The translations under genes and the position numbers were made by a program. Positions 1 to 64,000 of a stretch of DNA of 64,000 nt are shown in pieces. The notes beneath the pieces are model-generated. The model did not search any database. It worked only from the letters and a program-made list of their open reading frames with translations, and was not told the origin of the DNA. The number at the start of each line of letters is the position of its first letter. Position 1 is the stretch's first letter. This stretch comes from a virus: the IMG/VR virus record IMGVR_UViG_3300026519_000009, positions 1-64,000 of that record; one strand, given 5' to 3'.

Positions 1-2
1 CC

Positions 3-125
3 ATGTCATATCAGTGTGGACAAGGTTCTTTAGTTAGTCAAATACGAGCAGGAATATCGCATATAGATGCTATTTTAAATCAACGTTCTATGGCGGCTGC
101 GGATAACGACACGCAATTAATGTAA
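3..125 (+). CDS. short ORF or C-terminal end of a gene entering the window
   Basis: An open frame from an ATG at base 3 encodes 40 residues (MSYQCGQGSLVSQIRAGISH at its start) and ends at TAA 123-125. The frame may continue upstream of the window, so it could be the tail of a longer protein. It runs convergently into the leftward gene that ends at 136. No family is recognised. Confidence 0.4.
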   Translation: MSYQCGQGSLVSQIRAGISHIDAILNQRSMAAADNDTQLM

Positions 126-135
126 TTGTAATATG

Positions 136-477
136 TTATTTCGTAATAACGAACTCTCTACCACCAGCGCCTGTCGTACCACTTACTTTAAATTTTGTAC
201 CATGTGGAACAGTGCCCATTTTATTACTGCCTAATTGCTTAACACGTATGCCATCCATACCCATTTTTGTAATCAAAAACTTACCAGAATTTGTTTTAAT
301 TACATCATTTACCGATGGCGACATGCCGTATTTTGCTGTAATTTCATCAGCACCTTGTGTTTTTTCTGCTTGCGCTTGTTGTTTGGCCCGTTCTTCGTCT
401 TTTAACTCACGCGCCCATGCAAGGTCAACACTATCAATTTCTATTAAGAATTCTTTAAAGGTTTTAGTATTACTCAT
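136..477 (-). CDS. hypothetical protein with a capsid-targeting-like N-terminus
   Basis: 113 residues, unrecognised as a whole. The N-terminus TKTFKEFLIE closely resembles the capsid-targeting sequence of T4 internal head proteins (MKTYQEFIAE), including a (L/I)xE site (LIE) of the kind cut by the T4 gp21 prohead protease. Residues 22-45 are Lys/Glu/Ala/Gln-rich and probably helical. The C-terminal half (about 52-113) looks like a small beta domain with GKFLITKMG and GTKFKVSG strands. I infer a protein packaged in the head; that is a hypothesis from the N-terminus only. Confidence 0.75.
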   Translation of the reverse strand: MSNTKTFKEFLIEIDSVDLAWARELKDEERAKQQAQAEKTQGADEITAKYGMSPSVNDVIKTNSGKFLITKMGMDGIRVKQLGSNKMGTVPHGTKFKVSGTTGAGGREFVITK

Positions 478-512
478 CGCTTGTTTATTTCCCGGTGATT
501 ATATATGATTAG

Positions 513-764
513 TTAAACATCAACGTTATTACTATTTATAACGGCATTAATTATTTCTTCTAAAACACCCGAACCATATAACGCATGTTTTGCATTTGTC
601 CATGCGTTTTCGTCTGCATTTTTCAAACCATTAATAACTTCCTCCAACCTTGAAATTGTAGTGGACACGGCGGTTTCGTAGGATATCTGACCATACCCCT
701 TAATATTTAATGGCTTAGACGCATTATTATTTTCCGATAATTTCAATATTACATCAGATAGCAT
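513..764 (-). CDS. small hypothetical phage protein
   Basis: 83 residues, mainly helical and acidic (LEEVINGLKNADENAWTNAK), with no recognised family. It is the first gene downstream of a hairpin-promoter cassette at 792-848, whose GATAAATA lies about 30 nt upstream of the ATG. A GGGA element precedes the start. It is expected to be a late gene if that promoter reading is right. Confidence 0.65.
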   Translation of the reverse strand: MLSDVILKLSENNNASKPLNIKGYGQISYETAVSTTISRLEEVINGLKNADENAWTNAKHALYGSGVLEEIINAVINSNNVDV

Positions 765-791
765 AATATATATCCCAAATAGTTATTGTAA

Positions 792-799
792 TATTTATC
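792..799 (-). promoter_or_regulatory. late-promoter-like GATAAATA
   Basis: Read leftward, the sequence is GATAAATA, one base from the T4 late -10 element TATAAATA. It precedes the 513-764 gene. Confidence 0.5.
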
Positions 800-848
800 A
801 AATTGACAAAATATCACCACTAAATCAGCTTGCTGATTTAGTGGTGAT
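792..848. repeat. hairpin-promoter cassette (solo hairpin), copy 1
   Basis: TATTTATC (792-799) is followed by a perfect 17-bp stem, 813-829 with 832-848, and a 2-nt loop. The arms read ATCACCACTAAATCAGC and its complement, a version different from the common CCACTTCC arms. The promoter half faces left, toward the gene ending at 513. Confidence 0.8.
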
Positions 849-892
849 CGATTTTCTTCAATATTTAGTGGGCGTAGGAAAACGTAAGTGAA

Positions 893-1084
893 TCAACCCA
901 ACAGCAATTGATCTCCACTTTCCACAATAGGAACGATTATTGCAACTTTTTGTTCGGCTTCGGTAAGACTCATCATTGCCATTTCAGCGCTTATCGTTGT
1001 TGGAAAACGTGCGGATACTTCCATACCATTGATTTTAATAACATAAAACACCTTATTCGTACTATCGGTTATCAGATTATCCAT
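893..1084 (-). CDS. small hypothetical protein
   Basis: 63 residues from the ATG at 1084, chosen because GAGGGAAG sits just upstream as a ribosome binding site. The middle carries the string FPTTISAEMAMMSLTEAEQK, and the C-terminus has hydrophobic strands (KVAIIVPIV). No family is recognised. It follows the DUF6899-like gene by about 30 nt in the same direction and is probably cotranscribed. Confidence 0.65.
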   Translation of the reverse strand: MDNLITDSTNKVFYVIKINGMEVSARFPTTISAEMAMMSLTEAEQKVAIIVPIVESGDQLLLG

Positions 1085-1116
1085 TAACTTCCCTCTCGTT
1101 ATATAATATATTAATG

Positions 1117-1476
1117 TCAGCAACCACTACCATCAGTATATTTATTCTTATTATCTTGACTTGTAATAGTTTCATTAAGAAGTACATCAGGTGTATTGGC
1201 ATCTACATCACCATTATCAAAACATTTTTGTGTTTCATATGGTCCTGCAATCGTTCGATAATGTTCTAGCTGTACGCATGTCAATAATCCAATAGCACTA
1301 TTTATGTCCGCATAATTTGTATTATAACAAGTTCGTAGTAATTTTGTTATAATGTAGTTTAAATTACCTTCCATTTGATTTTCATCGTCATCTAACTCTA
1401 ATTGAACAAGCGCCGAGCGTACCTTTTCAATTACTGGGTCTAAAACTTCCCGTTTATGTTGTTTAATATATGGCAT
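1117..1476 (-). CDS. DUF6899-like phage protein
   Basis: 119 residues matching the pattern I know for the DUF6899 family: an MPYIKQ N-terminus, a 'GNLNYIITKLL' core (about 38-48) and a conserved 'LEHYRTIAGPYE' helix (about 70-81), followed by KCFDNGDV. The function of the family is unknown. An AGGAGGTGA ribosome binding site lies directly upstream of the ATG, preceded by CATAAATA (1489-1496), a possible late promoter. The C-terminal 25 residues (TPDVLLNETITSQDNKNKYT and on) look disordered. Confidence 0.8.
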   Translation of the reverse strand: MPYIKQHKREVLDPVIEKVRSALVQLELDDDENQMEGNLNYIITKLLRTCYNTNYADINSAIGLLTCVQLEHYRTIAGPYETQKCFDNGDVDANTPDVLLNETITSQDNKNKYTDGSGC

Positions 1477-1488
1477 TAAATCACCTCC

Positions 1489-1496
1489 TATTTATG
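1489..1496 (-). promoter_or_regulatory. late-promoter-like CATAAATA
   Basis: CATAAATA read leftward, followed at once by AGGAGGTGA and the ATG of the 1117-1476 gene. Confidence 0.4.
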
Positions 1497-1540
1497 AAAT
1501 TTATATTGCGTAACATATTCTACGTCAGCGCTTGTTCGAT

Positions 1541-1720
1541 TCAAGGTAATAGTACCATAGCTTGTATTACAATCTCAATATTATCTGGTGCTATTTTTAT
1601 TTTATGTAGTGTACCATGTAATTTCCATCCATCCGCTAGTAAATTATTTACTTCAGTAGATACGTTACTAGGAATCCCCTCTACAATATGATATTTGCTA
1701 ATTCGTTTATTGTGTTTCAT
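1541..1720 (-). CDS. DUF1737-like small protein
   Basis: 59 residues from the ATG at 1720 to TGA at 1541. The sequence contains KYHIVEGIPSNV, then VNNLLADGWKLHGTLH, the pattern of DUF1737 proteins (short alpha/beta proteins with a 'GW.lhG' motif; function unknown). Its ATG overlaps the stop of a 27-residue upstream frame by ATGA. A weak ribosome binding site is consistent with translational coupling. Confidence 0.7.
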   Translation of the reverse strand: MKHNKRISKYHIVEGIPSNVSTEVNNLLADGWKLHGTLHKIKIAPDNIEIVIQAMVLLP

Positions 1721-1800
1721 GTGATATAGTCACTTATGCTATAATGTTCAATTTCACCTAACTTGGCACGCTTACACGATGTAGTTTTGTCGCAATCCAT
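1717..1800 (-). CDS. very short ORF upstream of the DUF1737-like gene
   Basis: 27 residues (MDCDKTTSCKRAKLGEIEHY at the start), ending in an ATGA overlap with the next gene. No clear ribosome binding site is visible. The overlap suggests a leader peptide or a real microprotein, but the length allows chance. Confidence 0.3.
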   Translation of the reverse strand: MDCDKTTSCKRAKLGEIEHYSISDYIT

Positions 1801-1803
1801 AGT

Positions 1804-1858
1804 ATTTGCCGGAATGCCACTTCCAAATCAGCGAGCTGATTTGGAAGTGGTCGCTTCA
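1804..1858. repeat. hairpin cassette with promoter half lost, copy 2
   Basis: A perfect 16-bp stem CCACTTCCAAATCAGC (1817-1832) pairs with 1835-1850, and the right end TCGCTTCA is intact. The left end is shortened to TATTTGCCGGAATG, lacking ATCCAAGTT, so GGATAAATA is absent. The stop codon of the 1856-2131 gene lies inside the right end. Confidence 0.75.
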
Positions 1859-2131
1859 CTTTAATTCACGCCATATCATCATTTTCTTCGTGTTTTTATC
1901 CTTACGTACAAACACCTGTCCTGAATTTGAATATATATCATGGCGTTTTATTTGTCGAAGCACATTTGTTGACACGTTATGTACACGCGCAAATTCATTA
2001 AAATCAACAGCGATATGTGGGATTTTTTTAAAAGCTAATGCAATTTTATTCCCTTTCGGTCCACGTTTTTTAAGTTTCTTTTTTTGTTTTGTTGCTGTTT
2101 GTGGGGGCGAATGTGGTAATGTGTCTTTCAT
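1856..2131 (-). CDS. basic phage protein, possibly DNA-binding
   Basis: 91 residues from the ATG at 2131, selected because GGAGGAATATTA precedes it. The first 35 residues are Lys/Pro-rich (KQKKKLKKRGPKGNK). The C-terminal part has a possible helix-turn-helix-like segment (FNEFARVHNVSTNVLRQIKR, residues 44-63). I do not recognise a named family; DNA or RNA binding is inferred from charge only. Its 3' end abuts a hairpin cassette. Confidence 0.65.
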   Translation of the reverse strand: MKDTLPHSPPQTATKQKKKLKKRGPKGNKIALAFKKIPHIAVDFNEFARVHNVSTNVLRQIKRHDIYSNSGQVFVRKDKNTKKMMIWRELK

Positions 2132-2369
2132 TAATATTCCTCCAATTATAGTGTTCATTTCCGGTTTCCCGATAAGTCTTATCGCCAACGCGCTTGCTGC
2201 TGAATAAGCCGGTTGTTGTGTCCATTTGCGATGTGTACGCTGCATTTACAAGTTTACAAGCATTTTATGTGACGTTATTCTTACATAGACTTTCAAATAA
2301 GTCAAATCCAAATCATCAAAGCCGATCTTTGTGCGTTATAACAGTATGGTATGTGGTTGAATCCAATAT

Positions 2370-2398
2370 TTGACACAGCATCCTGTCGATGGTACAAT
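2370..2398 (+). promoter_or_regulatory. sigma70-type promoter of the bS21 gene
   Basis: TTGACA (2370-2375), a 17-nt spacer, and TACAAT (2393-2398): a near-consensus host-type promoter. It lies about 36 nt upstream of the rpsU ATG. This suggests early expression by host RNA polymerase, unlike the GATAAATA-driven genes. Confidence 0.8.
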
Positions 2399-2434
2399 TG
2401 TATATTAACTATTAACATTATAAAGGGAATGTGT

Positions 2435-2653
2435 ATGGCTACCGTAAAACAAAAACATGTAAATGAAAGATTTGACAGCTTACTTCGGAGATTTAAAAAG
2501 GCAGTAGATAATGATAATATAATTAAGGAATATAGAAATCGTGAATTCTATTCAAAACCATCATTAAAACGAAAAGCCAAACGGGCGGCGGCGATTAAGC
2601 GTGCCGAAAAACAACATAATGAATCCGTCATGTTGAAAACCCGATTATACTGA
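2435..2653 (+). CDS. rpsU: ribosomal protein bS21 (phage-encoded)
   Basis: 72 residues from MATVKQKHVNERFD. The core LLRRFKKAV (about 17-25), REFYSKPSLKRK (about 38-49) and the C-terminal TRLY match bS21 of bacteria, whose usual length is about 71. bS21 binds the 30S platform near the anti-Shine-Dalgarno region and helps initiation. Phage bS21 genes are known in some marine and giant phages, where they are thought to replace the host copy and favour phage mRNA. The ATG at 2435 is chosen over an upstream one because AAAGGGA precedes it and it gives the family start. Very probably functional. Confidence 0.92.
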   Translation: MATVKQKHVNERFDSLLRRFKKAVDNDNIIKEYRNREFYSKPSLKRKAKRAAAIKRAEKQHNESVMLKTRLY

Positions 2654-2656
2654 TTC

Positions 2657-3001
2657 ATGTTCCACTGGACTTACACAGAAATCTTTGGTAAACTAACGCG
2701 GTATTGCGAAGATCAAGTTGTTATTGTTCGCAAATTACCGTCTAGTTACGCGAGCCAACAACGATGCACCAAAGGCGGCTGGGTACAAAAAACCAATAGA
2801 AATGGTAAAACATTTGAATGCCAGTCATGCGGTCACGCCGCAGATGCGTATATCAATGCCGCCATTAATATCGGAAGCGAATTGTCAACGTTGTCAAATC
2901 GCAAGTTACTAGACAACAATAATGGATTTTATTGGAATCTAGTAGATCAGGAGCAGTATATAGTCCCTGATTACCAAAAAACATTGAATAATATATTGTA
3001 A
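2657..3001 (+). pseudogene. decayed TnpB C-terminal domain (second tnpB lineage)
   Basis: The frame encodes a TnpB-type C-terminus: LPSSYASQQRCTKGGWVQKT, then FECQSCGHAADAYINAAINI. Compared with the family pattern (SxRCSxCGW ... CxxCGHxADADxNAAxNI), the second Cys of the first knuckle is Gly and the final Asp of ADAD, a RuvC-III catalytic residue, is Tyr. The N-terminal two thirds of the protein are missing. It follows rpsU by 3 nt. It belongs to a different TnpB lineage from the one at 3153. Probably a nonfunctional remnant; use as a small zinc-binding protein cannot be excluded. Confidence 0.7.
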
Positions 3002-3121
3002 TGGTTTACAATATATGTATATTCAAAATGTAACTATCTGGGTGTTGTTTAAGAGAATTTATCCAAGTGGCCGGATAGACACCATATTAAATACACAATG
3101 ATTAAGTGAATTTAGTTCTTG

Positions 3122-3150
3122 ACTTGACATTTAACTATGGTATCATAACT
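3122..3150 (+). promoter_or_regulatory. promoter conserved in tnpB element copies
   Basis: TTGACT, 16 nt, TATCAT, just upstream of tnpB. The same arrangement is kept at three other remnants (about 8710-8740 minus, 39054-39080 plus, 57390-57420 minus), with -10 variants TACACC, TACACT and TATTAT, so it belongs to the ancestral element. Confidence 0.55.
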
Positions 3151-3152
3151 AT

Positions 3153-3701
3153 ATGAAAAGAGCAATCATTCCTGATGATAAAGCCATGAAGACTTTAATA
3201 ATCCGTGTCAAGGACAACAAGCGCAAGGTTTTAAAGCAAAAGGCGTTTGAAGTCAATCAGGTGTGGAATGATGCAAATCATAAATGGTCAACCAAGATAG
3301 TAAAAGAAAACGAATTAATAGCGATTGGTAATGTTAGTGCGTCTAAGTTAGCAAAAACCAAGATGGCTAAATCCGTATTAGACGCAGGTTGGTATCAACT
3401 AAAGAACATGCTCGATTATAAATCGAAAGCGATGCGATGCATGTTTGTTGAAGTCAACGAATCGTACACCACCCAAACTTGTTCGACGTGTCAAAAAATA
3501 ACTGACACGAGTCCGAAAGGTAGATCAGGCCTTGGAATAAGAGAATGGACGTGTTCCGGGTGTGGAACAAGGCATGATCGTGATATCAATGCAGCAACGA
3601 ACATTCTCCGCTTGGGAAGTCAAGCGCTGGTAGCAGGAGTCTGTGGAAACACAGAAGACACAATGGGTGACCATTGTGCGAATCCACCACCAAATCTTTG
3701 A
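3153..3701 (+). pseudogene. tnpB: tnpB with large internal deletion (element A)
   Basis: 182 residues. The N-terminus MKTLIIRVKDNKRKVL (from about residue 12) joins directly to DANHKWSTKIVKENELIAIG, which in full TnpB lies far downstream. The segment holding RuvC-I (GIDLG, still visible in the copy at 59.5 kb) is gone. The C-terminus keeps VEVNESYTTQTCSTC, the CSGCG knuckle and HDRDINAATNI (RuvC-III). TnpB is the RNA-guided nuclease of IS200/IS605 elements; without RuvC-I this copy should not cut DNA. It is kept in frame across the deletion, so a truncated protein could still be made. Confidence 0.8.
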
Positions 3702-3754
3702 TTTGGTGGTGGATTCGCTTCAAAACAATCTATTACATAGGAGAATCTAAGAAA

Positions 3755-4630
3755 ATGAAAATATTAATGGTAGGCATTACCGCTATTTCACTACTATTGC
3801 TGGCGAATATAGCAGTTGGAAGTAGTACCTCCGGTTGGGGAACAAAACATGTGCATAACTCGAAATGTAATCACACAATTAACAAGAATAGAAACGTTAA
3901 TAAAAACATGAATGTTAACAAGAATAGAAACGTTAATAAAAACATGAATGTTAACAAGAATAGAAACGTTAATAAAAACATGAATGTTAACAAGAATAGA
4001 AACGTTAATAAAAACATGAATGTTAACAAGAATAGAAATATTAATCGAAGTAATAACAATCTGAGGACAACAAGCGTTGCCAAAATTAATGGTTCAGGTA
4101 ATAGTAAAAATTACAACAAAACTACCAGTTCGGCAAATGCAACGGGTGGTTCGGCAAATGCAACGGGTGGTTCCGCACAACAAAAACAAAGCCAATCACA
4201 ATCGTTGAATAATTCAGGAAATTCGTCGGCGACAGCGGTGGGTGGTGATGTTTTAGCCAACGGTGCAATTCAGATATCTGACAATTCTAGCACAGTATAT
4301 AAGGCAGCGCGGATTCCTGTAAATACGGCATGGGCAGCCCCATTGGTGGCAAGCGATGATACTTGCATGGGCAGCACTAGTGCTGGTGGACAAGGCATTA
4401 CTATTGGGTTAAGTTTTAGCACAACTTGGAGTGATTCCGACTGTGTTGTTCGTAAGGATGCACGTTTTTTGCACAATACACATCGTCCAGACATTGCGTT
4501 ATCATTAATGTGTTCTAAGAAATCCGTTAAGGAAGCGGTTAGGAGGGCAGGTAGCGACGCTGAAAAACGTAGTTGTGGTCTATTAGAACCGGCACCAACA
4601 GTAACCGAAGAATATGGCGAAAGGGGTTGA
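3755..4630 (+). CDS. exported Asn-repeat protein with a conserved phage C-terminal domain
   Basis: 291 residues from MKILMVGITA, preceded by AGGAG. Residues 1-23 form a signal peptide (hydrophobic SLLLLANIAVG). Residues about 45-95 are 12-residue repeats (NKNRNVNKNMNV), encoded by a nearly identical 36-bp tandem repeat. Next comes a Ser/Gly/Asn/Gln-rich linker with two SANATGG units. The C-terminal domain begins DDTCMGSTSAGGQG and continues with FSTTWSDSDC and ALSLMCSKKSVKEAVRRAG; I know this cysteine-containing pattern from uncharacterised phage proteins. Export and possible surface or periplasmic action are inferred from the signal peptide. A terminator follows at 4640. Confidence 0.75.
   Translation: MKILMVGITAISLLLLANIAVGSSTSGWGTKHVHNSKCNHTINKNRNVNKNMNVNKNRNVNKNMNVNKNRNVNKNMNVNKNRNVNKNMNVNKNRNINRSNNNLRTTSVAKINGSGNSKNYNKTTSSANATGGSANATGGSAQQKQSQSQSLNNSGNSSATAVGGDVLANGAIQISDNSSTVYKAARIPVNTAWAAPLVASDDTCMGSTSAGGQGITIGLSFSTTWSDSDCVVRKDARFLHNTHRPDIALSLMCSKKSVKEAVRRAGSDAEKRSCGLLEPAPTVTEEYGERG
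3877..4040 (+). repeat. 36-bp tandem repeats in the exported protein
   Basis: About four and a half copies of a unit containing AACAAGAATAGAAACGTTAA and AAAAACATGAATGTT, nearly identical to each other and all in frame (12 residues each). The near identity indicates recent expansion. Confidence 0.85.
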
Positions 4631-4639
4631 TAACCCAAT

Positions 4640-4690
4640 GATATTTGCTATCAATAATATTTGATAGCAAATATCAGCTTGTTTTTTGTT
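4640..4690 (+). terminator. rho-independent terminator
   Basis: A perfect 15-bp stem GATATTTGCTATCAA (4640-4654) pairs with 4661-4675 around a 6-nt loop and is followed by a T-rich tract (4679-4690). It ends the 3755-4630 transcript and is unrelated to the cassette hairpins. Confidence 0.8.
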
Positions 4691-4744
4691 TTGATAGTGA
4701 TATAGTAAGATTTAATCTTCATTCATACAACAAATTAATAATTT

Positions 4745-5389
4745 ATGGTGACACCAATGTTTAAAATATTTTCAATATTATCTGTTTTTTACATATTAGT
4801 AGGTTGCGCAAGCACCACACCACTTCGTAGCGTTCATTATATAGCTGATGATTGGATTGTGGCTGGTATGGTTGAACAATCAAAAATATTTGTCCACACC
4901 CGAAATTTAGGCAATTTTAAAGAAACCATTGTAAATTCAGAAACTACGTTTTCCACATATGTGATTAAGCACGGGGATACTTTATCCCGAATTTCAAAAC
5001 TGATGTATGGTTCTACCGAATATGCTGGTGCAATTGCGTTTCACAACGATATCGATAATCCCAATGAAATTATCGTTGATGAGCCTATCCGAATACCATT
5101 TATTAATACCACGGAACATGATGTCGTTATTAATAAATGGGAAGTCAGATATGTGAACGCAAGTGACGTATCATTATGTATAAATGTTACCTTCATCAAC
5201 AATGATTATGCAATCAACATAGCGGATGGGTGGTACCATTTAGAACCAACCAGTACCATATACGTTGGTGATATTACGCAAGAATATTGGGAACTGGATG
5301 AAGCTATCGTTACATTGGATGATGCAGCATGGGCGGTCAACATCATCGAAGTGGTAGATTATTCCAAACAAACAGGTTGTAAATTTTAA
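4745..5389 (+). CDS. LysM-domain lipoprotein
   Basis: 214 residues. The N-terminus has a hydrophobic signal and a lipobox LVGC (Cys about residue 21), so an exported lipoprotein is predicted. A LysM domain spans about 72-116: STYVIKHGDTLSRISKLMYG, then the IVDEPIRIP end typical of LysM. LysM binds peptidoglycan glycans. The remaining C-terminal domain (about 120-214) is unrecognised and beta-rich. The start could be 4745 or the ATG at 4757. A role at the cell envelope, for instance in lysis or superinfection exclusion, is inference only. Confidence 0.75.
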   Translation: MVTPMFKIFSILSVFYILVGCASTTPLRSVHYIADDWIVAGMVEQSKIFVHTRNLGNFKETIVNSETTFSTYVIKHGDTLSRISKLMYGSTEYAGAIAFHNDIDNPNEIIVDEPIRIPFINTTEHDVVINKWEVRYVNASDVSLCINVTFINNDYAINIADGWYHLEPTSTIYVGDITQEYWELDEAIVTLDDAAWAVNIIEVVDYSKQTGCKF

Positions 5390-5419
5390 TAACAAGAATA
5401 TATTATTAAGGGGTGGCAC

Positions 5420-6499
5420 ATGCGGTTGATAGAAGATATAAAACTTGACTACACTGATGTATTATTTGTACCAAAGCGATCTACATTAACATCCCGAAAG
5501 CATGTTGTTCTTGAGCGGAAACAACAGTTTCTACATACTAGTAACAAATATAATGGCATTGGAATCATTAGTGCAAATATGGATCATACTGGTACCTTTG
5601 AAATGGCACGGGCACTAAGTGCCCTAAACGTATCAACCGCGTTACATAAGCACTATGCCGCCGATGAATTAATTACATTCTTTTCGGATAACAATGAACA
5701 AAATCATATAATTTTCTATTCAATGGGGATTAGTAAAACCGATTACGATAAATTCAAGCAGGTGTATAAACACCATAAAACGAATATTTCAGCGGTTTGT
5801 ATTGATGTTGCTAATGGATATACCACACAGTTTGAACAATTCATTACTAAAATTCGTAATGAATTCCCCAAATTAACAATAATGGCCGGAAGTGTTGTTA
5901 CGCCGGAAATGACAGAACAACTCTTATTAGCTGGTGCTGATATTATTCGCGTTGGTATTGGTAGTGGGAGCGTGTGTACCACACGAAAGCTTACTGGCGT
6001 AGGGTATCCACAATTAAGTGCAGTTATTGAATGTGCCGATGCAGCACACGGGCTAAAAGGTCATATATGCGCGGATGGTGGTTGCACTATGCCCGGTGAC
6101 ATATCAAAAGCGTTTGGTGCGGGTGCTGATTTCGTAATGTTAGGTGGTCTATTAGCAGGACACAAAGAATGTAATGGTGAATTAGTGTATCCCTCCAAAA
6201 ATATATCCGAGGGGGGTCCATTAATAGAAGAAGAGCCCACGCATATGCAATTCTATGGGATGAGTTCTGCGCTCGCCATGGAAAAATATGCGGGCGGTGT
6301 TGCTGATTATAGGGCTGCGGAGGGCAAGTCAGTATTGGTGCCCTATCGTGGTGCGGTAACGGACACGATGCACACGATTCTTGGTGGAATACGCAGCACA
6401 TGTACCTATGTCGGGGCTGTTTCATTAAAAGAATTAAGCAAACGCACTACTTTTATTCGTGTGAATCAATCTCACAACACCATATTTGGGGATGAATAA
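5420..6499 (+). CDS. guaC: GMP reductase (IMPDH/GMPR family)
   Basis: 359 residues, a normal GuaC length, preceded by a good ribosome binding site (AAGGGGTGG). The TIM-barrel motifs are present: catalytic-loop GIGSGSVCTTR with its Cys (about 184-195), ADGGCTMPGD (about 218-227), GADFVMLGGLLAGH, FYGMSSALAM, AAEGKSVLVPYRG and GGIRSTCTYVGA. The C-terminal pattern is GMPR rather than IMPDH, and there is no CBS domain. GMP reductase deaminates GMP to IMP using NADPH, which can then feed AMP synthesis. In an AT-rich phage this could shift purines toward dATP; that purpose is inference. Confidence 0.9.
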   Translation: MRLIEDIKLDYTDVLFVPKRSTLTSRKHVVLERKQQFLHTSNKYNGIGIISANMDHTGTFEMARALSALNVSTALHKHYAADELITFFSDNNEQNHIIFYSMGISKTDYDKFKQVYKHHKTNISAVCIDVANGYTTQFEQFITKIRNEFPKLTIMAGSVVTPEMTEQLLLAGADIIRVGIGSGSVCTTRKLTGVGYPQLSAVIECADAAHGLKGHICADGGCTMPGDISKAFGAGADFVMLGGLLAGHKECNGELVYPSKNISEGGPLIEEEPTHMQFYGMSSALAMEKYAGGVADYRAAEGKSVLVPYRGAVTDTMHTILGGIRSTCTYVGAVSLKELSKRTTFIRVNQSHNTIFGDE

Positions 6500-6637
6500 T
6501 GGACGAATTGATAATTGTAAGCTACATCATCAGCAACAAGTTGGTATTACTAACTTGTTACCGAAACACTACACCCAATTTTAACTTGCCAATTTGATGG
6601 TGTAGTCTAATTTCATTTCTAAAAATCATCGACACCA
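6500..6637. other. short gap without a confident gene
   Basis: A 32-residue frame starts at the ATG overlapping the guaC stop (6499-6597, MDELIIVSYIISNKLVLLTC at the start), but has no other support. Nothing else is seen before the palindrome. Confidence 0.3.
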
Positions 6638-6694
6638 TTGAAGCAATCACCACCAATTCAGCAAGCTGAATTGGTGGTGATATTTCGGCAACTT
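6638..6694. repeat. hairpin cassette between convergent genes, copy 4
   Basis: A perfect 16-bp stem TCACCACCAATTCAGC (6647-6662) pairs with 6665-6680. The left end is inverted and decayed (GGCAACTTGTGTAAATTAA), so no GATAAATA remains. It lies between the guaC end and the convergent 6702-7052 gene, where only a terminator would be useful. Confidence 0.8.
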
Positions 6695-6701
6695 GTGTAA
6701 A

Positions 6702-7052
6702 TTAATTTTTGGGAGTTTTTCCCATTAATCTAGCATTTAGTTTAGATAAAATGTTACTAATAGACTTACGTTTTGATATAGCTGCTTTTCGATTTATCAC
6801 GCCTTTTTTGGTTCGCATGATTTTCTTTCCCCTGCGTACCTTTTTGGGGTCTTTGCGCGTAGCGCAACTACCCGGCGATCCTACTAAACGATTTTTCTTT
6901 GGGCCAGACATACAACGATATTTTTTTACCAATTTCTGACCCTGGCGTTTCCATTGACGAACAGCAGCTTCAGATAGAATATTATCATCGCTATCTAAAT
7001 ATACTTCTTCAAACACGCATTCTGTTTCAAATATCACATCTTCCACTTTCAT
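6702..7052 (-). CDS. basic T4-like conserved protein with Cys pair
   Basis: 116 residues from the ATG at 7052 (an upstream TTG is less likely). The pattern RQWKRQGQKLVKKYRCMSGP, then KKNRLVGSPGSC, is one I know from uncharacterised proteins of T4-like and jumbo phages; the two Cys may bind metal. The C-terminal half is very basic (KKVRRGKKIMRTKKG). Its position beside two candidate core proteins suggests a virion or head role, but that is inference. Confidence 0.7.
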   Translation of the reverse strand: MKVEDVIFETECVFEEVYLDSDDNILSEAAVRQWKRQGQKLVKKYRCMSGPKKNRLVGSPGSCATRKDPKKVRRGKKIMRTKKGVINRKAAISKRKSISNILSKLNARLMGKTPKN

Positions 7053-7077
7053 CGTTATATATTCCAATAAGTAAATA

Positions 7078-7332
7078 TTATTTTTCTTTTAAAGATAAAT
7101 TCTGCTTTGCACGAATCAACTGTTGTTTTAATTTTTCAATTCTAAGCTTTTCGGATTTATTTGGATCATCAGTCTGTTTAATCGCCCGCTGGTCATCAAT
7201 GCCCTGCGCCAGTTGTTTCTTACGATAGCGTTCAGGATCACGGGCAGCTTGTTTAACATCCGCCATTGCTTGCGTTGGATCATCACTAACGGTGAGTTCA
7301 GTCAAATATTGAATAAATGTTAAATGTTTCAT
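7078..7332 (-). CDS. small coiled protein, candidate internal head protein
   Basis: 84 residues. The N-terminus MKHLTFIQYLTE resembles the T4 capsid-targeting sequence and holds an LTE site of the gp21-cleavage type. The rest is charged and helical (SEKLRIEKLKQQLIRAKQN). Its ATG overlaps the stop of the upstream 7329-8366 gene by ATGA, so the two are translationally coupled. A core or internal head protein is inferred. Confidence 0.7.
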   Translation of the reverse strand: MKHLTFIQYLTELTVSDDPTQAMADVKQAARDPERYRKKQLAQGIDDQRAIKQTDDPNKSEKLRIEKLKQQLIRAKQNLSLKEK

Positions 7333-8366
7333 GAATTATGACCAAGGTTACGAATAATCAACGCGGACAATTCTTCTAATGAAATGTCGGCGTTGTCCAA
7401 ATCTTCATCTTCCTGATTTGTTTTATATGGAATACTATCGCCAACATTGATAGTGTTCTCCATTGAAAGCTTAACTTCAGCATTTTGTGCCTGCTCATGT
7501 TGATATCGCGCCAATTTAGCCATTTGCTTTGCTTCTTTTTCTTGGTCTTTAGCTTCTTTTTCAGCGGCTTTCATATCATATAATTGTTCATCCTTACGAA
7601 TATTAAAACTAGCCAAACGTGCGCCAGCTTCCGCCTCTTTTGCACGGGCTTCCGCTTGTTTTGCATCCGCTTCCGCACGGCGGGCATCCGCATCCGCCTT
7701 CATCATGTCAATAACTTGGTTTAACGCGGATTTTGCGGCATCATCGCCCGCATCGCCCGCATCGCCCGCATCAACACTATCCGCAGTGGAAACATCGGAT
7801 AAATCGCTACCATCATCCGGTTCACCGCCATCGCTTGGTGGTGTTTCCATACCACCATCTACCTCTTGTTCTTCTTCTACATCACCTTCTATATTTGGCC
7901 ATTCAACATCCACAATATCAAACTTATCCTTTAACTTAAATAATACTTCCGCAATTTCAATTGATGTATTAGAATCATCATTATCACTATCTTCGCCCGC
8001 CAGCATTGCGGCCAGTTGTTTTTCAAATTGCTCGGCATCCGCATCTGCCACATATACCTTGATCATATTACCATCTTCATCCTCAAGACCAAAAGCAACG
8101 GTGTCCCGTTCCTTTGCGTTTCGCTTGGAGGCACTTTCTATTTTAGACATAACATCGGACGAATCAAACTTGTTAGTATCTTTTGCTATTCCTAGCCCTT
8201 CGCCAATATTAATCACCCTGCGCAGCATTTTTGTATTTTTCTTTTTTCGTTTTTTTGCATCAACCAAACCACCTCCAAGTAGTGATCCTGGATACGCAGC
8301 AATACTACCAGCACTGGTGCTACCAGCCGAAGCCATTTCTTTAATAAGGGTATGTAATAATGACAT
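7329..8366 (-). CDS. acidic coiled-coil protein, candidate prohead core/scaffold
   Basis: 345 residues. The N-terminus has a possible (L/I)xE cleavage site (LIKE, residues 7-10) followed by a small-residue run ASAGSTSAGSIAA. Residues about 150-205 are extremely acidic with DAGDAGDAGD repeats. About 210-310 is a long Ala/Lys/Glu coiled coil (EADAKQAEARAKEAEAGARL). Acidic coiled-coil proteins of this layout serve as prohead core in T4-like phages; the assignment here is by composition only. A GATAAATA promoter (8395-8402) and an AGGAA ribosome binding site lie upstream. Confidence 0.7.
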   Translation of the reverse strand: MSLLHTLIKEMASAGSTSAGSIAAYPGSLLGGGLVDAKKRKKKNTKMLRRVINIGEGLGIAKDTNKFDSSDVMSKIESASKRNAKERDTVAFGLEDEDGNMIKVYVADADAEQFEKQLAAMLAGEDSDNDDSNTSIEIAEVLFKLKDKFDIVDVEWPNIEGDVEEEQEVDGGMETPPSDGGEPDDGSDLSDVSTADSVDAGDAGDAGDDAAKSALNQVIDMMKADADARRAEADAKQAEARAKEAEAGARLASFNIRKDEQLYDMKAAEKEAKDQEKEAKQMAKLARYQHEQAQNAEVKLSMENTINVGDSIPYKTNQEDEDLDNADISLEELSALIIRNLGHNS

Positions 8367-8394
8367 ATAACTATTCCTATATAACTGTATATTC

Positions 8395-8402
8395 TATTTA
8401 TC
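8395..8402 (-). promoter_or_regulatory. late-promoter-like GATAAATA
   Basis: Faces the 7329-8366 gene with a leader of about 30 nt containing AGGAA. Confidence 0.5.
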
Positions 8403-8453
8403 TAAAATGCAGAAATACCACCGCCAAATTCAGCGAGCTGAATTTGGCGGTGG
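8395..8453. repeat. hairpin-promoter cassette, copy 5, fused to tnpB remnant B
   Basis: TATTTATC (8395-8402) is followed by a perfect 17-bp stem CCACCGCCAAATTCAGC (8418-8434) pairing with 8437-8453. The right side continues into the right end of tnpB remnant B, so a cassette and an element share one hairpin. Confidence 0.8.
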
Positions 8454-8836
8454 ATTCGCATAATGATCACACATTATGCTGTCGGCAACTGTTGGCAACC
8501 TTCCGTGTTCCGTTGGTAGCCCATAGACACCTCCTACGATCGTTTCGCTTCACAAGTGGAGAATGTTCATCGCTGCATTGACAACGCGCTCATGTATTGT
8601 TCCACGCTTGATTGACAACAAACGCCTTTTGAATCAATACTTTGCGTTTGTTGTCATTGACACGAAACTTTAATGTCTTCATGACTTTATTGTCGGAATG
8701 AATGCACTTTTTCACATAAACGGTGTACCATAGTTAAATGTCAGATCAAGAACTAAATTCACTATGGTGCCTATCCAACCACTTCCAAATCAGCAAGATG
8801 AATTTGGAAGTGGTATTCCGGTAACTTGGATAAATA
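8418..8836 (-). mobile_element. tnpB element remnant B
   Basis: Read leftward, the segment begins with a left end (GGATAAATA complement at 8828-8836, hairpin arms at 8779-8790 and 8802-8813) and the conserved promoter region. The start of tnpB follows (ATGAAGACATTAAAG near 8680), then short decayed stretches that align with element A. It ends at the right-end hairpin 8418-8453. Most of the coding region is deleted and no frame survives. It fills the gap 8455-8859 between divergent late genes. Confidence 0.75.
8828..8836 (+). promoter_or_regulatory. late-promoter-like GGATAAATA for gp25
   Basis: Formed by the left end of remnant B, pointing outward and rightward, 23 nt before the gp25 ATG. 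Confidence 0.55.
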
Positions 8837-8859
8837 GAATAAATTAATGGATATTTAAT

Positions 8860-9240
8860 ATGGCGCACCAAACTAATCTTTACCGAGGCTACTCATCATT
8901 TAACTTTCAAAGCGATAAAACCTTTGCATTGCGCGATGTTGAACTCGTTCAGACGGAATTACTGGCCCATATATTTACCACCAAGGGGTCACGGGTCATG
9001 ATGCCAAATTTTGGCAGCAATATCCCAACAATGGCATTTGAACCATTAGACGAAATGATAGTTGATGAAGTTTATACCGAATTATTAAATATTTTTGACT
9101 ATGATCCAAGAGTTGAAGTGGTTTCATTGCGTGTTATCCCGGACTTCGACAATAATTCAATAGAGGCACGTGCTAGATTACGATATATCGAATTAGATAC
9201 TGTCGATGACTTCGACCTAAATATAGACTTTGAAAATTAA
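8860..9240 (+). CDS. 25: baseplate wedge protein gp25-like
   Basis: 126 residues, near the usual gp25 length (132 in T4). Typical features are SFNFQSDKTFALRDVELVQT (about 13-32) and LLAHIFTTKGSRVMMPNFGS (about 34-53), then PLDEMIVDEVYTELLNIF and the YDPRVEV strand. gp25 is the sheath-initiating wedge subunit that binds gp6. It is followed 27 nt later by gp6, the standard order. Confidence 0.93.
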   Translation: MAHQTNLYRGYSSFNFQSDKTFALRDVELVQTELLAHIFTTKGSRVMMPNFGSNIPTMAFEPLDEMIVDEVYTELLNIFDYDPRVEVVSLRVIPDFDNNSIEARARLRYIELDTVDDFDLNIDFEN

Positions 9241-9267
9241 ATAAAACATACAACATGAGAAATTATA

Positions 9268-12200
9268 ATGGTTAATGAAATTTCAAGAGCTGAAGCATGG
9301 ACACGCGCACATGAGGTGTTCACACGTGTAAATTTTAATGCATTTGACTATAATACAATTAAGGAAAGCCTACTGGACTATATGAAGCTATATTTTCCAG
9401 AAGACTTTAATTCGTATATCGAATCATCCGAATTTATTGCAATTCTTGAACTATTTGCATATGTTGGTGAATTATTAGCATACCGGTTGGATTTAAACGC
9501 ACATGAAAACTTCATTACCACGGCTGAACGCAAAGAATCAATTTTACGATTAGCTAAATTAATATCATATAGTGCTTCGCGTAATGTTCCAGCGCGGGGG
9601 TTAGTAAAAATAACATCTATACAAACAACTGAACAGATTTTTGACGCACAAGGTAGGAACTTAGCTAATACAAATTTAATATGGAATGACTTAAACAACC
9701 CAGACTGGAAAGAACAGTTTCTTACGGTAATGAATCGTGTATTAGAACAACCATTCGGTACGGTTACACCAAATGAGCGGGTACAAATAGAAGATGTATT
9801 GTTTGAATTATACACATGGAATAATCAGCCATTATCTGGAAATGGGATAACCACGTTTAAGTATTCAATTCCTGCTGCGGGCACCACATTTCCACTTGAA
9901 TTAGTACCGGTGGCACTTACCGCAGCATCACCAATAGAAAAGCGACCTGAACGAAATGGGAAATTCTCATTATTATATGGTGCTGATGGTCTTGGTGATG
10001 GTTCCGATACAACCGGGTTTTTCCTGTACACCAAACAAGGAACATTGCAAGTTCGTGAAGCTAATTTCGACGGTCTCACCACAAACCAAACATTTGATGT
10101 AGCTACGAATAATATTAATGAAACTGACGTTTGGTTAAACAATGTAGACCCTAATACCCGTGAAATCATTAGCACAAATCCCTTTGCCCAACAATTACCT
10201 CACCTTGATAGTAATACCGGTCGGTTTGGAGAATGGTCAACCGTTAATGCGTCAAATACACAAAATATCTTCTTTAATATTGTCAATAAACGCCAACAGT
10301 TTGAAATTGAAACATTAGATAACGACCAAATTAGATTAATATTCGGGGATGGTGAATTTTCGGATATTCCAAACGGTGCTTTTGATATTTGGTATAGAAT
10401 TTCTGCAAATAGTAATAGTGCAATTCCACAAACGTCTGCGAATGAGCTCACCGCAAGCTTTACGTATTTAGATATTAGCAACACAACACAAACGTTTACC
10501 TTTACCTTTGCATTAATCAATTCGCTACAGAATGCATCGGTCTCCGAAGATATTGAACATATTAGACGTGTTGCGCCTTCGGTGTACTACACACAGGATA
10601 GAATGGTAAATGGTAGGGACTATAACTCGTTTATGCTACAAGACCCATCTATATTAAAATTACGTGCGGTAAACCGAACATTTTCGGGTGACTCAAAATA
10701 TATAGCGTGGCATGACCCAAAAGAATATTACGAAGATGTAAAAATATTCGGGGAGGATATGGCACTGTATTGGATAAATAATGTTGTGGAGAATGGTGGA
10801 CTAATTACCTCCAATACCGCGCTTACTTCATCTGAAGTTATTTCAAACCTAATAGAACCATTACTATGTAGTTCTGACTTATACAATATAATGATTGGTT
10901 TATTTCAAAACGCATCAATGCAATTAGTGGAACATTGTACGTTTACACCAGCCGAAGTGTCAGTAATTCAATCTGCTTTAGATTTTGCTGCCACATCTTC
11001 CAATCCACAAGTAGACTTATATTTTTCGGCTACTGGTGATGAATGGACGGTGGGCGAAAGCATATCATACACCGATTCTGTATTTTTGATAAGAATAGAA
11101 GCAATTTTCACCGCTAGTAGCTTATCTGGATGGACTATACGTTGGGCGACCAGTAGAATGAATGTTCAAAGTCAAACTACTAGATTTAGAAATACAAATA
11201 CAACCTCACGAATCGTCAACTTTGATACACTAAATTCAAATGATGATAATATTTTAATACTTAATGCAAACGCAAATGGCAGTGAAAATGCGTTATTGGG
11301 TTCAAATAAAAAATATAATGTATTAGGTCAGGAACTCGTAGAACAAAATCTACCAAATGCTGGATTACCGGATGATAATCGTCTTTCAGTGATACCGACC
11401 GATACGGATGATGATGGTATTCCGAATGACATAGAACAAACGGATTTATTAAACGCAATATACACCACCGTCATAGCAGTTGCTGGTACGGGAATATTAT
11501 TTGACTTTCAATCACTATCCAATCCTGCACCCGGCACACAGCTTCCTAATGCAAATGCAATGTATTTTATGGAAAATACACATTTGGAAAGTGTTTCGGT
11601 TAAGGTTAATAATACAACCATTACTACGTGGGTACCCGGTCCAGTTATTCCAGGGACAAACGAAATTCATTCAATAATAATCACATCACCGCTTTCCGTA
11701 AGCGATATTCTCGAAATATCAACTAAACGATTTGTTTATTTTCATCGCCCAACCATTACCGATCAATGGGTACCTGTTGTCGATAATAGCGCAAATCGTG
11801 CGTTATGGTTTGCAGATTCATTGAACCTTTTATATAAACGCGAAGAAGGACGATTTCCGCTAAACTTCGCATGGTTCTATACAACGCCTAGGTTTCATCT
11901 CGTAGACCCCGCCGCTAGTAACATAATTGATATGTTTATAATCACAACGTCATATTATCAAGAACTTACGCGATATCTAAATAATAGCACTACTATTATG
12001 CCAACATTGCCAACACCACTTGACTTACGAACGTCATATGCTGGATTGTTACAAAATGCAATGATTTCGGACACAGTTATTTTACATCCTGGAACATTTA
12101 AAATACTATTCGGCGAGCGTGCAATACCTGAACTTCGTGGTGTATTTAAAGTTCTACGACCGGATAATACATCATTGACTGATAATGAGGTCAAAGTCAG

Positions 12201-12465
12201 AATAGTAGATACCATTAAACGGTTTTTTAATATAACGGATTGGAATTTTGGAAGCACGTTTTACTTAACAGAATTACTAGCCGCCATACATGTTGATTTA
12301 GGAGCGGAGATTCGATCAATTGTATTAGTCCCCACATTCACGACAAATCAATTTGGCGACTTGTTTCAAGTTCAAGCACGCGAAGATGAAATATTTATAG
12401 CAGATATTAATACAACCGATGTTGATATCATACAATCGTTCACCGCTGAAAATATAAGACAATAA
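9268..12465 (+). CDS. 6: baseplate wedge protein gp6-like
   Basis: 1065 residues, longer than T4 gp6 (660). The N-terminus is diagnostic: YMKLYFPEDFNSYIESSEFI, then ILELFAYVGELLAYRLDLNA and ISYSASRNVPARG (about 38-112). A baseplate-J-like core follows. An insertion near 710-725 carries DTDDDGIPNDIEQTD, a thrombospondin-type-3-like calcium-binding motif unusual for gp6. The C-terminal 250 residues return to the gp6 pattern (RRVAPSVYYTQDRMVNGRDY lies earlier, about 430). gp6 forms the wedge ring joining gp25, gp7 and gp53. Confidence 0.9.
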   Translation: MVNEISRAEAWTRAHEVFTRVNFNAFDYNTIKESLLDYMKLYFPEDFNSYIESSEFIAILELFAYVGELLAYRLDLNAHENFITTAERKESILRLAKLISYSASRNVPARGLVKITSIQTTEQIFDAQGRNLANTNLIWNDLNNPDWKEQFLTVMNRVLEQPFGTVTPNERVQIEDVLFELYTWNNQPLSGNGITTFKYSIPAAGTTFPLELVPVALTAASPIEKRPERNGKFSLLYGADGLGDGSDTTGFFLYTKQGTLQVREANFDGLTTNQTFDVATNNINETDVWLNNVDPNTREIISTNPFAQQLPHLDSNTGRFGEWSTVNASNTQNIFFNIVNKRQQFEIETLDNDQIRLIFGDGEFSDIPNGAFDIWYRISANSNSAIPQTSANELTASFTYLDISNTTQTFTFTFALINSLQNASVSEDIEHIRRVAPSVYYTQDRMVNGRDYNSFMLQDPSILKLRAVNRTFSGDSKYIAWHDPKEYYEDVKIFGEDMALYWINNVVENGGLITSNTALTSSEVISNLIEPLLCSSDLYNIMIGLFQNASMQLVEHCTFTPAEVSVIQSALDFAATSSNPQVDLYFSATGDEWTVGESISYTDSVFLIRIEAIFTASSLSGWTIRWATSRMNVQSQTTRFRNTNTTSRIVNFDTLNSNDDNILILNANANGSENALLGSNKKYNVLGQELVEQNLPNAGLPDDNRLSVIPTDTDDDGIPNDIEQTDLLNAIYTTVIAVAGTGILFDFQSLSNPAPGTQLPNANAMYFMENTHLESVSVKVNNTTITTWVPGPVIPGTNEIHSIIITSPLSVSDILEISTKRFVYFHRPTITDQWVPVVDNSANRALWFADSLNLLYKREEGRFPLNFAWFYTTPRFHLVDPAASNIIDMFIITTSYYQELTRYLNNSTTIMPTLPTPLDLRTSYAGLLQNAMISDTVILHPGTFKILFGERAIPELRGVFKVLRPDNTSLTDNEVKVRIVDTIKRFFNITDWNFGSTFYLTELLAAIHVDLGAEIRSIVLVPTFTTNQFGDLFQVQAREDEIFIADINTTDVDIIQSFTAENIRQ

Positions 12466-12496
12466 TTCAAAACTTTGAATTTTATCTAAATTAACG

Positions 12497-12560
12497 AAAT
12501 GTCACTTCCAAATTCCGCTGGGCGGCCAACGGTGAGGGGATTTAGCAAATCGGATAAATA
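12497..12560. repeat. degenerate cassette with intact promoter, copy 6
   Basis: CACTTCCAAATTCCGCTGGG keeps one arm only and the stem is broken. GGATAAATA remains at 12552-12560, facing the giant gene. Confidence 0.55.
12552..12560 (+). promoter_or_regulatory. late-promoter-like GGATAAATA
   Basis: 26 nt before the GTG start of the 3681-residue gene, with GGAGAG between as ribosome binding site. Confidence 0.5.
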
Positions 12561-12586
12561 ATTAAATAATTGGAGAGCAACTTACC

Positions 12587-15500
12587 GTGCCGAGTGATAA
12601 TAAAACAGATTATATGATAAAATTTATGGATTTACTGGAATTATTACCAGAGCCATATCAATCTGATGTTAATATAAGTGTAGTTAATAACCTTTTTAAT
12701 CGTTTTTTAACGAAAAAAGAGACGGTGCGCGTCTCTGGTTATATTGGTGTTGGTAATCAAAATGCTCTTACCCCTAGACGAATTAAAGAAAATGATATTC
12801 ATCGTCAAGCGTTTCAACTTCAACCAATATTATATGACAAAATTGGTACAATTGAACACATGGCATCGTGGAAGGATATTCAAAATGAAACGACACGACT
12901 TGGAATAAACATTGACGATTTTGCAACGTGGGGCGCAAGTGAAACCTTTAATTGGGTGCCACCAATTGATATCAATAAGATTATTAACTATCGTGACTAT
13001 TATTGGGTCGATACCGTAGGTAGTCAACCACAATATATTACCGTTCGTAGTCGCTGCGCAGTAGCGACAAGTCTGGCAAACTTTTGGGGGCAAATAATAA
13101 CACAATACGGTGAATTATTTCCAATAACTGAAATACGTGAGATTGACGACACCAGTGCATTACAAACATATTCTATTGTGTCGATTAATACAGGCACTGG
13201 TAATGTTGTTATTACAGGTGATGCCACAACCGATATTGTTAATGGTAATTTTTTTAACATATCATCAACATTAAACAACAATGGTACCTACCAAGTAAAT
13301 ATGGCACCGGTATATGATGGTGTTACAAACACTACAACATTAGACGTAAGTGGTTTAATTGCGGATGAAAATATTGGATTAGTAACACTTAGACGATATG
13401 ATAAGCTGGTGATTGGTCCAAATGACAATACACCTACCGGTGATTATAGTACGCTATTTGAAGAAGGGTTTGTTTTTTTTATGAGGCAACCAACAAACCC
13501 AGAACAAAATAATCAATTTGTAACGGTAATTAGTTCAACGTTTGACCCAAACAATGCAAACACAATAGTTAAGATCGGATTAACAACTACCGATAATACT
13601 GTGGCAGCTAGTAGTATGGTTTCATTGGTTGAACAAAATGCAATATATGTCGATGCCCGAAATTGTCAATGTGGCGTTGGGGTAGATGGCTGGGATGATG
13701 GTGTTTTATGGGACGATAACCCATCTAATCCAATATGGGGGGATGCGGAAGGTGCATTAGGGTCACCCATCCCTGATGGAATTTCGGATTATCAAAATTT
13801 AATTAATCGCATATCAAATGCCGGTCCACCTGCTTTGCCGGGAATTCAAAATGAATTATGGTTTGATACCATTGGTGATATATTATATCAATATGATACG
13901 GTAGGCGGTTGGAAGATCATTTGGAACTCTTTTAGTACATTACTATCCGATGTAACCGGACAAGTATTATGGGATTTATCGCAAAATTGCGACGAAGCCA
14001 TTCGTATACCAGCCATGGATCAATGGATTCTTGAAAATAAATGGGTTCATAAAAATGATATAACTAACTTTGCTTCGGTACGTAGAGCCACCCAACCTAT
14101 TATAGAATATGACTGGGACTTAGAGTTAAACGAATGGACATTTACCAAATATCGCTGGGGATACCGTAGTGAAACAAATGGTACCTTCATAGAAACAACA
14201 GAACTTCCACCTTTTATAGAATTAGAAGAAATAGTATGGTGGGAACTGGATACTACTGATATTACGAATAGTACTGTAATCCTTGACTCGCGTTATGGTG
14301 ATCAAAGTGCCTGTTTCGCAGCAAACACCCGATTTCATATTGGTAACACTATTATTAATGAAGTTGACTATGTTGAATATAAAAAACCGTCAATTGCCAG
14401 TATGTTCCCATATAGAACATATGTGAAATTTAAAACACCAATCGTAGGGTCAACCGGTGACTTTAGTATAGGAACCCCTAATAGTTTGTCATTAACACCA
14501 GTTGTAACAAAACAAGGTGATCTTTGGGGAGGATACGGTGTTCATTGGATATTTTTAGGCGCAAATGATACAGTACCTGTTCCACACCAAACGGATAATC
14601 CTGATGTTGCAATTCTGGATACTGCGTTGGTGTCTACTATTGGAAGTCCTCCTATATATGAAACACGCGAATCATTATATGCGCAAGAATTTCAATTATT
14701 AGCACCATCTACAACAATATTGGAATTAAGTAATATTGTTCCTACTAATGATACTAGATCATTACAAAGAAAGGCATTGTATAATTTCGATGATATTCGT
14801 GTTTATTTAAGCGATATCACAAATGGAAATATTGTTCGTCAATTCGGAACGTATGAAGAAATAGGAGAAGTTGTTGTCGATATTATCGGAATCGATGACG
14901 TATTAAACGAATTTATAATAGGTGAAGACTATTCAACATTATATACAGCAGGGGATACAATACGATTACAGGAAAATAATACGGTTGGTACACAAGACTA
15001 TACGGTTGCGGGCGGTGCGTCAAATCCTAATCGTATTCGCGTAACAACCGCGCTTGCCGGAATATCCATAACCGGACAAATAGTGAATATATCGAATCCT
15101 GTTACTACCGAATTATATCCAAATATCGATTTCGTAAATACACGAAATATTTCAATTTATGTTCGAGGGATACGCTTCTTAACCCCTGTGTTAGGCGGAC
15201 AAAATGTTACAATAGAAGTCGGTGAAGCATCAATAAATGAATTAGACCGTCATGCACTTAGAGTGCGCACTATTGAGGATGAAGCACAATATAATATTGT
15301 TGGTGACTTAGCTATTAGTACAATAAAATATAGAAAAGTTGAACAAGTAAAAACAAGTGACAATCAATATCCTTTATTTGATATTTTTACAGCAACGGGC
15401 GAAGCTGCAAATCGTGCCAATCCTATATTTGGATATAAAACGTCAAACACCGCTCCTATTAATCAAACAGGACTACGAATAGTTTTCGATGCAAGCACGC

Positions 15501-18500
15501 TGGTATATGAATTTGATCAATTTATTTTAGATGCAGATAATAGTGAATTATTTGCATATCGTGACTATTCTAATAAAAAAACAGATTTTTGGTATAATCC
15601 AGAAACAAATGAAATGTTGTTCTGGCACGGCACCGAATGGAGCAGTCGCACGGCGATGTCTGAGCATTATAGAAATGCTGTTATTAGTAGTATTGAACCG
15701 TCATTAATTGACCGCGCAATCAATGGCCTATATTGGTATAACACTACAACAAATACGCTATTTATTAGATCAATAGACCCAATATCCAATATTGGTACGT
15801 GGAATCCAATATTGGATATTGATACCACGACGACTGATACCAATTTACAAACAATATGGAAAGGCGGGTTGAACAATGATCAATATGTGCCTGAACGTGT
15901 TGATTGGTTAAATAGAACAAATAGTGAATATAATACTGAAATGTCTGCCTTTATTGACGGTAGAGTTAATACTTTATTGACGGGTGACACAACCCTAAGT
16001 ATCGCCGACGCAACAACGCAAGCATCCATTGATTGGTTTACTAGTCAGGAAAATGTGTTGTCACCGACCGGCATATGGGTCGGTGATTGGGAAATACCTG
16101 ATCCCTTATATCATAATAATTTACACGAAAATAAGAAATGCATTACAAGTAGGGACTTGTTAACACATTTCACCACCATTATTGAAAGTCAACCGACGAT
16201 TCCCGGATTTAATGGTGATAAAAACGCAATGTTCAATTTAATTCCAACGACGGGTGTTAATTTTGCACTAGGCGGTACAATAAAAGAATTCAATGATGGT
16301 TTCGATACTTTTCTATCTTCAACCTTCGTAAATAATGTAACACCTAGACGATTAATTGAGTTCGCGCATGATCAATATGAAAGTTTATTGAATAGCATTA
16401 AAGAAAGTTATCGGGCAAATGCGGTGCGCCTATTTACCGATTTATCCCCTAATAATATAGTAAACATATCTGGTTATATTTCAAATGAAATAATAGCTAT
16501 ACACGAGTTAAATGATGCGGCGGCATTTATATATGGGGATAGTACGACATTCAATGATATCCCCGGTGCCAATGATCTTGGTGTTCGGAATTGGATAGCA
16601 ACATTACCGTATTTGCGTCTATTGCATCGAAGATTGCCCGTTAGAATAATTAACGAGGTATTATCGCTGGATGAGATAATACATCACGATGGTCATCGGG
16701 GGGCATATTCATTAACCGATACTGCGGAAAATGTAATTGTTCAATTAATTATTAATACTGATGATAATCGAAATGGGATTGATACTTTAGGTAGAAATTC
16801 AATAGCAAACCCACCGAATAATATAGCTGATTTTGCTGCCGAATTTAATACCGATGCGAATAATCGCGGTGGTGTTTATTGGTGGAACACGACAACAAGT
16901 ATATTATATCGCTATACCGTAGCTGAATCTGGAACAAATACACCTATATTAGATTATCCTGATGGAACGCTATGGATGGATTTAACGCTTGGTAATGAAG
17001 TACTACGCATAAAATCAACAAGTACGAGTGGTGTGATATCTTGGGATGTCGCTGATGGATTATCGGTAGGCGATGGAAGATTTCATAATGGCACAACGGT
17101 TAATGATTTTAACACGGCAACAGTATCCACATGGCAAGAAGTTAACTTAAATAATTTATTGGGTGACCTTATATTCGAGCTTGAAACCCGTCTGTATAAT
17201 AATGCACCCAATAATCCGCAACTTAGCTATAATACCTCATTAGTGGAAACAACGTATCCGAATGACCACGCATTATATTTAGAGCAGGCATTTTTAGATC
17301 ATGTATCCCAACTAAATATACAAACCCCATATCAAAATACAGCGTTCAATATTTCTGATCCATTTACATGGAATTATAAGCATTCAGCAGGAGGCGGTGG
17401 GTTCGCTATACTCGAGGCGGATGGACTTACGAACTCTTTTTTAATATCGGGTAATCAATTATTCTTTTTTGATCCATGTTCGGCCTCCGCCACCGGATCA
17501 CCGATAACATATCCTGCATGTGTTCCAGGGGGGACAACAGCTACATTTTATATTAAAAACTCAGGCGGAAATGATGGAATTTGGACAACATTAAGTTCAA
17601 CCGTCGGTGATTTTACCGCATTCTATGATATATTAACCAATACCACCAGGATTTTTGTCCAAGGCAATGTGATGGATGATGCTACAGGTATTATTCATAT
17701 TGGATTATTACCAAGTCAAATATCATCAACAACGCCAAACAATCTAAATGATGGTTCGGAATCTGGTGGTGACTGGCGCGACTTGTATACCAAGTTATAC
17801 AATACACCATATCCAAATTTAGAACCATGGAAATTACAGGGCTATATCGATAAACCAACGTGGTGGGATGCGGAATATCTTAACACAAATGCATTACAAT
17901 GGGGCGACCGCGTATGGAAGTATAAGCACGGGTTTGAACTTATAAGTGCCGACAACTTAAGTAATGATAGTGTAGATGGTATACACGGTTCATTTAATAT
18001 TTCTGGAAACTTTAATACTGTTTTTACAACAGGTCATTCGTTTACCATAGATTCATCAATCGGATCACCGAATAACGATGGTACGTATATCACAGGTATG
18101 CGCGAAATAATTACTAATGTTAATATAGGTAGTGCTGGTACTGCATCTATAGAAATCGATGATGTCAGCAATTTAGCAACTGCGATATATCTACCGTCAA
18201 TGATATTTTCTGTAATTCAAACACCTGTTCTACCAGCAATAAATAATACAATTACAAAAACATATTCAATTACCAGCGTAAATAAAATAGGCTCCATATT
18301 TACAATAGCGGTAGCGGAAGAAATATTGGTTGGAGATATTATTCCAGCAACAAGTGTTATTAATGGAGCATTATACTTACCAACGTCCAACATCACTAAA
18401 GTGAAAATAGCTGGTGCCGTGACAACCAGTAGTGGGAATGGAAGACTAATAAAATCCGATAGTTTTGGACTTGGAATGTGGGAGAACATAAGGATTGGTG

Positions 18501-21500
18501 TAATTCCTCCTAACCGTGAATATCCAAATGGTATAGTTGGTGTCACCGGCAATCCATCAATAGATACATTAAATGGTTTGTCGGTACCTGATTTACCAAG
18601 ATTTAGTTACTTCAGTGTCAATATTGATAATAGTAATGTTAGTTCGGATGGAGGAATGACTACGTATGCACCTGATGGATTACTCCCTCCGTTTTGGGAT
18701 CATACCCAGCAATTTGGAACTACATTAATATCGTTCGATAATTTGATTCGAACAGTATTTTTTAACTTTAGCACAGAAATAATAACACCTAATATTGATT
18801 TTATATTTGGTGATGCCGGGCCAGTTGAATGGGAATGGAGAGTTTCATCACAATTTTTATATGATCAGTTAACTATAGCGTATAGAATTGATCCGGTCAG
18901 ATATGTGTCATCAACGTTCGGCTTCAATTTAACAACAATTGCTGGATTACAAATAGACCGTAATATAAGAAACACTCCCAGTCATACGCGAACTACATTT
19001 CATGGTGATATTGCAAATAATACACCAGTAGTAAGCAATGGAACGAATCAATGGTATGTCAATTTTAATCGTTTTACCGGTTATGACTCTAATTTTTCCG
19101 ATTTTAACCAGTTATGGACGCAATGGACCGCACCACTTAGTTACCAGTTTGCTTCGTTTATTGATACGCCATCTTTAAGTATTGGACATCGGTTTGTGTC
19201 AATTTCTGAGTTCGACTATAATATAGCGGCAAAACGCTCACCCGGTGTTAATGATTATTGGTTAGACGCATTTAATGTTAATATTATACAGATACCGTTT
19301 GATATTCAACGATATGATAATCAGTTGGAATGGCGATTTGAACTATCTACTAATATAAATATTAGTAGAGAAATCAACTATTACGATGTACGAAATTATC
19401 AATTCTATGCCAATCCTATAACAAATGAATGCTTGTTATACACATGGGAAATTGAGTCTGTAAATGCATTCAATAAAGAATTTACAATATTGGGCGATCA
19501 AACCTATGTGTTTTCCGCAGGAAGGGAATTCACAATTTCGACATCGAGTGGTAATGATGGTACATATACAACAACACGGGCAAGATATGATGTAAATTCA
19601 AACACCACTACAATAACCGTTAATTCCATAATTACATCAACTGTTGCGAATGGATTGATAACAGCAAAATATCGTTCTTATATGTGGGATACCGGTGATA
19701 GTATTTACCTGTCCACCGCTGAAACCCTTCCCATACCATTAAGGGGCGATAACGCAAATGGCCTAACCGAATATTTTATTATAAAAATATCTGATACCGT
19801 ATTTAAAATTGCAAATACTCCACAAGATGCAATAACAAATACCCCTATTGTAATTACATCAACAGGAAGGCGCGATCAATTCGTAGGCGAAATAACAAGC
19901 ACATTCCTTGCGCCTAACTCAACCACTAATTGGAGAATATATCGCATAGATGAATCATCTTCACGAAAATTTAATACACCATATCAAGTGCAAGGATTTC
20001 AAACACTTATTGATATAGTTCGTGGCTATGCAACATTTGCAAATGATGTTGGGTGGGTATTCAATGAAGACAACTCACTTCGTGATCCCGATACTACGCG
20101 AGTCGTAAATTGGCAGGTCGAATTGGAACGACTAATTACATATGCTTACGGTAATCGTCAATTGCGCAGAAGCATTAATGATAGGTATGAGGTATCCGTA
20201 AATTCATCAACCGATATTTGGACATTTATTGAACCGAATCAATCGTTTATAACGGGCGATATAATTACTGTATTATCTTCTAATTCTATATTTCCGGTGC
20301 CGATTGCAAATGGTCTCAATTACTTCATAATCCGAGATTCCATAACTACATTTAGAATATCTGCAACTAGGCAAGATGCGCTAAATGGTATAGCACTTAA
20401 TATTTCGGCATCAAGTGGCGTAGGAACATTACAAATATCAACACCGAATACCAACGCTAATATCATTCAGCCTTTTGAATTAAATGCGTTTAGAAATGCG
20501 GCATGGTTGAATACGCCTACCGGAATTGTTTCCAATGTAATTACCGGTCCAAGTGAAGATATTAGAACCAATCAAACTATTTTTAATCAGAATGGTCAAC
20601 AGATCAGCGAATCGCATTTGAGGGTGTATCGCCAAGATAAACAAACAAAAATACAAATAATAGATGTTGATAATCCGGTATCAAATAATAATAACCCATT
20701 ACTTTCACAAGAATATAGTAATATTAATTTAGGTGGATTGCATTTGTTTACCGATTCATACGAACACATCATGATATTCAACAATTATAATACTGATGGC
20801 GTATTGCTGTATGATCCATTTATTGGGTTAAATGTATCGAAGTATGAAATGTTATTCAATAAACAGCCAGAATTTCTACATAGACCATCGGTTGGTGGGT
20901 ATACTATTGAAACATTTTTCAATCAAGGTACAAATTTAACCGAAAATATAGAAGCAAGCATTGAGAATCTTAGGTTTGCACATGATACCTATACTAATTT
21001 AGAAAGTAATTTAATGACTACACATTCAAGATTATCATTGGGGTATGAAGGAATAACCGATTATTTACTTAATCTAAATCTTTCCGAAAAATCACAATTT
21101 ATTTTTTGGCGTGGTCTTATTCAGTATAAAGGTTCGCGCAATGCGGTACAAGCATTTACACATTCAAGACGGTTTATTGATGCACAGATTGACGACTTCT
21201 GGGCAATAAAAGTTGGTGAATTTGGTAGTGTAAAGGAAAAAGAATATCCTGAGATATTTGTAACAACTTCCGATGCGCGATCAAATGAGCTTCGCCTCGA
21301 ATTTATAGATAATGATGCATTAGATACAAGCGTAGAAAGTACATTTACGCCAATTAAACTATCAAACGAAGAACGATGGTATAACCAGCCTGATCAAGTG
21401 CATATTTTACGTGATAAAGGAAATGCATTATTTTTTGATATGATTGTGAATAATTCAATAGTATGTTCGTTAACCCCTGGATCGCCCTCTAACTTAATTG

Positions 21501-23632
21501 AATCACCGGGTACATTCAATAACAAACTATACATTCGACATGATCTAGATGCAGATGCAATTGCAATTACTCATTTTAATAACACAACCAATTTATTAGA
21601 AACGTTGGTATTGGGGGTTGACTATAATATTATTAACAATAACATAATTGAATATATTATTGGACCACCAAGAGATTCAATTACAATCTGGGGAATGTTA
21701 CAGAATAATGATGCACAATCACCTGCACGAATTATTGATCACGCCTCGGAAACGCAAATTTCTCCCATTCAATTCTTTGATCCGGCACGGGGTATACATT
21801 ATTCTAATGCTATTCATAATATTGATTTGTTGAATGATACCGATCCCGCGCAATATACGAATACCATTAAAAATCAACCAATGGGTTCACCAGCAACCAC
21901 AGTTATAAATTCCACAATTTGGGAAAAATCATTTATTGGAACGACTTGGTGGAACACCAATAATTTAGACTATGTTCCTTATTATAGTAAAGAAATGCTA
22001 CCTAACACAACCGAACGATTCCGCAATTGGGGTGCGTTGGCTGATTGGTCAACCGTTTCCATATTTGAATGGGTTGAGTCAAACGTTCCACCGGATGAAT
22101 GGGATATTCTAGCGTTAAGTGAAGAAGGTGATTTATCAATACCAGAACACATACGCAAGTCAGGAACCGCTCGGCGCGTGTTATTTGAACAAAATAATGC
22201 AGGGGGTTTTATTGTTGCAGTTGATAAAATCGAAGAACAATATGTGGCGACTGAAGGAACAGAAACAGCAACCACGTTTGAATTTTCAGTTCCAGTTGGA
22301 AACTTTAAAGAAACGGGTAGTCCGCTCATGTATATTGTTGATGTATATATTAATGGAAAATTATATAAAGAGAATGATATCTTAACCTTTCCATATATTG
22401 TCGATAAGGTAAACATTAAAGAAGCCGATATTATTCACTTCGTTCAACCGATTCCAACCGATCAGACTATAATTGATGCTGAAATAATAGCGGGTAATAT
22501 GCGACAGGAGTATGAATTTTCCAGAATAACAACCTTTAATGAAATAGGCACGGAAGTAACAACATATTATTTTTGGGTAGAAAATAAGAAAACTAGACCC
22601 ATTAATCGGAATCGTTCAATGTCAATATCTGAGGCCGCAACCCAATTAATAGACATTCCTTCGGCACATATGTTTTTTCAAGAAGTACGACCGACCGAAA
22701 CAATAACATTGGATGATACAATACTACCACGAACCGAATTACATACGGTAATTGGTGGTAGTCCGATAGCTACCTTTTATCCGACAGATTTGCCAATTGC
22801 GTCAACCACCAATCTTTTAGTGGAAGTTAATGGCGTGGATTTACCGAATAATGGTATATATTTTACAGTGGGGGGGTCGCCCAATGGAATTACAATGATA
22901 AACCCACTCCCAAGTGGTAACAATTTAATGGCAGGTGACATTATACGCATATCATATAATGGAGTGAATACCAATTCACTAATATTACCATATCGTCAAA
23001 CCCAATGTATTATTCGTGGATTGCAAGGTATAGTGAATGCGGATCGTAGATATACTATTAGGTTCACGCGAGACTTCACTTTGCGTGATAACTTAACTAT
23101 TGTTGATAATGATGAACATATACAATTAAACAACGTACACGAAGAATGGAAGTTATTCAGGGAAAGTCAGCAATTTAACATTGATCGATATATGTGGGAT
23201 AATATAACGGAATCCATTGTTAAATTTAAGCTATTGCAACCAAGCGTGCGCGTTCCATCATTTGAGCGCGAATTATATGATTTACAATACAACACTGATA
23301 CACAATATGGTCTGGAAGACGGACAAGCCTTCGTAAATGGTGAGTTGGCGCTGGGTAGCGTATTGGGATATTTAAATGATCCAAATGTGGACTTTTCGCC
23401 AATAGATATTAATGCCTTTTTTAATAACAATAGTTTTGATACACCTGCTGAAATAATTATTGCGATGGATACTATATATAATACATTTTTATTCACCGAT
23501 GTGAATCGAATATTCTTCTCTGTGTTGGCTGATGCTTTTAGTACAAAATCTAAATACCCAGGATTGTTTAAAACATCAATGGTAAGTTTACATGGGGTGC
23601 AACCATTTCAAACCGCGTTATTTGATGATTAA
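12587..23632 (+). CDS. giant baseplate/tail virion protein in the gp7 position
   Basis: 3681 residues from a GTG start with GGAGAG upstream. It lies right after gp6, where T4 has gp7 (1032 residues), so a wedge or tail-tip role is likely. The N-terminal region has SETFNWVPPIDINKIINYRD and YYWVDT (about 126-148), a pattern I associate with very large structural proteins of marine T4-like phages. Several beta modules of a GD...NDGTY...TTITV type occur at about 203-255, 1610-1700, 1800-1860 and 2295-2350; they recur in the next gene. Trp/Tyr-rich repeats (YWWNTTTS) also occur. No enzyme motif is seen. The frame is unbroken over 11 kb. Confidence 0.8.
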   Translation: MPSDNKTDYMIKFMDLLELLPEPYQSDVNISVVNNLFNRFLTKKETVRVSGYIGVGNQNALTPRRIKENDIHRQAFQLQPILYDKIGTIEHMASWKDIQNETTRLGINIDDFATWGASETFNWVPPIDINKIINYRDYYWVDTVGSQPQYITVRSRCAVATSLANFWGQIITQYGELFPITEIREIDDTSALQTYSIVSINTGTGNVVITGDATTDIVNGNFFNISSTLNNNGTYQVNMAPVYDGVTNTTTLDVSGLIADENIGLVTLRRYDKLVIGPNDNTPTGDYSTLFEEGFVFFMRQPTNPEQNNQFVTVISSTFDPNNANTIVKIGLTTTDNTVAASSMVSLVEQNAIYVDARNCQCGVGVDGWDDGVLWDDNPSNPIWGDAEGALGSPIPDGISDYQNLINRISNAGPPALPGIQNELWFDTIGDILYQYDTVGGWKIIWNSFSTLLSDVTGQVLWDLSQNCDEAIRIPAMDQWILENKWVHKNDITNFASVRRATQPIIEYDWDLELNEWTFTKYRWGYRSETNGTFIETTELPPFIELEEIVWWELDTTDITNSTVILDSRYGDQSACFAANTRFHIGNTIINEVDYVEYKKPSIASMFPYRTYVKFKTPIVGSTGDFSIGTPNSLSLTPVVTKQGDLWGGYGVHWIFLGANDTVPVPHQTDNPDVAILDTALVSTIGSPPIYETRESLYAQEFQLLAPSTTILELSNIVPTNDTRSLQRKALYNFDDIRVYLSDITNGNIVRQFGTYEEIGEVVVDIIGIDDVLNEFIIGEDYSTLYTAGDTIRLQENNTVGTQDYTVAGGASNPNRIRVTTALAGISITGQIVNISNPVTTELYPNIDFVNTRNISIYVRGIRFLTPVLGGQNVTIEVGEASINELDRHALRVRTIEDEAQYNIVGDLAISTIKYRKVEQVKTSDNQYPLFDIFTATGEAANRANPIFGYKTSNTAPINQTGLRIVFDASTLVYEFDQFILDADNSELFAYRDYSNKKTDFWYNPETNEMLFWHGTEWSSRTAMSEHYRNAVISSIEPSLIDRAINGLYWYNTTTNTLFIRSIDPISNIGTWNPILDIDTTTTDTNLQTIWKGGLNNDQYVPERVDWLNRTNSEYNTEMSAFIDGRVNTLLTGDTTLSIADATTQASIDWFTSQENVLSPTGIWVGDWEIPDPLYHNNLHENKKCITSRDLLTHFTTIIESQPTIPGFNGDKNAMFNLIPTTGVNFALGGTIKEFNDGFDTFLSSTFVNNVTPRRLIEFAHDQYESLLNSIKESYRANAVRLFTDLSPNNIVNISGYISNEIIAIHELNDAAAFIYGDSTTFNDIPGANDLGVRNWIATLPYLRLLHRRLPVRIINEVLSLDEIIHHDGHRGAYSLTDTAENVIVQLIINTDDNRNGIDTLGRNSIANPPNNIADFAAEFNTDANNRGGVYWWNTTTSILYRYTVAESGTNTPILDYPDGTLWMDLTLGNEVLRIKSTSTSGVISWDVADGLSVGDGRFHNGTTVNDFNTATVSTWQEVNLNNLLGDLIFELETRLYNNAPNNPQLSYNTSLVETTYPNDHALYLEQAFLDHVSQLNIQTPYQNTAFNISDPFTWNYKHSAGGGGFAILEADGLTNSFLISGNQLFFFDPCSASATGSPITYPACVPGGTTATFYIKNSGGNDGIWTTLSSTVGDFTAFYDILTNTTRIFVQGNVMDDATGIIHIGLLPSQISSTTPNNLNDGSESGGDWRDLYTKLYNTPYPNLEPWKLQGYIDKPTWWDAEYLNTNALQWGDRVWKYKHGFELISADNLSNDSVDGIHGSFNISGNFNTVFTTGHSFTIDSSIGSPNNDGTYITGMREIITNVNIGSAGTASIEIDDVSNLATAIYLPSMIFSVIQTPVLPAINNTITKTYSITSVNKIGSIFTIAVAEEILVGDIIPATSVINGALYLPTSNITKVKIAGAVTTSSGNGRLIKSDSFGLGMWENIRIGVIPPNREYPNGIVGVTGNPSIDTLNGLSVPDLPRFSYFSVNIDNSNVSSDGGMTTYAPDGLLPPFWDHTQQFGTTLISFDNLIRTVFFNFSTEIITPNIDFIFGDAGPVEWEWRVSSQFLYDQLTIAYRIDPVRYVSSTFGFNLTTIAGLQIDRNIRNTPSHTRTTFHGDIANNTPVVSNGTNQWYVNFNRFTGYDSNFSDFNQLWTQWTAPLSYQFASFIDTPSLSIGHRFVSISEFDYNIAAKRSPGVNDYWLDAFNVNIIQIPFDIQRYDNQLEWRFELSTNINISREINYYDVRNYQFYANPITNECLLYTWEIESVNAFNKEFTILGDQTYVFSAGREFTISTSSGNDGTYTTTRARYDVNSNTTTITVNSIITSTVANGLITAKYRSYMWDTGDSIYLSTAETLPIPLRGDNANGLTEYFIIKISDTVFKIANTPQDAITNTPIVITSTGRRDQFVGEITSTFLAPNSTTNWRIYRIDESSSRKFNTPYQVQGFQTLIDIVRGYATFANDVGWVFNEDNSLRDPDTTRVVNWQVELERLITYAYGNRQLRRSINDRYEVSVNSSTDIWTFIEPNQSFITGDIITVLSSNSIFPVPIANGLNYFIIRDSITTFRISATRQDALNGIALNISASSGVGTLQISTPNTNANIIQPFELNAFRNAAWLNTPTGIVSNVITGPSEDIRTNQTIFNQNGQQISESHLRVYRQDKQTKIQIIDVDNPVSNNNNPLLSQEYSNINLGGLHLFTDSYEHIMIFNNYNTDGVLLYDPFIGLNVSKYEMLFNKQPEFLHRPSVGGYTIETFFNQGTNLTENIEASIENLRFAHDTYTNLESNLMTTHSRLSLGYEGITDYLLNLNLSEKSQFIFWRGLIQYKGSRNAVQAFTHSRRFIDAQIDDFWAIKVGEFGSVKEKEYPEIFVTTSDARSNELRLEFIDNDALDTSVESTFTPIKLSNEERWYNQPDQVHILRDKGNALFFDMIVNNSIVCSLTPGSPSNLIESPGTFNNKLYIRHDLDADAIAITHFNNTTNLLETLVLGVDYNIINNNIIEYIIGPPRDSITIWGMLQNNDAQSPARIIDHASETQISPIQFFDPARGIHYSNAIHNIDLLNDTDPAQYTNTIKNQPMGSPATTVINSTIWEKSFIGTTWWNTNNLDYVPYYSKEMLPNTTERFRNWGALADWSTVSIFEWVESNVPPDEWDILALSEEGDLSIPEHIRKSGTARRVLFEQNNAGGFIVAVDKIEEQYVATEGTETATTFEFSVPVGNFKETGSPLMYIVDVYINGKLYKENDILTFPYIVDKVNIKEADIIHFVQPIPTDQTIIDAEIIAGNMRQEYEFSRITTFNEIGTEVTTYYFWVENKKTRPINRNRSMSISEAATQLIDIPSAHMFFQEVRPTETITLDDTILPRTELHTVIGGSPIATFYPTDLPIASTTNLLVEVNGVDLPNNGIYFTVGGSPNGITMINPLPSGNNLMAGDIIRISYNGVNTNSLILPYRQTQCIIRGLQGIVNADRRYTIRFTRDFTLRDNLTIVDNDEHIQLNNVHEEWKLFRESQQFNIDRYMWDNITESIVKFKLLQPSVRVPSFERELYDLQYNTDTQYGLEDGQAFVNGELALGSVLGYLNDPNVDFSPIDINAFFNNNSFDTPAEIIIAMDTIYNTFLFTDVNRIFFSVLADAFSTKSKYPGLFKTSMVSLHGVQPFQTALFDD

Positions 23633-23640
23633 CCAAATAG

Positions 23641-23705
23641 CCGAAATGCCACCACCAATTCAGCAAGCCGAATTGGTGGTGGCATTTCGGAAAATTAGAT
23701 AAATA
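23641..23705. repeat. hairpin-promoter cassette, copy 7
   Basis: A perfect 21-bp stem, CCGAAATGCCACCACCAATT plus C (23641-23661) with 23670-23690, then GATAAATA (23698-23705) facing the next gene rightward. Confidence 0.85.
23698..23705 (+). promoter_or_regulatory. late-promoter-like GATAAATA
   Basis: 35 nt before the ATG at 23741. Confidence 0.5.
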
Positions 23706-23740
23706 TAATATGCAACATATAAAATAACCGGATATTCTAA

Positions 23741-25759
23741 ATGACTGATAATATTAAAACATTAGACCCAGTACAGGGATTAATTGATTATGTAAATGAT
23801 GTAAAACCATTTCATACTAAAGTTATAGAAACGTTGGTAGAATATGTTGGGTTTGAATCGGTTAATACTACCATAAGTGAACAATACATAATGGAAATCG
23901 GGTTAAATTATGGATATAATACACCCATAAGCGAATGTATTAATGCGATAGACGGACAAACCATTATTAATACTACGATACCAGTTCGTTCCAATATTAC
24001 GTTTATTGGCAGCCCACCGCTGCAATTATATGATTTTAATGATACTATAGTGTATGTTAATGGCATATTACAAGCGGAGTCATTAGACGGTGGCAGCCCA
24101 CCCACGGGTGATTACACTATATCCGGTCCAAATCAAATAACGTTTACCAATCCTCTTATGGATGGTGATGAGGTAAAAATATATACGTTTACACATTTAC
24201 AACAAGCACCAGATCAATGCTTGTTGGGTGGGTATGGTACAAATGGATTTGACTTTCCAACTAATATTCCAGTATTGTCGCCTGATATGTCAATATCATT
24301 ACCGGCATTCCCAGCAATTAGCGCCAATACACTAATTGTGTTGGGTGATCAAACAAAATTATTCAATCCAAATAAAAATTTAACGTTTCAATTAAATAGC
24401 TATATTGAAAATCCAATACTTGGAACTATGGTTAGTGATGCTAGCAATACAGGTTCTTTTATTGTAATTAACGCAACGGTAACGCCACGCACACTGGTGA
24501 CAACAGAATATACTACCATAACACTTTCCGGTTTGACATTGATACCACCAGCAGTGCCCGCTGATCCAAATGAAAAATATGTTTCCATAATATCACTCGG
24601 CGGAATATCATATAACGGTATATTATCCTATAGTAATACCTTCGAGACAATAAATGCTGGTTCGCCACCGAATGAGGTACAAGTGCCGGACGAAGGGCAT
24701 ATATCCATACCTATTGTGGGTATTAATGGTGGTTCGCCCGGTTCGTTTGTAATATCTGGTGATTTTAGAGGGAGTAATCTATTTGAACAAGATACCTTTA
24801 TTGTATCAAACTCAATAGGTAATGATGGTACATATGTTATATCTAATATATCATATGATATGGTAATGAATGAAACAACATTAACCACCTCAAGTACTAT
24901 CACCGAGTTAACGATTAGTGGAAATATATCGTTAATAATACCGGCAAATGTATTTTTAATTTCAGGCGATTACACAGAATTTTTTAAACAAGGAACGGTA
25001 ATTCGTGTACTATCAGGGAGTGTAATTGGTATATACACAACATTAATATCCTTTTTCAACAATAACAAAACATACATTAGGGTATTTGAAGATATTATTA
25101 ATGATCCCGGCGCTGATATAATAGGAACAGTTACATCACCCGATGGAATTATAGTGAGCGGTGATCAATCAGGAACATATCTTACAGGTACCGCGTTTAA
25201 TATATCGTCATCGCTGTTAAATAATGGTAGCTTTACCACAACCACTAATTCTACATATGATATAATAAATGATGAAACTACAATCCTTGTCAATGAGGCG
25301 TTAGATACAACGGATATTACCGGGAATATCCATGAATTTATAAGCGGTAACTTAGAAATCCTATCACCAGGATTTGGACAAACTTCACTTATTTGCGAAG
25401 AACTTCCAGACACTTTAATTAAAATAGGATTCATCGATACTCTTACAGTACAAACTACAACGGGTGGATCACCAAGTATACCAATGTTTCAATATGTTAT
25501 TATAAATACGTCTAATACAATTGGAAGCCCAATAGGCGTGAATTCAATATCAGTGCATGGGGATGCAACAAATGACATTATTAATGGAAACACGATAACT
25601 ATTATACATTCTACTTTTTCACCAAGTAATGATGGAATATATACGATATCATCCAACCCAACATATAATATCGGTGAGAATTTTACAACGTTTAATGTGT
25701 TAGAAGGTATAAATAATGTAGGTAATTCAGGTGGTTGGATTGAAGGAATTTTGCAATAA
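23741..25759 (+). CDS. virion structural protein with repeated GD/NDGTY beta modules
   Basis: 672 residues. The N-terminal 60 residues (DPVQGLIDYVNDVKPFHTKV) resemble the start of tail proteins that dock on a baseplate. The rest is a chain of roughly 60-residue modules beginning with (S/H)GD and containing NDGTY or NNGSF, then a TT(I/L)TV strand: about 340-395, 470-525 and 603-660, with weaker copies near 205 and 407. The same module type is in the upstream giant protein. Position suggests a baseplate periphery or fibre-anchoring role; no firm T4 equivalent is claimed. Confidence 0.75.
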   Translation: MTDNIKTLDPVQGLIDYVNDVKPFHTKVIETLVEYVGFESVNTTISEQYIMEIGLNYGYNTPISECINAIDGQTIINTTIPVRSNITFIGSPPLQLYDFNDTIVYVNGILQAESLDGGSPPTGDYTISGPNQITFTNPLMDGDEVKIYTFTHLQQAPDQCLLGGYGTNGFDFPTNIPVLSPDMSISLPAFPAISANTLIVLGDQTKLFNPNKNLTFQLNSYIENPILGTMVSDASNTGSFIVINATVTPRTLVTTEYTTITLSGLTLIPPAVPADPNEKYVSIISLGGISYNGILSYSNTFETINAGSPPNEVQVPDEGHISIPIVGINGGSPGSFVISGDFRGSNLFEQDTFIVSNSIGNDGTYVISNISYDMVMNETTLTTSSTITELTISGNISLIIPANVFLISGDYTEFFKQGTVIRVLSGSVIGIYTTLISFFNNNKTYIRVFEDIINDPGADIIGTVTSPDGIIVSGDQSGTYLTGTAFNISSSLLNNGSFTTTTNSTYDIINDETTILVNEALDTTDITGNIHEFISGNLEILSPGFGQTSLICEELPDTLIKIGFIDTLTVQTTTGGSPSIPMFQYVIINTSNTIGSPIGVNSISVHGDATNDIINGNTITIIHSTFSPSNDGIYTISSNPTYNIGENFTTFNVLEGINNVGNSGGWIEGILQ

Positions 25760-25769
25760 GGAATATAAT

Positions 25770-26003
25770 ATGGAACGATTTAATACAACAGATATTATTT
25801 TAGCATCGGTGCTTGACTTAGCAGGGGCTGAATTAATTGATATTGAAATAAACGGTAACAAGGGAACGTTTATTTTTTCAAACGTAAACGATGAACTTAT
25901 TTTCAAATATGACCTTGCCAAATGCATGGTTGAACCAATTGCGTTTAATAACAAAATAAAACAATTAACAACAAGCGTTCGTCGAAAATTAAAACGTAAA
26001 TAA
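25770..26003 (+). CDS. DUF5659-like small protein
   Basis: 77 residues from MERFNTTDIILASVLDLAGA, 10 nt after the previous stop with AAGGA as ribosome binding site. The pattern F-T-D--LAS-L---G with GTFIFSN and a KQLTTSVRRKLKRK C-terminus fits DUF5659, found in many phages. Its function is unknown. It is probably in one transcript with the preceding structural gene. Confidence 0.7.
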   Translation: MERFNTTDIILASVLDLAGAELIDIEINGNKGTFIFSNVNDELIFKYDLAKCMVEPIAFNNKIKQLTTSVRRKLKRK

Positions 26004-26061
26004 TTTTAAAAATGTTTAAGTAAGTCAATTCAAAAACACTTTTTATGGATTAAAAAAATCA

Positions 26062-26069
26062 CATAAATA
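26062..26069 (+). promoter_or_regulatory. late-promoter-like CATAAATA
   Basis: CATAAATA 27 nt upstream of the ATG at 26097, with AGGAGCG between. No hairpin cassette accompanies it, so the promoter motif also exists outside cassettes. Confidence 0.4.
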
Positions 26070-26096
26070 TAATGAAATATAGGAGCGTTCGCCATA

Positions 26097-27284
26097 ATGC
26101 ACAGTAATATACCAGTTTTAATATCAGGACATGTCCTGATTGAAGATGATCTTGGAAACGTTTTGTTAGATAAAGAGAATGCCGTTCACCCACAAAATAT
26201 GTCAAGAATAATTGCACGTGCATTAAGTAACGAAAGTAATTTTCGCATTAATCGTATTGCATATGGGAACGGTGGGACAAATATAGATGCCGCATTTAAT
26301 ATCACATTTAACCCACCTAATGATGGCCAGCCACCCGATGTGCAAACGTGGGAATCCCGATTATACAACGAAACTTATTCCGAAATAGTAGATGATAGCA
26401 ATACAGCATTGTTGGGTACCGATCCAGGTAGTGCCGGTCCAAGCGTAGGAACACGTCCAGGAGGAGGGGCAAATCCAAGTGGTGACCCAGCATCAATCAC
26501 ACATGTTTCCGGCCCCGGAACACGAAGTAGGGAACTTGGTCTAACTTCTGAGGTTCTAATAGTATCAGTATTAAATCCATCCGAACCAACCGGTCAGTTT
26601 GCAAATGATCAAACATTAAGCAATATTAATTCACCGTTTACATTCGATGAATTGGCGCTATTTACAACTGGTCAACAAGCCGCCGCCTCATCCGGTTCAC
26701 AAGATATTGATGTTGGTAATAAAACTTCAACCGATCTTACTAATCTAGTAATGGGTACCACATATACCTTTCAAATCGCCGTAGATGCAGCTACCTCCGC
26801 GCCCATATCATATACCACAGTCTCATTAACACCACCAACCGCCACCACCACCTTCGGTGAACTATGCGAAGCATTAAATAATATTACGGGTGCTACAGGT
26901 ATTGCGTGGGGTGTATCAACACCACTACCCAGCTTAACCACTTGTTCAATTACAGATACAACATTTGGTACGTACCCATCAATTGAAGGGCTACAGACCT
27001 TTGGCTTTTTAAGGTTTACTAGTGGAACCGCTGGAAATACATCGAAAATTAGGGTTATTGGGGATGGTAGTCCTACCGATTTGTTCGTTGGTTTAGCAGG
27101 CACAGTGGTAACACCAGCAGCCGATGGAAATGATAAGGGTGTTCAAAATAACGCAACCAATCCATCAACAGAACAAGAGCGAATGTTAACACATTTAATA
27201 TTCGCACCTATAATTAAGGCGGCCAATAGAACACTTACGATAACGTATACACTCACGGTTGCGGTTGGACGAACGCAAACCTAA
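26097..27284 (+). CDS. virion structural protein, probably baseplate or fibre
   Basis: 395 residues. Residues 1-60 (VLISGHVLIEDDLGNVLLDK, then ENAVHPQNMSRIIARALSNE) resemble N-termini of phage structural proteins that carry an 'H-V-IED-G--L-DK-NAVHP-NM' pattern. The middle is Gly/Pro/Ser-rich (GTRPGGGANPSGDPAS), and the C-terminus is a beta-rich domain ending ITYTLTVAVGR. It closes the rightward baseplate block. The exact role is unknown. Confidence 0.7.
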   Translation: MHSNIPVLISGHVLIEDDLGNVLLDKENAVHPQNMSRIIARALSNESNFRINRIAYGNGGTNIDAAFNITFNPPNDGQPPDVQTWESRLYNETYSEIVDDSNTALLGTDPGSAGPSVGTRPGGGANPSGDPASITHVSGPGTRSRELGLTSEVLIVSVLNPSEPTGQFANDQTLSNINSPFTFDELALFTTGQQAAASSGSQDIDVGNKTSTDLTNLVMGTTYTFQIAVDAATSAPISYTTVSLTPPTATTTFGELCEALNNITGATGIAWGVSTPLPSLTTCSITDTTFGTYPSIEGLQTFGFLRFTSGTAGNTSKIRVIGDGSPTDLFVGLAGTVVTPAADGNDKGVQNNATNPSTEQERMLTHLIFAPIIKAANRTLTITYTLTVAVGRTQT

Positions 27285-27308
27285 ATTCGCAGTGATATGG
27301 AACAGATT

Positions 27309-27372
27309 TGAAGCGAGCACTTCCAATTCGGTAAGCTGAATTTGGTTGTGCTCGCCCGGTAATTTAGATAAT
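27309..27372. repeat. degenerate cassette between convergent genes, copy 8
   Basis: GAAGCGAGCACTTCCAATTC, then a mismatched second arm and CGGTAATTTAGATAATG. The inverted left end has lost the promoter (GATAATGC). It sits between a rightward and a leftward gene end. Confidence 0.6.
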
Positions 27373-27385
27373 GCGTTAGCAATCG

Positions 27386-27586
27386 CTATTTCAACAATGC
27401 GTTGTGAATTGTTTTGGCAGTAGTATATCCATCTACCCATTTATCGAATAAATCACGTTCCGAGCAGCAATTATATATATTACATGATAAACCATGTTCT
27501 TCAAAAAAAGCAACCCACCCAAGATTATAAGCATGTTCTTCTGGTGTTGGTGTAATCGGTTCATTATTTAAACTATTCATGCGCAT
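27386..27586 (-). CDS. ribosome modulation factor-like protein
   Basis: 66 residues. The pattern AYNLGWVAFFEEHGL, then NIYN, and DKWVDGYTTAK matches the RMF/CrpP-like layout (A--.G..A....G......Y........W..G...A). Bacterial RMF (55 residues) dimerises and silences ribosomes. The start overlaps the prs stop, so it is coupled to prs. With bS21 at 2.4 kb this would be a second ribosome-directed phage protein. The assignment rests on spacing of a few residues and is tentative. Confidence 0.55.
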   Translation of the reverse strand: MRMNSLNNEPITPTPEEHAYNLGWVAFFEEHGLSCNIYNCCSERDLFDKWVDGYTTAKTIHNALLK

Positions 27587-28539
27587 ATCTCACTGACTGA
27601 TGTTCCTAAATGGATTCTCCTTATTGTTTCCGCTAACAAAGAGGCAATTGATATCACCCGAACTTTAGACTGTGAATCAATATCAATATTTAATATAGTA
27701 TCAGTTATTACTACTTCTGACAATATCGAATTTTCGATATTATCGAACGCACTACCCGATAACACTCCATGCGTGGCATATGCACACACCGATGCAGCGC
27801 CCTTTTCATGTAATGCGGCTGCCGCTTTCACAAGCGTACCTGCGGTATCTACAATATCATCTACAATGATACAGTCCTTACCTTGAACATCGCCGATTAC
27901 ATTCATAACCTGCGACACATTTGGTGATGGTCTGCGTTTATCTATTATGGATAAATCCGCATCATTTATTTGCTTAGCAATAAATCGGGCACGCGCTACG
28001 CCACCTGTGTCAGGACTAACAATAACCACATTATTAATATTAGCTTGATACTTTCGCCAGATATCACCAACAATAATTGGCATTGCGGAAATATTGGTTA
28101 CTGGTATGGAGAAAAAACCTTGTTGTTGTTCCGAATGTAAATCAACTACAACAAGTTGCGATATGCCGGATGATTCAATTAAGTCCGCTACTAGTTTTGA
28201 TGTTATGGCTACCCTACTATAACTCGGACGACGATCTTGCCTTGAATATCCATAATATGGAACAACACCTATGATATCACTAGCTCCTGAACGTTTGGCA
28301 GCATCCGCGATTATAAGCAGTTCCATTATATTATCATTAGCAGGGGCACTTGTCGGTTGGATAATAAAAACAGATTGTTTTCGAACTGGCTCATTCAATT
28401 CAACACACGTTTCATTATCACTGAAAGAACTAACATCTATTTTACCAAGTCGATGTTGTAATGTCGCTGCAATATTAGTAGATAGTGCAATATTTGCAGT
28501 TCCTGAAAAAATAATGGTATTTGTTAAATCCTTATTCAT
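27577..28539 (-). CDS. prs: ribose-phosphate pyrophosphokinase
   Basis: 320 residues, the normal length for PRPP synthase. Visible motifs: the FSDNETCVELNEPVRKQSVF region (about 39-58), YYGYSRQDRRPSYSRVAITSK flexible-loop region (about 94-114), VVVDLHSEQQQGFF, SPDTGGVARA, and the PRPP-binding loop DDIVDTAGT (about 221-229). It makes PRPP from ribose 5-phosphate and ATP for purine, pyrimidine and NAD synthesis. It lies downstream of tmk with a 24-nt gap that holds a fragment of the glutaredoxin gene. Confidence 0.93.
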   Translation of the reverse strand: MNKDLTNTIIFSGTANIALSTNIAATLQHRLGKIDVSSFSDNETCVELNEPVRKQSVFIIQPTSAPANDNIMELLIIADAAKRSGASDIIGVVPYYGYSRQDRRPSYSRVAITSKLVADLIESSGISQLVVVDLHSEQQQGFFSIPVTNISAMPIIVGDIWRKYQANINNVVIVSPDTGGVARARFIAKQINDADLSIIDKRRPSPNVSQVMNVIGDVQGKDCIIVDDIVDTAGTLVKAAAALHEKGAASVCAYATHGVLSGSAFDNIENSILSEVVITDTILNIDIDSQSKVRVISIASLLAETIRRIHLGTSVSEICA

Positions 28540-28544
28540 TATAG

Positions 28545-28587
28545 CACTTTTGTTTCAAATATATCAATTTTCATCATTTTCACCATT
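28545..28587 (-). pseudogene. 5' ghost of the glutaredoxin gene between tmk and prs
   Basis: On the minus strand, ATGATGAAAATTGATATATT continues to a frame MMKIDIFETKVL then stop. This matches the start of the glutaredoxin gene at 46.8 kb (MMKIDIFGTKV) with only two mismatches over 43 nt (28545-28587 versus 46797-46839). The shared stretch includes the last codons of tmk, which in the other copy lie upstream of the glutaredoxin ATG. Confidence 0.75.
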
Positions 28588-29238
28588 CATTATGTTTTCT
28601 ATTATTAAATCAAGTACCGAACTAATTTCGGTACGCACATCCTCAATTGAACCGGTTGCATCAATAACATGATATCGGTCGGTGTTTGCTGCTGCACGAC
28701 TGAGGTATGTGGTTCTAACACGTTCAATAAAGTCGGTTGGTTCGCGTTCAATACGATCCTTTTCCTCTTCCACTCTGCGCACCTGTCTAACGCTGGCAGG
28801 TAAATCCATAATAAAAGTAAGGTCTGGGCGTAATTCACCAAGCACCCAATCTTCTAACAACGCAATTCTATTATGTGGAATCCCGCGCCCACCACCTTGA
28901 TATGCATATGTAGAATCGGTGAATCTGTCACATAACACCCAGTCGCCCATAGATAATGTTGGTTCAATTACGCTTTGAATATGTTGCGCCCTCGCTGCAA
29001 ACAACATTAATAATTCGGCATCATTTACAATATTAGGTTGATCAGCGTTTAGTAGTATTGCCCGCAACTGTTCACCTAACAGTGTTCCACCTGGTTCACG
29101 GGTATGCCTTATATTAATTCCCATAGGCGCTAAGCGGGCCGATAAATATTCTATAGCATATCCCATTTGTGTACTTTTACCACCACCATCCCCGCCATCT
29201 ATCGTTATAAACATACCACGCTTAATTGTACTATTCAT
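28564..29238 (-). CDS. tmk: thymidylate kinase
   Basis: 224 residues, typical of bacterial TMK. The P-loop is GGDGGGKSTQ (about 14-23), followed by HTREPGGTLLGEQLR and the WVLCDRFTDSTYAYQGGGRG substrate region (about 98-117). The LID region is Arg-rich. The enzyme phosphorylates dTMP to dTDP. Its ATG overlaps the nrdB stop by 4 nt, so it is coupled to nrdB. Confidence 0.92.
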   Translation of the reverse strand: MNSTIKRGMFITIDGGDGGGKSTQMGYAIEYLSARLAPMGINIRHTREPGGTLLGEQLRAILLNADQPNIVNDAELLMLFAARAQHIQSVIEPTLSMGDWVLCDRFTDSTYAYQGGGRGIPHNRIALLEDWVLGELRPDLTFIMDLPASVRQVRRVEEEKDRIEREPTDFIERVRTTYLSRAAANTDRYHVIDATGSIEDVRTEISSVLDLIIENIMNGENDEN

Positions 29239-30353
29239 AAACTTAATTCATCCAAAATTGTTTTGTCCACATCTTGTTTTATGTCAGAAATCAAATATGA
29301 AGATAATTCCACTTCTTGTGGTGCCACTTGTACATCACCACCACTAATCCACTGCTTAGTCCATGGTAAAGGATTAGAAGTTGGGTGTTCAAAATCCACA
29401 TCAATTCCAACCGAACGCATTCTTCTACTAGCAATGTATTCAATATATTGTCCAAGAATTTCTTCACTGAGACCAATCATAGATCCATACTTAAATAAAT
29501 ATCGCGCCCAATCCTTTTCTTGTGTAATTGCGTCATGAAACATTTCCAGAACATCATTATAACATTCCTGTTTTATTTTTACAAAATCTTTATCGTCTTT
29601 AGGTAATGTTCTTAAAAAATATTGGGTTGACCCAAGGTGAATATTTTCATCACGGCATATTAGCTTAATTTCTTTTGCATTTCCTTCCATTAATTTTAAT
29701 TCAGAAAAGTTCCAAGAACAAGCAAATGATACATAAAAACGAATACCTTCTAAAATATTAGCACTATTCATTGCCAACCAAAAAGCTTTTTTATGCTCAT
29801 ACTCATCATATTTAAGTTTATCAATAATACCACACCGGGAAGCATCGCGTAGGGTATTATGATATGCGAGAATATTATAATATTTAGATATAGATTCAAT
29901 AAAGGTTGTTATTTCTGGAATCTTCATGATGTTATCAAAAACTTCGGAAGGGTTTGAATATATATTCTTAATTATATGGGTATACGCCCGACTATGTATC
30001 GTTTCATTTGCCCCCCAAGTTTCAATCCATACCTCAACTTCAGGAAGACTGGCTAATGGAAGAAACACTAAGTTTGGACCACGGCCATTTACCGTATCTG
30101 CCGCAATCTGTCTAAATAAATTACTGGTAAATATATGTTGTTGTTCTTGTGGTAAACTATGAAAATCGCGCTTATCCTTTGTTAAATCGAGTTCCTCTGG
30201 TCGCCAAAAAAAGGAAAGTTGGGTATTCGTAAAATTGTCAAATTGTGAATATTTTACTTCTTCATATCTTGCAATTTGTGGCCCACCATTTTCATCAAAA
30301 AACATTTTTGATTTTAAATGGTGTGTAGCCTTATGATTAAATACTTTATCCAT
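29235..30353 (-). CDS. nrdB: class Ia ribonucleotide reductase, beta subunit
   Basis: 372 residues. The diiron/tyrosyl-radical site is clear: WRPEELDLTKD (about 51-61), then EVEVWIETWGANETIHSRAY, with the ETIHSRAYTHII string carrying the radical Tyr, and CRDENIHLGSTQYFLR. The C-terminus ends DKTILDELSL, suitable for docking on NrdA. With NrdA it reduces ribonucleotides to deoxyribonucleotides. A tnpB gene separates it from nrdA. Confidence 0.95.
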   Translation of the reverse strand: MDKVFNHKATHHLKSKMFFDENGGPQIARYEEVKYSQFDNFTNTQLSFFWRPEELDLTKDKRDFHSLPQEQQHIFTSNLFRQIAADTVNGRGPNLVFLPLASLPEVEVWIETWGANETIHSRAYTHIIKNIYSNPSEVFDNIMKIPEITTFIESISKYYNILAYHNTLRDASRCGIIDKLKYDEYEHKKAFWLAMNSANILEGIRFYVSFACSWNFSELKLMEGNAKEIKLICRDENIHLGSTQYFLRTLPKDDKDFVKIKQECYNDVLEMFHDAITQEKDWARYLFKYGSMIGLSEEILGQYIEYIASRRMRSVGIDVDFEHPTSNPLPWTKQWISGGDVQVAPQEVELSSYLISDIKQDVDKTILDELSL

Positions 30354-30403
30354 TATGATTTACCGTTGTTAAAATAGTAACAAAATGTAACAAGTGTTTT
30401 TTG

Positions 30404-31303
30404 TTACTGATTATTCACAATGTCAACGAGCTTGCCAAGATGATCTTTGGACTGACGGCTCTCTTTTGTGCGTTTTTGGCCTCCTTGCAACGCATGGCGA
30501 CCATACTCTTTTAAATTATTTGCTGCATTAAAATCACGATCCATATTAACACCACAATCACAACTATACAACCGTTCCGACAATGTTAAATCGTTTTTTA
30601 ATTGTCCGCAGCCACTACATACCGCGATTGCTTCCTTTCTTCTTTCGTGCCATTTCCGTTGCAACCGTGCCAACCGATTAAGATTGGATTTAAGGCATTG
30701 ATTAGCTGGGAAAATTGTCCCATTGCTAATCACTGCCAATTCTTTAATTCCTAAATCAACGCCACCAATTGCTTCGCGGTTATGATCCTGTGGATCATAT
30801 TCGTTGGTTTCAACCAAGATCGATGCGAAGTATTTTCCGGCGTGTTTACTAATAGTAACCTGCTTGGTCTGCCCGGCAAATCGTAATCGTTGCCGCATTT
30901 TTATCTTGGTCTTTAACTTTTCAATCCGTAGTTCTCGGCCAGCCACATCAAACTTTTCCGCTTCGCGCAAGGCAAATGAGTCACGAACACCCCGTCGTTT
31001 GAATCGGGAAAAGCCCGGTGTCTGTCCCTTCTTCACCCGACGAAAGAAATGACTAAAGGCATTATCCAAATCATCAATCGCATTGCGCGTAACACGCGAT
31101 GACACCTCATTGTACCATGGAAACGTAGGTCTAATAACTCTCATGAAATGCTGATAACCAGCAGCTTTCGACCACTTATTCTCTGGATGACTAAAATGCG
31201 CCAGCAATTGATTATAGCAATGCCGCCGATGACCACAGGCCATATCCAAATATTGGATATGGCCTGCTGTAGGTCGCAATTCAATTTTGTGTGCTAGTAA
31301 CAT
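30404..31303 (-). CDS. tnpB: TnpB-family protein, internally shortened
   Basis: 299 residues against roughly 370-400 for full TnpB. The N-terminal domain is normal (HKIELRPTAGHIQYLDMACG). RuvC-I is present as GGVDLGIKELAVISNGT (about 178-194). LNRLARLQRKWHERRKEAIA is then followed almost at once by the zinc ribbon VCSGCGQ...YSCDCGVNMDRDFNAANNLK, so the helical segment and RuvC-II Glu region appear deleted. It is in frame with a promoter-like GATAAATA 5 nt before the ATG. It may be a nuclease-dead or exapted TnpB. Position inside the nrd operon suggests a homing-type insertion. Confidence 0.75.
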   Translation of the reverse strand: MLLAHKIELRPTAGHIQYLDMACGHRRHCYNQLLAHFSHPENKWSKAAGYQHFMRVIRPTFPWYNEVSSRVTRNAIDDLDNAFSHFFRRVKKGQTPGFSRFKRRGVRDSFALREAEKFDVAGRELRIEKLKTKIKMRQRLRFAGQTKQVTISKHAGKYFASILVETNEYDPQDHNREAIGGVDLGIKELAVISNGTIFPANQCLKSNLNRLARLQRKWHERRKEAIAVCSGCGQLKNDLTLSERLYSCDCGVNMDRDFNAANNLKEYGRHALQGGQKRTKESRQSKDHLGKLVDIVNNQ

Positions 31304-31308
31304 AGTAG

Positions 31309-31316
31309 TATTTATC
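31309..31316 (-). promoter_or_regulatory. GATAAATA abutting the tnpB start
   Basis: GATAAATA, then 5 nt (CTACT), then ATG: the start codon would be +1 of a T4-type late transcript. Confidence 0.45.
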
Positions 31317-31435
31317 TACAAAATGTAACACGACTTGTTACATTTTGTCAAGTTTAGTTACATTTTAATCAACTGTTGGCAGCCTTATTATTATTATTGC
31401 ACTATTATGGTTAATATATATTTATATGTTTATCA

Positions 31436-33793
31436 TCACAATACACATGAATCGCATTGATCATCGACATCAACATCATCATCCTTTTCTAAAATAACTT
31501 CACCAGCACCATCACTTGTATTTTGATAATACAACGTCTTAATTCCAAGCTTATATGCATAAATTATGTCCTTCAACAATTCTGACATCGGTACTTTACT
31601 ATCGGCATAGTTCTTAGGGTTATATGTTGTATTTGTTGATATCGACTGATCCGCCCACTTTTGAAATATGGCGGCTATTTCTAAATATCCACGTGTATGC
31701 GGCATGTCCCACAGGTATTCATATTTGTTTTTTAATTTATGGAACTCTGGTACTACTTGCTTCAGTGTACCATCCTTAGAACTCTTTATTGATACCGCCG
31801 CCCTTGGTGGTTCTATGCCATTCGACGAATTGATGACTTGGCTGGAACTTTCAATTGGCATCAATGCCATGACGGTTGAATTGCGCATTCCATGTTCTAA
31901 TATTTCTTTTCGCAATGGTTCCCAGTCTATATGTGATGTTACCGTCAATAAACTATCTACTTCTTTTTTATAAGTATCAATCGGCAATATACCATCTGAA
32001 TATTTAGTTTCATCGAACCAATCACATTTACCCTTTTCTTTAGCAAGGTTAACTGACGTGTTAATTAAGTGATATGATATCTTTTCGGCATATTCATTAA
32101 CTAATTCATTTGCAGAACTGTCTGAATATTTAACACCATTTTTTGCAAGGAAGTATGCAAGATTACCAATCCCTACTCCCAATGTTCTGCGTTTATGCGC
32201 AGGAATCGCGGCGGCAATCATTGGATAATCCTGATAGTCAAGTAATTCATCCAAACCACGAATAATAAGGTCACATGCAAGTATAATGTCTTCATCCGTC
32301 CGCATCATGCCCATGTTTATTCCACCTAATGTACAAAGTGCGATTTCACCATATTTTTCACGAAAATCTTTCGGGGTAACATCTTTGAATTCTTCTAAAT
32401 GGGTTTCCGATTCAAATGCTATGCGACTATTGCGTGTCAAAGGGGCGGTCGAAAGTGTAATTTCTGCACATAAATTTGACATTCTTACCGGACTAGTTTC
32501 TTCTTTAAATGAACTATGTGTATTCGAATGGTCAACATTGTGTATATAAATTCGACCGGTGTTGTTTCGTTCCATTATGACATTAGAAAAATGTTCTAAT
32601 GCAGATAGTGTTTTTTTCTTAATGGAATACGCACGTTCATATTTTTCATATAATTCACCGAACAGTTTCTGATCTTCAAAGAATGCGGCATATAAGTCTG
32701 GAACATCATATGGATTAAATAATGTAATTTTTTCTCCCTTCAATAACCGTGTATATAGATACCCATTTATTTGGACACCATAGTCCATATGGCGAACACG
32801 GGTTTCTTCGGTTCCTTTATTATTTTTCAACACTATTAAATCTTCTGCTTCTAAATGCCAAATGGGGAAATATACGGTCGCGGATGCCCCCCGAATTGCA
32901 CCTTGACTACAACTCTTCAATGCGGCGTTAAAGTATTTGTAGAACGGAATATTACCGGTATGGAACGCTTCGCCCTCACGTATCGGCGATCCTTTAGCAC
33001 GAATGGCACCCGCACCAATCCCAATCCCCGCACGCCGTGACGCATAGTCTACGATGCTACTCGCAACTTCATTAATACTACTTAGGCTATCACCTGTTTC
33101 GATCAATGTACATGAACTAAATTGTCGTGTTGGTGTACGCATTCCTGCTATTAATGGCGTAGGTAAGGTGAATAATGATTTTGGACCTTTTGATATTGCA
33201 TCATAATAAGAACGAATATACCGCATTTTTGTATCTTCGGGATATTTACTAAATAATATGGCAGCAATAAGAATATACGCCATTTGTGGCGTTTCATAAT
33301 ATCTGCCTGTTATTCGGTCCTGCACCAAATATTTACCACGAAATTGTTCAACGCCCGCATATGATAATAACATATCGCGTTCATGTTTTACTATTTTATC
33401 TAATTTCATCCATTCATCTTCGGTAAATAATGATATAAGTTCGGAATCATATACACCTAACCTAATACATTTCTTAACATGTTCGATTAATACAGGAGGC
33501 TCGAAGCAATCATATGCCGTCTTACGCAACGTGAATATTGCTAACCGTGCAGCAACCCACTGATAGTTTGGATATTCTTCGGATATTAAATTGGCTGCGG
33601 ATTTTATTAAAGTTTCATGTATTTCTGATGTAGGGATTTTATTATACAGCTGCATTTTAGTTTTTATTTCAATTTCTGAAACTGAAACATTTGATATATT
33701 TTCGGTGCCCCAAAAAAGAACTGTGTGGATTTTGTCAAAATCCAATGGTGCTGTTTTACCATTCCGTTTAGTTACGTGAAGAAGATCGGTCAT
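31436..33793 (-). CDS. nrdA: class Ia ribonucleotide reductase, alpha subunit
   Basis: 785 residues. An N-terminal ATP-cone (HVTKRNGKTAPLDFDKIHTV, about 6-25, to about 95) implies dATP feedback control. Active-site residues are visible: FSSCTLIETGD (redox Cys), MSNLCAEITLST (radical Cys), the Tyr pair in KTLYYQNTSDGAGE, and the C-terminal CDSCVL thiols that are re-reduced by glutaredoxin or thioredoxin. It is the first gene of the leftward nucleotide block. Confidence 0.95.
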   Translation of the reverse strand: MTDLLHVTKRNGKTAPLDFDKIHTVLFWGTENISNVSVSEIEIKTKMQLYNKIPTSEIHETLIKSAANLISEEYPNYQWVAARLAIFTLRKTAYDCFEPPVLIEHVKKCIRLGVYDSELISLFTEDEWMKLDKIVKHERDMLLSYAGVEQFRGKYLVQDRITGRYYETPQMAYILIAAILFSKYPEDTKMRYIRSYYDAISKGPKSLFTLPTPLIAGMRTPTRQFSSCTLIETGDSLSSINEVASSIVDYASRRAGIGIGAGAIRAKGSPIREGEAFHTGNIPFYKYFNAALKSCSQGAIRGASATVYFPIWHLEAEDLIVLKNNKGTEETRVRHMDYGVQINGYLYTRLLKGEKITLFNPYDVPDLYAAFFEDQKLFGELYEKYERAYSIKKKTLSALEHFSNVIMERNNTGRIYIHNVDHSNTHSSFKEETSPVRMSNLCAEITLSTAPLTRNSRIAFESETHLEEFKDVTPKDFREKYGEIALCTLGGINMGMMRTDEDIILACDLIIRGLDELLDYQDYPMIAAAIPAHKRRTLGVGIGNLAYFLAKNGVKYSDSSANELVNEYAEKISYHLINTSVNLAKEKGKCDWFDETKYSDGILPIDTYKKEVDSLLTVTSHIDWEPLRKEILEHGMRNSTVMALMPIESSSQVINSSNGIEPPRAAVSIKSSKDGTLKQVVPEFHKLKNKYEYLWDMPHTRGYLEIAAIFQKWADQSISTNTTYNPKNYADSKVPMSELLKDIIYAYKLGIKTLYYQNTSDGAGEVILEKDDDVDVDDQCDSCVL

Positions 33794-33901
33794 TTAACTA
33801 CCTTATTATTGTTGTTATTATTGTAATTATAATTATAATTATTGTTGCACAGTATCAATATCTATAATATATGTCAATATATAATCGACATATATATCAT
33901 T

Positions 33902-34087
33902 ATGACGATGAACGAAAAAGATGCATTATTGGCATATTTAGAAATCAAATTATTTGAATTATATTCAAACACTGAACGATATATATATAGCCCTGGGTTG
34001 CATATTCTACATGAAGAAATTTATAACCTATTATTAGAAATAGATGATAGTATCATATGTAGCGATATCGACATTACTTCACATTAA
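33902..34087 (+). CDS. small acidic hypothetical protein
   Basis: 61 residues from MTMNEKDALLAYLEIKLFEL. Helical and acidic, unrecognised. No clear ribosome binding site. It lies between the divergent nrdA start and a cassette; the upstream sequence is very AT-rich and promoter-like. Could be a chance frame. Confidence 0.4.
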   Translation: MTMNEKDALLAYLEIKLFELYSNTERYIYSPGLHILHEEIYNLLLEIDDSIICSDIDITSH

Positions 34088-34094
34088 GCGTTGT

Positions 34095-34155
34095 TGAAGC
34101 GACTACCACCAAATCAGCAAGCTGAATTTGGAAGTGGTATTCCGGCAACTTGGGT
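34095..34155. repeat. chimeric hairpin cassette between convergent genes, copy 9
   Basis: The left arm is of the ACCACCAAATCAGC type and the right arm of the GCTGAATTTGGAAGTGG type, so the outer stem mismatches. This looks like recombination between two arm families. The left end is inverted and its promoter is lost (CAACTTGGGTATTC). Confidence 0.65.
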
Positions 34156-34158
34156 ATT

Positions 34159-35676
34159 CTATCTGTGCCAACGTGGATTCCTTGCAATAGGAACACCACG
34201 TTCTACACGTCCTACATTCGCATCGTTATAATTATGTTCACTGGAACCCATGTGACTATTGCCAGAATCAAGGTCCGTGGCCGATGCTAGTGTCATTGTC
34301 CTTGCCCATGGTTCATGTTCAGGAACACGGCTGGTTAACCATGCTTCAAGTGTTTCACTGGCGGACATACTGGCCGTTGCAGGTGTTGCGGGTGGGCCAT
34401 TCAAATGTATAGAGGTGCCCGTTACGATCACATCCGCTGCCGCTAATATATTGGTGGTAGCACCCGATTGTAAATTCAACATACCGCCACTCGCGGTAAG
34501 ATGTATATCGGCAGTGGCCGTTAAAAATAAGTTGGGCATTGATATTCCCATATCACCAATTGAATCAATATTTGTTGACCCATTTGAACGAATATTTAGA
34601 TTCCCACTAGAATGTATTCGCATTTCGCCCTCAGTTGCCAAATGAATACCTTCTTTTGCAGTAACCCTAAATGCGCTGCCTGCCGTAAAATTTATATCCT
34701 TCTCGGCGTGCATCGAAATATTTCCTGCACCATACATATCAATATTTCCATTTTCGTCCATTTCAATCCAAGTGTTACCACCGGCTGTACTAATGTATAT
34801 CCTTTCATTAGTATCATCCATTATTATTTGATGACCATGTGTTGAACGTACACGAATTCTACAATTATCCGCATTATCAGACATTGAATATGAATGGAAG
34901 CCAGGTGTTGTCCAAGAATATACCTGTGGATCGTATACAAATTCGGTGGCACTAGATGCAAGCCCTTCTTGCACCCGACTTCTATTGTATCCCTGAGTGT
35001 TATTTAATATATTTCCATCTTCTTCAGTGAAGTCAACTTCCTGATCATCTGCAACGCTGGTATAAATAACATCATTATTCGCAATATAAACTGCTGATAA
35101 TCCAGCAACACCAACATCGGCACCTCGTGTTCTATATTCAAAATTCTTTCTAGGTGTTGGGATTGCTTGGCCGGTAACTGATTCATATTTTGTGAACGCA
35201 TTGGTTTGGCTTGAATACAATGGTTGGATAGGGTCATCCGTTGAACTTAGTGGGCCGGTAGGTTCTTCGTTAGAAGCAGCTGTTTTATTATAAGTATATC
35301 GTCCATGTGGCATTGTATGTGGAAGAAATTGATCATGCATTGCACCAAGATATATACGAAACCGTGGATCTGCATCAATACACCCCACCAACACGGTTGC
35401 CCCCACTTTCGGAACATTGAACATACCATAGGCGACCGGGCCAAATGTTCTATCGTCACCACGACCACGACTGGCGGATTCATTAATTCCTGCTAATGGT
35501 GAAATTGGTGTTGCCCAAGGTATATCCTCAACCACAGTATTATTTAGATCACCAAATCGTGGACATGCTACGCGAATCCTACCCATTTGCTGTGGGTCAT
35601 TTGTATCCACGACCTCACCCAATGTTAAGTGATCAAAATTACCATTAGTTGTATTTATTTCATCGAAAATAGACAT
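34159..35676 (-). CDS. baseplate hub/spike protein gp5-like without lysozyme domain
   Basis: 505 residues from the ATG at 35676, which overlaps the upstream stop as TAATG. An OB-fold spans about 14-125 (LGEVVDTNDPQQMGRIRVAC, VGATVLVGCIDADPRFRIYL). From about 250 a spike-type beta-helix follows (HQIIMDDTNERIYISTAGGN, then IHSSGNLNIRSNGSTNIDS), as in T4 gp5 C-terminal and VgrG spikes. The lysozyme domain that lies between these in T4 gp5 is not visible. It should form the membrane-puncturing spike. Confidence 0.85.
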   Translation of the reverse strand: MSIFDEINTTNGNFDHLTLGEVVDTNDPQQMGRIRVACPRFGDLNNTVVEDIPWATPISPLAGINESASRGRGDDRTFGPVAYGMFNVPKVGATVLVGCIDADPRFRIYLGAMHDQFLPHTMPHGRYTYNKTAASNEEPTGPLSSTDDPIQPLYSSQTNAFTKYESVTGQAIPTPRKNFEYRTRGADVGVAGLSAVYIANNDVIYTSVADDQEVDFTEEDGNILNNTQGYNRSRVQEGLASSATEFVYDPQVYSWTTPGFHSYSMSDNADNCRIRVRSTHGHQIIMDDTNERIYISTAGGNTWIEMDENGNIDMYGAGNISMHAEKDINFTAGSAFRVTAKEGIHLATEGEMRIHSSGNLNIRSNGSTNIDSIGDMGISMPNLFLTATADIHLTASGGMLNLQSGATTNILAAADVIVTGTSIHLNGPPATPATASMSASETLEAWLTSRVPEHEPWARTMTLASATDLDSGNSHMGSSEHNYNDANVGRVERGVPIARNPRWHR

Positions 35677-37673
35677 TACGTTCTTCCAGCTACTGGCCAT
35701 CGGACCGTACTTTTCTTAACATCACCTACAGCAACGGTTTCACTATTCTTTACATTACCGGAATTGGACAAGGTAAATAGACCGGTTATTTCACGATGCA
35801 CCGCTGTTCGATTCTGATCCTTGTCAACTATAACGTCACTCGTGGTATCTGTGTGTTGTTCTAATTTATCTGATACAGGTAAGCTCATCAAATCCAACTC
35901 TTGTGTAAATTCACCATTATTGAATATTTGTTTTACCCCAAATAACGTATAAAATCCGGTATACCAAAAATCACGATATTCAGTATTAACATCATTTGTA
36001 TCAACTGGCATTTTAATATTTATTTTAACCAACGTAGGTGTATTCAACCAACTTGGGTTAATTGTTTGACCATCCCGCACAGGCTCTGTTTCTTGTCGAT
36101 CTAATTCACTAGGCAATACTTGCATTTCATTTAATAATTGTGGGTTGCCATAAATCACCATCTTAGCTTCAATAGTTTCCAATGCTGCGTGACGGTTTAA
36201 TAATGCTTGAAACGATGCACTATCTATAGGATTTCGTGTATTTCTTGCCATTGGTTGTTCTATTTTTGAACCAAGAAACAATGGTGTTGCGCTTCTACGT
36301 GTTTGACCATTTGATGCAACAACGGTTGAGCCAGTGGTTTTTACTTGATATGAACGATTTCCTTCTTTGGTTGTTTGTTGGGTGGGGATGGTATCTGTTG
36401 TTGCTGCAATTTGAAAAAAGGCCATTCCCATTTCCATTTTAATATCAAACGACTTTATATCTACATTATTACCAGTAAATATATAGTCAAACGTAATTGA
36501 TTGGCCGGGCAATGGTTCGAATACCGCACCATTAAACGCGGCTTCGTATGGGAGCATTGTCATTGCATATCGTTTTATATGATATTCAACAATAAACTGC
36601 GTCGATGTGGAGTTTAGTCCCGACGTTATTTTGTAAATAAATTTTGTTCCGTCCTCCCGACCCTTACCATCATTAATGACACCATTACAGCTTGCCATTA
36701 TTCGTTTAATAATTTCTTCAACACCTACTTTCGGTCCAAAGTTAAATGCACCATCCGCATTGATATTACTTATCCGAACATGTTCATTGTCACCCGCACT
36801 ATACACCGCACCATCCGCATAGTCAGGTGCAAAAATACGGTATTCAACCGGACGATAGTTTGCATCAAAAAACTTAGTGGCGCTATCAACACTTTCCTGA
36901 GCTGTTAATGGATTTCCTTCAAGCACGGATGCGTCATATAGTGTTTTTGCAAACTCTATTTTAGCTTGTTCAAGATATGCAGAGTATGATGTATTTATTT
37001 TGGTGGCTAATGATGCAAACGTTTCCGCCAAGCTATCTGATTGACCAATCTTAAATGAAAACCCTTTAAATATTTGTTGCGTTTGCGGTAGTTTACCCAT
37101 ACCATTTGTTGCACCCACAAAACTCATTTTATATTTAGCACCAGATGTATCAAAAATCGCTGATATATCATAATTAATAAACAACAATGGTCTAATATTA
37201 GATATCATTTCCGTAGTGCCCTGTGTAGTATGTCCTACAAAAACGGTTTTCAATACAAAAACCAAACCAACCGGATCAGTGTTCAACTCATCGCACGCAT
37301 TCGTAAGGACGTTCAGGAAGTTTGCGCCAAGTGGTTCTATAATATCAAGTTCACCATCTAATGCCATTGAAGTCGATTGTGGAATATTACCGTATCCTAT
37401 AAAGTTTTCCATGGCAATAATATTTTCCCACGTAGCAGCGGTAATATAAAATCTAGCATCGGTCATTCCATCAATTAAAGTAATATATCGATTCTCGGTG
37501 CTGGTGCCGGTTGGACGGGAAGCGTAACGCGCACGATCACTTGGCTGTTGAAATACAACAATTTCACTAGTATTTGCCAGCTCTTCCGCAGCAGTACTAT
37601 TATTACACACTAAAAGAATGTGATGATAGGAATATGATCTAAATTGCCCAAGTATATTTCGTGGTGTTGACAT
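35676..37673 (-). CDS. virion structural protein, probable baseplate hub
   Basis: 665 residues, start MSTPRNILGQFRSYSYHHIL. No enzyme motif. The coupling (TAATG overlap) to the gp5-like spike suggests a hub partner such as a gp27 equivalent. The C-terminal 180 residues contain NTEYRDFWYTGFYTLFGVKQ, a tail-protein-like pattern. A gene in this place is present in other large T4-like phages as an unnamed structural protein; the hub role is inference. Confidence 0.7.
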   Translation of the reverse strand: MSTPRNILGQFRSYSYHHILLVCNNSTAAEELANTSEIVVFQQPSDRARYASRPTGTSTENRYITLIDGMTDARFYITAATWENIIAMENFIGYGNIPQSTSMALDGELDIIEPLGANFLNVLTNACDELNTDPVGLVFVLKTVFVGHTTQGTTEMISNIRPLLFINYDISAIFDTSGAKYKMSFVGATNGMGKLPQTQQIFKGFSFKIGQSDSLAETFASLATKINTSYSAYLEQAKIEFAKTLYDASVLEGNPLTAQESVDSATKFFDANYRPVEYRIFAPDYADGAVYSAGDNEHVRISNINADGAFNFGPKVGVEEIIKRIMASCNGVINDGKGREDGTKFIYKITSGLNSTSTQFIVEYHIKRYAMTMLPYEAAFNGAVFEPLPGQSITFDYIFTGNNVDIKSFDIKMEMGMAFFQIAATTDTIPTQQTTKEGNRSYQVKTTGSTVVASNGQTRRSATPLFLGSKIEQPMARNTRNPIDSASFQALLNRHAALETIEAKMVIYGNPQLLNEMQVLPSELDRQETEPVRDGQTINPSWLNTPTLVKINIKMPVDTNDVNTEYRDFWYTGFYTLFGVKQIFNNGEFTQELDLMSLPVSDKLEQHTDTTSDVIVDKDQNRTAVHREITGLFTLSNSGNVKNSETVAVGDVKKSTVRWPVAGRT

Positions 37674-37707
37674 GTATTAATTATTCCAATTATTATTATT
37701 ATTATTA

Positions 37708-37772
37708 TTATCCAAGTTGCCGGAATACTACTTCCAAATTCAACAAGCTGTATTTGGAAGTAGTCGCCTCAC
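37708..37772. repeat. hairpin cassette, copy 10
   Basis: TTATCCAAGTTGCCGGAATA, arms CTACTTCCAAATTCA...TATTTGGAAGTAG, then TCGCCTCA. The CTACTTCC/GGAAGTAG arms differ from the common CCACTTCC/GGAAGTGG but still pair. The promoter half reads GGATAATAATA leftward. Confidence 0.8.
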
Positions 37773-37786
37773 GTATACTAATATGA

Positions 37787-38146
37787 TTAAACTACGTTAT
37801 TTCCACCTTCCGATTTGGTAATTATATCCAATATTAATCTTGACTGTGTTGGAAGTCTGATAGCAACACCCGCTACTAATTCGGTTACCGGATCAACAAT
37901 ACTGTTATATTGCAATACCAACCATGCAAATGTTGCCTTTCCATACACCCTATTTGAAATTAAATCGGGACGACCGGCTTCGTGTTCAAGAACAACAAGC
38001 AGGAAATCATTTTCTTGTTGTGGTAGGGTACGTTTTTCCCACCATCCAAGTCTATTATTATAGATGTCCGTGGTTCCGCCCTGAACCAAACGTGAATTTC
38101 TATTTTCAACCGAGCTTGTACTAATGTTTTGAGTATTAAATGGCAT
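37787..38146 (-). CDS. 53: LysM-like baseplate protein, gp53-like
   Basis: 119 residues. The core RPDLISNRVYGKATFAWLVL, then QYNSIVDPVTELVAGVAIRLP, resembles both LysM-fold small tail proteins and the 'A-IYG-P-LYWVLL--N' core of T4 gp53. gp53 is a wedge subunit that links wedges into the ring. It lies 2 nt from the next gene and is probably coupled to it. Confidence 0.6.
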   Translation of the reverse strand: MPFNTQNISTSSVENRNSRLVQGGTTDIYNNRLGWWEKRTLPQQENDFLLVVLEHEAGRPDLISNRVYGKATFAWLVLQYNSIVDPVTELVAGVAIRLPTQSRLILDIITKSEGGNNVV

Positions 38147-38148
38147 AA

Positions 38149-38871
38149 TTAAAATCCTTGTAGTCGGCCAGTTCTAAATGCGTCTAAATCAAATGATTCA
38201 AATGCATCAGGACTGGGTGCTTCCAATAAACTAATATCAATATTCATTATAATTGGCATAGGCACGCCACTTGTTGTGGTAATATAATCAACATCATTTG
38301 GATATGGTATCGTAAGTTGTTGTATAACCACTGGAATCCGGTTAATATGCTGTGCTATTTGCCAAACATTGGTTGCCCCCGTGGTCGCACCAGTGGGTTC
38401 GGTTCCGATAGTTCTTGAATACGCACTTAGGTATAAAATAGCGGGTGGTGCCCCCAATAACTCACTACCTAAAAAGCTTGCACGTTCTTGTGGCGTTAAA
38501 TCTAAACTATCCAACTCATCCGCCGTAAAATTAGCTTCCCTTGCCGCACGCTGCTCACTATTTAATGTGGAGCTATTTCCAAATCTGGGCATACACCAAC
38601 CACGAAGTCGCCATAATCTTCTTAAATTTCGATCCGCTTCTTCAATTGTTCTGGAAATTAACTTAATATCTGATAATTGAAAATTGCGGGAGGATGTATT
38701 TTTATAAACTTGTATTTGTCCCGGAGCATGTAATGGTTCAAGTGAATTATAATTCACATTTCTATTTTCAGAAACAACAGGACTTGCATCAAAACTAACG
38801 GTACCACCACCGCTATTTGCATTTGTTAATTTTACACGATAAGGATTTGATATTCTGTTACGATCCGACAT
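38149..38871 (-). CDS. baseplate/tail-tube junction protein, gp48/gp54-like
   Basis: 240 residues. Diagnostic-looking segments are PGQIQVYKNTSSRNFQLSDI (about 49-68), RRLWRLRGWCMPRFG (about 83-97), PPAILYLSAYS, INRIPVVIQQLTIPYPNDVD, and a C-terminus FDLDAFRTGRLQGF that is typical of gp48/gp54-type tube-cap proteins. Such proteins sit on the hub and nucleate tail-tube assembly. GGATAAATA precedes the start. Confidence 0.65.
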   Translation of the reverse strand: MSDRNRISNPYRVKLTNANSGGGTVSFDASPVVSENRNVNYNSLEPLHAPGQIQVYKNTSSRNFQLSDIKLISRTIEEADRNLRRLWRLRGWCMPRFGNSSTLNSEQRAAREANFTADELDSLDLTPQERASFLGSELLGAPPAILYLSAYSRTIGTEPTGATTGATNVWQIAQHINRIPVVIQQLTIPYPNDVDYITTTSGVPMPIIMNIDISLLEAPSPDAFESFDLDAFRTGRLQGF

Positions 38872-38903
38872 TTAGTATCCATTGATAATCATACATTGTA
38901 TTG

Positions 38904-39357
38904 TTATTTATCCAATTTGCCGGAATACCACTTCCAAATTCAGCTTGGTGAATTTGGAAGTGGATGGATAGGCACCATTAGGACGATCTTGCACTTGTAT
39001 ATATTGCTTTAATATTTCAATTGGGGCAATAATTAAGTGAATTTAGTTCTTGAATTGATATTTAACTATGGTACACTGTTTATATGAAAAGAGCAATCAT
39101 TCCCGACAAAATAAAGCCATGAAGACTTTAAAAATTCGCGTCAATGACATCAAGCACACGGTTGCCAACAGTATTGAACCAAAGGGGGGGGTTGCGGTTG
39201 CCAACAGTCAATCGGGTGTTGATGGACACAAAACATAAATGATCAACAAAAATAGTAAGTGAAAACGAATTAGTGAAAACACCGAAGACATAATGAGCGA
39301 CCATTGTGCGAATCCACGTTCAAGCGCAGATCGCTGATTTGGTGGTGGTCGCTTCAA
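38904..39357 (+). mobile_element. tnpB element remnant C
   Basis: TTATTTATCCAATTTGCCGG starts the left end (38904), followed by a hairpin at 38928-38963 and the inner left-end signature TGGATAGGCACCAT. The conserved promoter comes next, then tnpB start codons (ATGAAGACTTTAAAA at about 39119) and short scrambled pieces. A right end with a decayed hairpin and TCGCTTCAA finishes at 39357. A run of eight G (about 39184) lies inside. No coding frame survives. It fills the gap 38872-39353. Confidence 0.75.
38905..38913 (-). promoter_or_regulatory. late-promoter-like GGATAAATA
   Basis: Outward-facing from remnant C toward the gp48/54-like gene. Confidence 0.5.
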
Positions 39358-39932
39358 TAGTTAACAATTCCTGCGTGATTTAGTGCTTTAACGAGTGATA
39401 GTAGGTGCTTACATACCCCAGGAACTTGTTTTGGATTAACCGGTCCCCTATTTGAACCTTGAACTTTTTGGTATGGTTTGGGTGCTCTTCCTATTAGGCT
39501 TTTATCCTTAGCATTGAAATAACTAAATCGGTAATAGAAATCTAAACAATTACATCTAACCCGGCATGTATGTGCCGTTAAATGTATTGCATTCATATTG
39601 TATTCTTCACCATCTTTTGCGGTGAACGTCACGTTGTCCGGTAAATTTTCGTTTGAAAATTCAACGTTATTGAATATAATTGAAGTGTTATAATTGGTAC
39701 CATCGCTACTTGCGAGACCTATCACGTTTAAATTTTTGGTGCCTATAAATGGCAATAATTCCAATTTAACTATTCTAACCGGGTCGATTGCATTTTGGCG
39801 CTTTGCAGATACCGGGATAAAATTCAGCACATTTTGTTCTAAATCCGAAAATGTTGATTGTTCACATAAAACAAATTTATCAAGTTGATTGTGTATTCGT
39901 TGGCCACGTATAAGGTAATGATCATTTTTCAT
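39354..39932 (-). CDS. SWIM-like zinc-binding phage protein
   Basis: 192 residues from the ATG at 39932. The C-terminal part has TCRVRCNCLDFYYRFSYF (about 130-147) and PGVCKHLLSLVKAL (about 170-183), giving a CxC...CxH arrangement as in SWIM-type zinc sites. A similar pattern occurs in unnamed proteins of T4-like phages. The N-terminal part has KRQNAIDPVRIVKLELLPFI. DNA or protein binding is possible. GGATAAATA ends 5 nt before the ATG, so a leaderless late mRNA is predicted. Confidence 0.7.
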   Translation of the reverse strand: MKNDHYLIRGQRIHNQLDKFVLCEQSTFSDLEQNVLNFIPVSAKRQNAIDPVRIVKLELLPFIGTKNLNVIGLASSDGTNYNTSIIFNNVEFSNENLPDNVTFTAKDGEEYNMNAIHLTAHTCRVRCNCLDFYYRFSYFNAKDKSLIGRAPKPYQKVQGSNRGPVNPKQVPGVCKHLLSLVKALNHAGIVNY

Positions 39933-39937
39933 AGTGG

Positions 39938-39946
39938 TATTTATCC
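39938..39946 (-). promoter_or_regulatory. GGATAAATA placing the ATG at +1
   Basis: GGATAAATA, CCACT, ATG. Its left-end context TTTATCCAAGTTG is retained but no hairpin follows. Confidence 0.5.
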
Positions 39947-40094
39947 AAGTTGTCATTAAAGCGGTTGCCAACGGTCGCCAACTGTGCAATCACTTTTCAA
40001 TTTTCGGTGAAATTATTTTAAATTTTTAAAAATTAGTGGAACTTTTTTGAATATACAGCGTCTTTACTATTTTAACAACGTGTGTACGTTCAAA

Positions 40095-41693
40095 TTAAAT
40101 AAATAATAATTTCCCAATAGTCCGACCTTCTACCGCAGCGTTAAGTGTGTCAGTTATTTGAAAACTAATATCATTAGAATTAATTACAGTGGGATTTAAC
40201 ACCCTTGCCGTACCATTATACAATACTAATAGTGCAAATCCTGGTTCGGTAGATGCTAAATTATGAGTGATTGTAAAATTCCCTACACCAATATATGTAG
40301 TTGTCCATCCAATAGGCAAGGTATTATTAGTCATTACCGCCCCTGTTGTATCAACATCAATAAAAAAAGATTCGGAATGTAACGCAGTTGTTGTATCTAC
40401 ATATGACTTCGAGGCCGCTTCATCGGGTGCTACTGGTAATAGTGGTACCCCAGTAATGGTTCCACCGCCAGTTATAACAATATCAGAACCATTTGTTATC
40501 TGTAGTTGACCACCGTCTAATGTAAACGTAGCGGCCAAATCCATTGTATCACCACTTCTACTAATTTTTAAGTCAGAATATTGTTTTGTCGCGAATTCCG
40601 CATCAAGCACAGGTGTTATTCCTTGTACTGAACCTGTAAATGTTGCAGCATTCCCCGTGATATTTCCTGTAAAAATAGGATTATTTAAAGGAGCTTTTTC
40701 TACGTCTAACTCATTAATTGCTGCTTGTATATCAATTGCACTTATATTTCCAGCTGGGACATTAGTCAAATCACTTGCGGTATGTGTATGTCCTACGCGC
40801 GAAATACCTTCTACCGTTAATGTGTTAGTACTGGGTGGTGAACCTGGAACGAGTACCGTAAATTCTAAAGTAGTATCGGATACTACAAATGGACCGGGTG
40901 TCGCGGCAACAAAGTTAGCACTATTTAATACACCATCACCTGAACTTACACCACCGGTTAATACAGAAAAATCAACATATGCCTTTGATGCAACCTCATC
41001 CGCTAATGTAGGGAGGGCGGGTATGCCTGTGATTATACCACCAGAAATAACTAAATTTCCAGCAATAACACCTCCCGATAAATTTAATTTATTATTAAGT
41101 TGTAACTGTACATTGCTTGTAATTCCTTCTAATTGATTAACATCACTTGCTGTGAGTGTAGTCGGTGAACCAGTCAGTGATAAATTGTCTAAGAACGTGT
41201 TTTGTATGGGTGATAAGTGTAATGCATTATCTGAAATATGGGTATCCACATATTGTTTTGGTACTGCACCCAAATTCGTAGTTGGATTACCAAACAATAA
41301 TAGTTCACCTTGCATTGGTGTTGAACCTGTGGCGGTTATTATTCCATCCCACCCTGGACCACCAGCGGTATCATCGGGTGAATTATTCCGTATAAACAAG
41401 GAACTACTAGGCGGACTACCGTTATTAGTAGAATACCATAATTGTCCTTCTATAGAATTAACCGGGCGTGTTGGACTAGCAAAGTTTTCTATCATATATA
41501 CAAAATTTTGCGCAACCGCTTCCCCAAAATTAGATAAGCCACGGCCATATAACTTCAATGTGGTTCTTGCAGTAACAGCATTTTCTATGAGCGTGGGATT
41601 GGATGGACTAATCGGACCATTTGTTGTAAATGGAAAAATAGAAAATCCTGGTTTAGTCGTATCCGAAAATAATAAGTTATATGTTAGAGCCAC
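40095..41693 (-). CDS. tail-fibre-like virion protein
   Basis: 532 residues from a GTG start with AAGGAT upstream. Repeated fibre-type units are seen: PKQYVDTHI, ASKAYVDFSV and ASKSYVDTTT, each after a short 'GIPxLPxxxDE' segment, plus TASDVNQLEGITSNVQLQLN. Such '(S/K)-YVD' repeats are typical of long phage fibres and collar structures. It is followed by a second fibre gene upstream. Receptor binding is possible but not shown. Confidence 0.75.
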   Translation of the reverse strand: MALTYNLLFSDTTKPGFSIFPFTTNGPISPSNPTLIENAVTARTTLKLYGRGLSNFGEAVAQNFVYMIENFASPTRPVNSIEGQLWYSTNNGSPPSSSLFIRNNSPDDTAGGPGWDGIITATGSTPMQGELLLFGNPTTNLGAVPKQYVDTHISDNALHLSPIQNTFLDNLSLTGSPTTLTASDVNQLEGITSNVQLQLNNKLNLSGGVIAGNLVISGGIITGIPALPTLADEVASKAYVDFSVLTGGVSSGDGVLNSANFVAATPGPFVVSDTTLEFTVLVPGSPPSTNTLTVEGISRVGHTHTASDLTNVPAGNISAIDIQAAINELDVEKAPLNNPIFTGNITGNAATFTGSVQGITPVLDAEFATKQYSDLKISRSGDTMDLAATFTLDGGQLQITNGSDIVITGGGTITGVPLLPVAPDEAASKSYVDTTTALHSESFFIDVDTTGAVMTNNTLPIGWTTTYIGVGNFTITHNLASTEPGFALLVLYNGTARVLNPTVINSNDISFQITDTLNAAVEGRTIGKLLFI

Positions 41694-41720
41694 AATCGTA
41701 TCCTTTTTTTAAATAAATTT

Positions 41721-43685
41721 TTACCCAAATACCCGCAATTCTTTAAACCTTCGTCGAATCAAGGTACCACCAGAACTAAATAAAATCGCTCGCGCGTTCG
41801 TTCCATCCGATATAATAGTGTACATACGCTGTGAATGTGGGAGGTTTCCGGTCCCCGTGGCAGGGGGTGTGGATGAGACATTATTACCATCAAAAATTTT
41901 AGTCCAGGCACTATCTATAAATACTTCAAATATAACTTGACCATTTATCAAATCTTCGTTTACTACCTGATACATTCCAGCTGGAAATACGTATGTAGAG
42001 CCAGGGACATTTGCTAATGTTCGTAAAGTATATACATTAGTAAAACTAAAACCACCAGCAATAAGATTATCAACATATTGCTTATTTGCAGCATCCGAAT
42101 TATTAGTCGGTGTGTCCACGTTAACAATTTTAGCGTTTGTCATATCTAATTCACTATCAAATTGAACTGGCCCTGTAATTCTGGCATCGCCAACCACATG
42201 TAACTTATTTCCTGGTGCCGGTGTTCCTATTCCAACGTCACCAGTCGTGGTTATTCTAAACTGTTCGGTTGCTACACCAGCACTTCCGGTTTCTATTACA
42301 AAGTCCCCATAATTTGCACGTAGTCGTAGTATATCGCCAAAATCATTGTGCTGTATAAGACTACGAGGTAGAACATTTCCAGCTTGATGGAATTGTATTG
42401 CAACATTTCCATTCGAGTTATTGTTCTCTAGGCGCAATGCTTCACCATTGCCGCCCGCTAAGGTTAGGACGTGTAACTTTGCGGCTGGTGCTGTCACCCC
42501 CATTCCAATATCACCACTAGACGTTATAACTAGATTTTTATTACCATTTGTTGAAAAACTAAGTGTTTGTCCAAGGTCAAATTCAATTGAATTATCACCA
42601 CCTGCGGAATTACCAAAGTTTATTAATCCGGTGGAAGGGTCGGTTAACGCATTAGTAGCCCGTATTGCGCCATTAATAGTAACTTCACCACTAGGCGCTA
42701 TAAGTAGTTTTTCATTACCATTTGTTGAAAAACTAAGTGTTTGTCCAAGGTCAAATTCAATTGAATTATCACCACCTGCGGAATTACCAAAGTTTATTAA
42801 TCCGGTGGAAGGGTCGGTTAACGCATTAGTAGCCCGTATTGCGCCATTAATAGTAACTTCACCGGTGGTCTCAAAAATATTTAGACGTATTTGATTATTT
42901 TTAACTATATCGAAACTATTACTATTATTAATTATATAATCACTGGCACCTAACCCGAAATTAATTCGACCATCCCCACTATTGTTAACTGTCAGGTCAT
43001 CATTGATTGTAGTTGCACCATTCAATTCAGTATCACCAACTACTTCAAATGCTGTGGATGGTGATGGTTGATTAATTCCAACTGACCCATTACTTAACGC
43101 GGTTAGTACACTCCCCCCTGCACTTTGTAAATCAATAATAGCACCTGCCCCCTGTTGATTTACAATAAGCAATGTTCCCGGTTCATTCGCTTGCATAATA
43201 TCAGCAACATCGCTGCGTAAAAATTGAGTACTATCAAGGCCGTCCAACAACGTTGCATCACCACCAGTCGGAATTGACCATATATTACCTAATGAAAAGG
43301 TATAAGTAACATTTGCAGAAGTATTGAACCATTGTTGTCCAATAACAGGATTAGTTATTCCATTACCAAGACCAAGATCATTTTCATCTTTTGGAAGAAC
43401 CGGATCGGTCACAGGGTCATAATCCATTAACATCGTAGCTGGATTATAATCACCGAAAACCTTTGCTGGGCAAGCATAATTCTCCAACAATCTGAATATA
43501 TTTTGATTTACGCCCTGTCCCCAACTTACAGTACCAAATCCATATAATGATAAGTCGGAATCCCGCGCAATCCCGCCTGCACCATTTAATTCACCAGAAC
43601 CAATAGTAAATGATGATGAAGTACGATTTGCAACTGATTCTGAATCATCATATGCTGTATGTTTTATTAAATATGTTTCAGCCAT
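41721..43685 (-). CDS. tail-fibre-like virion protein with recent internal duplication
   Basis: 654 residues, preceded by GAGGA and GGATAAATA. The N-terminus has YGFGTVSWGQGVNQNIFRLL, similar to the neighbouring fibre (YGRGLSNFGEAVAQNFVYMI), so the two share an attachment domain. The middle carries repeats EVTINGAIRATNALTDPSTG duplicated with a 58-residue period. NSDAANKQYVDNLI lies near 545. Shaft units AAKLHVLTLAGG and GNKLHVVGDARI are typical of phage fibre shafts. The C-terminus (FKELRVFG) is the likely tip. Confidence 0.8.
   Translation of the reverse strand: MAETYLIKHTAYDDSESVANRTSSSFTIGSGELNGAGGIARDSDLSLYGFGTVSWGQGVNQNIFRLLENYACPAKVFGDYNPATMLMDYDPVTDPVLPKDENDLGLGNGITNPVIGQQWFNTSANVTYTFSLGNIWSIPTGGDATLLDGLDSTQFLRSDVADIMQANEPGTLLIVNQQGAGAIIDLQSAGGSVLTALSNGSVGINQPSPSTAFEVVGDTELNGATTINDDLTVNNSGDGRINFGLGASDYIINNSNSFDIVKNNQIRLNIFETTGEVTINGAIRATNALTDPSTGLINFGNSAGGDNSIEFDLGQTLSFSTNGNEKLLIAPSGEVTINGAIRATNALTDPSTGLINFGNSAGGDNSIEFDLGQTLSFSTNGNKNLVITSSGDIGMGVTAPAAKLHVLTLAGGNGEALRLENNNSNGNVAIQFHQAGNVLPRSLIQHNDFGDILRLRANYGDFVIETGSAGVATEQFRITTTGDVGIGTPAPGNKLHVVGDARITGPVQFDSELDMTNAKIVNVDTPTNNSDAANKQYVDNLIAGGFSFTNVYTLRTLANVPGSTYVFPAGMYQVVNEDLINGQVIFEVFIDSAWTKIFDGNNVSSTPPATGTGNLPHSQRMYTIISDGTNARAILFSSGGTLIRRRFKELRVFG
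42541..42863. repeat. 174-bp tandem duplication in the fibre gene
   Basis: Bases 42541-42689 and 42715-42863 appear identical by eye (about 149 nt), at a spacing of 174 bp (58 codons). The near-perfect identity implies a recent event and lengthens the fibre in frame. Confidence 0.85.
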
Positions 43686-43713
43686 GGTATCCTCGTGTTT
43701 ATTGATTATATTA

Positions 43714-43865
43714 TTATTTATCCAAGTTGCTGAAATACCATTTCCAAATCAACAAGCTGAATTTGGAAATGGATGGATAAGAAGAATTTTGGTTGGATTC
43801 CAATTGAAGCTACCATCACCAAATCGTCTCGCTCATTTGGTGATGGTCGCCAACAGTAGCTTCAA
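43714..43865. mobile_element. two-hairpin miniature element (152 nt)
   Basis: Left end TTATTTATCCAAGTTGC (43714), hairpin 1 (43738-43772, CCATTTCC arms), inner signature ATGGATGGATAAG, a short spacer, hairpin 2 (43813-43846, CCATCACC arms), then TCGCC...GTAGCTTCAAG. It contains both end hairpins of the tnpB element with the gene completely removed, an intermediate between tnpB elements and solo-hairpin cassettes. Confidence 0.8.
43715..43722 (-). promoter_or_regulatory. late-promoter-like GATAAATA
   Basis: Faces the 41721-43685 fibre gene, about 29 nt upstream of its start, with GAGGA between. Confidence 0.5.
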
Positions 43866-43889
43866 GTATTAATCATAACAATTAGCACG

Positions 43890-44558
43890 TTAATGTATTG
43901 TTGTTCCTTTTTTAACGAAAGGAACTGTCGTTATTGATTTATTATCAATATTTTCTTGTTCGGTCAATTTACTTGGGGGTGTATCATATAAGTTTGATAA
44001 TATTTCACGTATTTTACTGTCTTTCGAGGATGATTTACTATTCTCTTTAACCGGTTCTTTTACCTTCTTAACCGGTTCTTTTACCTTCTTAACCGGTTCT
44101 TTTACCTTCTTAACCGGTTCTTTTACCTTCTTAGCCGGTTCTTTTACCTTCTTAATCGGTTCCTTAATTGATTCGTTATCCGTCTTAATAGGTTCTTTAG
44201 CTTGGTTAATAGATTTATTGACATTGGATGGATTCAATACCAACTTCGGACGCGAAACATAAACATCATGCGTTCCTACCACATTAATATTTCCGTTCAT
44301 TGGACAAAAATGGTATCCATCTACAATAATATCAATATGGAAGTTATATGTGGTAGTTTCCAGCATTTCTAATGGCGGAATTATTACTGTCCATGAACGC
44401 TTGCTATTCTCGACTCGTTTACATTCAAATTTAAGGTCCATTTCGGAGGCTTCTATAACAAAATAAACACACATATCTTTCGTTTCGATATTAGTTATGT
44501 CTACTTCAAAATCCAAAATATTTTCTTTTACGTTTGAAATTGATATTAAATTATCCAT
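43890..44558 (-). CDS. hypothetical protein with KVKEPVK repeats
   Basis: 222 residues. The N-terminal 100 residues look like an immunoglobulin-type beta domain (ISNVKENILDFEVDITNIET, then TTYNFHIDIIVDGYHF). Residues about 133-170 are seven-residue KVKEPVK repeats encoded by a 21-bp tandem repeat (44053-44160), probably an extended Lys/Pro linker. The C-terminus (SKIREILSNLYDTPPSKLTE) is helical. It is 5 nt from the next gene, in a virion-gene cluster, so a structural adaptor is possible. Confidence 0.65.
   Translation of the reverse strand: MDNLISISNVKENILDFEVDITNIETKDMCVYFVIEASEMDLKFECKRVENSKRSWTVIIPPLEMLETTTYNFHIDIIVDGYHFCPMNGNINVVGTHDVYVSRPKLVLNPSNVNKSINQAKEPIKTDNESIKEPIKKVKEPAKKVKEPVKKVKEPVKKVKEPVKKVKEPVKENSKSSSKDSKIREILSNLYDTPPSKLTEQENIDNKSITTVPFVKKGTTIH
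44053..44160. repeat. 21-bp tandem repeats (KVKEPVK)
   Basis: About five near-identical copies of ACCGGTTCTTTTACCTTCTT plus A on the plus strand, in frame with the minus-strand gene. Confidence 0.85.
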
Positions 44559-44562
44559 AATA

Positions 44563-45015
44563 TTAGTTATCCGTTCGTTTTCTTGTTAAATTTTTAATCA
44601 AAATGCGCATGTTATGCAACTTCTTTCGTATCGTGGATACCCCAATTTTTACCCTAGATTTCGATATATTGGCAAAATTCAAAATAGTGACTATCGTATC
44701 CGCTTTCTCTATTGGCACCATATATATTTTTTCCATATGGAAGTTACCTAGTTCAACACGAATTATTACTTCTTTTTTATAGCGTGGAAATCGTGTAGGA
44801 TCATAAAAGTCTTCAGCAACCGGTTTGAAAAAATCCTGTATATTGTTTACTTGATTCTGAGCACCCATATTTTCCGGGTATGGTCCACCACCGCCCGTTG
44901 GTTGAACCACCACACCAAGGCAATATAGTGAAAAATGCGTAGTAATTAACCCTTCACATGCCCCACCACATAGTCCCTTTGTTATTATTCGCTGACCACC
45001 AACACCAATACTCAT
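44563..45015 (-). CDS. conserved phage structural-type protein
   Basis: 150 residues from MSIGVGGQRIITKGLCGGAC, 7 nt after the upstream stop. The opening GLCGGACEGLITTHFSLYCL, then a GGGGPYPENMG loop and NNIQDFFKPV, is a pattern found in unnamed proteins of large phages, next to tail genes. The C-terminal half is basic (KSRVKIGVSTIRKKLHNMRI). The function is unknown. Confidence 0.7.
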   Translation of the reverse strand: MSIGVGGQRIITKGLCGGACEGLITTHFSLYCLGVVVQPTGGGGPYPENMGAQNQVNNIQDFFKPVAEDFYDPTRFPRYKKEVIIRVELGNFHMEKIYMVPIEKADTIVTILNFANISKSRVKIGVSTIRKKLHNMRILIKNLTRKRTDN

Positions 45016-45022
45016 ATTATGC

Positions 45023-45685
45023 CTATGGGCATACCGCCTTGCCATCCGTACCACCAGCAACAGGTCTACGTTCACACACTTCAGACGTACTAGGCGTGCC
45101 ACTCTGATCCAATAAGTTAAATACCCGCAATGGTGTAACGCAATCATCATCGTATACAGTTAATGTGTTTGCGGTAGAATCAACACGGGTGCGGTTCGTT
45201 TCATATTTACACAATAATTCTACAATATCGGTTACCGCCTGAATGTCCAAAAATAATTGTGTAGTGTTCGCATTAATCATGCTTAATGTAGCACCAGTGG
45301 AGCCGGTTATTTGATGGTCAGGGAGCAATACTTCGTCAAGAACATTTGGTTCAATTTTTGCGGTTTGATACCGGTCTATATTCGATACAGAGGGACCAGC
45401 ATCCGTCCGTATAACGTAATTACTACTTTGGTCATACCCGAGTAATGGGGTAAAGTCAAAGGTGTAGAAACCATCTTGTGATGGTGGTGAACCAGTACCG
45501 ATAATTTCAAGCATAACACCATCCGTAGCTTGTCCTGTGCCATTGGGGGCACCAACAATCAGCGTTTGAGTCGATCCATTTACTTCCCATATACGAACCC
45601 GAGGATATCCGGGGGTGGTTGTTCCTATGTTTATTGCGGGAACGCCTGCATCTGAAAAGAAGCTATTAATTTCCGTTTGTGCCAT
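45023..45685 (-). CDS. virion-type beta-rich protein
   Basis: 220 residues. Segments such as PGYPRVRIWEVNGSTQTLIV and GFYTFDFTPLLGYDQSSNYV resemble phage tail/fibre accessory domains. The C-terminal part (RTRVDSTANTLTVYDDDCVT) is also common at the ends of phage structural proteins. AATAAATA (45717-45724) and TAGGA precede the start. The role is inferred from context. Confidence 0.65.
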   Translation of the reverse strand: MAQTEINSFFSDAGVPAINIGTTTPGYPRVRIWEVNGSTQTLIVGAPNGTGQATDGVMLEIIGTGSPPSQDGFYTFDFTPLLGYDQSSNYVIRTDAGPSVSNIDRYQTAKIEPNVLDEVLLPDHQITGSTGATLSMINANTTQLFLDIQAVTDIVELLCKYETNRTRVDSTANTLTVYDDDCVTPLRVFNLLDQSGTPSTSEVCERRPVAGGTDGKAVCP

Positions 45686-45714
45686 ATGTACAACATCCTA
45701 TTAACTATTATCTT

Positions 45715-45768
45715 ATTATTTATTCAAGTTACCGAAATACTACTACTGGTGGTTGGTCGTTTCGAACC
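45715..45768. repeat. degenerate cassette, copy 14
   Basis: TATTTATTCAAGTTACCGAA keeps the left end. Only traces of the hairpin (CTACTACTGGTGGTTGGTCG) remain. Confidence 0.5.
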
Positions 45769-45819
45769 GTTAATTTGACATTATATATCAATATCGCTTC
45801 AATCTTTTTTTTTATGTAT

Positions 45820-45827
45820 GATAAATA
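45820..45827 (+). promoter_or_regulatory. late-promoter-like GATAAATA
   Basis: GATAAATA 22 nt before the ATG at 45850; not part of a cassette. Confidence 0.45.
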
Positions 45828-45849
45828 TACTAAACTAGGGAATATAATT

Positions 45850-46092
45850 ATGCATGATTTTTCACTAATTAAACAGTTAAATACCGTTGACGTTAAGCAA
45901 CCGTGTGGATTGGCGGAAGGAATTGTGTACCAGCAATATGAGCTAAAGATTGAAGGTGGTTTAGTGACTGTCAATATCCCATTACGCGAAAGCGAACATT
46001 TTGAAACAGCATTGTCTAAACACGACAGCGAAATAACACGTCAATCATTAAAATTATTATTAAGAGAATTTCGCGGAATCCGCGAACGCTAA
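45850..46092 (+). CDS. small hypothetical phage protein
   Basis: 80 residues from MHDFSLIKQLNTVDVKQPCG. The middle VYQQYELKIEGGLVTVNIPL is a beta hairpin, and the C-terminus is helical and basic (SLKLLLREFRGIRER). Unrecognised. It starts a short rightward pair within leftward genes, driven by GATAAATA at 45820. Confidence 0.65.
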   Translation: MHDFSLIKQLNTVDVKQPCGLAEGIVYQQYELKIEGGLVTVNIPLRESEHFETALSKHDSEITRQSLKLLLREFRGIRER

Positions 46093-46107
46093 TACTGGAT
46101 ATTAAAT

Positions 46108-46602
46108 ATGGGATTTGTTCTAACACAACCAACAACAGGTAACATAGGCGGCGGGGGAATACCCGGACTAACGGTATCCATGATAAATGGGCAAAACGTT
46201 CTAACATTGGAAGATACTACACGTGGTAATAAAATATTATCTGTTTCGGATAATCCAGTCGTTTTTTCCGAAAATGTATTATCAAACCTTGACTGGTTGG
46301 CCGTTGGTGGGGCAAGGGATGCGGATAGTGGTTTTATCACAACATTAGATGCAACTATTGTTGGCATTTCGGCACATTGTGAAAATACTGGCGGAAATTC
46401 TAAAAATATTCATCTTTTTGTTGATGGTGCCGACCTTGGCTCACTTGGAACACTAGGTGGCGGTACAAATGCAGTGATTAATGATACTATTTTGGATATA
46501 GATATTAATCAGGGACAACGTGTAAGATTACGCGCAGTGGACGGTATACCGGGAAATATCCAAGATACCGTAATTAAACTAACATTAAAGTGGCGCGGCT
46601 AA
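46108..46602 (+). CDS. beta-rich, Gly-rich virion-type protein
   Basis: 164 residues, 16 nt after the previous gene. The N-terminus is Gly-rich (TTGNIGGGGIPGLTVSMING). The remainder is a jelly-roll-like domain (SDNPVVFSENVLSNLDWLAV, then GNSKNIHLFVDGADLGSLGT) with a TIVGISAHCEN strand. Similar domains are found on phage decorations and fibres. The assignment is by composition. Its end overlaps the convergent glutaredoxin gene by 4 nt. Confidence 0.65.
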   Translation: MGFVLTQPTTGNIGGGGIPGLTVSMINGQNVLTLEDTTRGNKILSVSDNPVVFSENVLSNLDWLAVGGARDADSGFITTLDATIVGISAHCENTGGNSKNIHLFVDGADLGSLGTLGGGTNAVINDTILDIDINQGQRVRLRAVDGIPGNIQDTVIKLTLKWRG

Positions 46603-46829
46603 ACTTGAGTTATAATGACTTTTAATTCGTTTAATGTTTTTTCTTCACCATTAACTACTATAATCGGAACGGTTCTTGGTGTACGGTCTATAATATCCGT
46701 TATTTCTTCTATTGAAATATTGGTACCAATCGTCAAATAATTATACGGGATTCCCTTATCTGTAAGCATAGCTTCTAATTTACGACAATTGCCACACACT
46801 TTTGTACCAAATATATCAATTTTCATCAT
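46599..46829 (-). CDS. glutaredoxin-like protein
   Basis: 76 residues from the ATG at 46829, with GGTGAAA upstream; an ATG at 46838 is also possible. It has the thioredoxin fold pattern KIDIFGTKVCGNCRKLEAML with the CGNC active site (about 11-14), then a TVPIIVVNG cis-Pro strand. It is a likely electron donor for the phage ribonucleotide reductase. Its 5' end shares 43 nt with the tmk-prs junction, where it probably once lay. Confidence 0.85.
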   Translation of the reverse strand: MMKIDIFGTKVCGNCRKLEAMLTDKGIPYNYLTIGTNISIEEITDIIDRTPRTVPIIVVNGEEKTLNELKVIITQV

Positions 46830-46850
46830 TTTCACCATTAATTAATTTTG

Positions 46851-46913
46851 TTATCCAATTTGCTGAATCCACTTCCAATTTCAGCTTACTGATTTGGAAG
46901 TGATCGCTTCAAA
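46851..46913. repeat. hairpin cassette, copy 15
   Basis: TTATCCAATTTGCTGAATCC, arms CACTTCCAATTTCAGC...CTGATTTGGAAGTG with mismatches, then ATCGCTTCAA. The promoter half is GGATAACA, not a good match. Confidence 0.75.
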
Positions 46914-47330
46914 TTTAAGATAAATTGTTTGAATTGTTGTATTAAACCGTAGACAGAAAATAAAAGTACTAATAACTGTCGCATTCATTACACTCCAGCC
47001 TACGCTGAAAATCGCCCATGTGTTTTCATTTGTCACAACAGGTAATATCAAAAGCGTTATAATATTAAAAAATATAGCGCAGGCGGAAAACCGAAGTAAT
47101 GAACGATATCCGGTAATAACGGAGTTAATAAAGTTATTTTCTGCCCGCCATAATAATATTTCTGATTCGTTCGTCACACCGGTAGTCTTGTCCATGGCAG
47201 CGTGAATTAGCAACCGTGTTCGTAATGCACACTTAATAGTGGTAATATATGAACGACATATGACTACACACATGACACACAGCAACAATATTAATAATAT
47301 AATCCCATATTCATCCATTACATTCTCCAA
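46881..47330 (-). CDS. membrane protein of unknown function
   Basis: 149 residues with three predicted membrane segments: about 8-27 (GIILLILLLCVMCVVICRSY), 85-102 (ACAIFFNIITLLILPVV) and 108-128 (AIFSVGWSVMNATVISTFIF). No motif is recognised. The last codons lie within a cassette. Inner membrane location is predicted. Confidence 0.7.
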   Translation of the reverse strand: MENVMDEYGIILLILLLCVMCVVICRSYITTIKCALRTRLLIHAAMDKTTGVTNESEILLWRAENNFINSVITGYRSLLRFSACAIFFNIITLLILPVVTNENTWAIFSVGWSVMNATVISTFIFCLRFNTTIQTIYLKFEAITSKSVS

Positions 47331-47345
47331 ATGCCTATAATATAG

Positions 47346-47410
47346 TTATCCAAGTTGCCTGAATACTACTTCCAAAGTGGGCTAGCTGAATTTGGAAGCG
47401 GTCGCTTCAA
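47346..47410. repeat. hairpin cassette, copy 16
   Basis: TTATCCAAGTTGCCTGAATA, an imperfect stem (CTACTTCCAAAGTGG...TTTGGAAGCGG) and GTCGCTTCAA. The promoter half is GGATAACTATA, facing the membrane-protein gene. Confidence 0.75.
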
Positions 47411-47838
47411 TTAACTATGTTTTTTGTGATCCATCGCGTAGCAGCCTCTACAATAGGACGATGCAATAGTCTACCTTCCTCATAAAATTCGGAAGGTGTC
47501 ATCCATCGCGTTGATGCAATTCCGGGTTCAGGATCACCAAACAACAATGGATCATTTACTTCTGCCACAAAAACAGTAGTTCGTCCAAGAAAAATCCCAA
47601 GTGAATAAATGTCACCAATTATATTGGGTACAAACAGACCAACTTCTTCTTGGGCTTCGCGAATAGCAGCATCAATCGCCGATTCATTGTTTTCAATTTT
47701 ACCCTTACATAATTGATAAGTATTACCCCCGAAAGTATGCGAGGCTGGACGTTGAAATAACATTTTAAATGTATTTGAATCTTCACTTAAATGATAGGGT
47801 ATCAATCCAGCTCTATATATTTTTTTTTTATTTCTCAT
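47407..47838 (-). CDS. Nudix hydrolase
   Basis: 143 residues. The Nudix box is complete: GKIENNESAIDAAIREAQEE, then VGL (about 51-73), with both catalytic Glu of REAQEE. The N-terminal strands (AGLIPYHLSED, KMLFQRPASHTF) and the RWMTPSEFYEEG helix fit a house-cleaning or Ap4A-type enzyme; the substrate cannot be read. Phage Nudix enzymes often remove modified or excess nucleotides. GGATAAATA precedes the gene. Confidence 0.9.
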   Translation of the reverse strand: MRNKKKIYRAGLIPYHLSEDSNTFKMLFQRPASHTFGGNTYQLCKGKIENNESAIDAAIREAQEEVGLFVPNIIGDIYSLGIFLGRTTVFVAEVNDPLLFGDPEPGIASTRWMTPSEFYEEGRLLHRPIVEAATRWITKNIVN

Positions 47839-47866
47839 AATAGTGATCGTTCCAATATATTATAGA

Positions 47867-47875
47867 TATTTATCC
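47867..47875 (-). promoter_or_regulatory. late-promoter-like GGATAAATA
   Basis: Faces the Nudix gene, with a leader of about 28 nt. Confidence 0.5.
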
Positions 47876-47937
47876 AATTTGCCAAAATACCATCACCCAA
47901 TTTTGCAAGCAGAATTTGGTGATGGCATTCGCGTCAA
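47867..47937. repeat. hairpin-promoter cassette, copy 17
   Basis: TATTTATCCAATTTGCCAAA, arms CCATCACCCAATTTTGC and GCAGAATTTGGTGATGG, then a modified right end (CATTCGCGTCAA). The CCATCACC/GGTGATGG arms are matched changes. Confidence 0.8.
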
Positions 47938-47945
47938 CGTCTGCA

Positions 47946-48179
47946 TTAATGTGCGATATGTTTTTCATTAAACATATTATATTCTTTTAAATATCGTTGG
48001 GCACGCTTATCGTTTTCGCTACTACCAAGTTGCTTGCGCACCACATCAGAATCTTCAATCAACGATGCTTTAATTTTAATCGTATTCCTGCAAAAATTAA
48101 TTAAGTCATTCGCTGACGTATTTGTTCGGACGAATATAATAGTTGACGTATTATCGTGTTCCATTAGTTCAATTAACAT
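47946..48179 (-). CDS. small hypothetical protein
   Basis: 77 residues (or 72 from an internal ATG at 48164). Segment NTSTIIFVRTNTSANDLINF followed by a charged helix (EDSDVVRKQLGSSENDKRAQ). Its start overlaps the end of the next upstream gene, so the two are coupled. Unrecognised. Confidence 0.6.
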   Translation of the reverse strand: MLIELMEHDNTSTIIFVRTNTSANDLINFCRNTIKIKASLIEDSDVVRKQLGSSENDKRAQRYLKEYNMFNEKHIAH

Positions 48180-48369
48180 GTTTGGTCACCACCATACGAA
48201 CAGGCAAACGTTTTTCGACAATTTTATATTGTTTCATGATAAGCTTATTTGCCACACTACGCATATCAGGTGTCATATTTTTGTCATTGCGTGTCATTAT
48301 TAATAAGTCGGAGGTAAGCTTATCTAATTGCCGATGCGTTTTTACTGATGAAAAATCTAAAATATTCAT
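48169..48369 (-). CDS. small hypothetical protein
   Basis: 66 residues, MNILDFSSVKTHRQLDKLTS at the start, helical, basic C-terminus (KRLPVRMVVTKHVN). Overlaps the following gene by 11 nt. Unrecognised. Confidence 0.6.
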   Translation of the reverse strand: MNILDFSSVKTHRQLDKLTSDLLIMTRNDKNMTPDMRSVANKLIMKQYKIVEKRLPVRMVVTKHVN

Positions 48370-48405
48370 AATATATGTACTATCTCTGGTATAATTTATG
48401 GGAGA

Positions 48406-48537
48406 TTAGGTAGATGTTAAAACAACTACCGCCCAACGTTGGTGTTCCGGCACAACAGTTCCACGATCAATAAATGTGTAGTTACTATTTCTTTCGGAAA
48501 AGATTAATGCCATTGCCTTATTCCTGAAAAACATCAT
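48406..48537 (-). CDS. small hypothetical protein (43 residues)
   Basis: From the ATG at 48537 to TAA at 48406. AAGGA lies 8 nt upstream, a good ribosome binding site. The sequence begins MMFFRNKAMALIFSERNSNY and ends RWAVVVLTST. It sits 12 nt after the 48549-48908 gene, so it is probably in the same transcript. No family is recognised. Confidence 0.6.
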   Translation of the reverse strand: MMFFRNKAMALIFSERNSNYTFIDRGTVVPEHQRWAVVVLTST

Positions 48538-48548
48538 AATTAAATTCC

Positions 48549-48908
48549 TTAAAGTGAAAGCATTTCGGTTACCCTGATTTTCCGGCGCAACGATTCAACA
48601 TATAAACGCTTAGCGCCGTCTATATCACTGGCTGAGTTTTCGGGGGGTGTAAACGTGTTAATTACCTTAATGTAGGGTGCGACAGGTTTACCTTCGCGGA
48701 TATCACGAACTACATATACAATCGACATTTTACCAGATTGTTTATTAATCGTTCGGTGGGCGGCATGTAATGACTGTGCGTATGGGATACCGATTTGAAA
48801 CTGTTCACAAAGCATTTTAATTGCGGTATTGCGCTTAATATGTTTAATTTCATCGAGATATGCGAATGCCAGCTGTCGTTTACTGTTTGGGTTAGATGGT
48901 CTTGCCAT
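48549..48908 (-). CDS. hypothetical protein, possibly helix-turn-helix
   Basis: 119 residues from the ATG at 48908, with AGGTGAT upstream. MARPSNPNSKRQLAFAYLDE, then TAIKMLCEQFQIGIPYAQSL (about 30-50), reads like a DNA-binding helix pair found in phage proteins. The C-terminal half is beta then helix (VYVVRDIREGKPVAPYIKV). A regulatory role is inference. Confidence 0.65.
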   Translation of the reverse strand: MARPSNPNSKRQLAFAYLDEIKHIKRNTAIKMLCEQFQIGIPYAQSLHAAHRTINKQSGKMSIVYVVRDIREGKPVAPYIKVINTFTPPENSASDIDGAKRLYVESLRRKIRVTEMLSL

Positions 48909-49008
48909 ATTAATCACCTGTTGTTGTAAGTCATCAGCATTATTACTGATTTAAACAAACTATATCATAATTATTCAACAACTGTCAACCATTTTTTAAT
49001 GGTTGTGA

Positions 49009-49389
49009 TTAGAATCCAGGTTTAATTTTCTTCAACTCCCAATATTTCCTATTCCCTATATGTCTAACACGATGAATTTTAAACTTCTTTGATGCTACCA
49101 TAGCATCTACCATTTTTGTAGTCATCCGTTTGCTATACGCATCCGTGGCGAACAAACTCACAATATTTCGTCGATTTGTCTTATATTGCGAATATGCAGA
49201 AAGCGCATTTATACTAGCTGCCATGGTTAAATTAGAATTCGATTTCATAAAATCCTTAACCATTTTATCAGTAATGTTTTTGCCACGTTTAGACACCTTC
49301 AATTCCCGAATTGAACGGGATATCGCTTCCATCAAATTAATGGCTTCAATATTAAGATATTCTTCCGTTATTTCTTTAAGTAAATCCAT
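49009..49389 (-). CDS. hypothetical helical protein
   Basis: 126 residues. The N-terminus MDLLKEITEEYLNIEAINLM is acidic and helical, with an LxE-type site near the start as in head-targeted proteins, but the match is weak. The C-terminal half is basic (YSKRMTTKMVDAMVASKKFK, then RKYWELKKIKPGF), which could be a winged-helix-like DNA-binding end. Unrecognised. Confidence 0.65.
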   Translation of the reverse strand: MDLLKEITEEYLNIEAINLMEAISRSIRELKVSKRGKNITDKMVKDFMKSNSNLTMAASINALSAYSQYKTNRRNIVSLFATDAYSKRMTTKMVDAMVASKKFKIHRVRHIGNRKYWELKKIKPGF

Positions 49390-49402
49390 TTTCGCCTCAA
49401 TA

Positions 49403-49756
49403 TTATTCTACCGGTAATTCCTCGGGTGGTAGACCAAGCTTTTTCTGTAATTCATCCCGCTGCTCGGTATATGCTTTATTTATCACATCGTACTCTTTTA
49501 ACGCACGCTCTAGTTCACGCGCATATCCCAATAACACTTCCAGTGTGGCATGATAATGCTTTACTAAGGCACCGGGTTGAAGAATTTCTTCCTGCGTCAT
49601 ATCATGTATGGGAAGACTGGGGCGTGGTATGTGTGGCGGCTTTGGACTATACAATATAGGAACCAATGTTTCTTGAACTTCGGTCTTTACCGTTATTAAT
49701 TTTCCACCACAGCCAACCATCAATGTCATTAATATAATAATAATTATTTTTCCCAT
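49403..49756 (-). CDS. outer-membrane lipoprotein, candidate o-spanin (Rz1-like)
   Basis: 117 residues. A signal sequence ends in the lipobox MVGC (Cys about residue 16). A Pro-rich segment follows (PILYSPKPPHIPRPSLP, about 32-49), as in Rz1 proteins, then a helical region. It overlaps the upstream membrane coiled-coil gene by 13 nt, the usual Rz/Rz1 arrangement. Spanins fuse inner and outer membranes at the last step of lysis. It is longer than lambda Rz1, so the assignment is by architecture. Confidence 0.65.
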   Translation of the reverse strand: MGKIIIIILMTLMVGCGGKLITVKTEVQETLVPILYSPKPPHIPRPSLPIHDMTQEEILQPGALVKHYHATLEVLLGYARELERALKEYDVINKAYTEQRDELQKKLGLPPEELPVE

Positions 49757-50190
49757 GATATCCCCTTTCGAATATTGCGTAAGTATTCAATACTAGCTTC
49801 GCATGTTGTTGGTGTCTTATTGGCAAGAATTTCATTTACCCTTTTATCGGTATTCACGCGGCTATCCCGTAGTGTATTTTTCAAACTTTTAATATTGTTT
49901 GCAAGGTTTTTTGATATCATTCGCCATTTATCAACTTCATTATTTCTATCAACAATACTGTCGGCAAGTGTATCATTCCCTTTTTTACAAATATCAATCG
50001 CATTATCCGCAGCAGCAAGTCTCTTCGTCAAGCTAGGTATGGTTTCAGCGCCAAAAAATATTCGGGCTTCAAACACATTTTGATATACTATTATAGCCAT
50101 CATACCACCAATGGCAATTGTTTTCCAGTTTGTTATGATAAACGGAACTATACTTTTAAAATTTAAAAGTTTTAATAAGAATAACGGCAT
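49744..50190 (-). CDS. candidate i-spanin (Rz-like)
   Basis: 148 residues. One N-terminal membrane segment (about 18-38, TIAIGGMMAIIVY) is followed by a long charged coiled coil (about 55-130: ERLAAADN-type helix, MISKNLANNIKSLKNTLRDS). This is the Rz layout, paired with the lipoprotein gene that overlaps its end. The start codon and its GGAG binding site lie in the arm of a 23-bp hairpin (50189-50240), so translation is probably controlled. Confidence 0.65.
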   Translation of the reverse strand: MPLFLLKLLNFKSIVPFIITNWKTIAIGGMMAIIVYQNVFEARIFFGAETIPSLTKRLAAADNAIDICKKGNDTLADSIVDRNNEVDKWRMISKNLANNIKSLKNTLRDSRVNTDKRVNEILANKTPTTCEASIEYLRNIRKGISWEK

Positions 50191-50240
50191 AACAGATTCT
50201 CCACTTGATATAATTATATATCAAGTGGAGAATCTGTTAT
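50189..50240 (-). promoter_or_regulatory. hairpin hiding the i-spanin ribosome binding site
   Basis: A perfect 23-bp stem (50189-50211 with 50218-50240, 6-nt loop). On the minus strand the 3' arm contains GGAG (50202-50199) and the first two bases of the ATG. GATATATA (50222-50215), one base from GATAAATA, lies in the 5' arm and loop; a transcript from it would begin near 50209 and lack the 5' arm. Confidence 0.65.
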
Positions 50241-50269
50241 TTTTTGAATTTACTGTTGGCAACCCTAAA

Positions 50270-50322
50270 TTTCCGAAATGCCACTTCCAAATTTGGTTTG
50301 CTGAATTGGAAGTGGTCGCGTC
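50270..50322. repeat. hairpin cassette with truncated left end, copy 18
   Basis: TTCCGAAATG, arms CCACTTCCAAATTTGG...CTGAATTGGAAGTGG, then TCGCGTCA. The TTATCCAAGTTG part is missing, so no promoter is supplied to the spanin pair. Confidence 0.7.
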
Positions 50323-50524
50323 ATTTTCCTAGTTTTTGGTGGATATTCATAAGGTCTGATGAATTTTTTCGTGTAGAATGATATGTTCTATCCAGCTTTA
50401 CACCAGTTTTTTGAAGTTGCTTCTGCAACTGACGCATTACTTTTTCTATTTTCCTAATTTGATCAGCCTGTTTTGATATCAGTTCCGATTGTAGTTTTAG
50501 TTGTTGTTCGATATTAATTTTCAC
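50321..50524 (-). CDS. small coiled-coil protein
   Basis: 67 residues, almost entirely coiled coil (QQLKLQSELISKQADQIRKI, then MRQLQKQLQKTG). No membrane segment. Its start overlaps the end of the upstream membrane protein by 11 nt, and it precedes the spanins, so a lysis-cassette role is possible but unsupported by motif. Confidence 0.6.
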   Translation of the reverse strand: MKINIEQQLKLQSELISKQADQIRKIEKVMRQLQKQLQKTGVKLDRTYHSTRKNSSDLMNIHQKLGK

Positions 50525-50873
50525 TATAAAGTTCCCAAAAGTTGATTATAACGTAGCTATTCCATAGGACAACTATCATGTATATTATCGTTACCGCTAA
50601 CATAGTCCAAAACACAAGGGGTCGCTGACACAGTGCCCAGCGGCGATACGCGATGCCACATACCCAAGATAATCCAATTAGTTTGACTACCAATATAACC
50701 CAAATAGTATTGGTTATGTCCATCAGATATACTAAAACTGGGTTTACCTCACGGCCATCCATTTTCTCTAAAATAATATATGTTGTGACGAAATCCAATA
50801 AGTTAAGAACAACAATGGCACCTATCATTGCAATGATGCCAATGCGGAGTGTATTAGCAGACAACAACATCAA
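50514..50873 (-). CDS. membrane protein, DUF5658-like; possible holin
   Basis: 119 residues with three membrane segments (about 12-33, 50-70, 84-108). The motif LLDFVTTYIILEKMDGREVN, then PVLVYLMD, fits DUF5658 (a D---T---L---G-E-NP pattern). It lies immediately upstream of a coiled-coil protein and the spanin pair, a position where a holin might be; this is inference from context. Confidence 0.65.
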   Translation of the reverse strand: MMLLSANTLRIGIIAMIGAIVVLNLLDFVTTYIILEKMDGREVNPVLVYLMDITNTIWVILVVKLIGLSWVCGIAYRRWALCQRPLVFWTMLAVTIIYMIVVLWNSYVIINFWELYSEN

Positions 50874-51337
50874 TGACCGGTGGGCATTAAAATATGATTT
50901 GTTAATACAATTGCAGTATCAATATCCGATACTACAAATGGACATGCTTCAAGCAACATTGGGTGTTCATGTATATTTCCATGCGGTTCCATAATCAATA
51001 CGATTGGAATATTTGCTTGTTTGGCCCACGCAATTTCCATTACAGTACCAATACTAACAGTAGTGGCGTTCAGTAAATTTACTAGAAGTAAGTCAGAACG
51101 ATGAACATCAAAATTGTCACGTGTATATATACCACGCTGGGTAGATAATGGCCAATCATTATTGTCATAAGAACCAACTATTTTGTCAAGCGTACCTAAG
51201 TATTCCTTACCACGTAATGGGGACACGCCGCTGATATGCGAATCTAAATTTTCAATAGCATACTGTCGCCAGTCAATAGATTCGTTGAACCCGAGTCCTG
51301 AAATGGGCCCGGCCAAGTATACAAAAAACGATTTCAT
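50870..51337 (-). CDS. nucleoside 2-deoxyribosyltransferase-like protein
   Basis: 155 residues. The family pattern is present: FFVYLAGPISGLG (about 4-16), NFDVHRSDLLLVNLLNA (about 74-90, with the D-R-D motif), SIGTVMEIAWAKQANIPIVL (about 95-114, catalytic Glu region) and HPMLLEACPFVV. Such enzymes move deoxyribose between bases or hydrolyse (deoxy)nucleotides such as dNMPs. It fits the phage's nucleotide-supply set. It overlaps the downstream gene by 4 nt. Confidence 0.8.
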   Translation of the reverse strand: MKSFFVYLAGPISGLGFNESIDWRQYAIENLDSHISGVSPLRGKEYLGTLDKIVGSYDNNDWPLSTQRGIYTRDNFDVHRSDLLLVNLLNATTVSIGTVMEIAWAKQANIPIVLIMEPHGNIHEHPMLLEACPFVVSDIDTAIVLTNHILMPTGH

Positions 51338-51370
51338 TTTTGCCTCCAGTAATGATATTATATTAAAGCG

Positions 51371-51514
51371 TTATCCATCAATATCAGGAAGTTCAGCATT
51401 CTGTTTCACCAATTCGTCAAACACAATAGAAATCCGATTAGATAATGTAGTTTCCAAGGCGGATAATGACGTAAGTTCTGATAGTCGAACGGTTGCTTCA
51501 ATTAAGCTATCCAT
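51371..51514 (-). CDS. small helical protein (47 residues)
   Basis: From the ATG at 51514 to TAA at 51371. MDSLIEATVRLSELTSLSAL at the start, then FDELVKQNAELPDIDG. AGAGAGAA is a plausible ribosome binding site. It lies 33 nt upstream of the deoxyribosyltransferase-like gene. Unrecognised. Confidence 0.55.
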   Translation of the reverse strand: MDSLIEATVRLSELTSLSALETTLSNRISIVFDELVKQNAELPDIDG

Positions 51515-51592
51515 GATATATTCTCTCTAATATTATTGAAACATGACAATATCATGCGATAACGAATAAATCAAGCATTTTATCCAATTTGA

Positions 51593-51766
51593 CTAAATTT
51601 CGGATGGCTTTCCAAATATTCGTTCAACTGCATGTAAGAACTCCTTTTCGGGGTCTAATGCCCGTGCGAGCATCTCTTCTTGTTCGGGTGTTAATGGTTG
51701 GGTTTCGGTAAATCCCATGTCGGCTAAAACGGTGATAATCGCTGAATCTTGGTTTTCTGTCTTCAT
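51593..51766 (-). CDS. small acidic protein, predicted leaderless
   Basis: 57 residues from the ATG at 51766: MKTENQDSAIITVLADMGFT, then ETQPLTPEQEEMLARALDPE. The segment resembles a UBA-like or helix-loop-helix small domain, but no family is claimed. GGATAAATA (51772-51780) ends 5 nt before the ATG, giving a start at +1. Its last codons (CCGAAATTTAG) coincide with a decayed cassette left end (51579-51602). Confidence 0.6.
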   Translation of the reverse strand: MKTENQDSAIITVLADMGFTETQPLTPEQEEMLARALDPEKEFLHAVERIFGKPSEI

Positions 51767-51771
51767 GTGTA

Positions 51772-51780
51772 TATTTATCC
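51772..51780 (-). promoter_or_regulatory. GGATAAATA placing the ATG at +1
   Basis: GGATAAATA, TACAC, ATG for the 51593-51766 gene. Confidence 0.55.
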
Positions 51781-51847
51781 AAGTTGTCGGAATACCACCA
51801 AATTAGCAAGCTGAATTTTGAAGTGGTATTCTGGCAACTTGGATAAA
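51772..51847. repeat. inverted left-end/left-end cassette, copy 19
   Basis: TATTTATCCAAGTTGTCGGA...and the mirror TTCTGGCAACTTGGATAAAA: both sides are left ends, giving a stem of about 23 bp with few mismatches around a decayed core. One GGATAAATA faces left to the 51593 gene; the other side (GGATAAAAA) faces a terminator. Confidence 0.75.
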
Positions 51848-51883
51848 AAAAGCAGTGATATACCGAAAAATATCACTGCTTTG
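51845..51883 (-). terminator. rho-independent terminator (leftward)
   Basis: On the minus strand, AAGCAGTGATAT pairs with ATATCACTGCTT and is followed by TTTTTT. It ends transcription from the 51907-52167 gene. Confidence 0.8.
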
Positions 51884-51906
51884 GTTTAAACAACCACCGG
51901 TTGTCG

Positions 51907-52167
51907 CTAGTCGGCGGAGGGAGAATCTTCTGCGTCAGCAGAAGATTCTCCCTCCGCACTAAGCTCTGCACGTACTTTATTGATAATTTGTTGCGAAAGT
52001 GTTTCTTTTGCCGCAATATATCGAGTCAATTCATCCCGTACCACCACTTCCTGCCGTTGCCAATCATTATACATTTCGACCAATCCTTGAATTTCTTCAC
52101 TCAGACTATCAACCGCATATGGCTTTTCATCAATTGTAAGTACCTTAATATCCACTACTTTTTGCAT
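51907..52167 (-). CDS. DUF6447-like small phage protein
   Basis: 86 residues from the ATG at 52167, with TAGGAGA upstream. VVDIKVLTIDEKPYAVDSLS, then a helical stretch EEIQGLVEMYNDWQRQEVVV, fits the layout of DUF6447-type T4-like proteins (function unknown). The last 16 residues are encoded inside a perfect 20-bp palindrome and read as Glu/Ser/Asp/Ala; they are probably disordered. A terminator follows. Confidence 0.7.
   Translation of the reverse strand: MQKVVDIKVLTIDEKPYAVDSLSEEIQGLVEMYNDWQRQEVVVRDELTRYIAAKETLSQQIINKVRAELSAEGESSADAEDSPSAD
51914..51957. repeat. 20-bp perfect palindrome inside the end of a gene
   Basis: GCGGAGGGAGAATCTTCTGC (51914-51933) pairs with 51938-51957 around GTCA. 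It is in the coding end of the 51907-52167 gene and has no sequence relation to the cassette hairpins. Confidence 0.85.
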
Positions 52168-52254
52168 CTTCAATCTCCTAATATTATAATTATATATTCA
52201 ACGCTTTATTTTACCACTGTATTGCTACAAATATCAATCTTTTTTTTTCATTTA

Positions 52255-53574
52255 TTACACATTCGGTAACGTGTTAAACATATGGTCGGCATCCGACAAA
52301 TCAACACCAGGCGGTGCATCGGATGGTTTTTTCTTCTTAAAAATAAGTTGATCGGAGGCGGCTGTATCATCATCCACTATCCTTAAATATTTATTATCCC
52401 ATTTTAAATGAATATGATCACCAACACCATCGCTATTTCGTGTTTTTTGTAAAATAAATATAATTTTTTCCATTGCACGCATCTCATCCGTCATTATTAT
52501 TGAGAAATAAGTATCAGCGACCTGTATTTTACTAAGACCACCAGCAATTTGACTATGATTATGTGATGGTGCTTCAATTGCACTACGATTAAGTTGGGAA
52601 GCGGTTGCAATAAACATATCGTAATCTATACCAATTTGTCGTAACTGTTCGGAACATAATTTATCTTTTTGAAACACATTATCAGCGGATATTGCTTCAT
52701 TTGCCCCCATATTATCAAGATAATCAAGAACGATCATATCCGGTATTCGTTTGTTTCTTAACTCAAATTCTTTTAAATATGCACGAATATCATTGGCGCT
52801 AGTTTCGGTTGGCATCTGTACGATATCTAACGCCCCGATGTTTTTACCGGCCTTTGTTACCGTTTTGGTTATTTCATCTACATGTTCTTTCCAAACTTTC
52901 CTAGAAATACCGGTGTACATTGTGTCAAATCTACTGCCTATTACATCTTCTGATAATTCAAGTGATATGTATAAAACGTCAAGTCCTCTATTTACAAAAT
53001 TTAATGCTAAATTGGCCAAAGTAATAGACTTACCGCCACCGGAATTCGCGGAAACTAATAATAATTCTTTTCGTGAAATACCACCAAATAATGCATCATC
53101 CAGTTTAGACCATCCGGTCGGTGATGTCTGCGTGCCTATTAAATTTCGTTGTAGTCGTTCTTCTACGCTTGAAAAATATGATAATCCAAGATTTTTTGAC
53201 AGTGATATTTGTGACGCGGCTAACATTACGGCAGCTGCTTCTGCATGTTTCGCATCGTTAGTAATTAGTTCAACGGCAATAATTACTGCTTCTTCCATCG
53301 CTCGCTTTTGGCAAAACTCTTCTATTTCATCTGCACAATATGAAACTTGATCCGTTGTTATTTCATGCATTCGCAACAACATGCCAGTTTCCGCTTCAAT
53401 TTGTTTTGTATTAGGTGTAGTGGAATACTCATTAAAGTATTTAACTATAAACATAATGACCCTTTGATATTCAGGATCAAAGTAAGTTGCTTTGATTATC
53501 CCTTGACACATAGCATATGTGTCCGGTGATGAAATCAGCAATTCTATTAAGAATTTTTGTTTAGTATTATCCAT
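52255..53574 (-). CDS. replicative DNA helicase, gp41/DnaB-like
   Basis: 439 residues. The N-terminal helical domain (about 1-150) is followed by a RecA-type core: TGWSKLDDALFGGISRKELL (about 156-175), Walker A SANSGGGKS (about 179-187), LYISLELSEDVIGSR, Walker B MIVLDYLDNMG (about 281-291), and the ATASQLNRSAIEAPSHNHSQ segment typical of DnaB family. It unwinds DNA at the fork. The neighbouring primase or loader is not in the window. Confidence 0.9.
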   Translation of the reverse strand: MDNTKQKFLIELLISSPDTYAMCQGIIKATYFDPEYQRVIMFIVKYFNEYSTTPNTKQIEAETGMLLRMHEITTDQVSYCADEIEEFCQKRAMEEAVIIAVELITNDAKHAEAAAVMLAASQISLSKNLGLSYFSSVEERLQRNLIGTQTSPTGWSKLDDALFGGISRKELLLVSANSGGGKSITLANLALNFVNRGLDVLYISLELSEDVIGSRFDTMYTGISRKVWKEHVDEITKTVTKAGKNIGALDIVQMPTETSANDIRAYLKEFELRNKRIPDMIVLDYLDNMGANEAISADNVFQKDKLCSEQLRQIGIDYDMFIATASQLNRSAIEAPSHNHSQIAGGLSKIQVADTYFSIIMTDEMRAMEKIIFILQKTRNSDGVGDHIHLKWDNKYLRIVDDDTAASDQLIFKKKKPSDAPPGVDLSDADHMFNTLPNV

Positions 53575-53584
53575 TTTTTATTAT

Positions 53585-53651
53585 TTTTTATCCAAGTTGC
53601 TGGAATACCACTTCCAAATCGGCGATCTGATTTGAAACCGACCACTTCAAT
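53585..53651. repeat. degenerate hairpin cassette, copy 20
   Basis: TTATCCAAGTTGCTGGAATA, CCACTTCCAAATCGGCGATC, a rearranged right arm (TTTGAAACCGACC) and ACTTCAA. The promoter half reads GGATAAAAAATA toward the helicase gene. Confidence 0.7.
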
Positions 53652-53653
53652 TT

Positions 53654-54661
53654 CTAAATATTTCGTATAGCGGGATATATAGTTTTTATAGCTGCCTCAT
53701 CGATGAAAAATTCACCATTATCGTAAACCAGTGCAAATTGATTCATTGTTGGGGTTATATCAGTAACATCTACATATATACCGGTATCCTTATCTACCGT
53801 AGCAAAGGGTGGATTTGACATAAGCAACAACACCTCATTTTTCTCTATACTTCTGGTATTCGGCGGACTACCCGAACATTCGGTTATGGTATCATATGTA
53901 AACGTAGAACCATTACCAACAATATCATCTTGTATTGATTGATATATCCCTTGATAGCTCCGCACCGTATATATTTTACCCTTAATGACCACACTATCAA
54001 AATCACTCCATGGTGATACCGAATTAAGCAAGGATTCGCTTACATTTGAATACAGGTGCTGTTCCGTATTTCCCGTTGCGGTAGTAAAGGATACCATTAT
54101 TCCGACATTTGCGCAAGTGCCTATGGTAGGGACTCGCGTGGCGATAGTGATTTCGCCACCAATGGAAATTTGTCGGCGCGACCGTATGGAGGCTGATTCT
54201 ATAGTAGTGGAAGATAATATATCGGGGGGGGACTGTCTAGCCACAAGCTGTGCAACCCCAGACCATTGACGATCAAATACCAACATAATATTATTTGAAT
54301 CGACTATTATGACATCTGTCGGTGATATTTCAACCATATTATTAATATCCGTTTCTGTTGGTATATTAACAAATACCGAAATTGCGGGCGTGGTACCAAG
54401 ATTATGTGGAATAGTCCATGTGGAGCGTGCAATAACTTGTGTATGATCATATAAAACACGACGGGGAAGCCACTCGTCCAGTCCAAATACGGGGGTTGAT
54501 ACACCAGCTTGGGTAAAGTCGGACATTAAATCAATTTGATACAATGAACCACGACAACCATGCGTAATAGTACAACGATTTATATTTTCAATACCATCGA
54601 TGATACGAACGTATTCCTTTTCCCGTTTACACACATCGCATCTATATAAAACAACTGCCAT
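53654..54661 (-). CDS. zinc-ribbon-headed virion protein
   Basis: 335 residues. The N-terminus has a zinc-ribbon-like YRCDVCKREKEY...NRCTITHGCRGSLYQID (four Cys, about 7-40). About 65-135 reads LPRRVLYDHTQVIARSTWTI, then PHNLGTTPAISVFVNIP, a pattern I know from unnamed structural proteins of large phages. The remainder is beta-rich. A tail or fibre-attachment role is inferred. Confidence 0.7.
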   Translation of the reverse strand: MAVVLYRCDVCKREKEYVRIIDGIENINRCTITHGCRGSLYQIDLMSDFTQAGVSTPVFGLDEWLPRRVLYDHTQVIARSTWTIPHNLGTTPAISVFVNIPTETDINNMVEISPTDVIIVDSNNIMLVFDRQWSGVAQLVARQSPPDILSSTTIESASIRSRRQISIGGEITIATRVPTIGTCANVGIMVSFTTATGNTEQHLYSNVSESLLNSVSPWSDFDSVVIKGKIYTVRSYQGIYQSIQDDIVGNGSTFTYDTITECSGSPPNTRSIEKNEVLLLMSNPPFATVDKDTGIYVDVTDITPTMNQFALVYDNGEFFIDEAAIKTIYPAIRNI

Positions 54662-54672
54662 ATTTCCCCCAA

Positions 54673-54975
54673 TTACGCCAATACAATATCGGACACTTGC
54701 TGTAAATAAGCATCAATCATTGGCTGTGGAACTGTTGTTACTTCTGACATAATTGCGGTCTTTAACATTTTTACCGTAGTTTCCGTAGTAAACTCTGGAT
54801 TATTTGCACTTACCATAAATGGTAACATGCCCAATGATACAGAACCATCTGGCGACTGCTGCATAACCAATACCCTAGCCCTTTCAAGCATATAGTAAGT
54901 ACTATTATCTTCTACGAGAGTTGCAATTACTTCTTCACCGCTGATTGTTTTAAGTGCCAATACTGTTGTTGTCAT
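54673..54975 (-). CDS. Sm-like-fold small phage protein
   Basis: 100 residues. VLALKTISGEEVIATLVEDN, then YYMLERARVLVMQQ and SLGMLPFMVSANNPEFTT, has the strand pattern of small Sm-like beta barrels conserved in T4-like phages. The C-terminus is helical. The function is unknown. It lies 11 nt before the zinc-ribbon virion gene. Confidence 0.65.
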   Translation of the reverse strand: MTTTVLALKTISGEEVIATLVEDNSTYYMLERARVLVMQQSPDGSVSLGMLPFMVSANNPEFTTETTVKMLKTAIMSEVTTVPQPMIDAYLQQVSDIVLA

Positions 54976-55016
54976 CCTTATCTCCTATTTATTATTATAA
55001 ACATATAATATCAATT

Positions 55017-55583
55017 CTAACTATTGGTTGTCAAGTGCGCATAGTTACTAATCGTGGTGACACGGAGCGCATAGTAATATGGTATCCCATATAATATTAT
55101 TTCAGCACCGCTGGATATTCCTTCGGATAGCTGTTCGGTTGAATAATTAAACCGCAATAAATCTTCAAATATCATCGTTCCGCTTGTTTCACCAAGCTTA
55201 TTGAATATTGATTCAAATATTGGTTCGTAACAGTTGGTTGAATCGTTAACCGCCTTGCTGTACATATATCGAAACCCATTGGGTGGAAACACATAAAACA
55301 ACTCATTTTCATTTTCATAAATATCTTCCACCCCACCAATGGCAAATACTGCTCGTTCTCTCAGGTTATACAGTTGTTCCTTAAATACTGAATTAAAAAC
55401 CTTACCGAATTTCGTCGTATTATTGTGCTTACGGACTTTGATTTTTTGAAAGTCATCGTGTGTATTGGGTAAGTACTTGAACAATGGCATACCATTTGCT
55501 TCCAATAAAAACTGGGAACAATTGGTTTTGATTCGACGAATGTTGCTAATTTCGTTTATTTGTAATAATGGTTGTACGCGCAT
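55017..55583 (-). CDS. conserved-type phage protein of unknown function
   Basis: 188 residues from MRVQPLLQINEISNIRRIKT. Segments NGMPLFKYLPNTHDDFQKIK, VRKHNNTTKFGKVFNSVFKE and LRERAVFAIGG suggest a compact alpha/beta protein; FYVFPPNGFRYMYSKAV lies near 92. No family is recognised. GGATAAATA ends 6 nt before the ATG, so it is almost leaderless. Confidence 0.65.
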   Translation of the reverse strand: MRVQPLLQINEISNIRRIKTNCSQFLLEANGMPLFKYLPNTHDDFQKIKVRKHNNTTKFGKVFNSVFKEQLYNLRERAVFAIGGVEDIYENENELFYVFPPNGFRYMYSKAVNDSTNCYEPIFESIFNKLGETSGTMIFEDLLRFNYSTEQLSEGISSGAEIILYGIPYYYALRVTTISNYAHLTTNS

Positions 55584-55589
55584 AAAACC

Positions 55590-55598
55590 TATTTATCC
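55590..55598 (-). promoter_or_regulatory. late-promoter-like GGATAAATA
   Basis: GGATAAATA, GGTTTT, ATG of the 55017-55583 gene. Confidence 0.5.
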
Positions 55599-55667
55599 AA
55601 GTTGCAGCAATACCACTTCCGATTTCAGCTTGCCGATTTGGAAATGGTATTGCTACAATTTGGGTAA
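55590..55667. repeat. inverted left-end/left-end cassette, copy 21
   Basis: TATTTATCCAAGTTGCAGCA on one side and TTGCTACAATTTGGGTAACT on the other: two left ends flank an imperfect stem (ATACCACTTCC...GGAAATGGTAT). Only the left-facing promoter is intact. Confidence 0.75.
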
Positions 55668-55704
55668 CTAACAATAGTCAATCAAACACTAATCCAGACA
55701 ACGA

Positions 55705-56166
55705 TCACTTCCAACGCAACTCACCACCAATATTTTTGGGCATCCCATCTAAAGATTTAAGATGATTATTCATACACAAGAACGTTCCTCCCACTGAGGT
55801 CGGCGCACCGTCTAATGTTATTAATTCATTATCATAGCAAAAAAAACTACCATTAACCTCATATGGTGAATATTCTAAGCTGGATAATAAGTTAAATGAA
55901 CAATTAAAACCACCTTCTACTTCGTGCGGGCTACCTTTTAATGATGTCAATTTGTTACCTGAGCAGTTAAAATCACCATACACCGTTCGAAATTGCACTG
56001 GGATTTCGGTCAAATAACGATGACAAATGTTTACGTTACCATTTACGATAACACTACCGTTATCGCAAATAATATAGTTTTTTATTTTCATATTTTCAAG
56101 CCAGCGCATAATATCGCACACTGGCTTGAAATCCGTTCCGGAGGTATCAGGCATGTTCATCATCAT
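55705..56166 (-). CDS. leucine-rich-repeat-like protein, paralogue 1
   Basis: 153 residues. After a helical start (IMRWLENMKIKNYIICDNGS) come repeats of the type FNCSGNKLTSLKGSPHEVEG, about 21 residues each (about 70-150), a phage form of leucine-rich repeats with CS.N.L..L.G.P spacing. It is a close paralogue of the 58858-59358 protein. Such repeats usually bind proteins. It overlaps the end of the PcfJ-like gene by 20 nt. Confidence 0.75.
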   Translation of the reverse strand: MMMNMPDTSGTDFKPVCDIMRWLENMKIKNYIICDNGSVIVNGNVNICHRYLTEIPVQFRTVYGDFNCSGNKLTSLKGSPHEVEGGFNCSFNLLSSLEYSPYEVNGSFFCYDNELITLDGAPTSVGGTFLCMNNHLKSLDGMPKNIGGELRWK

Positions 56167-57148
56167 GCTCTTTCATTCCCCCAAAGTGTCTGGATTCTGT
56201 CACAGATATATTATGCTTTTTGAAATATTTTCGAATATCAGCATGGTGTTTGGTAACAATGGTACTACCATGTTTACCCTTTACCTGCGTTGCCTTTCCG
56301 TTAACCAGCTCAATTGTTGCGATTGGGACCATTAGTTTATTCCGAGCACTGTAAATTTTTGCCTTGCCCTTTTCAATATCAGAACCATACGAAGCAACGC
56401 AATGTTTCATTAATGTACCTTCGACCTTAGCACTCTCCCGTGTCAGTAATTTTACAACTGTTATTGTTTCAAAATCATCATCTTCAACCGTAAAGTCTTT
56501 GCCTTCAACCAAGTTATCTATCATTTCTTGTGCCAGCGCAGCGTCAACTATTTCGGATTGTTGCACCGTGTATTCGTGCCATGCTATTGACCGCTTTAGC
56601 GCTTCCGGGAAATGTAGTTTTGATATATCACGAACTTGAAAGGCTAATGGACAAATAACACTTTCCTCATATCCCGCCTGTGCGTTTGCTAATAAAAAAT
56701 CATGCACGTTACTGATGACATTTGTTAGTTTTAATATTCTGAACATTCGTCCTGCTGAAAACACAACAACATCATCAATCGCTTCTTGTGCAAATTCAGG
56801 AAATAATGCCAAAGCGGTTTGCATTGAAATGTTGTTGCTTTTTGTTGAAACTAATGTGGTCAGATATTCCTTTAATGGGACAAAAAACATTTCTTGAAAT
56901 TTTTCAGGGTTCATCATGTCATTCGTGATATCAATTGCACCACGTCTGACCCAATTATAAAAATTGTGTTTAAACCAATATCGTACATCATCAGTTGTTC
57001 GAGAATTACAAATTTTATTGTCAATAAAGCGTTCTATAATATGTTGACACGTATTGATATGGTCGATTTCAATGCCATCGTTATTTGCTATTGTGATTTT
57101 TACATTACCAGAATTGACAATATTCGGACATTTTTTCATAGCTTTCAT
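56147..57148 (-). CDS. PcfJ-like domain protein
   Basis: 333 residues. The C-terminal part (about 250-320) has LLTRESAKVEGTLMKHCVAS, then YSARNKLMVPIATIELVNGK and KGKHGSTI, which fits the PcfJ-like pattern (EG--M-HCV-SY ... P-ATIE---G---Q--GK). PcfJ-like proteins occur on plasmids and phages; their function is unclear. The N-terminal 230 residues are helical and unrecognised. Confidence 0.7.
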   Translation of the reverse strand: MKAMKKCPNIVNSGNVKITIANNDGIEIDHINTCQHIIERFIDNKICNSRTTDDVRYWFKHNFYNWVRRGAIDITNDMMNPEKFQEMFFVPLKEYLTTLVSTKSNNISMQTALALFPEFAQEAIDDVVVFSAGRMFRILKLTNVISNVHDFLLANAQAGYEESVICPLAFQVRDISKLHFPEALKRSIAWHEYTVQQSEIVDAALAQEMIDNLVEGKDFTVEDDDFETITVVKLLTRESAKVEGTLMKHCVASYGSDIEKGKAKIYSARNKLMVPIATIELVNGKATQVKGKHGSTIVTKHHADIRKYFKKHNISVTESRHFGGMKEHDDEHA

Positions 57149-57177
57149 AGATACATTCCATAAGTAGTTGAATTAAA

Positions 57178-57526
57178 TTGAAGTGACCACCATCAAATCA
57201 GCGAGCTGTGTTTGGTGGTGGATTCGCACAACGGTCGCCCATTGTGTTTTCTGCATTTCCACAGACCCCTGCTAGTAGCGCTTGGTTTCCCAAGCTGAGA
57301 ATGTTCGTTGCTACATTTACATTGCAATCATGCATTGTTTCACACCCGGAGCATGTACATTCTCTTATTCCAAGACCTGAACTACCTTACTGATAATAAC
57401 ATAGTTAAATGTCAAGTCAAGAATTAAATTCACTTAATCATTGTGTGTTTAATATGTTGCCTGTCCAACCACCATCAAATCAGCACGATGATTTGATGGT
57501 GGTTGGACAGGCAACTTGGATAAATA
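57178..57526 (-). mobile_element. tnpB element remnant D
   Basis: Read leftward: left end GAATATTTATCCAAGTTGCC, a perfect 27-bp stem (57456-57482 with 57489-57515), the ATTAAACACACAATGATTAA inner signature and the promoter. Then fragments of the tnpB C-terminus (the region coding GLGIREWTCSGC-like residues, decayed) lead to the right-end hairpin at 57186-57220 and CACTTCAA. It fills most of the gap 57149-57448. Confidence 0.75.
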
Positions 57527-57880
57527 TTCAATAACAGCCTCTTCGTCTATTGTTAGTGATCCACTTGCATTGGCGCGGCGCAACGTAGTTTCAAAGGTCA
57601 TTATCATTTCTTTTGAGTTTATATATTCTAATATGATTTCACACGCGGCGCGTGTGAAATCATATTGTGAATTGTCCTCATCATGTTTGTAGTCAATTGC
57701 CAACGCCGCCATAAACATGATATTTTGTACCACTGGCACCGTGGTTGGCATTAAAGTGAACCATCCAGGATCATTTTTAATAAAATTGGTGTATAAAATT
57801 TTATCATCATCCGTTAATGGCACGCAGCTTGACATTTGTTTAACAAATCGTTCTTCATATGTTTTTTGCAATGCAGTCAT
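57449..57880 (-). CDS. hypothetical protein with C-terminus supplied by a mobile element
   Basis: 143 residues, helical (KILYTNFIKNDPGWFTLMPT, then YDFTRAACEIILEYINSKEM). The function is unknown. The last 25 or so residues (LSKLPVQPPSNHRADLMVVG and the next five) are encoded by the left end and hairpin of element D, so the insertion replaced the original stop. The body before it looks like an intact protein. Confidence 0.65.
   Translation of the reverse strand: MTALQKTYEERFVKQMSSCVPLTDDDKILYTNFIKNDPGWFTLMPTTVPVVQNIMFMAALAIDYKHDEDNSQYDFTRAACEIILEYINSKEMIMTFETTLRRANASGSLTIDEEAVIEYLSKLPVQPPSNHRADLMVVGQATY
57518..57526 (+). promoter_or_regulatory. GGATAAATA pointing antisense into a gene
   Basis: The left end of element D faces outward, opposite to the 57449-57880 gene. 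If active it would make antisense RNA to that gene. Confidence 0.35.
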
Positions 57881-57994
57881 ATTATATCCGATAGTTGCAT
57901 TTTGAATATGAATATATTGTAAACTATTACAATATATTATTCAATGGTTTTGGACTATATATTTCACTTGTTCTACTAGATTCCAATAAAATCC

Positions 57995-58059
57995 ATTATC
58001 CAAGTTGCCGAAATACCACTACCAAATCAGCAAGCTGAATTTGGAAATGGTCGCTTCAA
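57995..58059. repeat. hairpin cassette, copy 23
   Basis: TTATCCAAGTTGCCGAAATA, CCACTACCAAATCAGC...GCTGAATTTGGAAATGG with one mismatch, then TCGCTTCAA. The promoter half reads GGATAATGG. Confidence 0.8.
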
Positions 58060-58069
58060 TATGTCAATA

Positions 58070-58846
58070 TTAATGTTTTGGTTGCCAACGTTCTAAATAC
58101 TGCCCGATATCGAATAACACCGAATTTACATTGTGAAATAACCAACTGTTGTTATTGGGTTGGCGTGACCCATGTTGGTCTAATGCACCGAACACGGCTG
58201 TGCTTTGTTCAGCATCCCATATATACCATTGCACTATTTCTAGGTTCCGTTCGGTTATTATTTTATGTAGTTCAGTCTGACCGGTTTTATGAATAAAGAC
58301 CCCTATTATATTGGGCGAACTAGATTTCATTCTATATAAAATGAATATGGGCGTGATTTCCTTAGCCGCGTTGATTTTAGATTGCACGGTTTTGCCCAAA
58401 AAACCGGGCCAACCACCATTTTTCGTAAAATCACGATAGCCACGAATTGGATTTCTTGGTATCCCTTCGGGTATGTTACCCTTGTCAAATTCTATTTTGA
58501 ATTCTTCGATTGTTTTTAGGCCAAGTTTATGTATTAAGGCCACCGCATCCCAATATGGCATTCGCTTGGCGCGTGTAACCGCGTGTGGCGCGTCCGCTGA
58601 GAATATGTTGTTGGTATCTAAAAACGTATTCCAGTTATCCCATTCTATATAAACCTCACTTGGATTTGCAGGCATTCCACCCGGTTTATAGTTACGTATC
58701 CATGTCCGGTATTGGCGGTATGATTTAATGCCTACCCGTCTTGCATATTGCGCAGCAAGGTCATATGGCATCCACCTCCAGTCTTTTGGTTTGCTATTTT
58801 CCAATGCTTTGGGAAGATATGTGCGTGATTTGCGTTTTTTAACCAT
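58070..58846 (-). CDS. protein with integrase-repeat-like units
   Basis: 258 residues. Two copies of a pattern I know as the phage-integrase repeat are seen. One is at about 26-77 (MPYDLAAQYARRVGIKSYRQ, ending EVYIEWDNWNTFLD). The other is at about 95-152 (MPYWDAVALIHKLGLKTIEE, ending GGWPGFLGK). These units accompany integrases and nucleases and probably bind DNA. The C-terminal 100 residues (ITPIFILYRMKSSSPNIIGV) form an unrecognised alpha/beta domain. No integrase catalytic Tyr region is visible. Confidence 0.65.
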   Translation of the reverse strand: MVKKRKSRTYLPKALENSKPKDWRWMPYDLAAQYARRVGIKSYRQYRTWIRNYKPGGMPANPSEVYIEWDNWNTFLDTNNIFSADAPHAVTRAKRMPYWDAVALIHKLGLKTIEEFKIEFDKGNIPEGIPRNPIRGYRDFTKNGGWPGFLGKTVQSKINAAKEITPIFILYRMKSSSPNIIGVFIHKTGQTELHKIITERNLEIVQWYIWDAEQSTAVFGALDQHGSRQPNNNSWLFHNVNSVLFDIGQYLERWQPKH

Positions 58847-58857
58847 ATAATTACCAA

Positions 58858-59358
58858 CTAATTGTTGTGTGAATTAATGAACAGTCCGCCAATAATTGTG
58901 GTTGCGCGATGTGATTGTGGTAGTATATTAAATGAACAGTCAAAATCACCATCAATTTCTTGTGGTGATCCTGTCAACGATCTTAGGTTATTAGCATATA
59001 CATGAAAAAACTTTCCGACTTCGGATGGACCGCCAACTAATGAAGATATCATATTCATAGAACAATCAAAGCCACCAGCAACTTCCTTCGGCGCACCTAA
59101 TAATGAGTTCAGTTCGTTAAATGAACAATCAAAATCGCCACCGACTTCACGCGGTGAACCTTTTAGTGTGGTCAAGCTATTATTTGAGCAATTAAAATTA
59201 CCATAAACAATTCGGAACTGTACTGGTATTTCGACTAATCCTTTAAAATCTAAATAAACATCACCTTTCACCGTTACCGTACTTGTATCATTAATAGTAT
59301 AATTTATAATACCCATTTCATCAAGCCATCTTATAATTTCTTTTTTATTAGTCATCAT
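58858..59358 (-). CDS. leucine-rich-repeat-like protein, paralogue 2
   Basis: 166 residues, same layout as the 55705-56166 protein: IIRWLDEMGIINYTINDTST, then EIPVQFRIVYGNFNCSNNSL and repeats such as GDFDCSFNELNSLLGAPKEV. The frame runs to the end of a fifth repeat and stops early, at NSHNN. GGATAAATA ends 5 nt before the ATG, so the mRNA is predicted leaderless. Confidence 0.75.
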   Translation of the reverse strand: MMTNKKEIIRWLDEMGIINYTINDTSTVTVKGDVYLDFKGLVEIPVQFRIVYGNFNCSNNSLTTLKGSPREVGGDFDCSFNELNSLLGAPKEVAGGFDCSMNMISSLVGGPSEVGKFFHVYANNLRSLTGSPQEIDGDFDCSFNILPQSHRATTIIGGLFINSHNN

Positions 59359-59363
59359 ATTGA

Positions 59364-59372
59364 TATTTATCC
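59364..59372 (-). promoter_or_regulatory. GGATAAATA placing the ATG at +1
   Basis: GGATAAATA, TCAAT, ATG of the LRR-like gene; provided by the left end of element E. Confidence 0.55.
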
Positions 59373-59444
59373 AAGTTGCCGAAATACCACTTCCAAATTC
59401 ACGTGGTCGGTGGTATCTTTCGGTTCAAGTACTTGTTGACAAAC

Positions 59445-60088
59445 AAGTATCAACTGGCACCGGACATATAGGAATTGACTTGGGGTTAAAGACCATTGCT
59501 ACGTGTTCAAATGGCGAAATATTAGAACGTAAGGAATATTATCGTAAATCCGAAAGCAAGTTGGGCATTGCCCAACTTGCAAAAAAGAAACGCCAAGTAA
59601 AAACAATTCATGCGAAAATCAAGAACCAACGGATGGACACAAATCATAAATGGTCAACCAAGATAGTAAAAGAAAAACGAATTAATAGCGATTGGTAATG
59701 TTAGTGCGTCTAAATTAGCAAAGACTAAGATGGCTAAATCCGTATTAGACGCAGGTTGGTATCAACTAAAGAACATGCTCGATTATAAATCGAAAGCGAT
59801 GCGATGCATGTTTGTTGAAGTCAACGAATCGTACACCACCCAGACCTGTTCGTCGTGTCAGGAAATAACTGAAACGAGTCCGAAAGGTAGGACAGGTCTT
59901 GGAATAAGGGAATGGACGTGTTCCGGGTGTGGCACATTGCATGATCGTCATATCAATGCAGCAACGAACATTCTCCGCTTGGGAAGTCAAGCGCTCGATG
60001 GAGGAGTCTGTGGAAACACAGAAGACACAATGGGTGACCATTATGCGAATCCACTTCCAAATCAAAGATTTGGAAGTGGTCGCTTCAA
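59445..60088 (+). pseudogene. tnpB: tnpB with frameshift and lost N-terminus (element E)
   Basis: The first frame holds RuvC-I (GHIGIDLGLKTIATCSNGE) and runs to KWSTKIVKEKRINSDW then stop. An extra A in GAAAAACG (about 59675; element A has GAAAACG) causes the shift. The next frame continues KMAKSVLDAGWYQLKNMLDY, VEVNESYTTQTCSSC, CSGCG and HDRHINAATNI. In the last motif DRD has become DRH, removing an Asp that is likely catalytic. The N-terminal domain is deleted. Not expected to be an active nuclease. Confidence 0.8.
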
Positions 60089-60112
60089 CAGTAATAATAA
60101 AGGAAACGGCTA

Positions 60113-60325
60113 ATGCCTACATATCAATATAAATGTTCAAATAAAAAGTGTGACATTCATAATGTTATTATAGAAGTAAAGCAAAAAATGACTGAAGAAC
60201 CATTACAAATATGCCCCGACTGTTCTGAACCTACCTTAACAAAAAGGATATCAGGCGGTGGTGGATTCCGCATAGGTGGCCAAGGCGTTCATAAACCAAC
60301 CGCACACTGGGGTGATCTAAGCTAA
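60113..60325 (+). CDS. FmdB-like zinc-ribbon protein
   Basis: 70 residues. MPTYQYKCSNKKCDIHNVII (CxxxxC) and LQICPDCSEPTLTKRISGGG (CxxC), then a Gly-rich FRIGGQG tail, are the hallmarks of FmdB-type small zinc ribbons. These are putative regulators of unknown target. It overlaps the next gene by 1 nt (TAATG) and follows element E closely. Confidence 0.8.
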   Translation: MPTYQYKCSNKKCDIHNVIIEVKQKMTEEPLQICPDCSEPTLTKRISGGGGFRIGGQGVHKPTAHWGDLS

Positions 60326-60591
60326 TGTCAACCACCACGAAAGAGATTGAAACAATAATTAATAAAAAAATATCATTACTTTCGTGGAATTATTTATTGA
60401 ACTTCTTTGAAGAATTCAAGTCAGAGCTTTCAATCAATGAAATTGAAATACTAAATGCACATTCAGAAAAATGCAGGCATTTCTTAAATACTAAATATGA
60501 AAAAACGTATGGTTGGAAACATATTTCAAAAAAAGATATGAGAGTTGATATATTATATTATTTAAAAGAAAGAAAGAAAAAACGATTGTAA
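60325..60591 (+). CDS. small hypothetical protein
   Basis: 88 residues, helical and charged (KEIETIINKKISLLSWNYLL, then a basic tail LKERKKKRL). Coupled to the FmdB-like gene by a TAATG overlap. Unrecognised. Confidence 0.65.
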   Translation: MSTTTKEIETIINKKISLLSWNYLLNFFEEFKSELSINEIEILNAHSEKCRHFLNTKYEKTYGWKHISKKDMRVDILYYLKERKKKRL

Positions 60592-60599
60592 AAGTTTAA

Positions 60600-61225
60600 C
60601 ATTCGTGTAATATCCATAATACAGAAGTGATGATCAAGCCCCCAATTTGGGCACTATTGTTGCACATCACCAACAATTCGATGTACGTTGCCCAATTTAT
60701 CGAAAGACGTTGAGGTTAGTCCATTGTTAGGTAGATTTTTATATTTACCAGAAGGTAGAAAACAAACATGCTGTAGTGTTCCAGTTTTCAAACGCTATGG
60801 TGGTAGTTCCCCACTAGGCCCGCGAAACCCCCCGTGACCGGCCTGGATAGATATATATCTATCCGAACGGAGGGGGGCCAGCTCTCATGGTTTTAAATGG
60901 TTAAAAAAAATAATTTAATAATGAATGTTTATTAGTTCTTTCTGCCTTGCGAGGCTTTATCCGCAAGGCAGAAGAATAATTGATATTACATTTTCGCGCC
61001 TTGGTGCGAAGATTATAGATAATCCATTATTACGTTATTATATTATTATGGAAATTGAAAATGTAGGCAATAATTGCAAAAAATGTGGTTTTGTTGTTGT
61101 CATGTCCCATTCATAACATTGGCACCAGACAAGTGCTTTCACGCAAGCGCTTCTTGAACGCAACTTGGATAAAAAATACAAGTCGTCAATAGTGACGAAT
61201 AAATATATTCTTAAAAAATAATCCA
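60600..61225. other. GC-rich structured noncoding region
   Basis: About 660 nt without a convincing gene. Three clear hairpins are present. The first (60828-60877) has C6 pairing with G6 enclosing the 20-nt palindrome GGATAGATATATATCTATCC (60845-60864). The second is a 12-bp stem TTCTGCCTTGCG (60940-60951) with 60962-60973. The third is small: TTCGC (60993-60997) with GCGAA (61006-61010). The stretch GGCCCGCGAAACCCCCCGTG is far more GC-rich than its surroundings. No tRNA could be folded by eye. An inverted left end without a hairpin lies at 61152-61168. Confidence 0.5.
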
Positions 61226-61254
61226 TTGATGATTTATAAAAAACATGATACAAT
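61226..61254 (+). promoter_or_regulatory. sigma70-type promoter of the DinG-like helicase
   Basis: TTGATG (61226-61231), 17 nt, TACAAT (61249-61254). The predicted +1 is 61261, the A of the ATG, so the mRNA may be leaderless. Confidence 0.7.
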
Positions 61255-61260
61255 CATAGG

Positions 61261-62859
61261 ATGAATAATAAATCAAAAATATTTGAATCATGGCCCACGC
61301 CAGAATTCACACCTCGTACAAATCAAATAATTGCATTGGAATGGATTGAAAAACAAACCGCAAAATATTTGATTTTGGAAGCACCGGTTGGTAGTGGAAA
61401 ATCACATACAGCACTTACATTTGCAACCTCTATATCAACACATCTAAAACACTCATTTGTATTAACACCACAGATAATTTTACAACAGCAATATGAAGTT
61501 GACTTTAAAAAAAATGGTAGTGCATTTTTAGCATCATTGCGTGGTAAATCAAATTATAAGTGTATTAATAAAAAAACATCATGTAATGTTGGTTCTTTAG
61601 TCAAACCAAAATGTGCTGTCTGCCCCTATATTAAAGCAAAACAACGGGCATTATACTCCAAAAATACGGTTCTTAATTACAAGTTGGCACTAACTACCTT
61701 CACGTATACAGATACGTTTGCAAAACGAAAGCTATTAATAATGGACGAAGCACATACCCTTGAGCGACATTTAGTTGATTTTGATTCCGTTGATATCAAA
61801 TCTTTTATATGCGAGAAATACAATATTAAATTTAAAGTTAATACTAATATTAAATCAGCAAAAGAATGGGTAACAAAAGAATATTTACCTAACATACAAG
61901 ACGCATTAAATACACTTGAAGAAGATAGTGAATATTTATATGAAAAAACAGGAGCAGAAATAACAAAAAAGGAATTAAAATTATTATCAGAAATTGATGA
62001 ATTAAGCGCACATGTGAATGATGTTTTGGAATTGTCAATACGAAATGTTAAGTATTTAGAAAAACACTTCGTACTAGTACACGATAAAACGATGATTCAA
62101 TTTAAACGTATTACAGGCGCGTATTCATTTAAAAAAATATTTGAACCACAAGCTGAACGTTTTTTATTCATGTCCTCAACCATATTAAATAAAAACCAAT
62201 TCTGTGCAGACTTAGGTATTGATGAAAAAGATACCGCGTTTTTATCACTTGAAAGTGACTTCCCTGTTGAAAACAGGCCAATATATTATATGCCCATTTT
62301 AAAAATGAATGCTGCTTGGAACAAACCAGAACAAGCAAATGGTAGAAAACAAATGATTACCAGAATATGCGAACTGCTTGATATTCATAAAACCGAGTCG
62401 GGAATAATCCACACAGCAAATTATCAAATAGCAATATGGTTAGTACAGGAACTTTCGAAGTTAAAGTCACACGACATTTATCATCATAATCCAAAAACCA
62501 AGCATAATCGAAATACCACAATTGATATGTTTATAGAGTCAACCGTACCATCTATTCTTATAAGCCCATCATGTACCGAAGGACTTGACCTAAAAGATGA
62601 TTTGTCACGGTTCGCAATGATTGTTAAGACACCGTTTGGATACTTAGGTGACCAGTGGATAAAGAAACGGTTAGATATGTCGGCTGAATGGTACAGGCGC
62701 AGAGCTATGACCGATATCATACAAGCTGGTGGACGAATTGTGAGAAGTTCAAATGATAGTGGCACAGTATATATTCTGGACGGTAGCTTTGGATACCTAT
62801 ATTCGCAGTCATCTTCCATGATACCAAAATGGTGGAAAGATTCATTAGTGTTTATGTAG
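61261..62859 (+). CDS. DinG/XPD-like superfamily 2 helicase
   Basis: 532 residues. Walker A is EAPVGSGKSHTAL (about 40-52), the DEAH box is LIMDEAHTLERH (about 159-170), and four Cys in KCINKKTSCNVG...KPKCAVC (about 100-122) suggest the iron-sulphur cluster of XPD/DinG helicases. C-terminal motifs include FMSSTIL, IIHTANYQ, SPSCTEGLDL and QAGGRIVRSSNDSG (motif VI). It is shorter than DinG (about 700). Probably a 5'-3' DNA helicase in repair or recombination. It has a near-consensus host-type promoter. Confidence 0.85.
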   Translation: MNNKSKIFESWPTPEFTPRTNQIIALEWIEKQTAKYLILEAPVGSGKSHTALTFATSISTHLKHSFVLTPQIILQQQYEVDFKKNGSAFLASLRGKSNYKCINKKTSCNVGSLVKPKCAVCPYIKAKQRALYSKNTVLNYKLALTTFTYTDTFAKRKLLIMDEAHTLERHLVDFDSVDIKSFICEKYNIKFKVNTNIKSAKEWVTKEYLPNIQDALNTLEEDSEYLYEKTGAEITKKELKLLSEIDELSAHVNDVLELSIRNVKYLEKHFVLVHDKTMIQFKRITGAYSFKKIFEPQAERFLFMSSTILNKNQFCADLGIDEKDTAFLSLESDFPVENRPIYYMPILKMNAAWNKPEQANGRKQMITRICELLDIHKTESGIIHTANYQIAIWLVQELSKLKSHDIYHHNPKTKHNRNTTIDMFIESTVPSILISPSCTEGLDLKDDLSRFAMIVKTPFGYLGDQWIKKRLDMSAEWYRRRAMTDIIQAGGRIVRSSNDSGTVYILDGSFGYLYSQSSSMIPKWWKDSLVFM

Positions 62860-62866
62860 TGTTGAA

Positions 62867-62888
62867 TAATTCAGGCAACTTGGATAAA
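62867..62888. repeat. left-end fragment without hairpin
   Basis: TTCAGGCAACTTGGATAAAG, an inverted left end just before the 62899 gene. GGATAAAG is a poor promoter match. Confidence 0.5.
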
Positions 62889-62898
62889 GGAAAAAAAA

Positions 62899-63204
62899 AT
62901 GCGAAGCATATTAAAATTAATGTTACAGATTGTCGCGTATGCAGTAATAGTGATGTTAACAGTATATTGGATATCGGCAGAACAACTAAACTACATTCTT
63001 ATTGAAATACCAACATTAATATTTGATACGTTGGTTAAGTTAATGCCGACTAATGGCCACGAATCAACAACAGTTGACGTTGCGTTAATGGGGATATACA
63101 CATTCCTTGCACTAACCTTACCCGTTCTTTGGTGGTTATTTGTATTTTTTACACCATTTATGCTATTACGTAATGTTTCCAACAAATATATTAATGGTTG
63201 TTGA
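62899..63204 (+). CDS. small membrane protein
   Basis: 101 residues with two membrane segments: about 6-25 (LMLQIVAYAVIVMLTVYWIS) and 67-92 (IYTFLALTLPVLWWLFVFFT). The loop between contains LIEIPTLIFDTLVKLMPTNG. AAGGAAAA upstream is the ribosome binding site. No family is recognised; a holin is one possibility among several. Confidence 0.65.
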   Translation: MRSILKLMLQIVAYAVIVMLTVYWISAEQLNYILIEIPTLIFDTLVKLMPTNGHESTTVDVALMGIYTFLALTLPVLWWLFVFFTPFMLLRNVSNKYINGC

Positions 63205-63263
63205 AGCGCCACACACCACCAAATCAGCAAGTTGAATTTGGTGGTGTGGTAGTGGTAACTTCA
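63203..63263. repeat. hairpin cassette between convergent genes, both ends right-type
   Basis: TTGAAGCGCCACACACCACC, a stem (ACCACCAAATC...GAATTTGGTGGT), then GTAACTTCAA. Both sides resemble right ends, so no promoter is present. It separates two gene ends that meet head-on. Confidence 0.7.
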
Positions 63264-64000
63264 ATTCGTCCAATGTAGTTTTACTTTTCCACTATCCCAT
63301 ATAGTATCGTAACCAATTGATTCAAGGATTTTGGATTTACTTAAATGTGCGGGATGCCCCTTCGCCACTAAATCTTTTTTAGATATAAACCTCCGATGTT
63401 GTCGATTTGTGTAATCTGTCCACCATAATGCCGGTTTAGTATATCCGACACGCACAAATCCAATATGTTGTTTTACCAGTCCGGTAAACCAACGTCGATC
63501 AACATATGCTATTATTTCATTATATCCAAAGGTGCGTATTGCATGTTTGAACATTTTAGACCCCAGGCCGGGATTATTTTTTTTATTAGTAACAAACCGC
63601 TTTAATTCCACCACACTCGAATCGCCATGTTCATTATTGGTCTGCCCAAATACCATTACGCCAATTAAATTATCATTATTATCATAAGCACCAATTCGTT
63701 TATTTCCACAGCTTCCTGCATTCAATAAATGATATTGATTTAAAAATTTCCTAGCGGTAGGCCAATTAATTTCACGAATAGTAGTATTTCGTGCGTATAC
63801 GCCCTTTTTACTCCGATTCATTAAATGTAGTAAGGTATCTTTGCATTTTTGTTGTTGATCACGCCATTCATCCTCAAATATATGAATAAGACGAATTCCT
63901 TGCGCTTCGCATAATTGGGTCTTGTTCAAATGATAGTTAGAATCCTTACCTTGTGCTGTAGAATGATAATACAAACCATTATATTCTATTGCTAACTTAT
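63261..64000 (-). CDS. Vsr/EDxHD-type homing endonuclease (5' end outside window)
   Basis: At least 246 residues; the frame stays open to the window edge (KLAIEYNGLYYHST is read from the last bases). The nuclease half shows EYNGLYYHST, then KTQLCEAQGIRLIHIFEDEW, the Vsr-like pattern of phage homing endonucleases. The C-terminal half has a GNAT-like or DNA-recognition region (LNQYHLLNAGSCGNKRIGAY, then VELKRFVTNKKNNPGLGSKM). Such enzymes cut intronless alleles and spread with their flanks. The start lies beyond base 64000. Confidence 0.8.
   Translation of the reverse strand, partial: KLAIEYNGLYYHSTAQGKDSNYHLNKTQLCEAQGIRLIHIFEDEWRDQQQKCKDTLLHLMNRSKKGVYARNTTIREINWPTARKFLNQYHLLNAGSCGNKRIGAYDNNDNLIGVMVFGQTNNEHGDSSVVELKRFVTNKKNNPGLGSKMFKHAIRTFGYNEIIAYVDRRWFTGLVKQHIGFVRVGYTKPALWWTDYTNRQHRRFISKKDLVAKGHPAHLSKSKILESIGYDTIWDSGKVKLHWTN

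Follow-up and report, generated by a model that had tools for sequence, protein, structure and literature searches.

Decayed, mostly single-hairpin derivatives of an IS605-type transposon probably accumulated beside existing late promoters of a T4-type phage

MITEs of the IS200/IS605 family, such as the PATEs of haloarchaea and their viruses, are gene-free derivatives that retain the transposon ends, and the PeSL of T4-type phages is a mobile unit combining an early promoter with a stem-loop. Transcription from a T4-type late promoter begins about 6 nt downstream of it, late in infection. This promoter is the octamer TATAAATA with a variable first base, located upstream of late genes and served by the gp55 sigma factor (PMC1524935). 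In IS608 (ISHp608), the tetranucleotides CL TTAC and CR TCAA go with the guides GL AAAG and GR GAAT, respectively (PMC5934647).

The elements described here, from a T4-type phage, match the IS608 type in having a Y1/HUH TnpA homolog, divergent tnpA and tnpB, subterminal hairpins, guide tetranucleotides at the hairpin feet, CR TCAA, GR GAAT, and a T-rich tetranucleotide 5′ of the insertion; by analogy, their transposition would be single-stranded. They differ in the target (TTAT rather than TTAC), in the matching guide (AATA rather than AAAG), in a tnpA whose stop codon TAA comes from the target (in the related phage contig G002), and in that most copies are single hairpins, many at phage late promoters. 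Like MITEs and PATEs, they keep the outer ends, and one gene-free copy (43718-43865) has both hairpins, but in most copies a single hairpin links the left end to the right end. As in a solo LTR, one end-unit would remain after recombination of the element's two ends, although here these are the hairpin ends of a DNA transposon that would move as a single strand. The cassettes share with PeSL a hairpin that adjoins a promoter and a dispersal through a T4-type phage; identity with PeSL is argued against by the adjoining promoter, which is of the late type, predates the insertion, and lies outside the mobile unit. T4-type Campylobacter phages also carry IS200/IS605 elements, mostly tnpB-only (ISCaje1-4), for which promoter targeting is not reported, the word "promoter" being absent from the main text of the description (PMC2853527).

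The window analyzed comprises positions 1-64,000 of IMG/VR record IMGVR_UViG_3300026519_000009, whose full length is 76.6 kb (G000). The left-end 21-mer has 16 window matches with ≤3 mismatches and none in shuffled sequences, and a curated scan of the whole record recovers ~27 left ends; the right end, TCGCTTCAA, has 33 matches with ≤1 mismatch, versus 11.5 expected. The original prediction described about 25 intergenic cassettes, each with a left end, a hairpin, and a right end: the repeats are real, but by our own count the three parts occur together at only 12 window loci. Four loci are palindromes with a left end on each side (12.5, 23.7, 51.8, and 55.6 kb), and the remaining left-end loci are remnants or left ends of longer elements. 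Compensatory changes in 7 of 10 stem pairs over 20 hairpin copies, equaled in none of 500 shuffles, establish that the hairpins are real, and an Rfam search of the window returned no match. Conservation of the left end starts at TTAT, the three preceding bases being only 62 to 75% conserved. Several right ends and flanks have decayed, and few junctions can be joined cleanly. The single-hairpin (solo) and palindromic cassettes are as follows; G004, G007, G008, and G012 are relatives without the cassette.

795..861, plus strand: solo cassette comprising the left end, a hairpin, and TTCTTCAA as the right end; gene 513-764(-) has its late promoter to the left of the cassette; the G007 ortholog of this locus has ATAAATA and no hairpin
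1797..1859, plus strand: solo cassette with degenerate left flank, without late promoter
6638..6700, minus strand: solo cassette with convergent genes on either side, without late promoter
12482..12557, no strand: decayed palindromic cassette; the 3681-aa gene 12587-23632 has its late promoter here
23629..23702, no strand: palindromic double-left-end cassette upstream of 23741-25759
34094..34157, minus strand: solo cassette whose arms do not match (5′ TTCC type, 3′ GGTGG type), without promoter
37708..37771, plus strand: solo cassette within the baseplate operon, without ATAAATA
45720..45802, plus strand: decayed cassette flanked by two divergent late promoters, both present without the cassette in G004 and G008
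46850..46912, plus strand: solo cassette upstream of 46599-46838(-), without intact ATAAATA
47346..47410, plus strand: solo cassette without intact ATAAATA
47870..47937, plus strand: solo cassette at the late promoter of 47407-47838(-)
50261..50323, plus strand: solo cassette with degenerate flank, without promoter
51775..51846, no strand: palindromic double-left-end cassette at the late promoter of 51593-51766(-)
53588..53650, plus strand: solo cassette upstream of a DnaB-like helicase gene, without ATAAATA
55593..55667, no strand: palindromic double-left-end cassette at the late promoter of 55017-55583(-)
57996..58059, plus strand: solo cassette whose left flank is homologous to 2919-3038, the homology ending at TTAT

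ATAAATA occurs ≤150 nt upstream of 46 of 148 genes, versus 11 in the opposite orientation; gp55 late sigma homologs were found in relatives, and the sliding clamp profile PF02916 gave no match. The motif is absent from about half of the left ends and is thus no constant part of the cassette; cassettes do often adjoin T4-type late promoters. Loci lacking the cassette do exist in relatives, as the original prediction suggested looking for, and at 11 of 12 testable loci at least one such relative has the late promoter ATAAATA at a near-equal distance from the same gene start. Promoter-to-start distances at cassette loci and in relatives are closely correlated (r = 0.988, permutation p 1.6e-4, median difference 1 nt, n = 10); at locus 70162, the promoter is missing in three relatives. 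Cassettes in other TTAT sites have no ATAAATA. This near-constant spacing in relatives without cassettes shows that the late promoters predate the element, which would have landed immediately upstream of them. An automatic comparison of promoter presence in relatives was borderline (10 of 15 cassette genes versus 11 of 32 other genes, p 0.06) and put three gene starts (8860, 51766, and 53574) in the wrong place; the loci were therefore inspected by eye. Two-sided empty sites are evident from junction lengths: 121 nt at 12482..12557 versus 64 nt in G007 and 54 nt in G012, 113 nt at 37708..37771 versus 9 to 15 nt in relatives, and 79 nt at 53588..53650 versus 38 nt in G007, with control junctions approximately equal between the record and relatives. 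A precise empty site at 71.7 kb was sought in the close relative G001, where the junction is scrambled.

The parent element is represented in G002, where positions 49915-50394 encode an intact-looking Y1/HUH TnpA (PF01797, E 1.5e-41) that is homologous to IS608 TnpA (E 7e-22), with the HIH motif and the C-terminal Tyr aligned; this tnpA-bearing IS605-type element carries the cassette left end. Within the window, TnpB (PF07282) is matched at 3390-3605, 59757-59972, and other positions, every copy being decayed, and sequence comparison bears out the earlier proposal that the cassettes share ends with, and derive from, tnpB elements. The ends, CL (the target) TTAT with GL AATA and CR (the right end) TCAA with GR GAAT, fit the IS608 guide code, under which guides and cleavage sites would pair. 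At positions -4 to -1, the bases T, T, A, and T are each present in 82 to 93% of 40 ends, with no cleanly joined empty site to exclude a duplication. TnpA was not found in the window's own record, which is a fragment. A search for loci related to the window TnpB returned G002 only, a right-end pattern search of further viral contigs gave two new matches that by eye are due to chance, and bacterial TnpA relatives are ≤53% identical, with no matching left end seen by eye in their displayed 3′ flanks. The longer elements, remnants, and associated promoters of the window are listed here.

3059..3723, plus strand: decayed tnpB-bearing element; left end without hairpin, C-terminal part of TnpB at 3153-3701, right-end hairpin and TTCAA
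8398..8833, minus strand: decayed tnpB element; left end at 8829, by the late promoter of 8860-9240; right hairpin fused to an inverted left end at 8402, by the late promoter of 7329-8366
38905..38912, minus strand: late promoter GATAAATA of gene 38149-38871, kept without the cassette in G004, G007, G008, and G012
38908..39357, plus strand: decayed element that retains traces of tnpA/tnpB and whose left end shares 94% identity with that of the G002 tnpA-bearing element
39941..39953, plus strand: remnant of a left end, located at the late promoter of the gene that ends at 39354 on the minus strand
43715..43722, minus strand: late promoter GATAAATA of gene 41721-43685; G007 has the promoter without the cassette
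43718..43865, plus strand: gene-free two-hairpin mini-element; left end with hairpin, right hairpin with CTTCAA
57178..57523, minus strand: decayed tnpB element with both hairpins
59367..60088, plus strand: decayed tnpB element at the late promoter of 58858-59355(-)
62868..62887, minus strand: left-end remnant facing 62899-63204(+)

Taken together, the cassettes most likely descend from an IS605-type (IS608-like) transposon, as decayed copies of which the majority have a single hairpin, and have piled up beside existing late promoters. The transposon, presumably mobilized by TnpA, would insert just 3′ of TTAT on one strand; its landing beside promoters would follow from the T4-type late promoter, [TGA]ATAAATA, containing ATAA, to which TTAT is complementary. 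Insertion 3′ of TATTTAT would set the left end against the upstream edge of the promoter and alter at most position -13, which varies among phages of the T4 type. Late promoters lack a -35 element, so promoter function should survive. Loss of tnpA and tnpB by internal deletion would have followed, probably through recombination of the left hairpin with the right hairpin. A series of deletions, together with a small number of hairpins whose arms do not match (34153 and G003 6069), supports a derivation of single hairpins from longer tnpA/tnpB elements, and with 43718-43865 as a two-hairpin intermediate, the solo-LTR-like origin originally put forward is plausible.

Cassettes occupy 14 of 22 late-promoter sites in G000, versus 7 of 224 other noncoding TTAT sites (p 1e-12), an enrichment absent from G002 (1 of 13) and G003 (0 of 5); the target sequence alone is therefore insufficient to explain the occupancy in G000. 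One possibility, to which we give a minor share of credence and which is compatible with the transposon explanation, is that the enrichment in this lineage arose through retention of hairpins for a regulatory or RNA-stability role, such as insulation or processing of read-through RNA in place of hairpins or terminators that relatives have upstream of some of these promoters. The high occupancy in G000 and the stem covariation in old copies are in keeping with retention, as are a U-tailed hairpin and a hairpin that G007 has upstream of the orthologous promoters of 8366 and 55583, respectively. However, covariation is also expected from hairpin recognition by TnpA or from gene conversion, many hairpins are decayed, and neither G002 nor G003 has the enrichment. 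Equally tentatively, the phage-borne IS605 element may use the late promoter both as landing site and as TnpB recognition site (TAM TTTAT). Its RNA-guided nuclease would then cleave unoccupied late promoters in co-infecting relatives and carry the element from one promoter to the next, late promoters being insertion-tolerant safe sites.

The original prediction took the solo hairpins to be portable units that halt the upstream transcript and supply the following gene with a late promoter. In its favor, ATAAATA stands intact next to roughly half of the left ends, directed into a gene start, and the hairpins are conserved with compensatory changes; even so, it now appears very improbable. The claim that the cassette supplies the promoter is not supported, given the same-position promoters of cassette-free relatives and the cassettes elsewhere that have none. 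Nor is a role as intrinsic terminator, a GC-rich hairpin with a U-tract behind it, supported for the cassette hairpin: no U-tract was found after the hairpins (means of 2.3 and 2.9 T per 8 nt on the two strands), none of the cassette hairpins appears in a scan of 37-56 kb for intrinsic terminators, and the 37.7-kb hairpin interrupts a conserved baseplate operon without a promoter of its own. Modular shuffling, in which recombination at late promoters swapped the upstream regions with no transposase insertion, would suit the unrelated promoter-upstream sequence of relatives at many loci but is scarcely credible given two-sided insertions that keep both neighbor genes (including that at 45.7 kb), insertions at TTAT where no promoter lies, and a parent element that shares the ends and carries TnpA.

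The derivation from an IS605-type transposon suggests one way in which a compact virulent phage can go on harboring a minimal transposon. The transposon's target, four letters long, falls within a class of promoters that do without an upstream element, and insertion there should carry little cost. The derivation also offers a concrete, testable case in which a phage promoter sequence coincides with a transposon target, and it warns that hairpins beside phage promoters can be transposon scars rather than regulatory cassettes.

The cassettes scattered through the intergenic regions of this phage, built from a left end, a hairpin, and a right end, are most likely scars of IS605-type transposons within late promoters that were already present. 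The 76.6-kb viral record (G000) that includes the window comes from a T4-type large phage, whose DnaB-like helicase is ~40% identical to homologues in Sinorhizobium phage Phosso and Agrobacterium phage Atu_ph07. Many G000 genes have matches in a 363.5-kb contig (G007) and in shorter contigs (G004, G008, and G012). T4 late promoters, which occupy positions −13 to −6, require both gp55 and the sliding clamp (PMC1524935); gp55 homologs were found in relatives.

Matches to both ends far exceed chance expectation. Once curated, an iterated scan of G000 and three related contigs picked up by the pattern (G001, G002, and G003) left G000 with ~27 left ends, G002 with 7, and G003 with 6. The left-end boundary is sharp: conservation runs from TTAT onward into CCAAGTTGCCGGAATACCAC, and the three preceding bases are conserved at only 62 to 75%. 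The hairpin stem covaries at 7 of 10 pairs, a level reached in 0 of 500 shuffles. An unassigned right-end-like hairpin related to the cassettes lies at 63201-63249, between TTGAAGCGCCAC and AACTTCAA.

As originally proposed, cassettes share their ends with tnpB elements and originate from them; a deletion series supports this origin:

G002, element at the contig end: cassette-type left end, Y1 transposase gene tnpA (159 aa, minus strand), and start of tnpB (plus strand)
3.1, 8.4, 38.9, 57.2, and 59.4 kb: tnpB-only remnants
43718-43865: gene-free two-hairpin element
Last stage: single hairpins

The alignment of the G002 transposase with IS608 TnpA spans the HUH and Tyr motifs, and its frame (L054:9915-10394) continues through the left hairpin to end in GGA TAA, the stop being supplied by the insertion target. 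IS608 uses left and right cleavage sites TTAC and TCAA with guides AAAG and GAAT, respectively (PMC5934647). Here, the left end has TTAT, with AATA immediately 5′ of the hairpin, and tnpB elements carry GAAT immediately 5′ of the right hairpin and terminate in TCAA. The last guide base, matched to the last target base, is G (target C) in IS608 and A (target T) here; judging from the published pairing, the guide would have altered together with the target.

Among longer elements, the hairpin arms of 8 left ends agree perfectly. Single hairpins at 34153 and G003 6069 combine a TTCC-type 5′ arm with a GGTGG-type 3′ arm; arm mismatches partly reflect cut-out offsets, and these two alone were used as clear cases. 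Four palindromes with a left end at both sides suggest that hairpins also recombined in inverted orientation. An ORF at 2657-3001 matches the TnpB C terminus (PF07282, E 1.9e-12), with an inverted duplicate of its 3′ end at 57890-57999. A second tnpB family is represented at 30348-30576, where ~220 bp with 91 to 93% identity to G002 15541-15760 and G003 10176-10399, in differing surroundings, overlaps another TnpB-like gene (PF07282, E 1.6e-8).

Junction lengths between neighbor gene pairs kept on both sides reveal empty sites: 121 nt with the cassette versus 64 and 54 nt in relatives at 12.5 kb (the 433 nt of G008 being a product of partial alignment), 113 versus 9 to 15 nt at 37.7 kb, and 79 versus 38 nt at 53.6 kb. 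Control junctions are about equal in length. At 45.7 kb, G004 and G008 retain the divergent gene pair and both late promoters without a cassette, and within the window, the left flank of the 58.0-kb cassette matches 2919-3038, breaking off after TTAT.

Of 148 called genes, 46 have the motif ATAAATA ≤150 nt upstream, compared with 11 for the motif in reverse orientation. The cassette search gave 0 matches in cassette-free relatives, whose orthologues of genes at cassette loci nevertheless carry [TGA]ATAAATA, in a few cases CATAAATA, at almost the same distance from the gene start (r = 0.988, median difference of 1 nt, n = 10 loci, with 38871 excluded for its differing start codon).

764, 8366, 8860, 12587, 38871, 43685, 45685, 47838, 51766, 55583, and 74869: gene starts with the promoter in cassette-free relatives
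70162: gene start with no such promoter in cassette-free orthologues
37712, 46854, 47350, 53592, 58000, 62883, and 71718: insertion sites lacking TAT before TTAT, with no ATAAATA

Relatives also lack a matching late promoter at 37712 and 53592, apart from an ATAAATA found at 37712 in one relative (G012, locus L079), 17 nt upstream, which we regard as chance. Because promoters occur in cassette-free relatives and cassettes at other TTAT sites have none, the promoter is not carried by the cassette, and the idea of a portable late promoter was wrong.

A terminator role for the hairpin, also proposed, is unsupported: no U-tract follows cassette hairpins in either direction, and a terminator scan of 37 to 56 kb listed none of them. 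The 37.7-kb cassette has no late promoter and separates genes that are adjacent in sampled relatives; efficient termination there would silence downstream baseplate genes.

Other repeats in the window are a direct repeat whose nearly identical copies encode Asn-rich units (3879-4045, in ORF 3755-4630), a 179-bp direct duplication (97%; 42511-42863) within the tail-fiber-like gene 41721-43685, and paralogous segments (55891-56008 and 59116-59233) of genes 55705-56166 and 58858-59355, both with cassettes nearby.

The proposed adjacency to late promoters holds. In G000, 14 of 22 TTAT sites at late promoters are occupied, versus 7 of 224 at other noncoding positions (p = 1e-12). Occupancy at late promoters is 1 of 13 in G002 and 0 of 5 in G003. 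The enrichment in G000 may reflect preferential insertion, retention owing to the absence of an upstream element in late promoters, selection for the hairpin, or a combination of these.

Follow-up and report, generated by a model that had tools for sequence, protein, structure and literature searches.

The late promoters of phage T4 share the consensus TATAAATA. In T4 gene e, which we fetched and folded, the leader forms a hairpin of -15 kcal/mol. Two copies of this sequence lie in its 5′ arm and loop, and the ribosome site is in its 3′ arm. The long RNA supports ∼100-fold less lysozyme synthesis (PMC3014915). Hairpins covering the Shine-Dalgarno (SD) sequence and/or the start codon also limit translation from longer RNAs of I-TevI, soc, and 49 of T4, and of Aeh1 mobE and T4 segB (PMC3014915). 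The locus described here resembles gene e in that a lysis gene has its SD sequence paired in a leader hairpin, and that the 5′ arm and loop contain a sequence resembling a late core, a start at which would remove the 5′ arm; the comparison with gene e drawn in the first-pass annotation is therefore apt. The two differ in the gene concerned (endolysin in T4, a spanin-type gene here), in hairpin stability (∼-15 kcal/mol in T4 versus ∼-36 for a perfect 24-bp stem), in the number and quality of the boxes (two consensus TATAAATA versus one imperfect core, GATATATA), and in spacing (21 nt between the nearer box and the ATG versus 32 nt). The genes of the I-TevI set share the masking hairpin, but are of other types and without sequence homology to this locus.

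The stretch of DNA analysed (the window) makes up 64 kb of an IMG/VR virus record with a total length of 76.6 kb. The record probably represents part of the genome of a jumbo phage related to T4, an assignment based on its nearest helicases and its baseplate genes: among named phages, the helicase is closest (∼40% identity) to those of the very large myoviruses Phosso, Atu_ph07, and XacN1, and the baseplate genes resemble those of contractile-tailed phages. The features discussed below are the following:

49403–49756, minus strand: gene for an o-spanin-like lipoprotein of 117 aa, with lipobox LMVGC and a 13-bp overlap with the i-spanin-like gene.
49744–50190, minus strand: i-spanin-like gene, 148 aa, with an N-terminal transmembrane (TM) stretch followed by a coiled-coil-like region; homologue in L102, syntenic protein in L103 (two large relatives, see below).
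50189–50240, minus strand: perfect 24-bp hairpin with loop TAAT; the 3′ arm contains GGAG and the AT of the ATG.
50199–50202, minus strand: GGAG SD sequence, 8 nt upstream of the start codon (50190), all bases paired in the hairpin.
50215–50222, minus strand: GATATATA, a late-core-like sequence (GATAAATA with one change) that covers the loop-proximal end of the 5′ arm and extends into the loop; RNA is predicted to start at ∼50209.
50189–50246, plus strand: strong intrinsic-terminator-like site for rightward (antisense) RNA, formed by the same hairpin and TTATTTTTT at its plus-strand end.
50257–50326, minus strand: remnant of a hairpin plus late-promoter module, with the hairpin retained and the core ATAAATA replaced by GGTTGCC.
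50321–50524, minus strand: gene for a small coiled-coil-like protein, directly upstream of the spanin pair; a similar small gene is found in L102 and L103.
51772–51800, minus strand: late-type promoter module (CAACTTGGATAAATA), the closest intact one upstream and a possible source of read-through RNA.

The hairpin had been annotated as a perfect 23-bp stem. An inverted-repeat check upheld the perfect pairing and corrected the length, the arms (50189–50212 and 50217–50240) being 24 bp each and 100% complementary around a loop of 4 nt. We estimate that a perfect hairpin of 24 bp with a small loop would occur by chance in 76 kb with a probability of ∼1e-8. Folding of the minus-strand RNA yielded this hairpin with z = -8.3, and none of 200 shuffles was as good; folded alone, it has an energy of -36.0 kcal/mol. 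A search of Rfam gave no match. The location of GGAG (50202–50199) and of part of the start codon in the 3′ arm was annotated correctly, and the stem ends with the first two start-codon bases, A and T. In the reading frame of the gene, the ATG at 50190 is the sole ATG, GTG, or TTG ahead of codon 29, and alternative start codons were thereby dismissed. Opening of the start region of the i-spanin-like gene was calculated to cost 31.1 kcal/mol, the highest value among the 82 called genes (median 4.4); the second highest, 22 kcal/mol, belongs to a gene whose start choice is uncertain. Poor translation of a read-through RNA is therefore expected, and the folding models make it likely that the hairpin masks the i-spanin-like start. 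In the predicted folds of RNAs beginning at 50207–50210, GGAG is left unpaired, in line with the proposal that an RNA starting inside the hairpin frees the start.

The i-spanin-like gene and its neighbor have the layout of a two-component spanin, an N-terminal TM plus coiled-coil protein beside a small lipoprotein (TM stretch, coiled coil, and lipobox were judged by eye). Neither protein matched a named spanin family in Pfam or PHROGs, where the sole family match of the lipoprotein was phrog_2291, of unknown function. Spanin families are very divergent, and the genes are therefore termed spanin-like only; the designation is based on anatomy and synteny. No close relatives were obtained when the spanin proteins themselves served as queries. 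Via the terminase, two large relatives carrying the pair were reached, L102 (from G030) and L103 (from G031); both are distant, with 21–28% identity in the pair. The i-spanin and lipoprotein matches had E values of 6e-8 and 6e-10 in L102; in L103, the lipoprotein matched with E = 1e-8 and the protein in the i-spanin position is syntenic. Gene order in both is the same as in the window, with the small coiled-coil-like gene first, and the operon in L103 is headed by a consensus TATAAATA (1296–1303). The small gene and the i-spanin start are separated by 22 nt in L102, by none in L103, and by 130 nt in the window, where the gap contains the promoter-module remnant and the hairpin, the latter beginning ∼80 nt after the end of the small gene. 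Ordinary translational coupling is therefore unlikely in the window. No inverted repeat was found at this position in either L102 or L103. Because these relatives share the gene order and lack the hairpin, the hairpin is probably an innovation of the lineage of the window phage, as far as such distant relatives can tell. Its inner sequence was found exactly in no viral contig, and the repeat is unique within the window. No homologue carrying this hairpin was found.

Upstream regions in this phage are enriched for GATAAATA, embedded in a longer shared stretch, GGTATTYCGGCAACTTGGATAAATA, of which there are ∼25–30 copies, mostly with a hairpin ahead. Exact GATAAATA cores lie 30–50 nt, mostly 30–44 nt, before start codons. 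In the window genome and the related loci taken together, 121 of 597 genes with an SD sequence have ATAAATA upstream; for other orderings of these letters, the median is 9. For jumbo phage CBB, ATAAATA has been published as the predicted late consensus (PMC5259590). Proteins resembling gp55 are encoded in 8 of 14 related records, both spanin relatives included; no gp55 gene was found within the 76.6-kb fragment. Because of the upstream enrichment, the CBB and T4 consensuses, and the gp55-like proteins of the relatives, we infer that GATAAATA is the late core of the phage. As in T4-type phages and CBB, the ATAAATA core is located at the usual distance before late genes (PMC5259590); in contrast to them, the window phage adds a conserved upstream stretch, GGTATTYCGGCAACTTGG, and usually also a hairpin.

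Dispersed copies of this module, for example at 38911 (minus), 43721 (minus), 8830 (plus), 57456–57526 (plus), and 23620–23711, consist of a hairpin and then GGTATTYCGGCAACTTGGATAAATA, directly upstream of genes. The arms of the module hairpin vary while pairing is retained (CCACTTCC/GGAAGTGG, CCACCACC/GGTGGTGG, and CCACCGCC/GGCGGTGG, among others). As assessed by pair tallies on single folds, the stem is retained in 24 of the 27 copies checked, with several pair types per position, and the module looks like a mobile hairpin-plus-late-promoter cassette. Some copies (51774–51847, 55590–55670, and 23620–23711) are palindromic, having a promoter-like end on each strand that faces outward, and should give antisense late RNA. 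A 13–14-bp hairpin with GATAAATA also lies just upstream of a transposase-like gene (phrog_506; 30404–31325), which is located between two ribonucleotide reductase genes, and a GATAAATA core precedes a single open frame of 3681 codons at 12587–23632 on the plus strand. Outside the window phage, the long promoter motif was found exactly in only two other viral contigs, L014, whose terminase fragment is 91% identical to that of the window phage, and L015/L104 (G002).

The near-match to the late core inside the hairpin, GATATATA, is located 32 nt from the ATG, which is within the range of the exact cores. With a T4-like -13 to -6 box at 50222–50215, the predicted start agrees with the previously annotated ∼50209. 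When genes were scored by core, GATATATA ranked 14th, right behind 13 genes with GATAAATA or GATAAAAA. Random 40-mers scored as well as the GATATATA region in 1.8% of cases, and the three edits that separate CCACTTGATATATA in the hairpin from CAACTTGGATAAATA were matched by 2.05% of random genome 52-mers; a chance figure of ∼2% is not strong after a choice among several AT-rich frames. The score of GATATATA also rests partly on one doubtful site, because the altered base, the A at -9, is conserved in 27 of the 28 reference sites; single deviations do appear among listed T4 late boxes (PMC2988020). In relatives, ATATATA was found at 10 near and 4 far positions versus 260 and 241 for other arrangements, a difference that was not significant (p = 0.12). 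A full promoter module in the hairpin was considered and rejected, as the ungapped 33-base motif (PWM) scored poorly; the box shows only a degenerate, gapped likeness to GGTATTYCGGCAACTTGG. A host sigma-70 reading (ATAACA-16-TATAAT, minus strand, 10/12) was likewise rejected, because such sites are about as frequent in shuffles (51 compared with 40 ± 6); if used, it would also start RNA past the 5′ arm. Of the original annotation, masking of the start thus has strong support from structure and energy, and the internal late promoter is only suggestive, with one mismatch at a nearly invariant position, a chance of ∼2%, and the right distance. We put the likelihood of an internal late start at GATATATA at about even.

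Other explanations of the hairpin have to be weighed. On the plus strand, the stem is followed by a T run (TTTTTT, as annotated), which is the arrangement of an intrinsic terminator, and with at least 20 pairs counted it is the strongest terminator-like site within 45.5–54 kb. The element could thus mainly terminate rightward transcription, keeping antisense RNA out of the upstream genes, with spanin masking as a side effect; that late modules can face both ways (51778 and 51843; 55596 and 55664) makes antisense RNA likely in general. However, the plus-strand gene end nearest to the hairpin is at 46602, 3.6 kb leftward, no high-scoring plus-strand promoter module was found between 46602 and 50189, 24 bp exceeds the stem length that termination needs, and a needed gene would be severely impaired by a stem that reaches its start codon if nothing released it. 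Termination as the main role is therefore rather unlikely to us; a terminator role and start masking can coexist. A stem longer than simple masking needs would also suit cleavage of the read-through RNA by RNase III, which prefers a perfect duplex of about 24 bp, or by another nuclease, so that the spanin message would be controlled or freed without an internal promoter. Yet a mid-stem RNase III cut may leave GGAG paired to the leftover 5′ fragment, and T4 e-type hairpins function without such cleavage, which makes this route improbable.

A palindrome recently created by template switching, or else a DNA-level element, in either case without a selected role in expression, would fit the perfect arms and the presence of the hairpin in no relative found. 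Its placement exactly over GGAG and ATG argues against this explanation, as does the expectation that a silent block on the spanin should be selected against; spanins are required for outer-membrane disruption in many Gram-negative hosts. A palindrome of this kind is, in our judgment, also an improbable source of the arrangement. Finally, a short leader ORF exists (TTG at 50262, 13 codons, stop within the 5′ arm), and its terminating ribosome might melt the hairpin in an attenuation-like manner. This is highly improbable, considering the TTG start and weak ribosome site, the frequency with which such short ORFs occur by chance, and the fact that the genuine upstream gene stops well ahead of the hairpin.

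SD-covering stems are not confined to the window. Across 101 loci (1.2 Mb, window genome included), three perfect SD-covering stems of at least 10 bp were found, the spanin hairpin and one each in L040 and L049, the latter two with ATAAATA inside. Under looser rules, ATAAATA was upstream in 3 of 7 SD hairpins and in 118 of 589 of the remaining genes (p = 0.15). The layout is thus seen repeatedly in the related group, its enrichment being statistically not established. Those SD-covering hairpins of the relatives that have ATAAATA within or next to the 5′ arm or loop are located at L040:3640–3691, L049:1888–1928, and L041:6735–6766. The masked gene of L049, as read from its sequence, looks like a homing endonuclease, as is the case with T4 I-TevI, and that locus accordingly resembles the I-TevI-type set.

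The reading we favor for the spanin hairpin is a translational lock on the i-spanin-like gene that would be released by RNA starting within the hairpin. In RNA reading through from upstream, GGAG and the start codon would be folded into the 24-bp stem and hardly translated. It counts against this reading that the nearest mapped promoter upstream, at 51778, is itself late-type; in its favor, no other intact late core is present between the upstream gene and the i-spanin ATG. Late in infection, a gp55-type polymerase would initiate at the GATATATA box, at ∼50209, and the resulting leader of ∼19 nt, lacking the 5′ arm, would leave the ribosome site free. We infer that the box is used, that its use is late, and that read-through RNA reaches the gene; the lock might thereby time lysis, as the first-pass annotation had it. 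For a T4 gene e-type switch, with the lock on the spanin-like gene opened by an internal RNA start, we judge the chances to be evenly balanced. Somewhat more tentative is the wider proposal that disruption of the outer membrane by spanins, the step with which lysis ends, is under its own e-like lock with an embedded late promoter, separate from endolysin control, and that this lock arose where an older promoter module decayed.

To our knowledge, no e-like RNA lock on a spanin gene has been described, and the top-ranked papers from one search of the open literature included none. If the proposed switch is real, a distantly related jumbo phage would have re-evolved the T4 lysozyme trick, there applied to another lysis gene, which would suggest that spanin synthesis, too, must wait until late. 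The hairpin, combining a very stable lock with a single imperfect internal promoter, would then be a clean natural test of such control.
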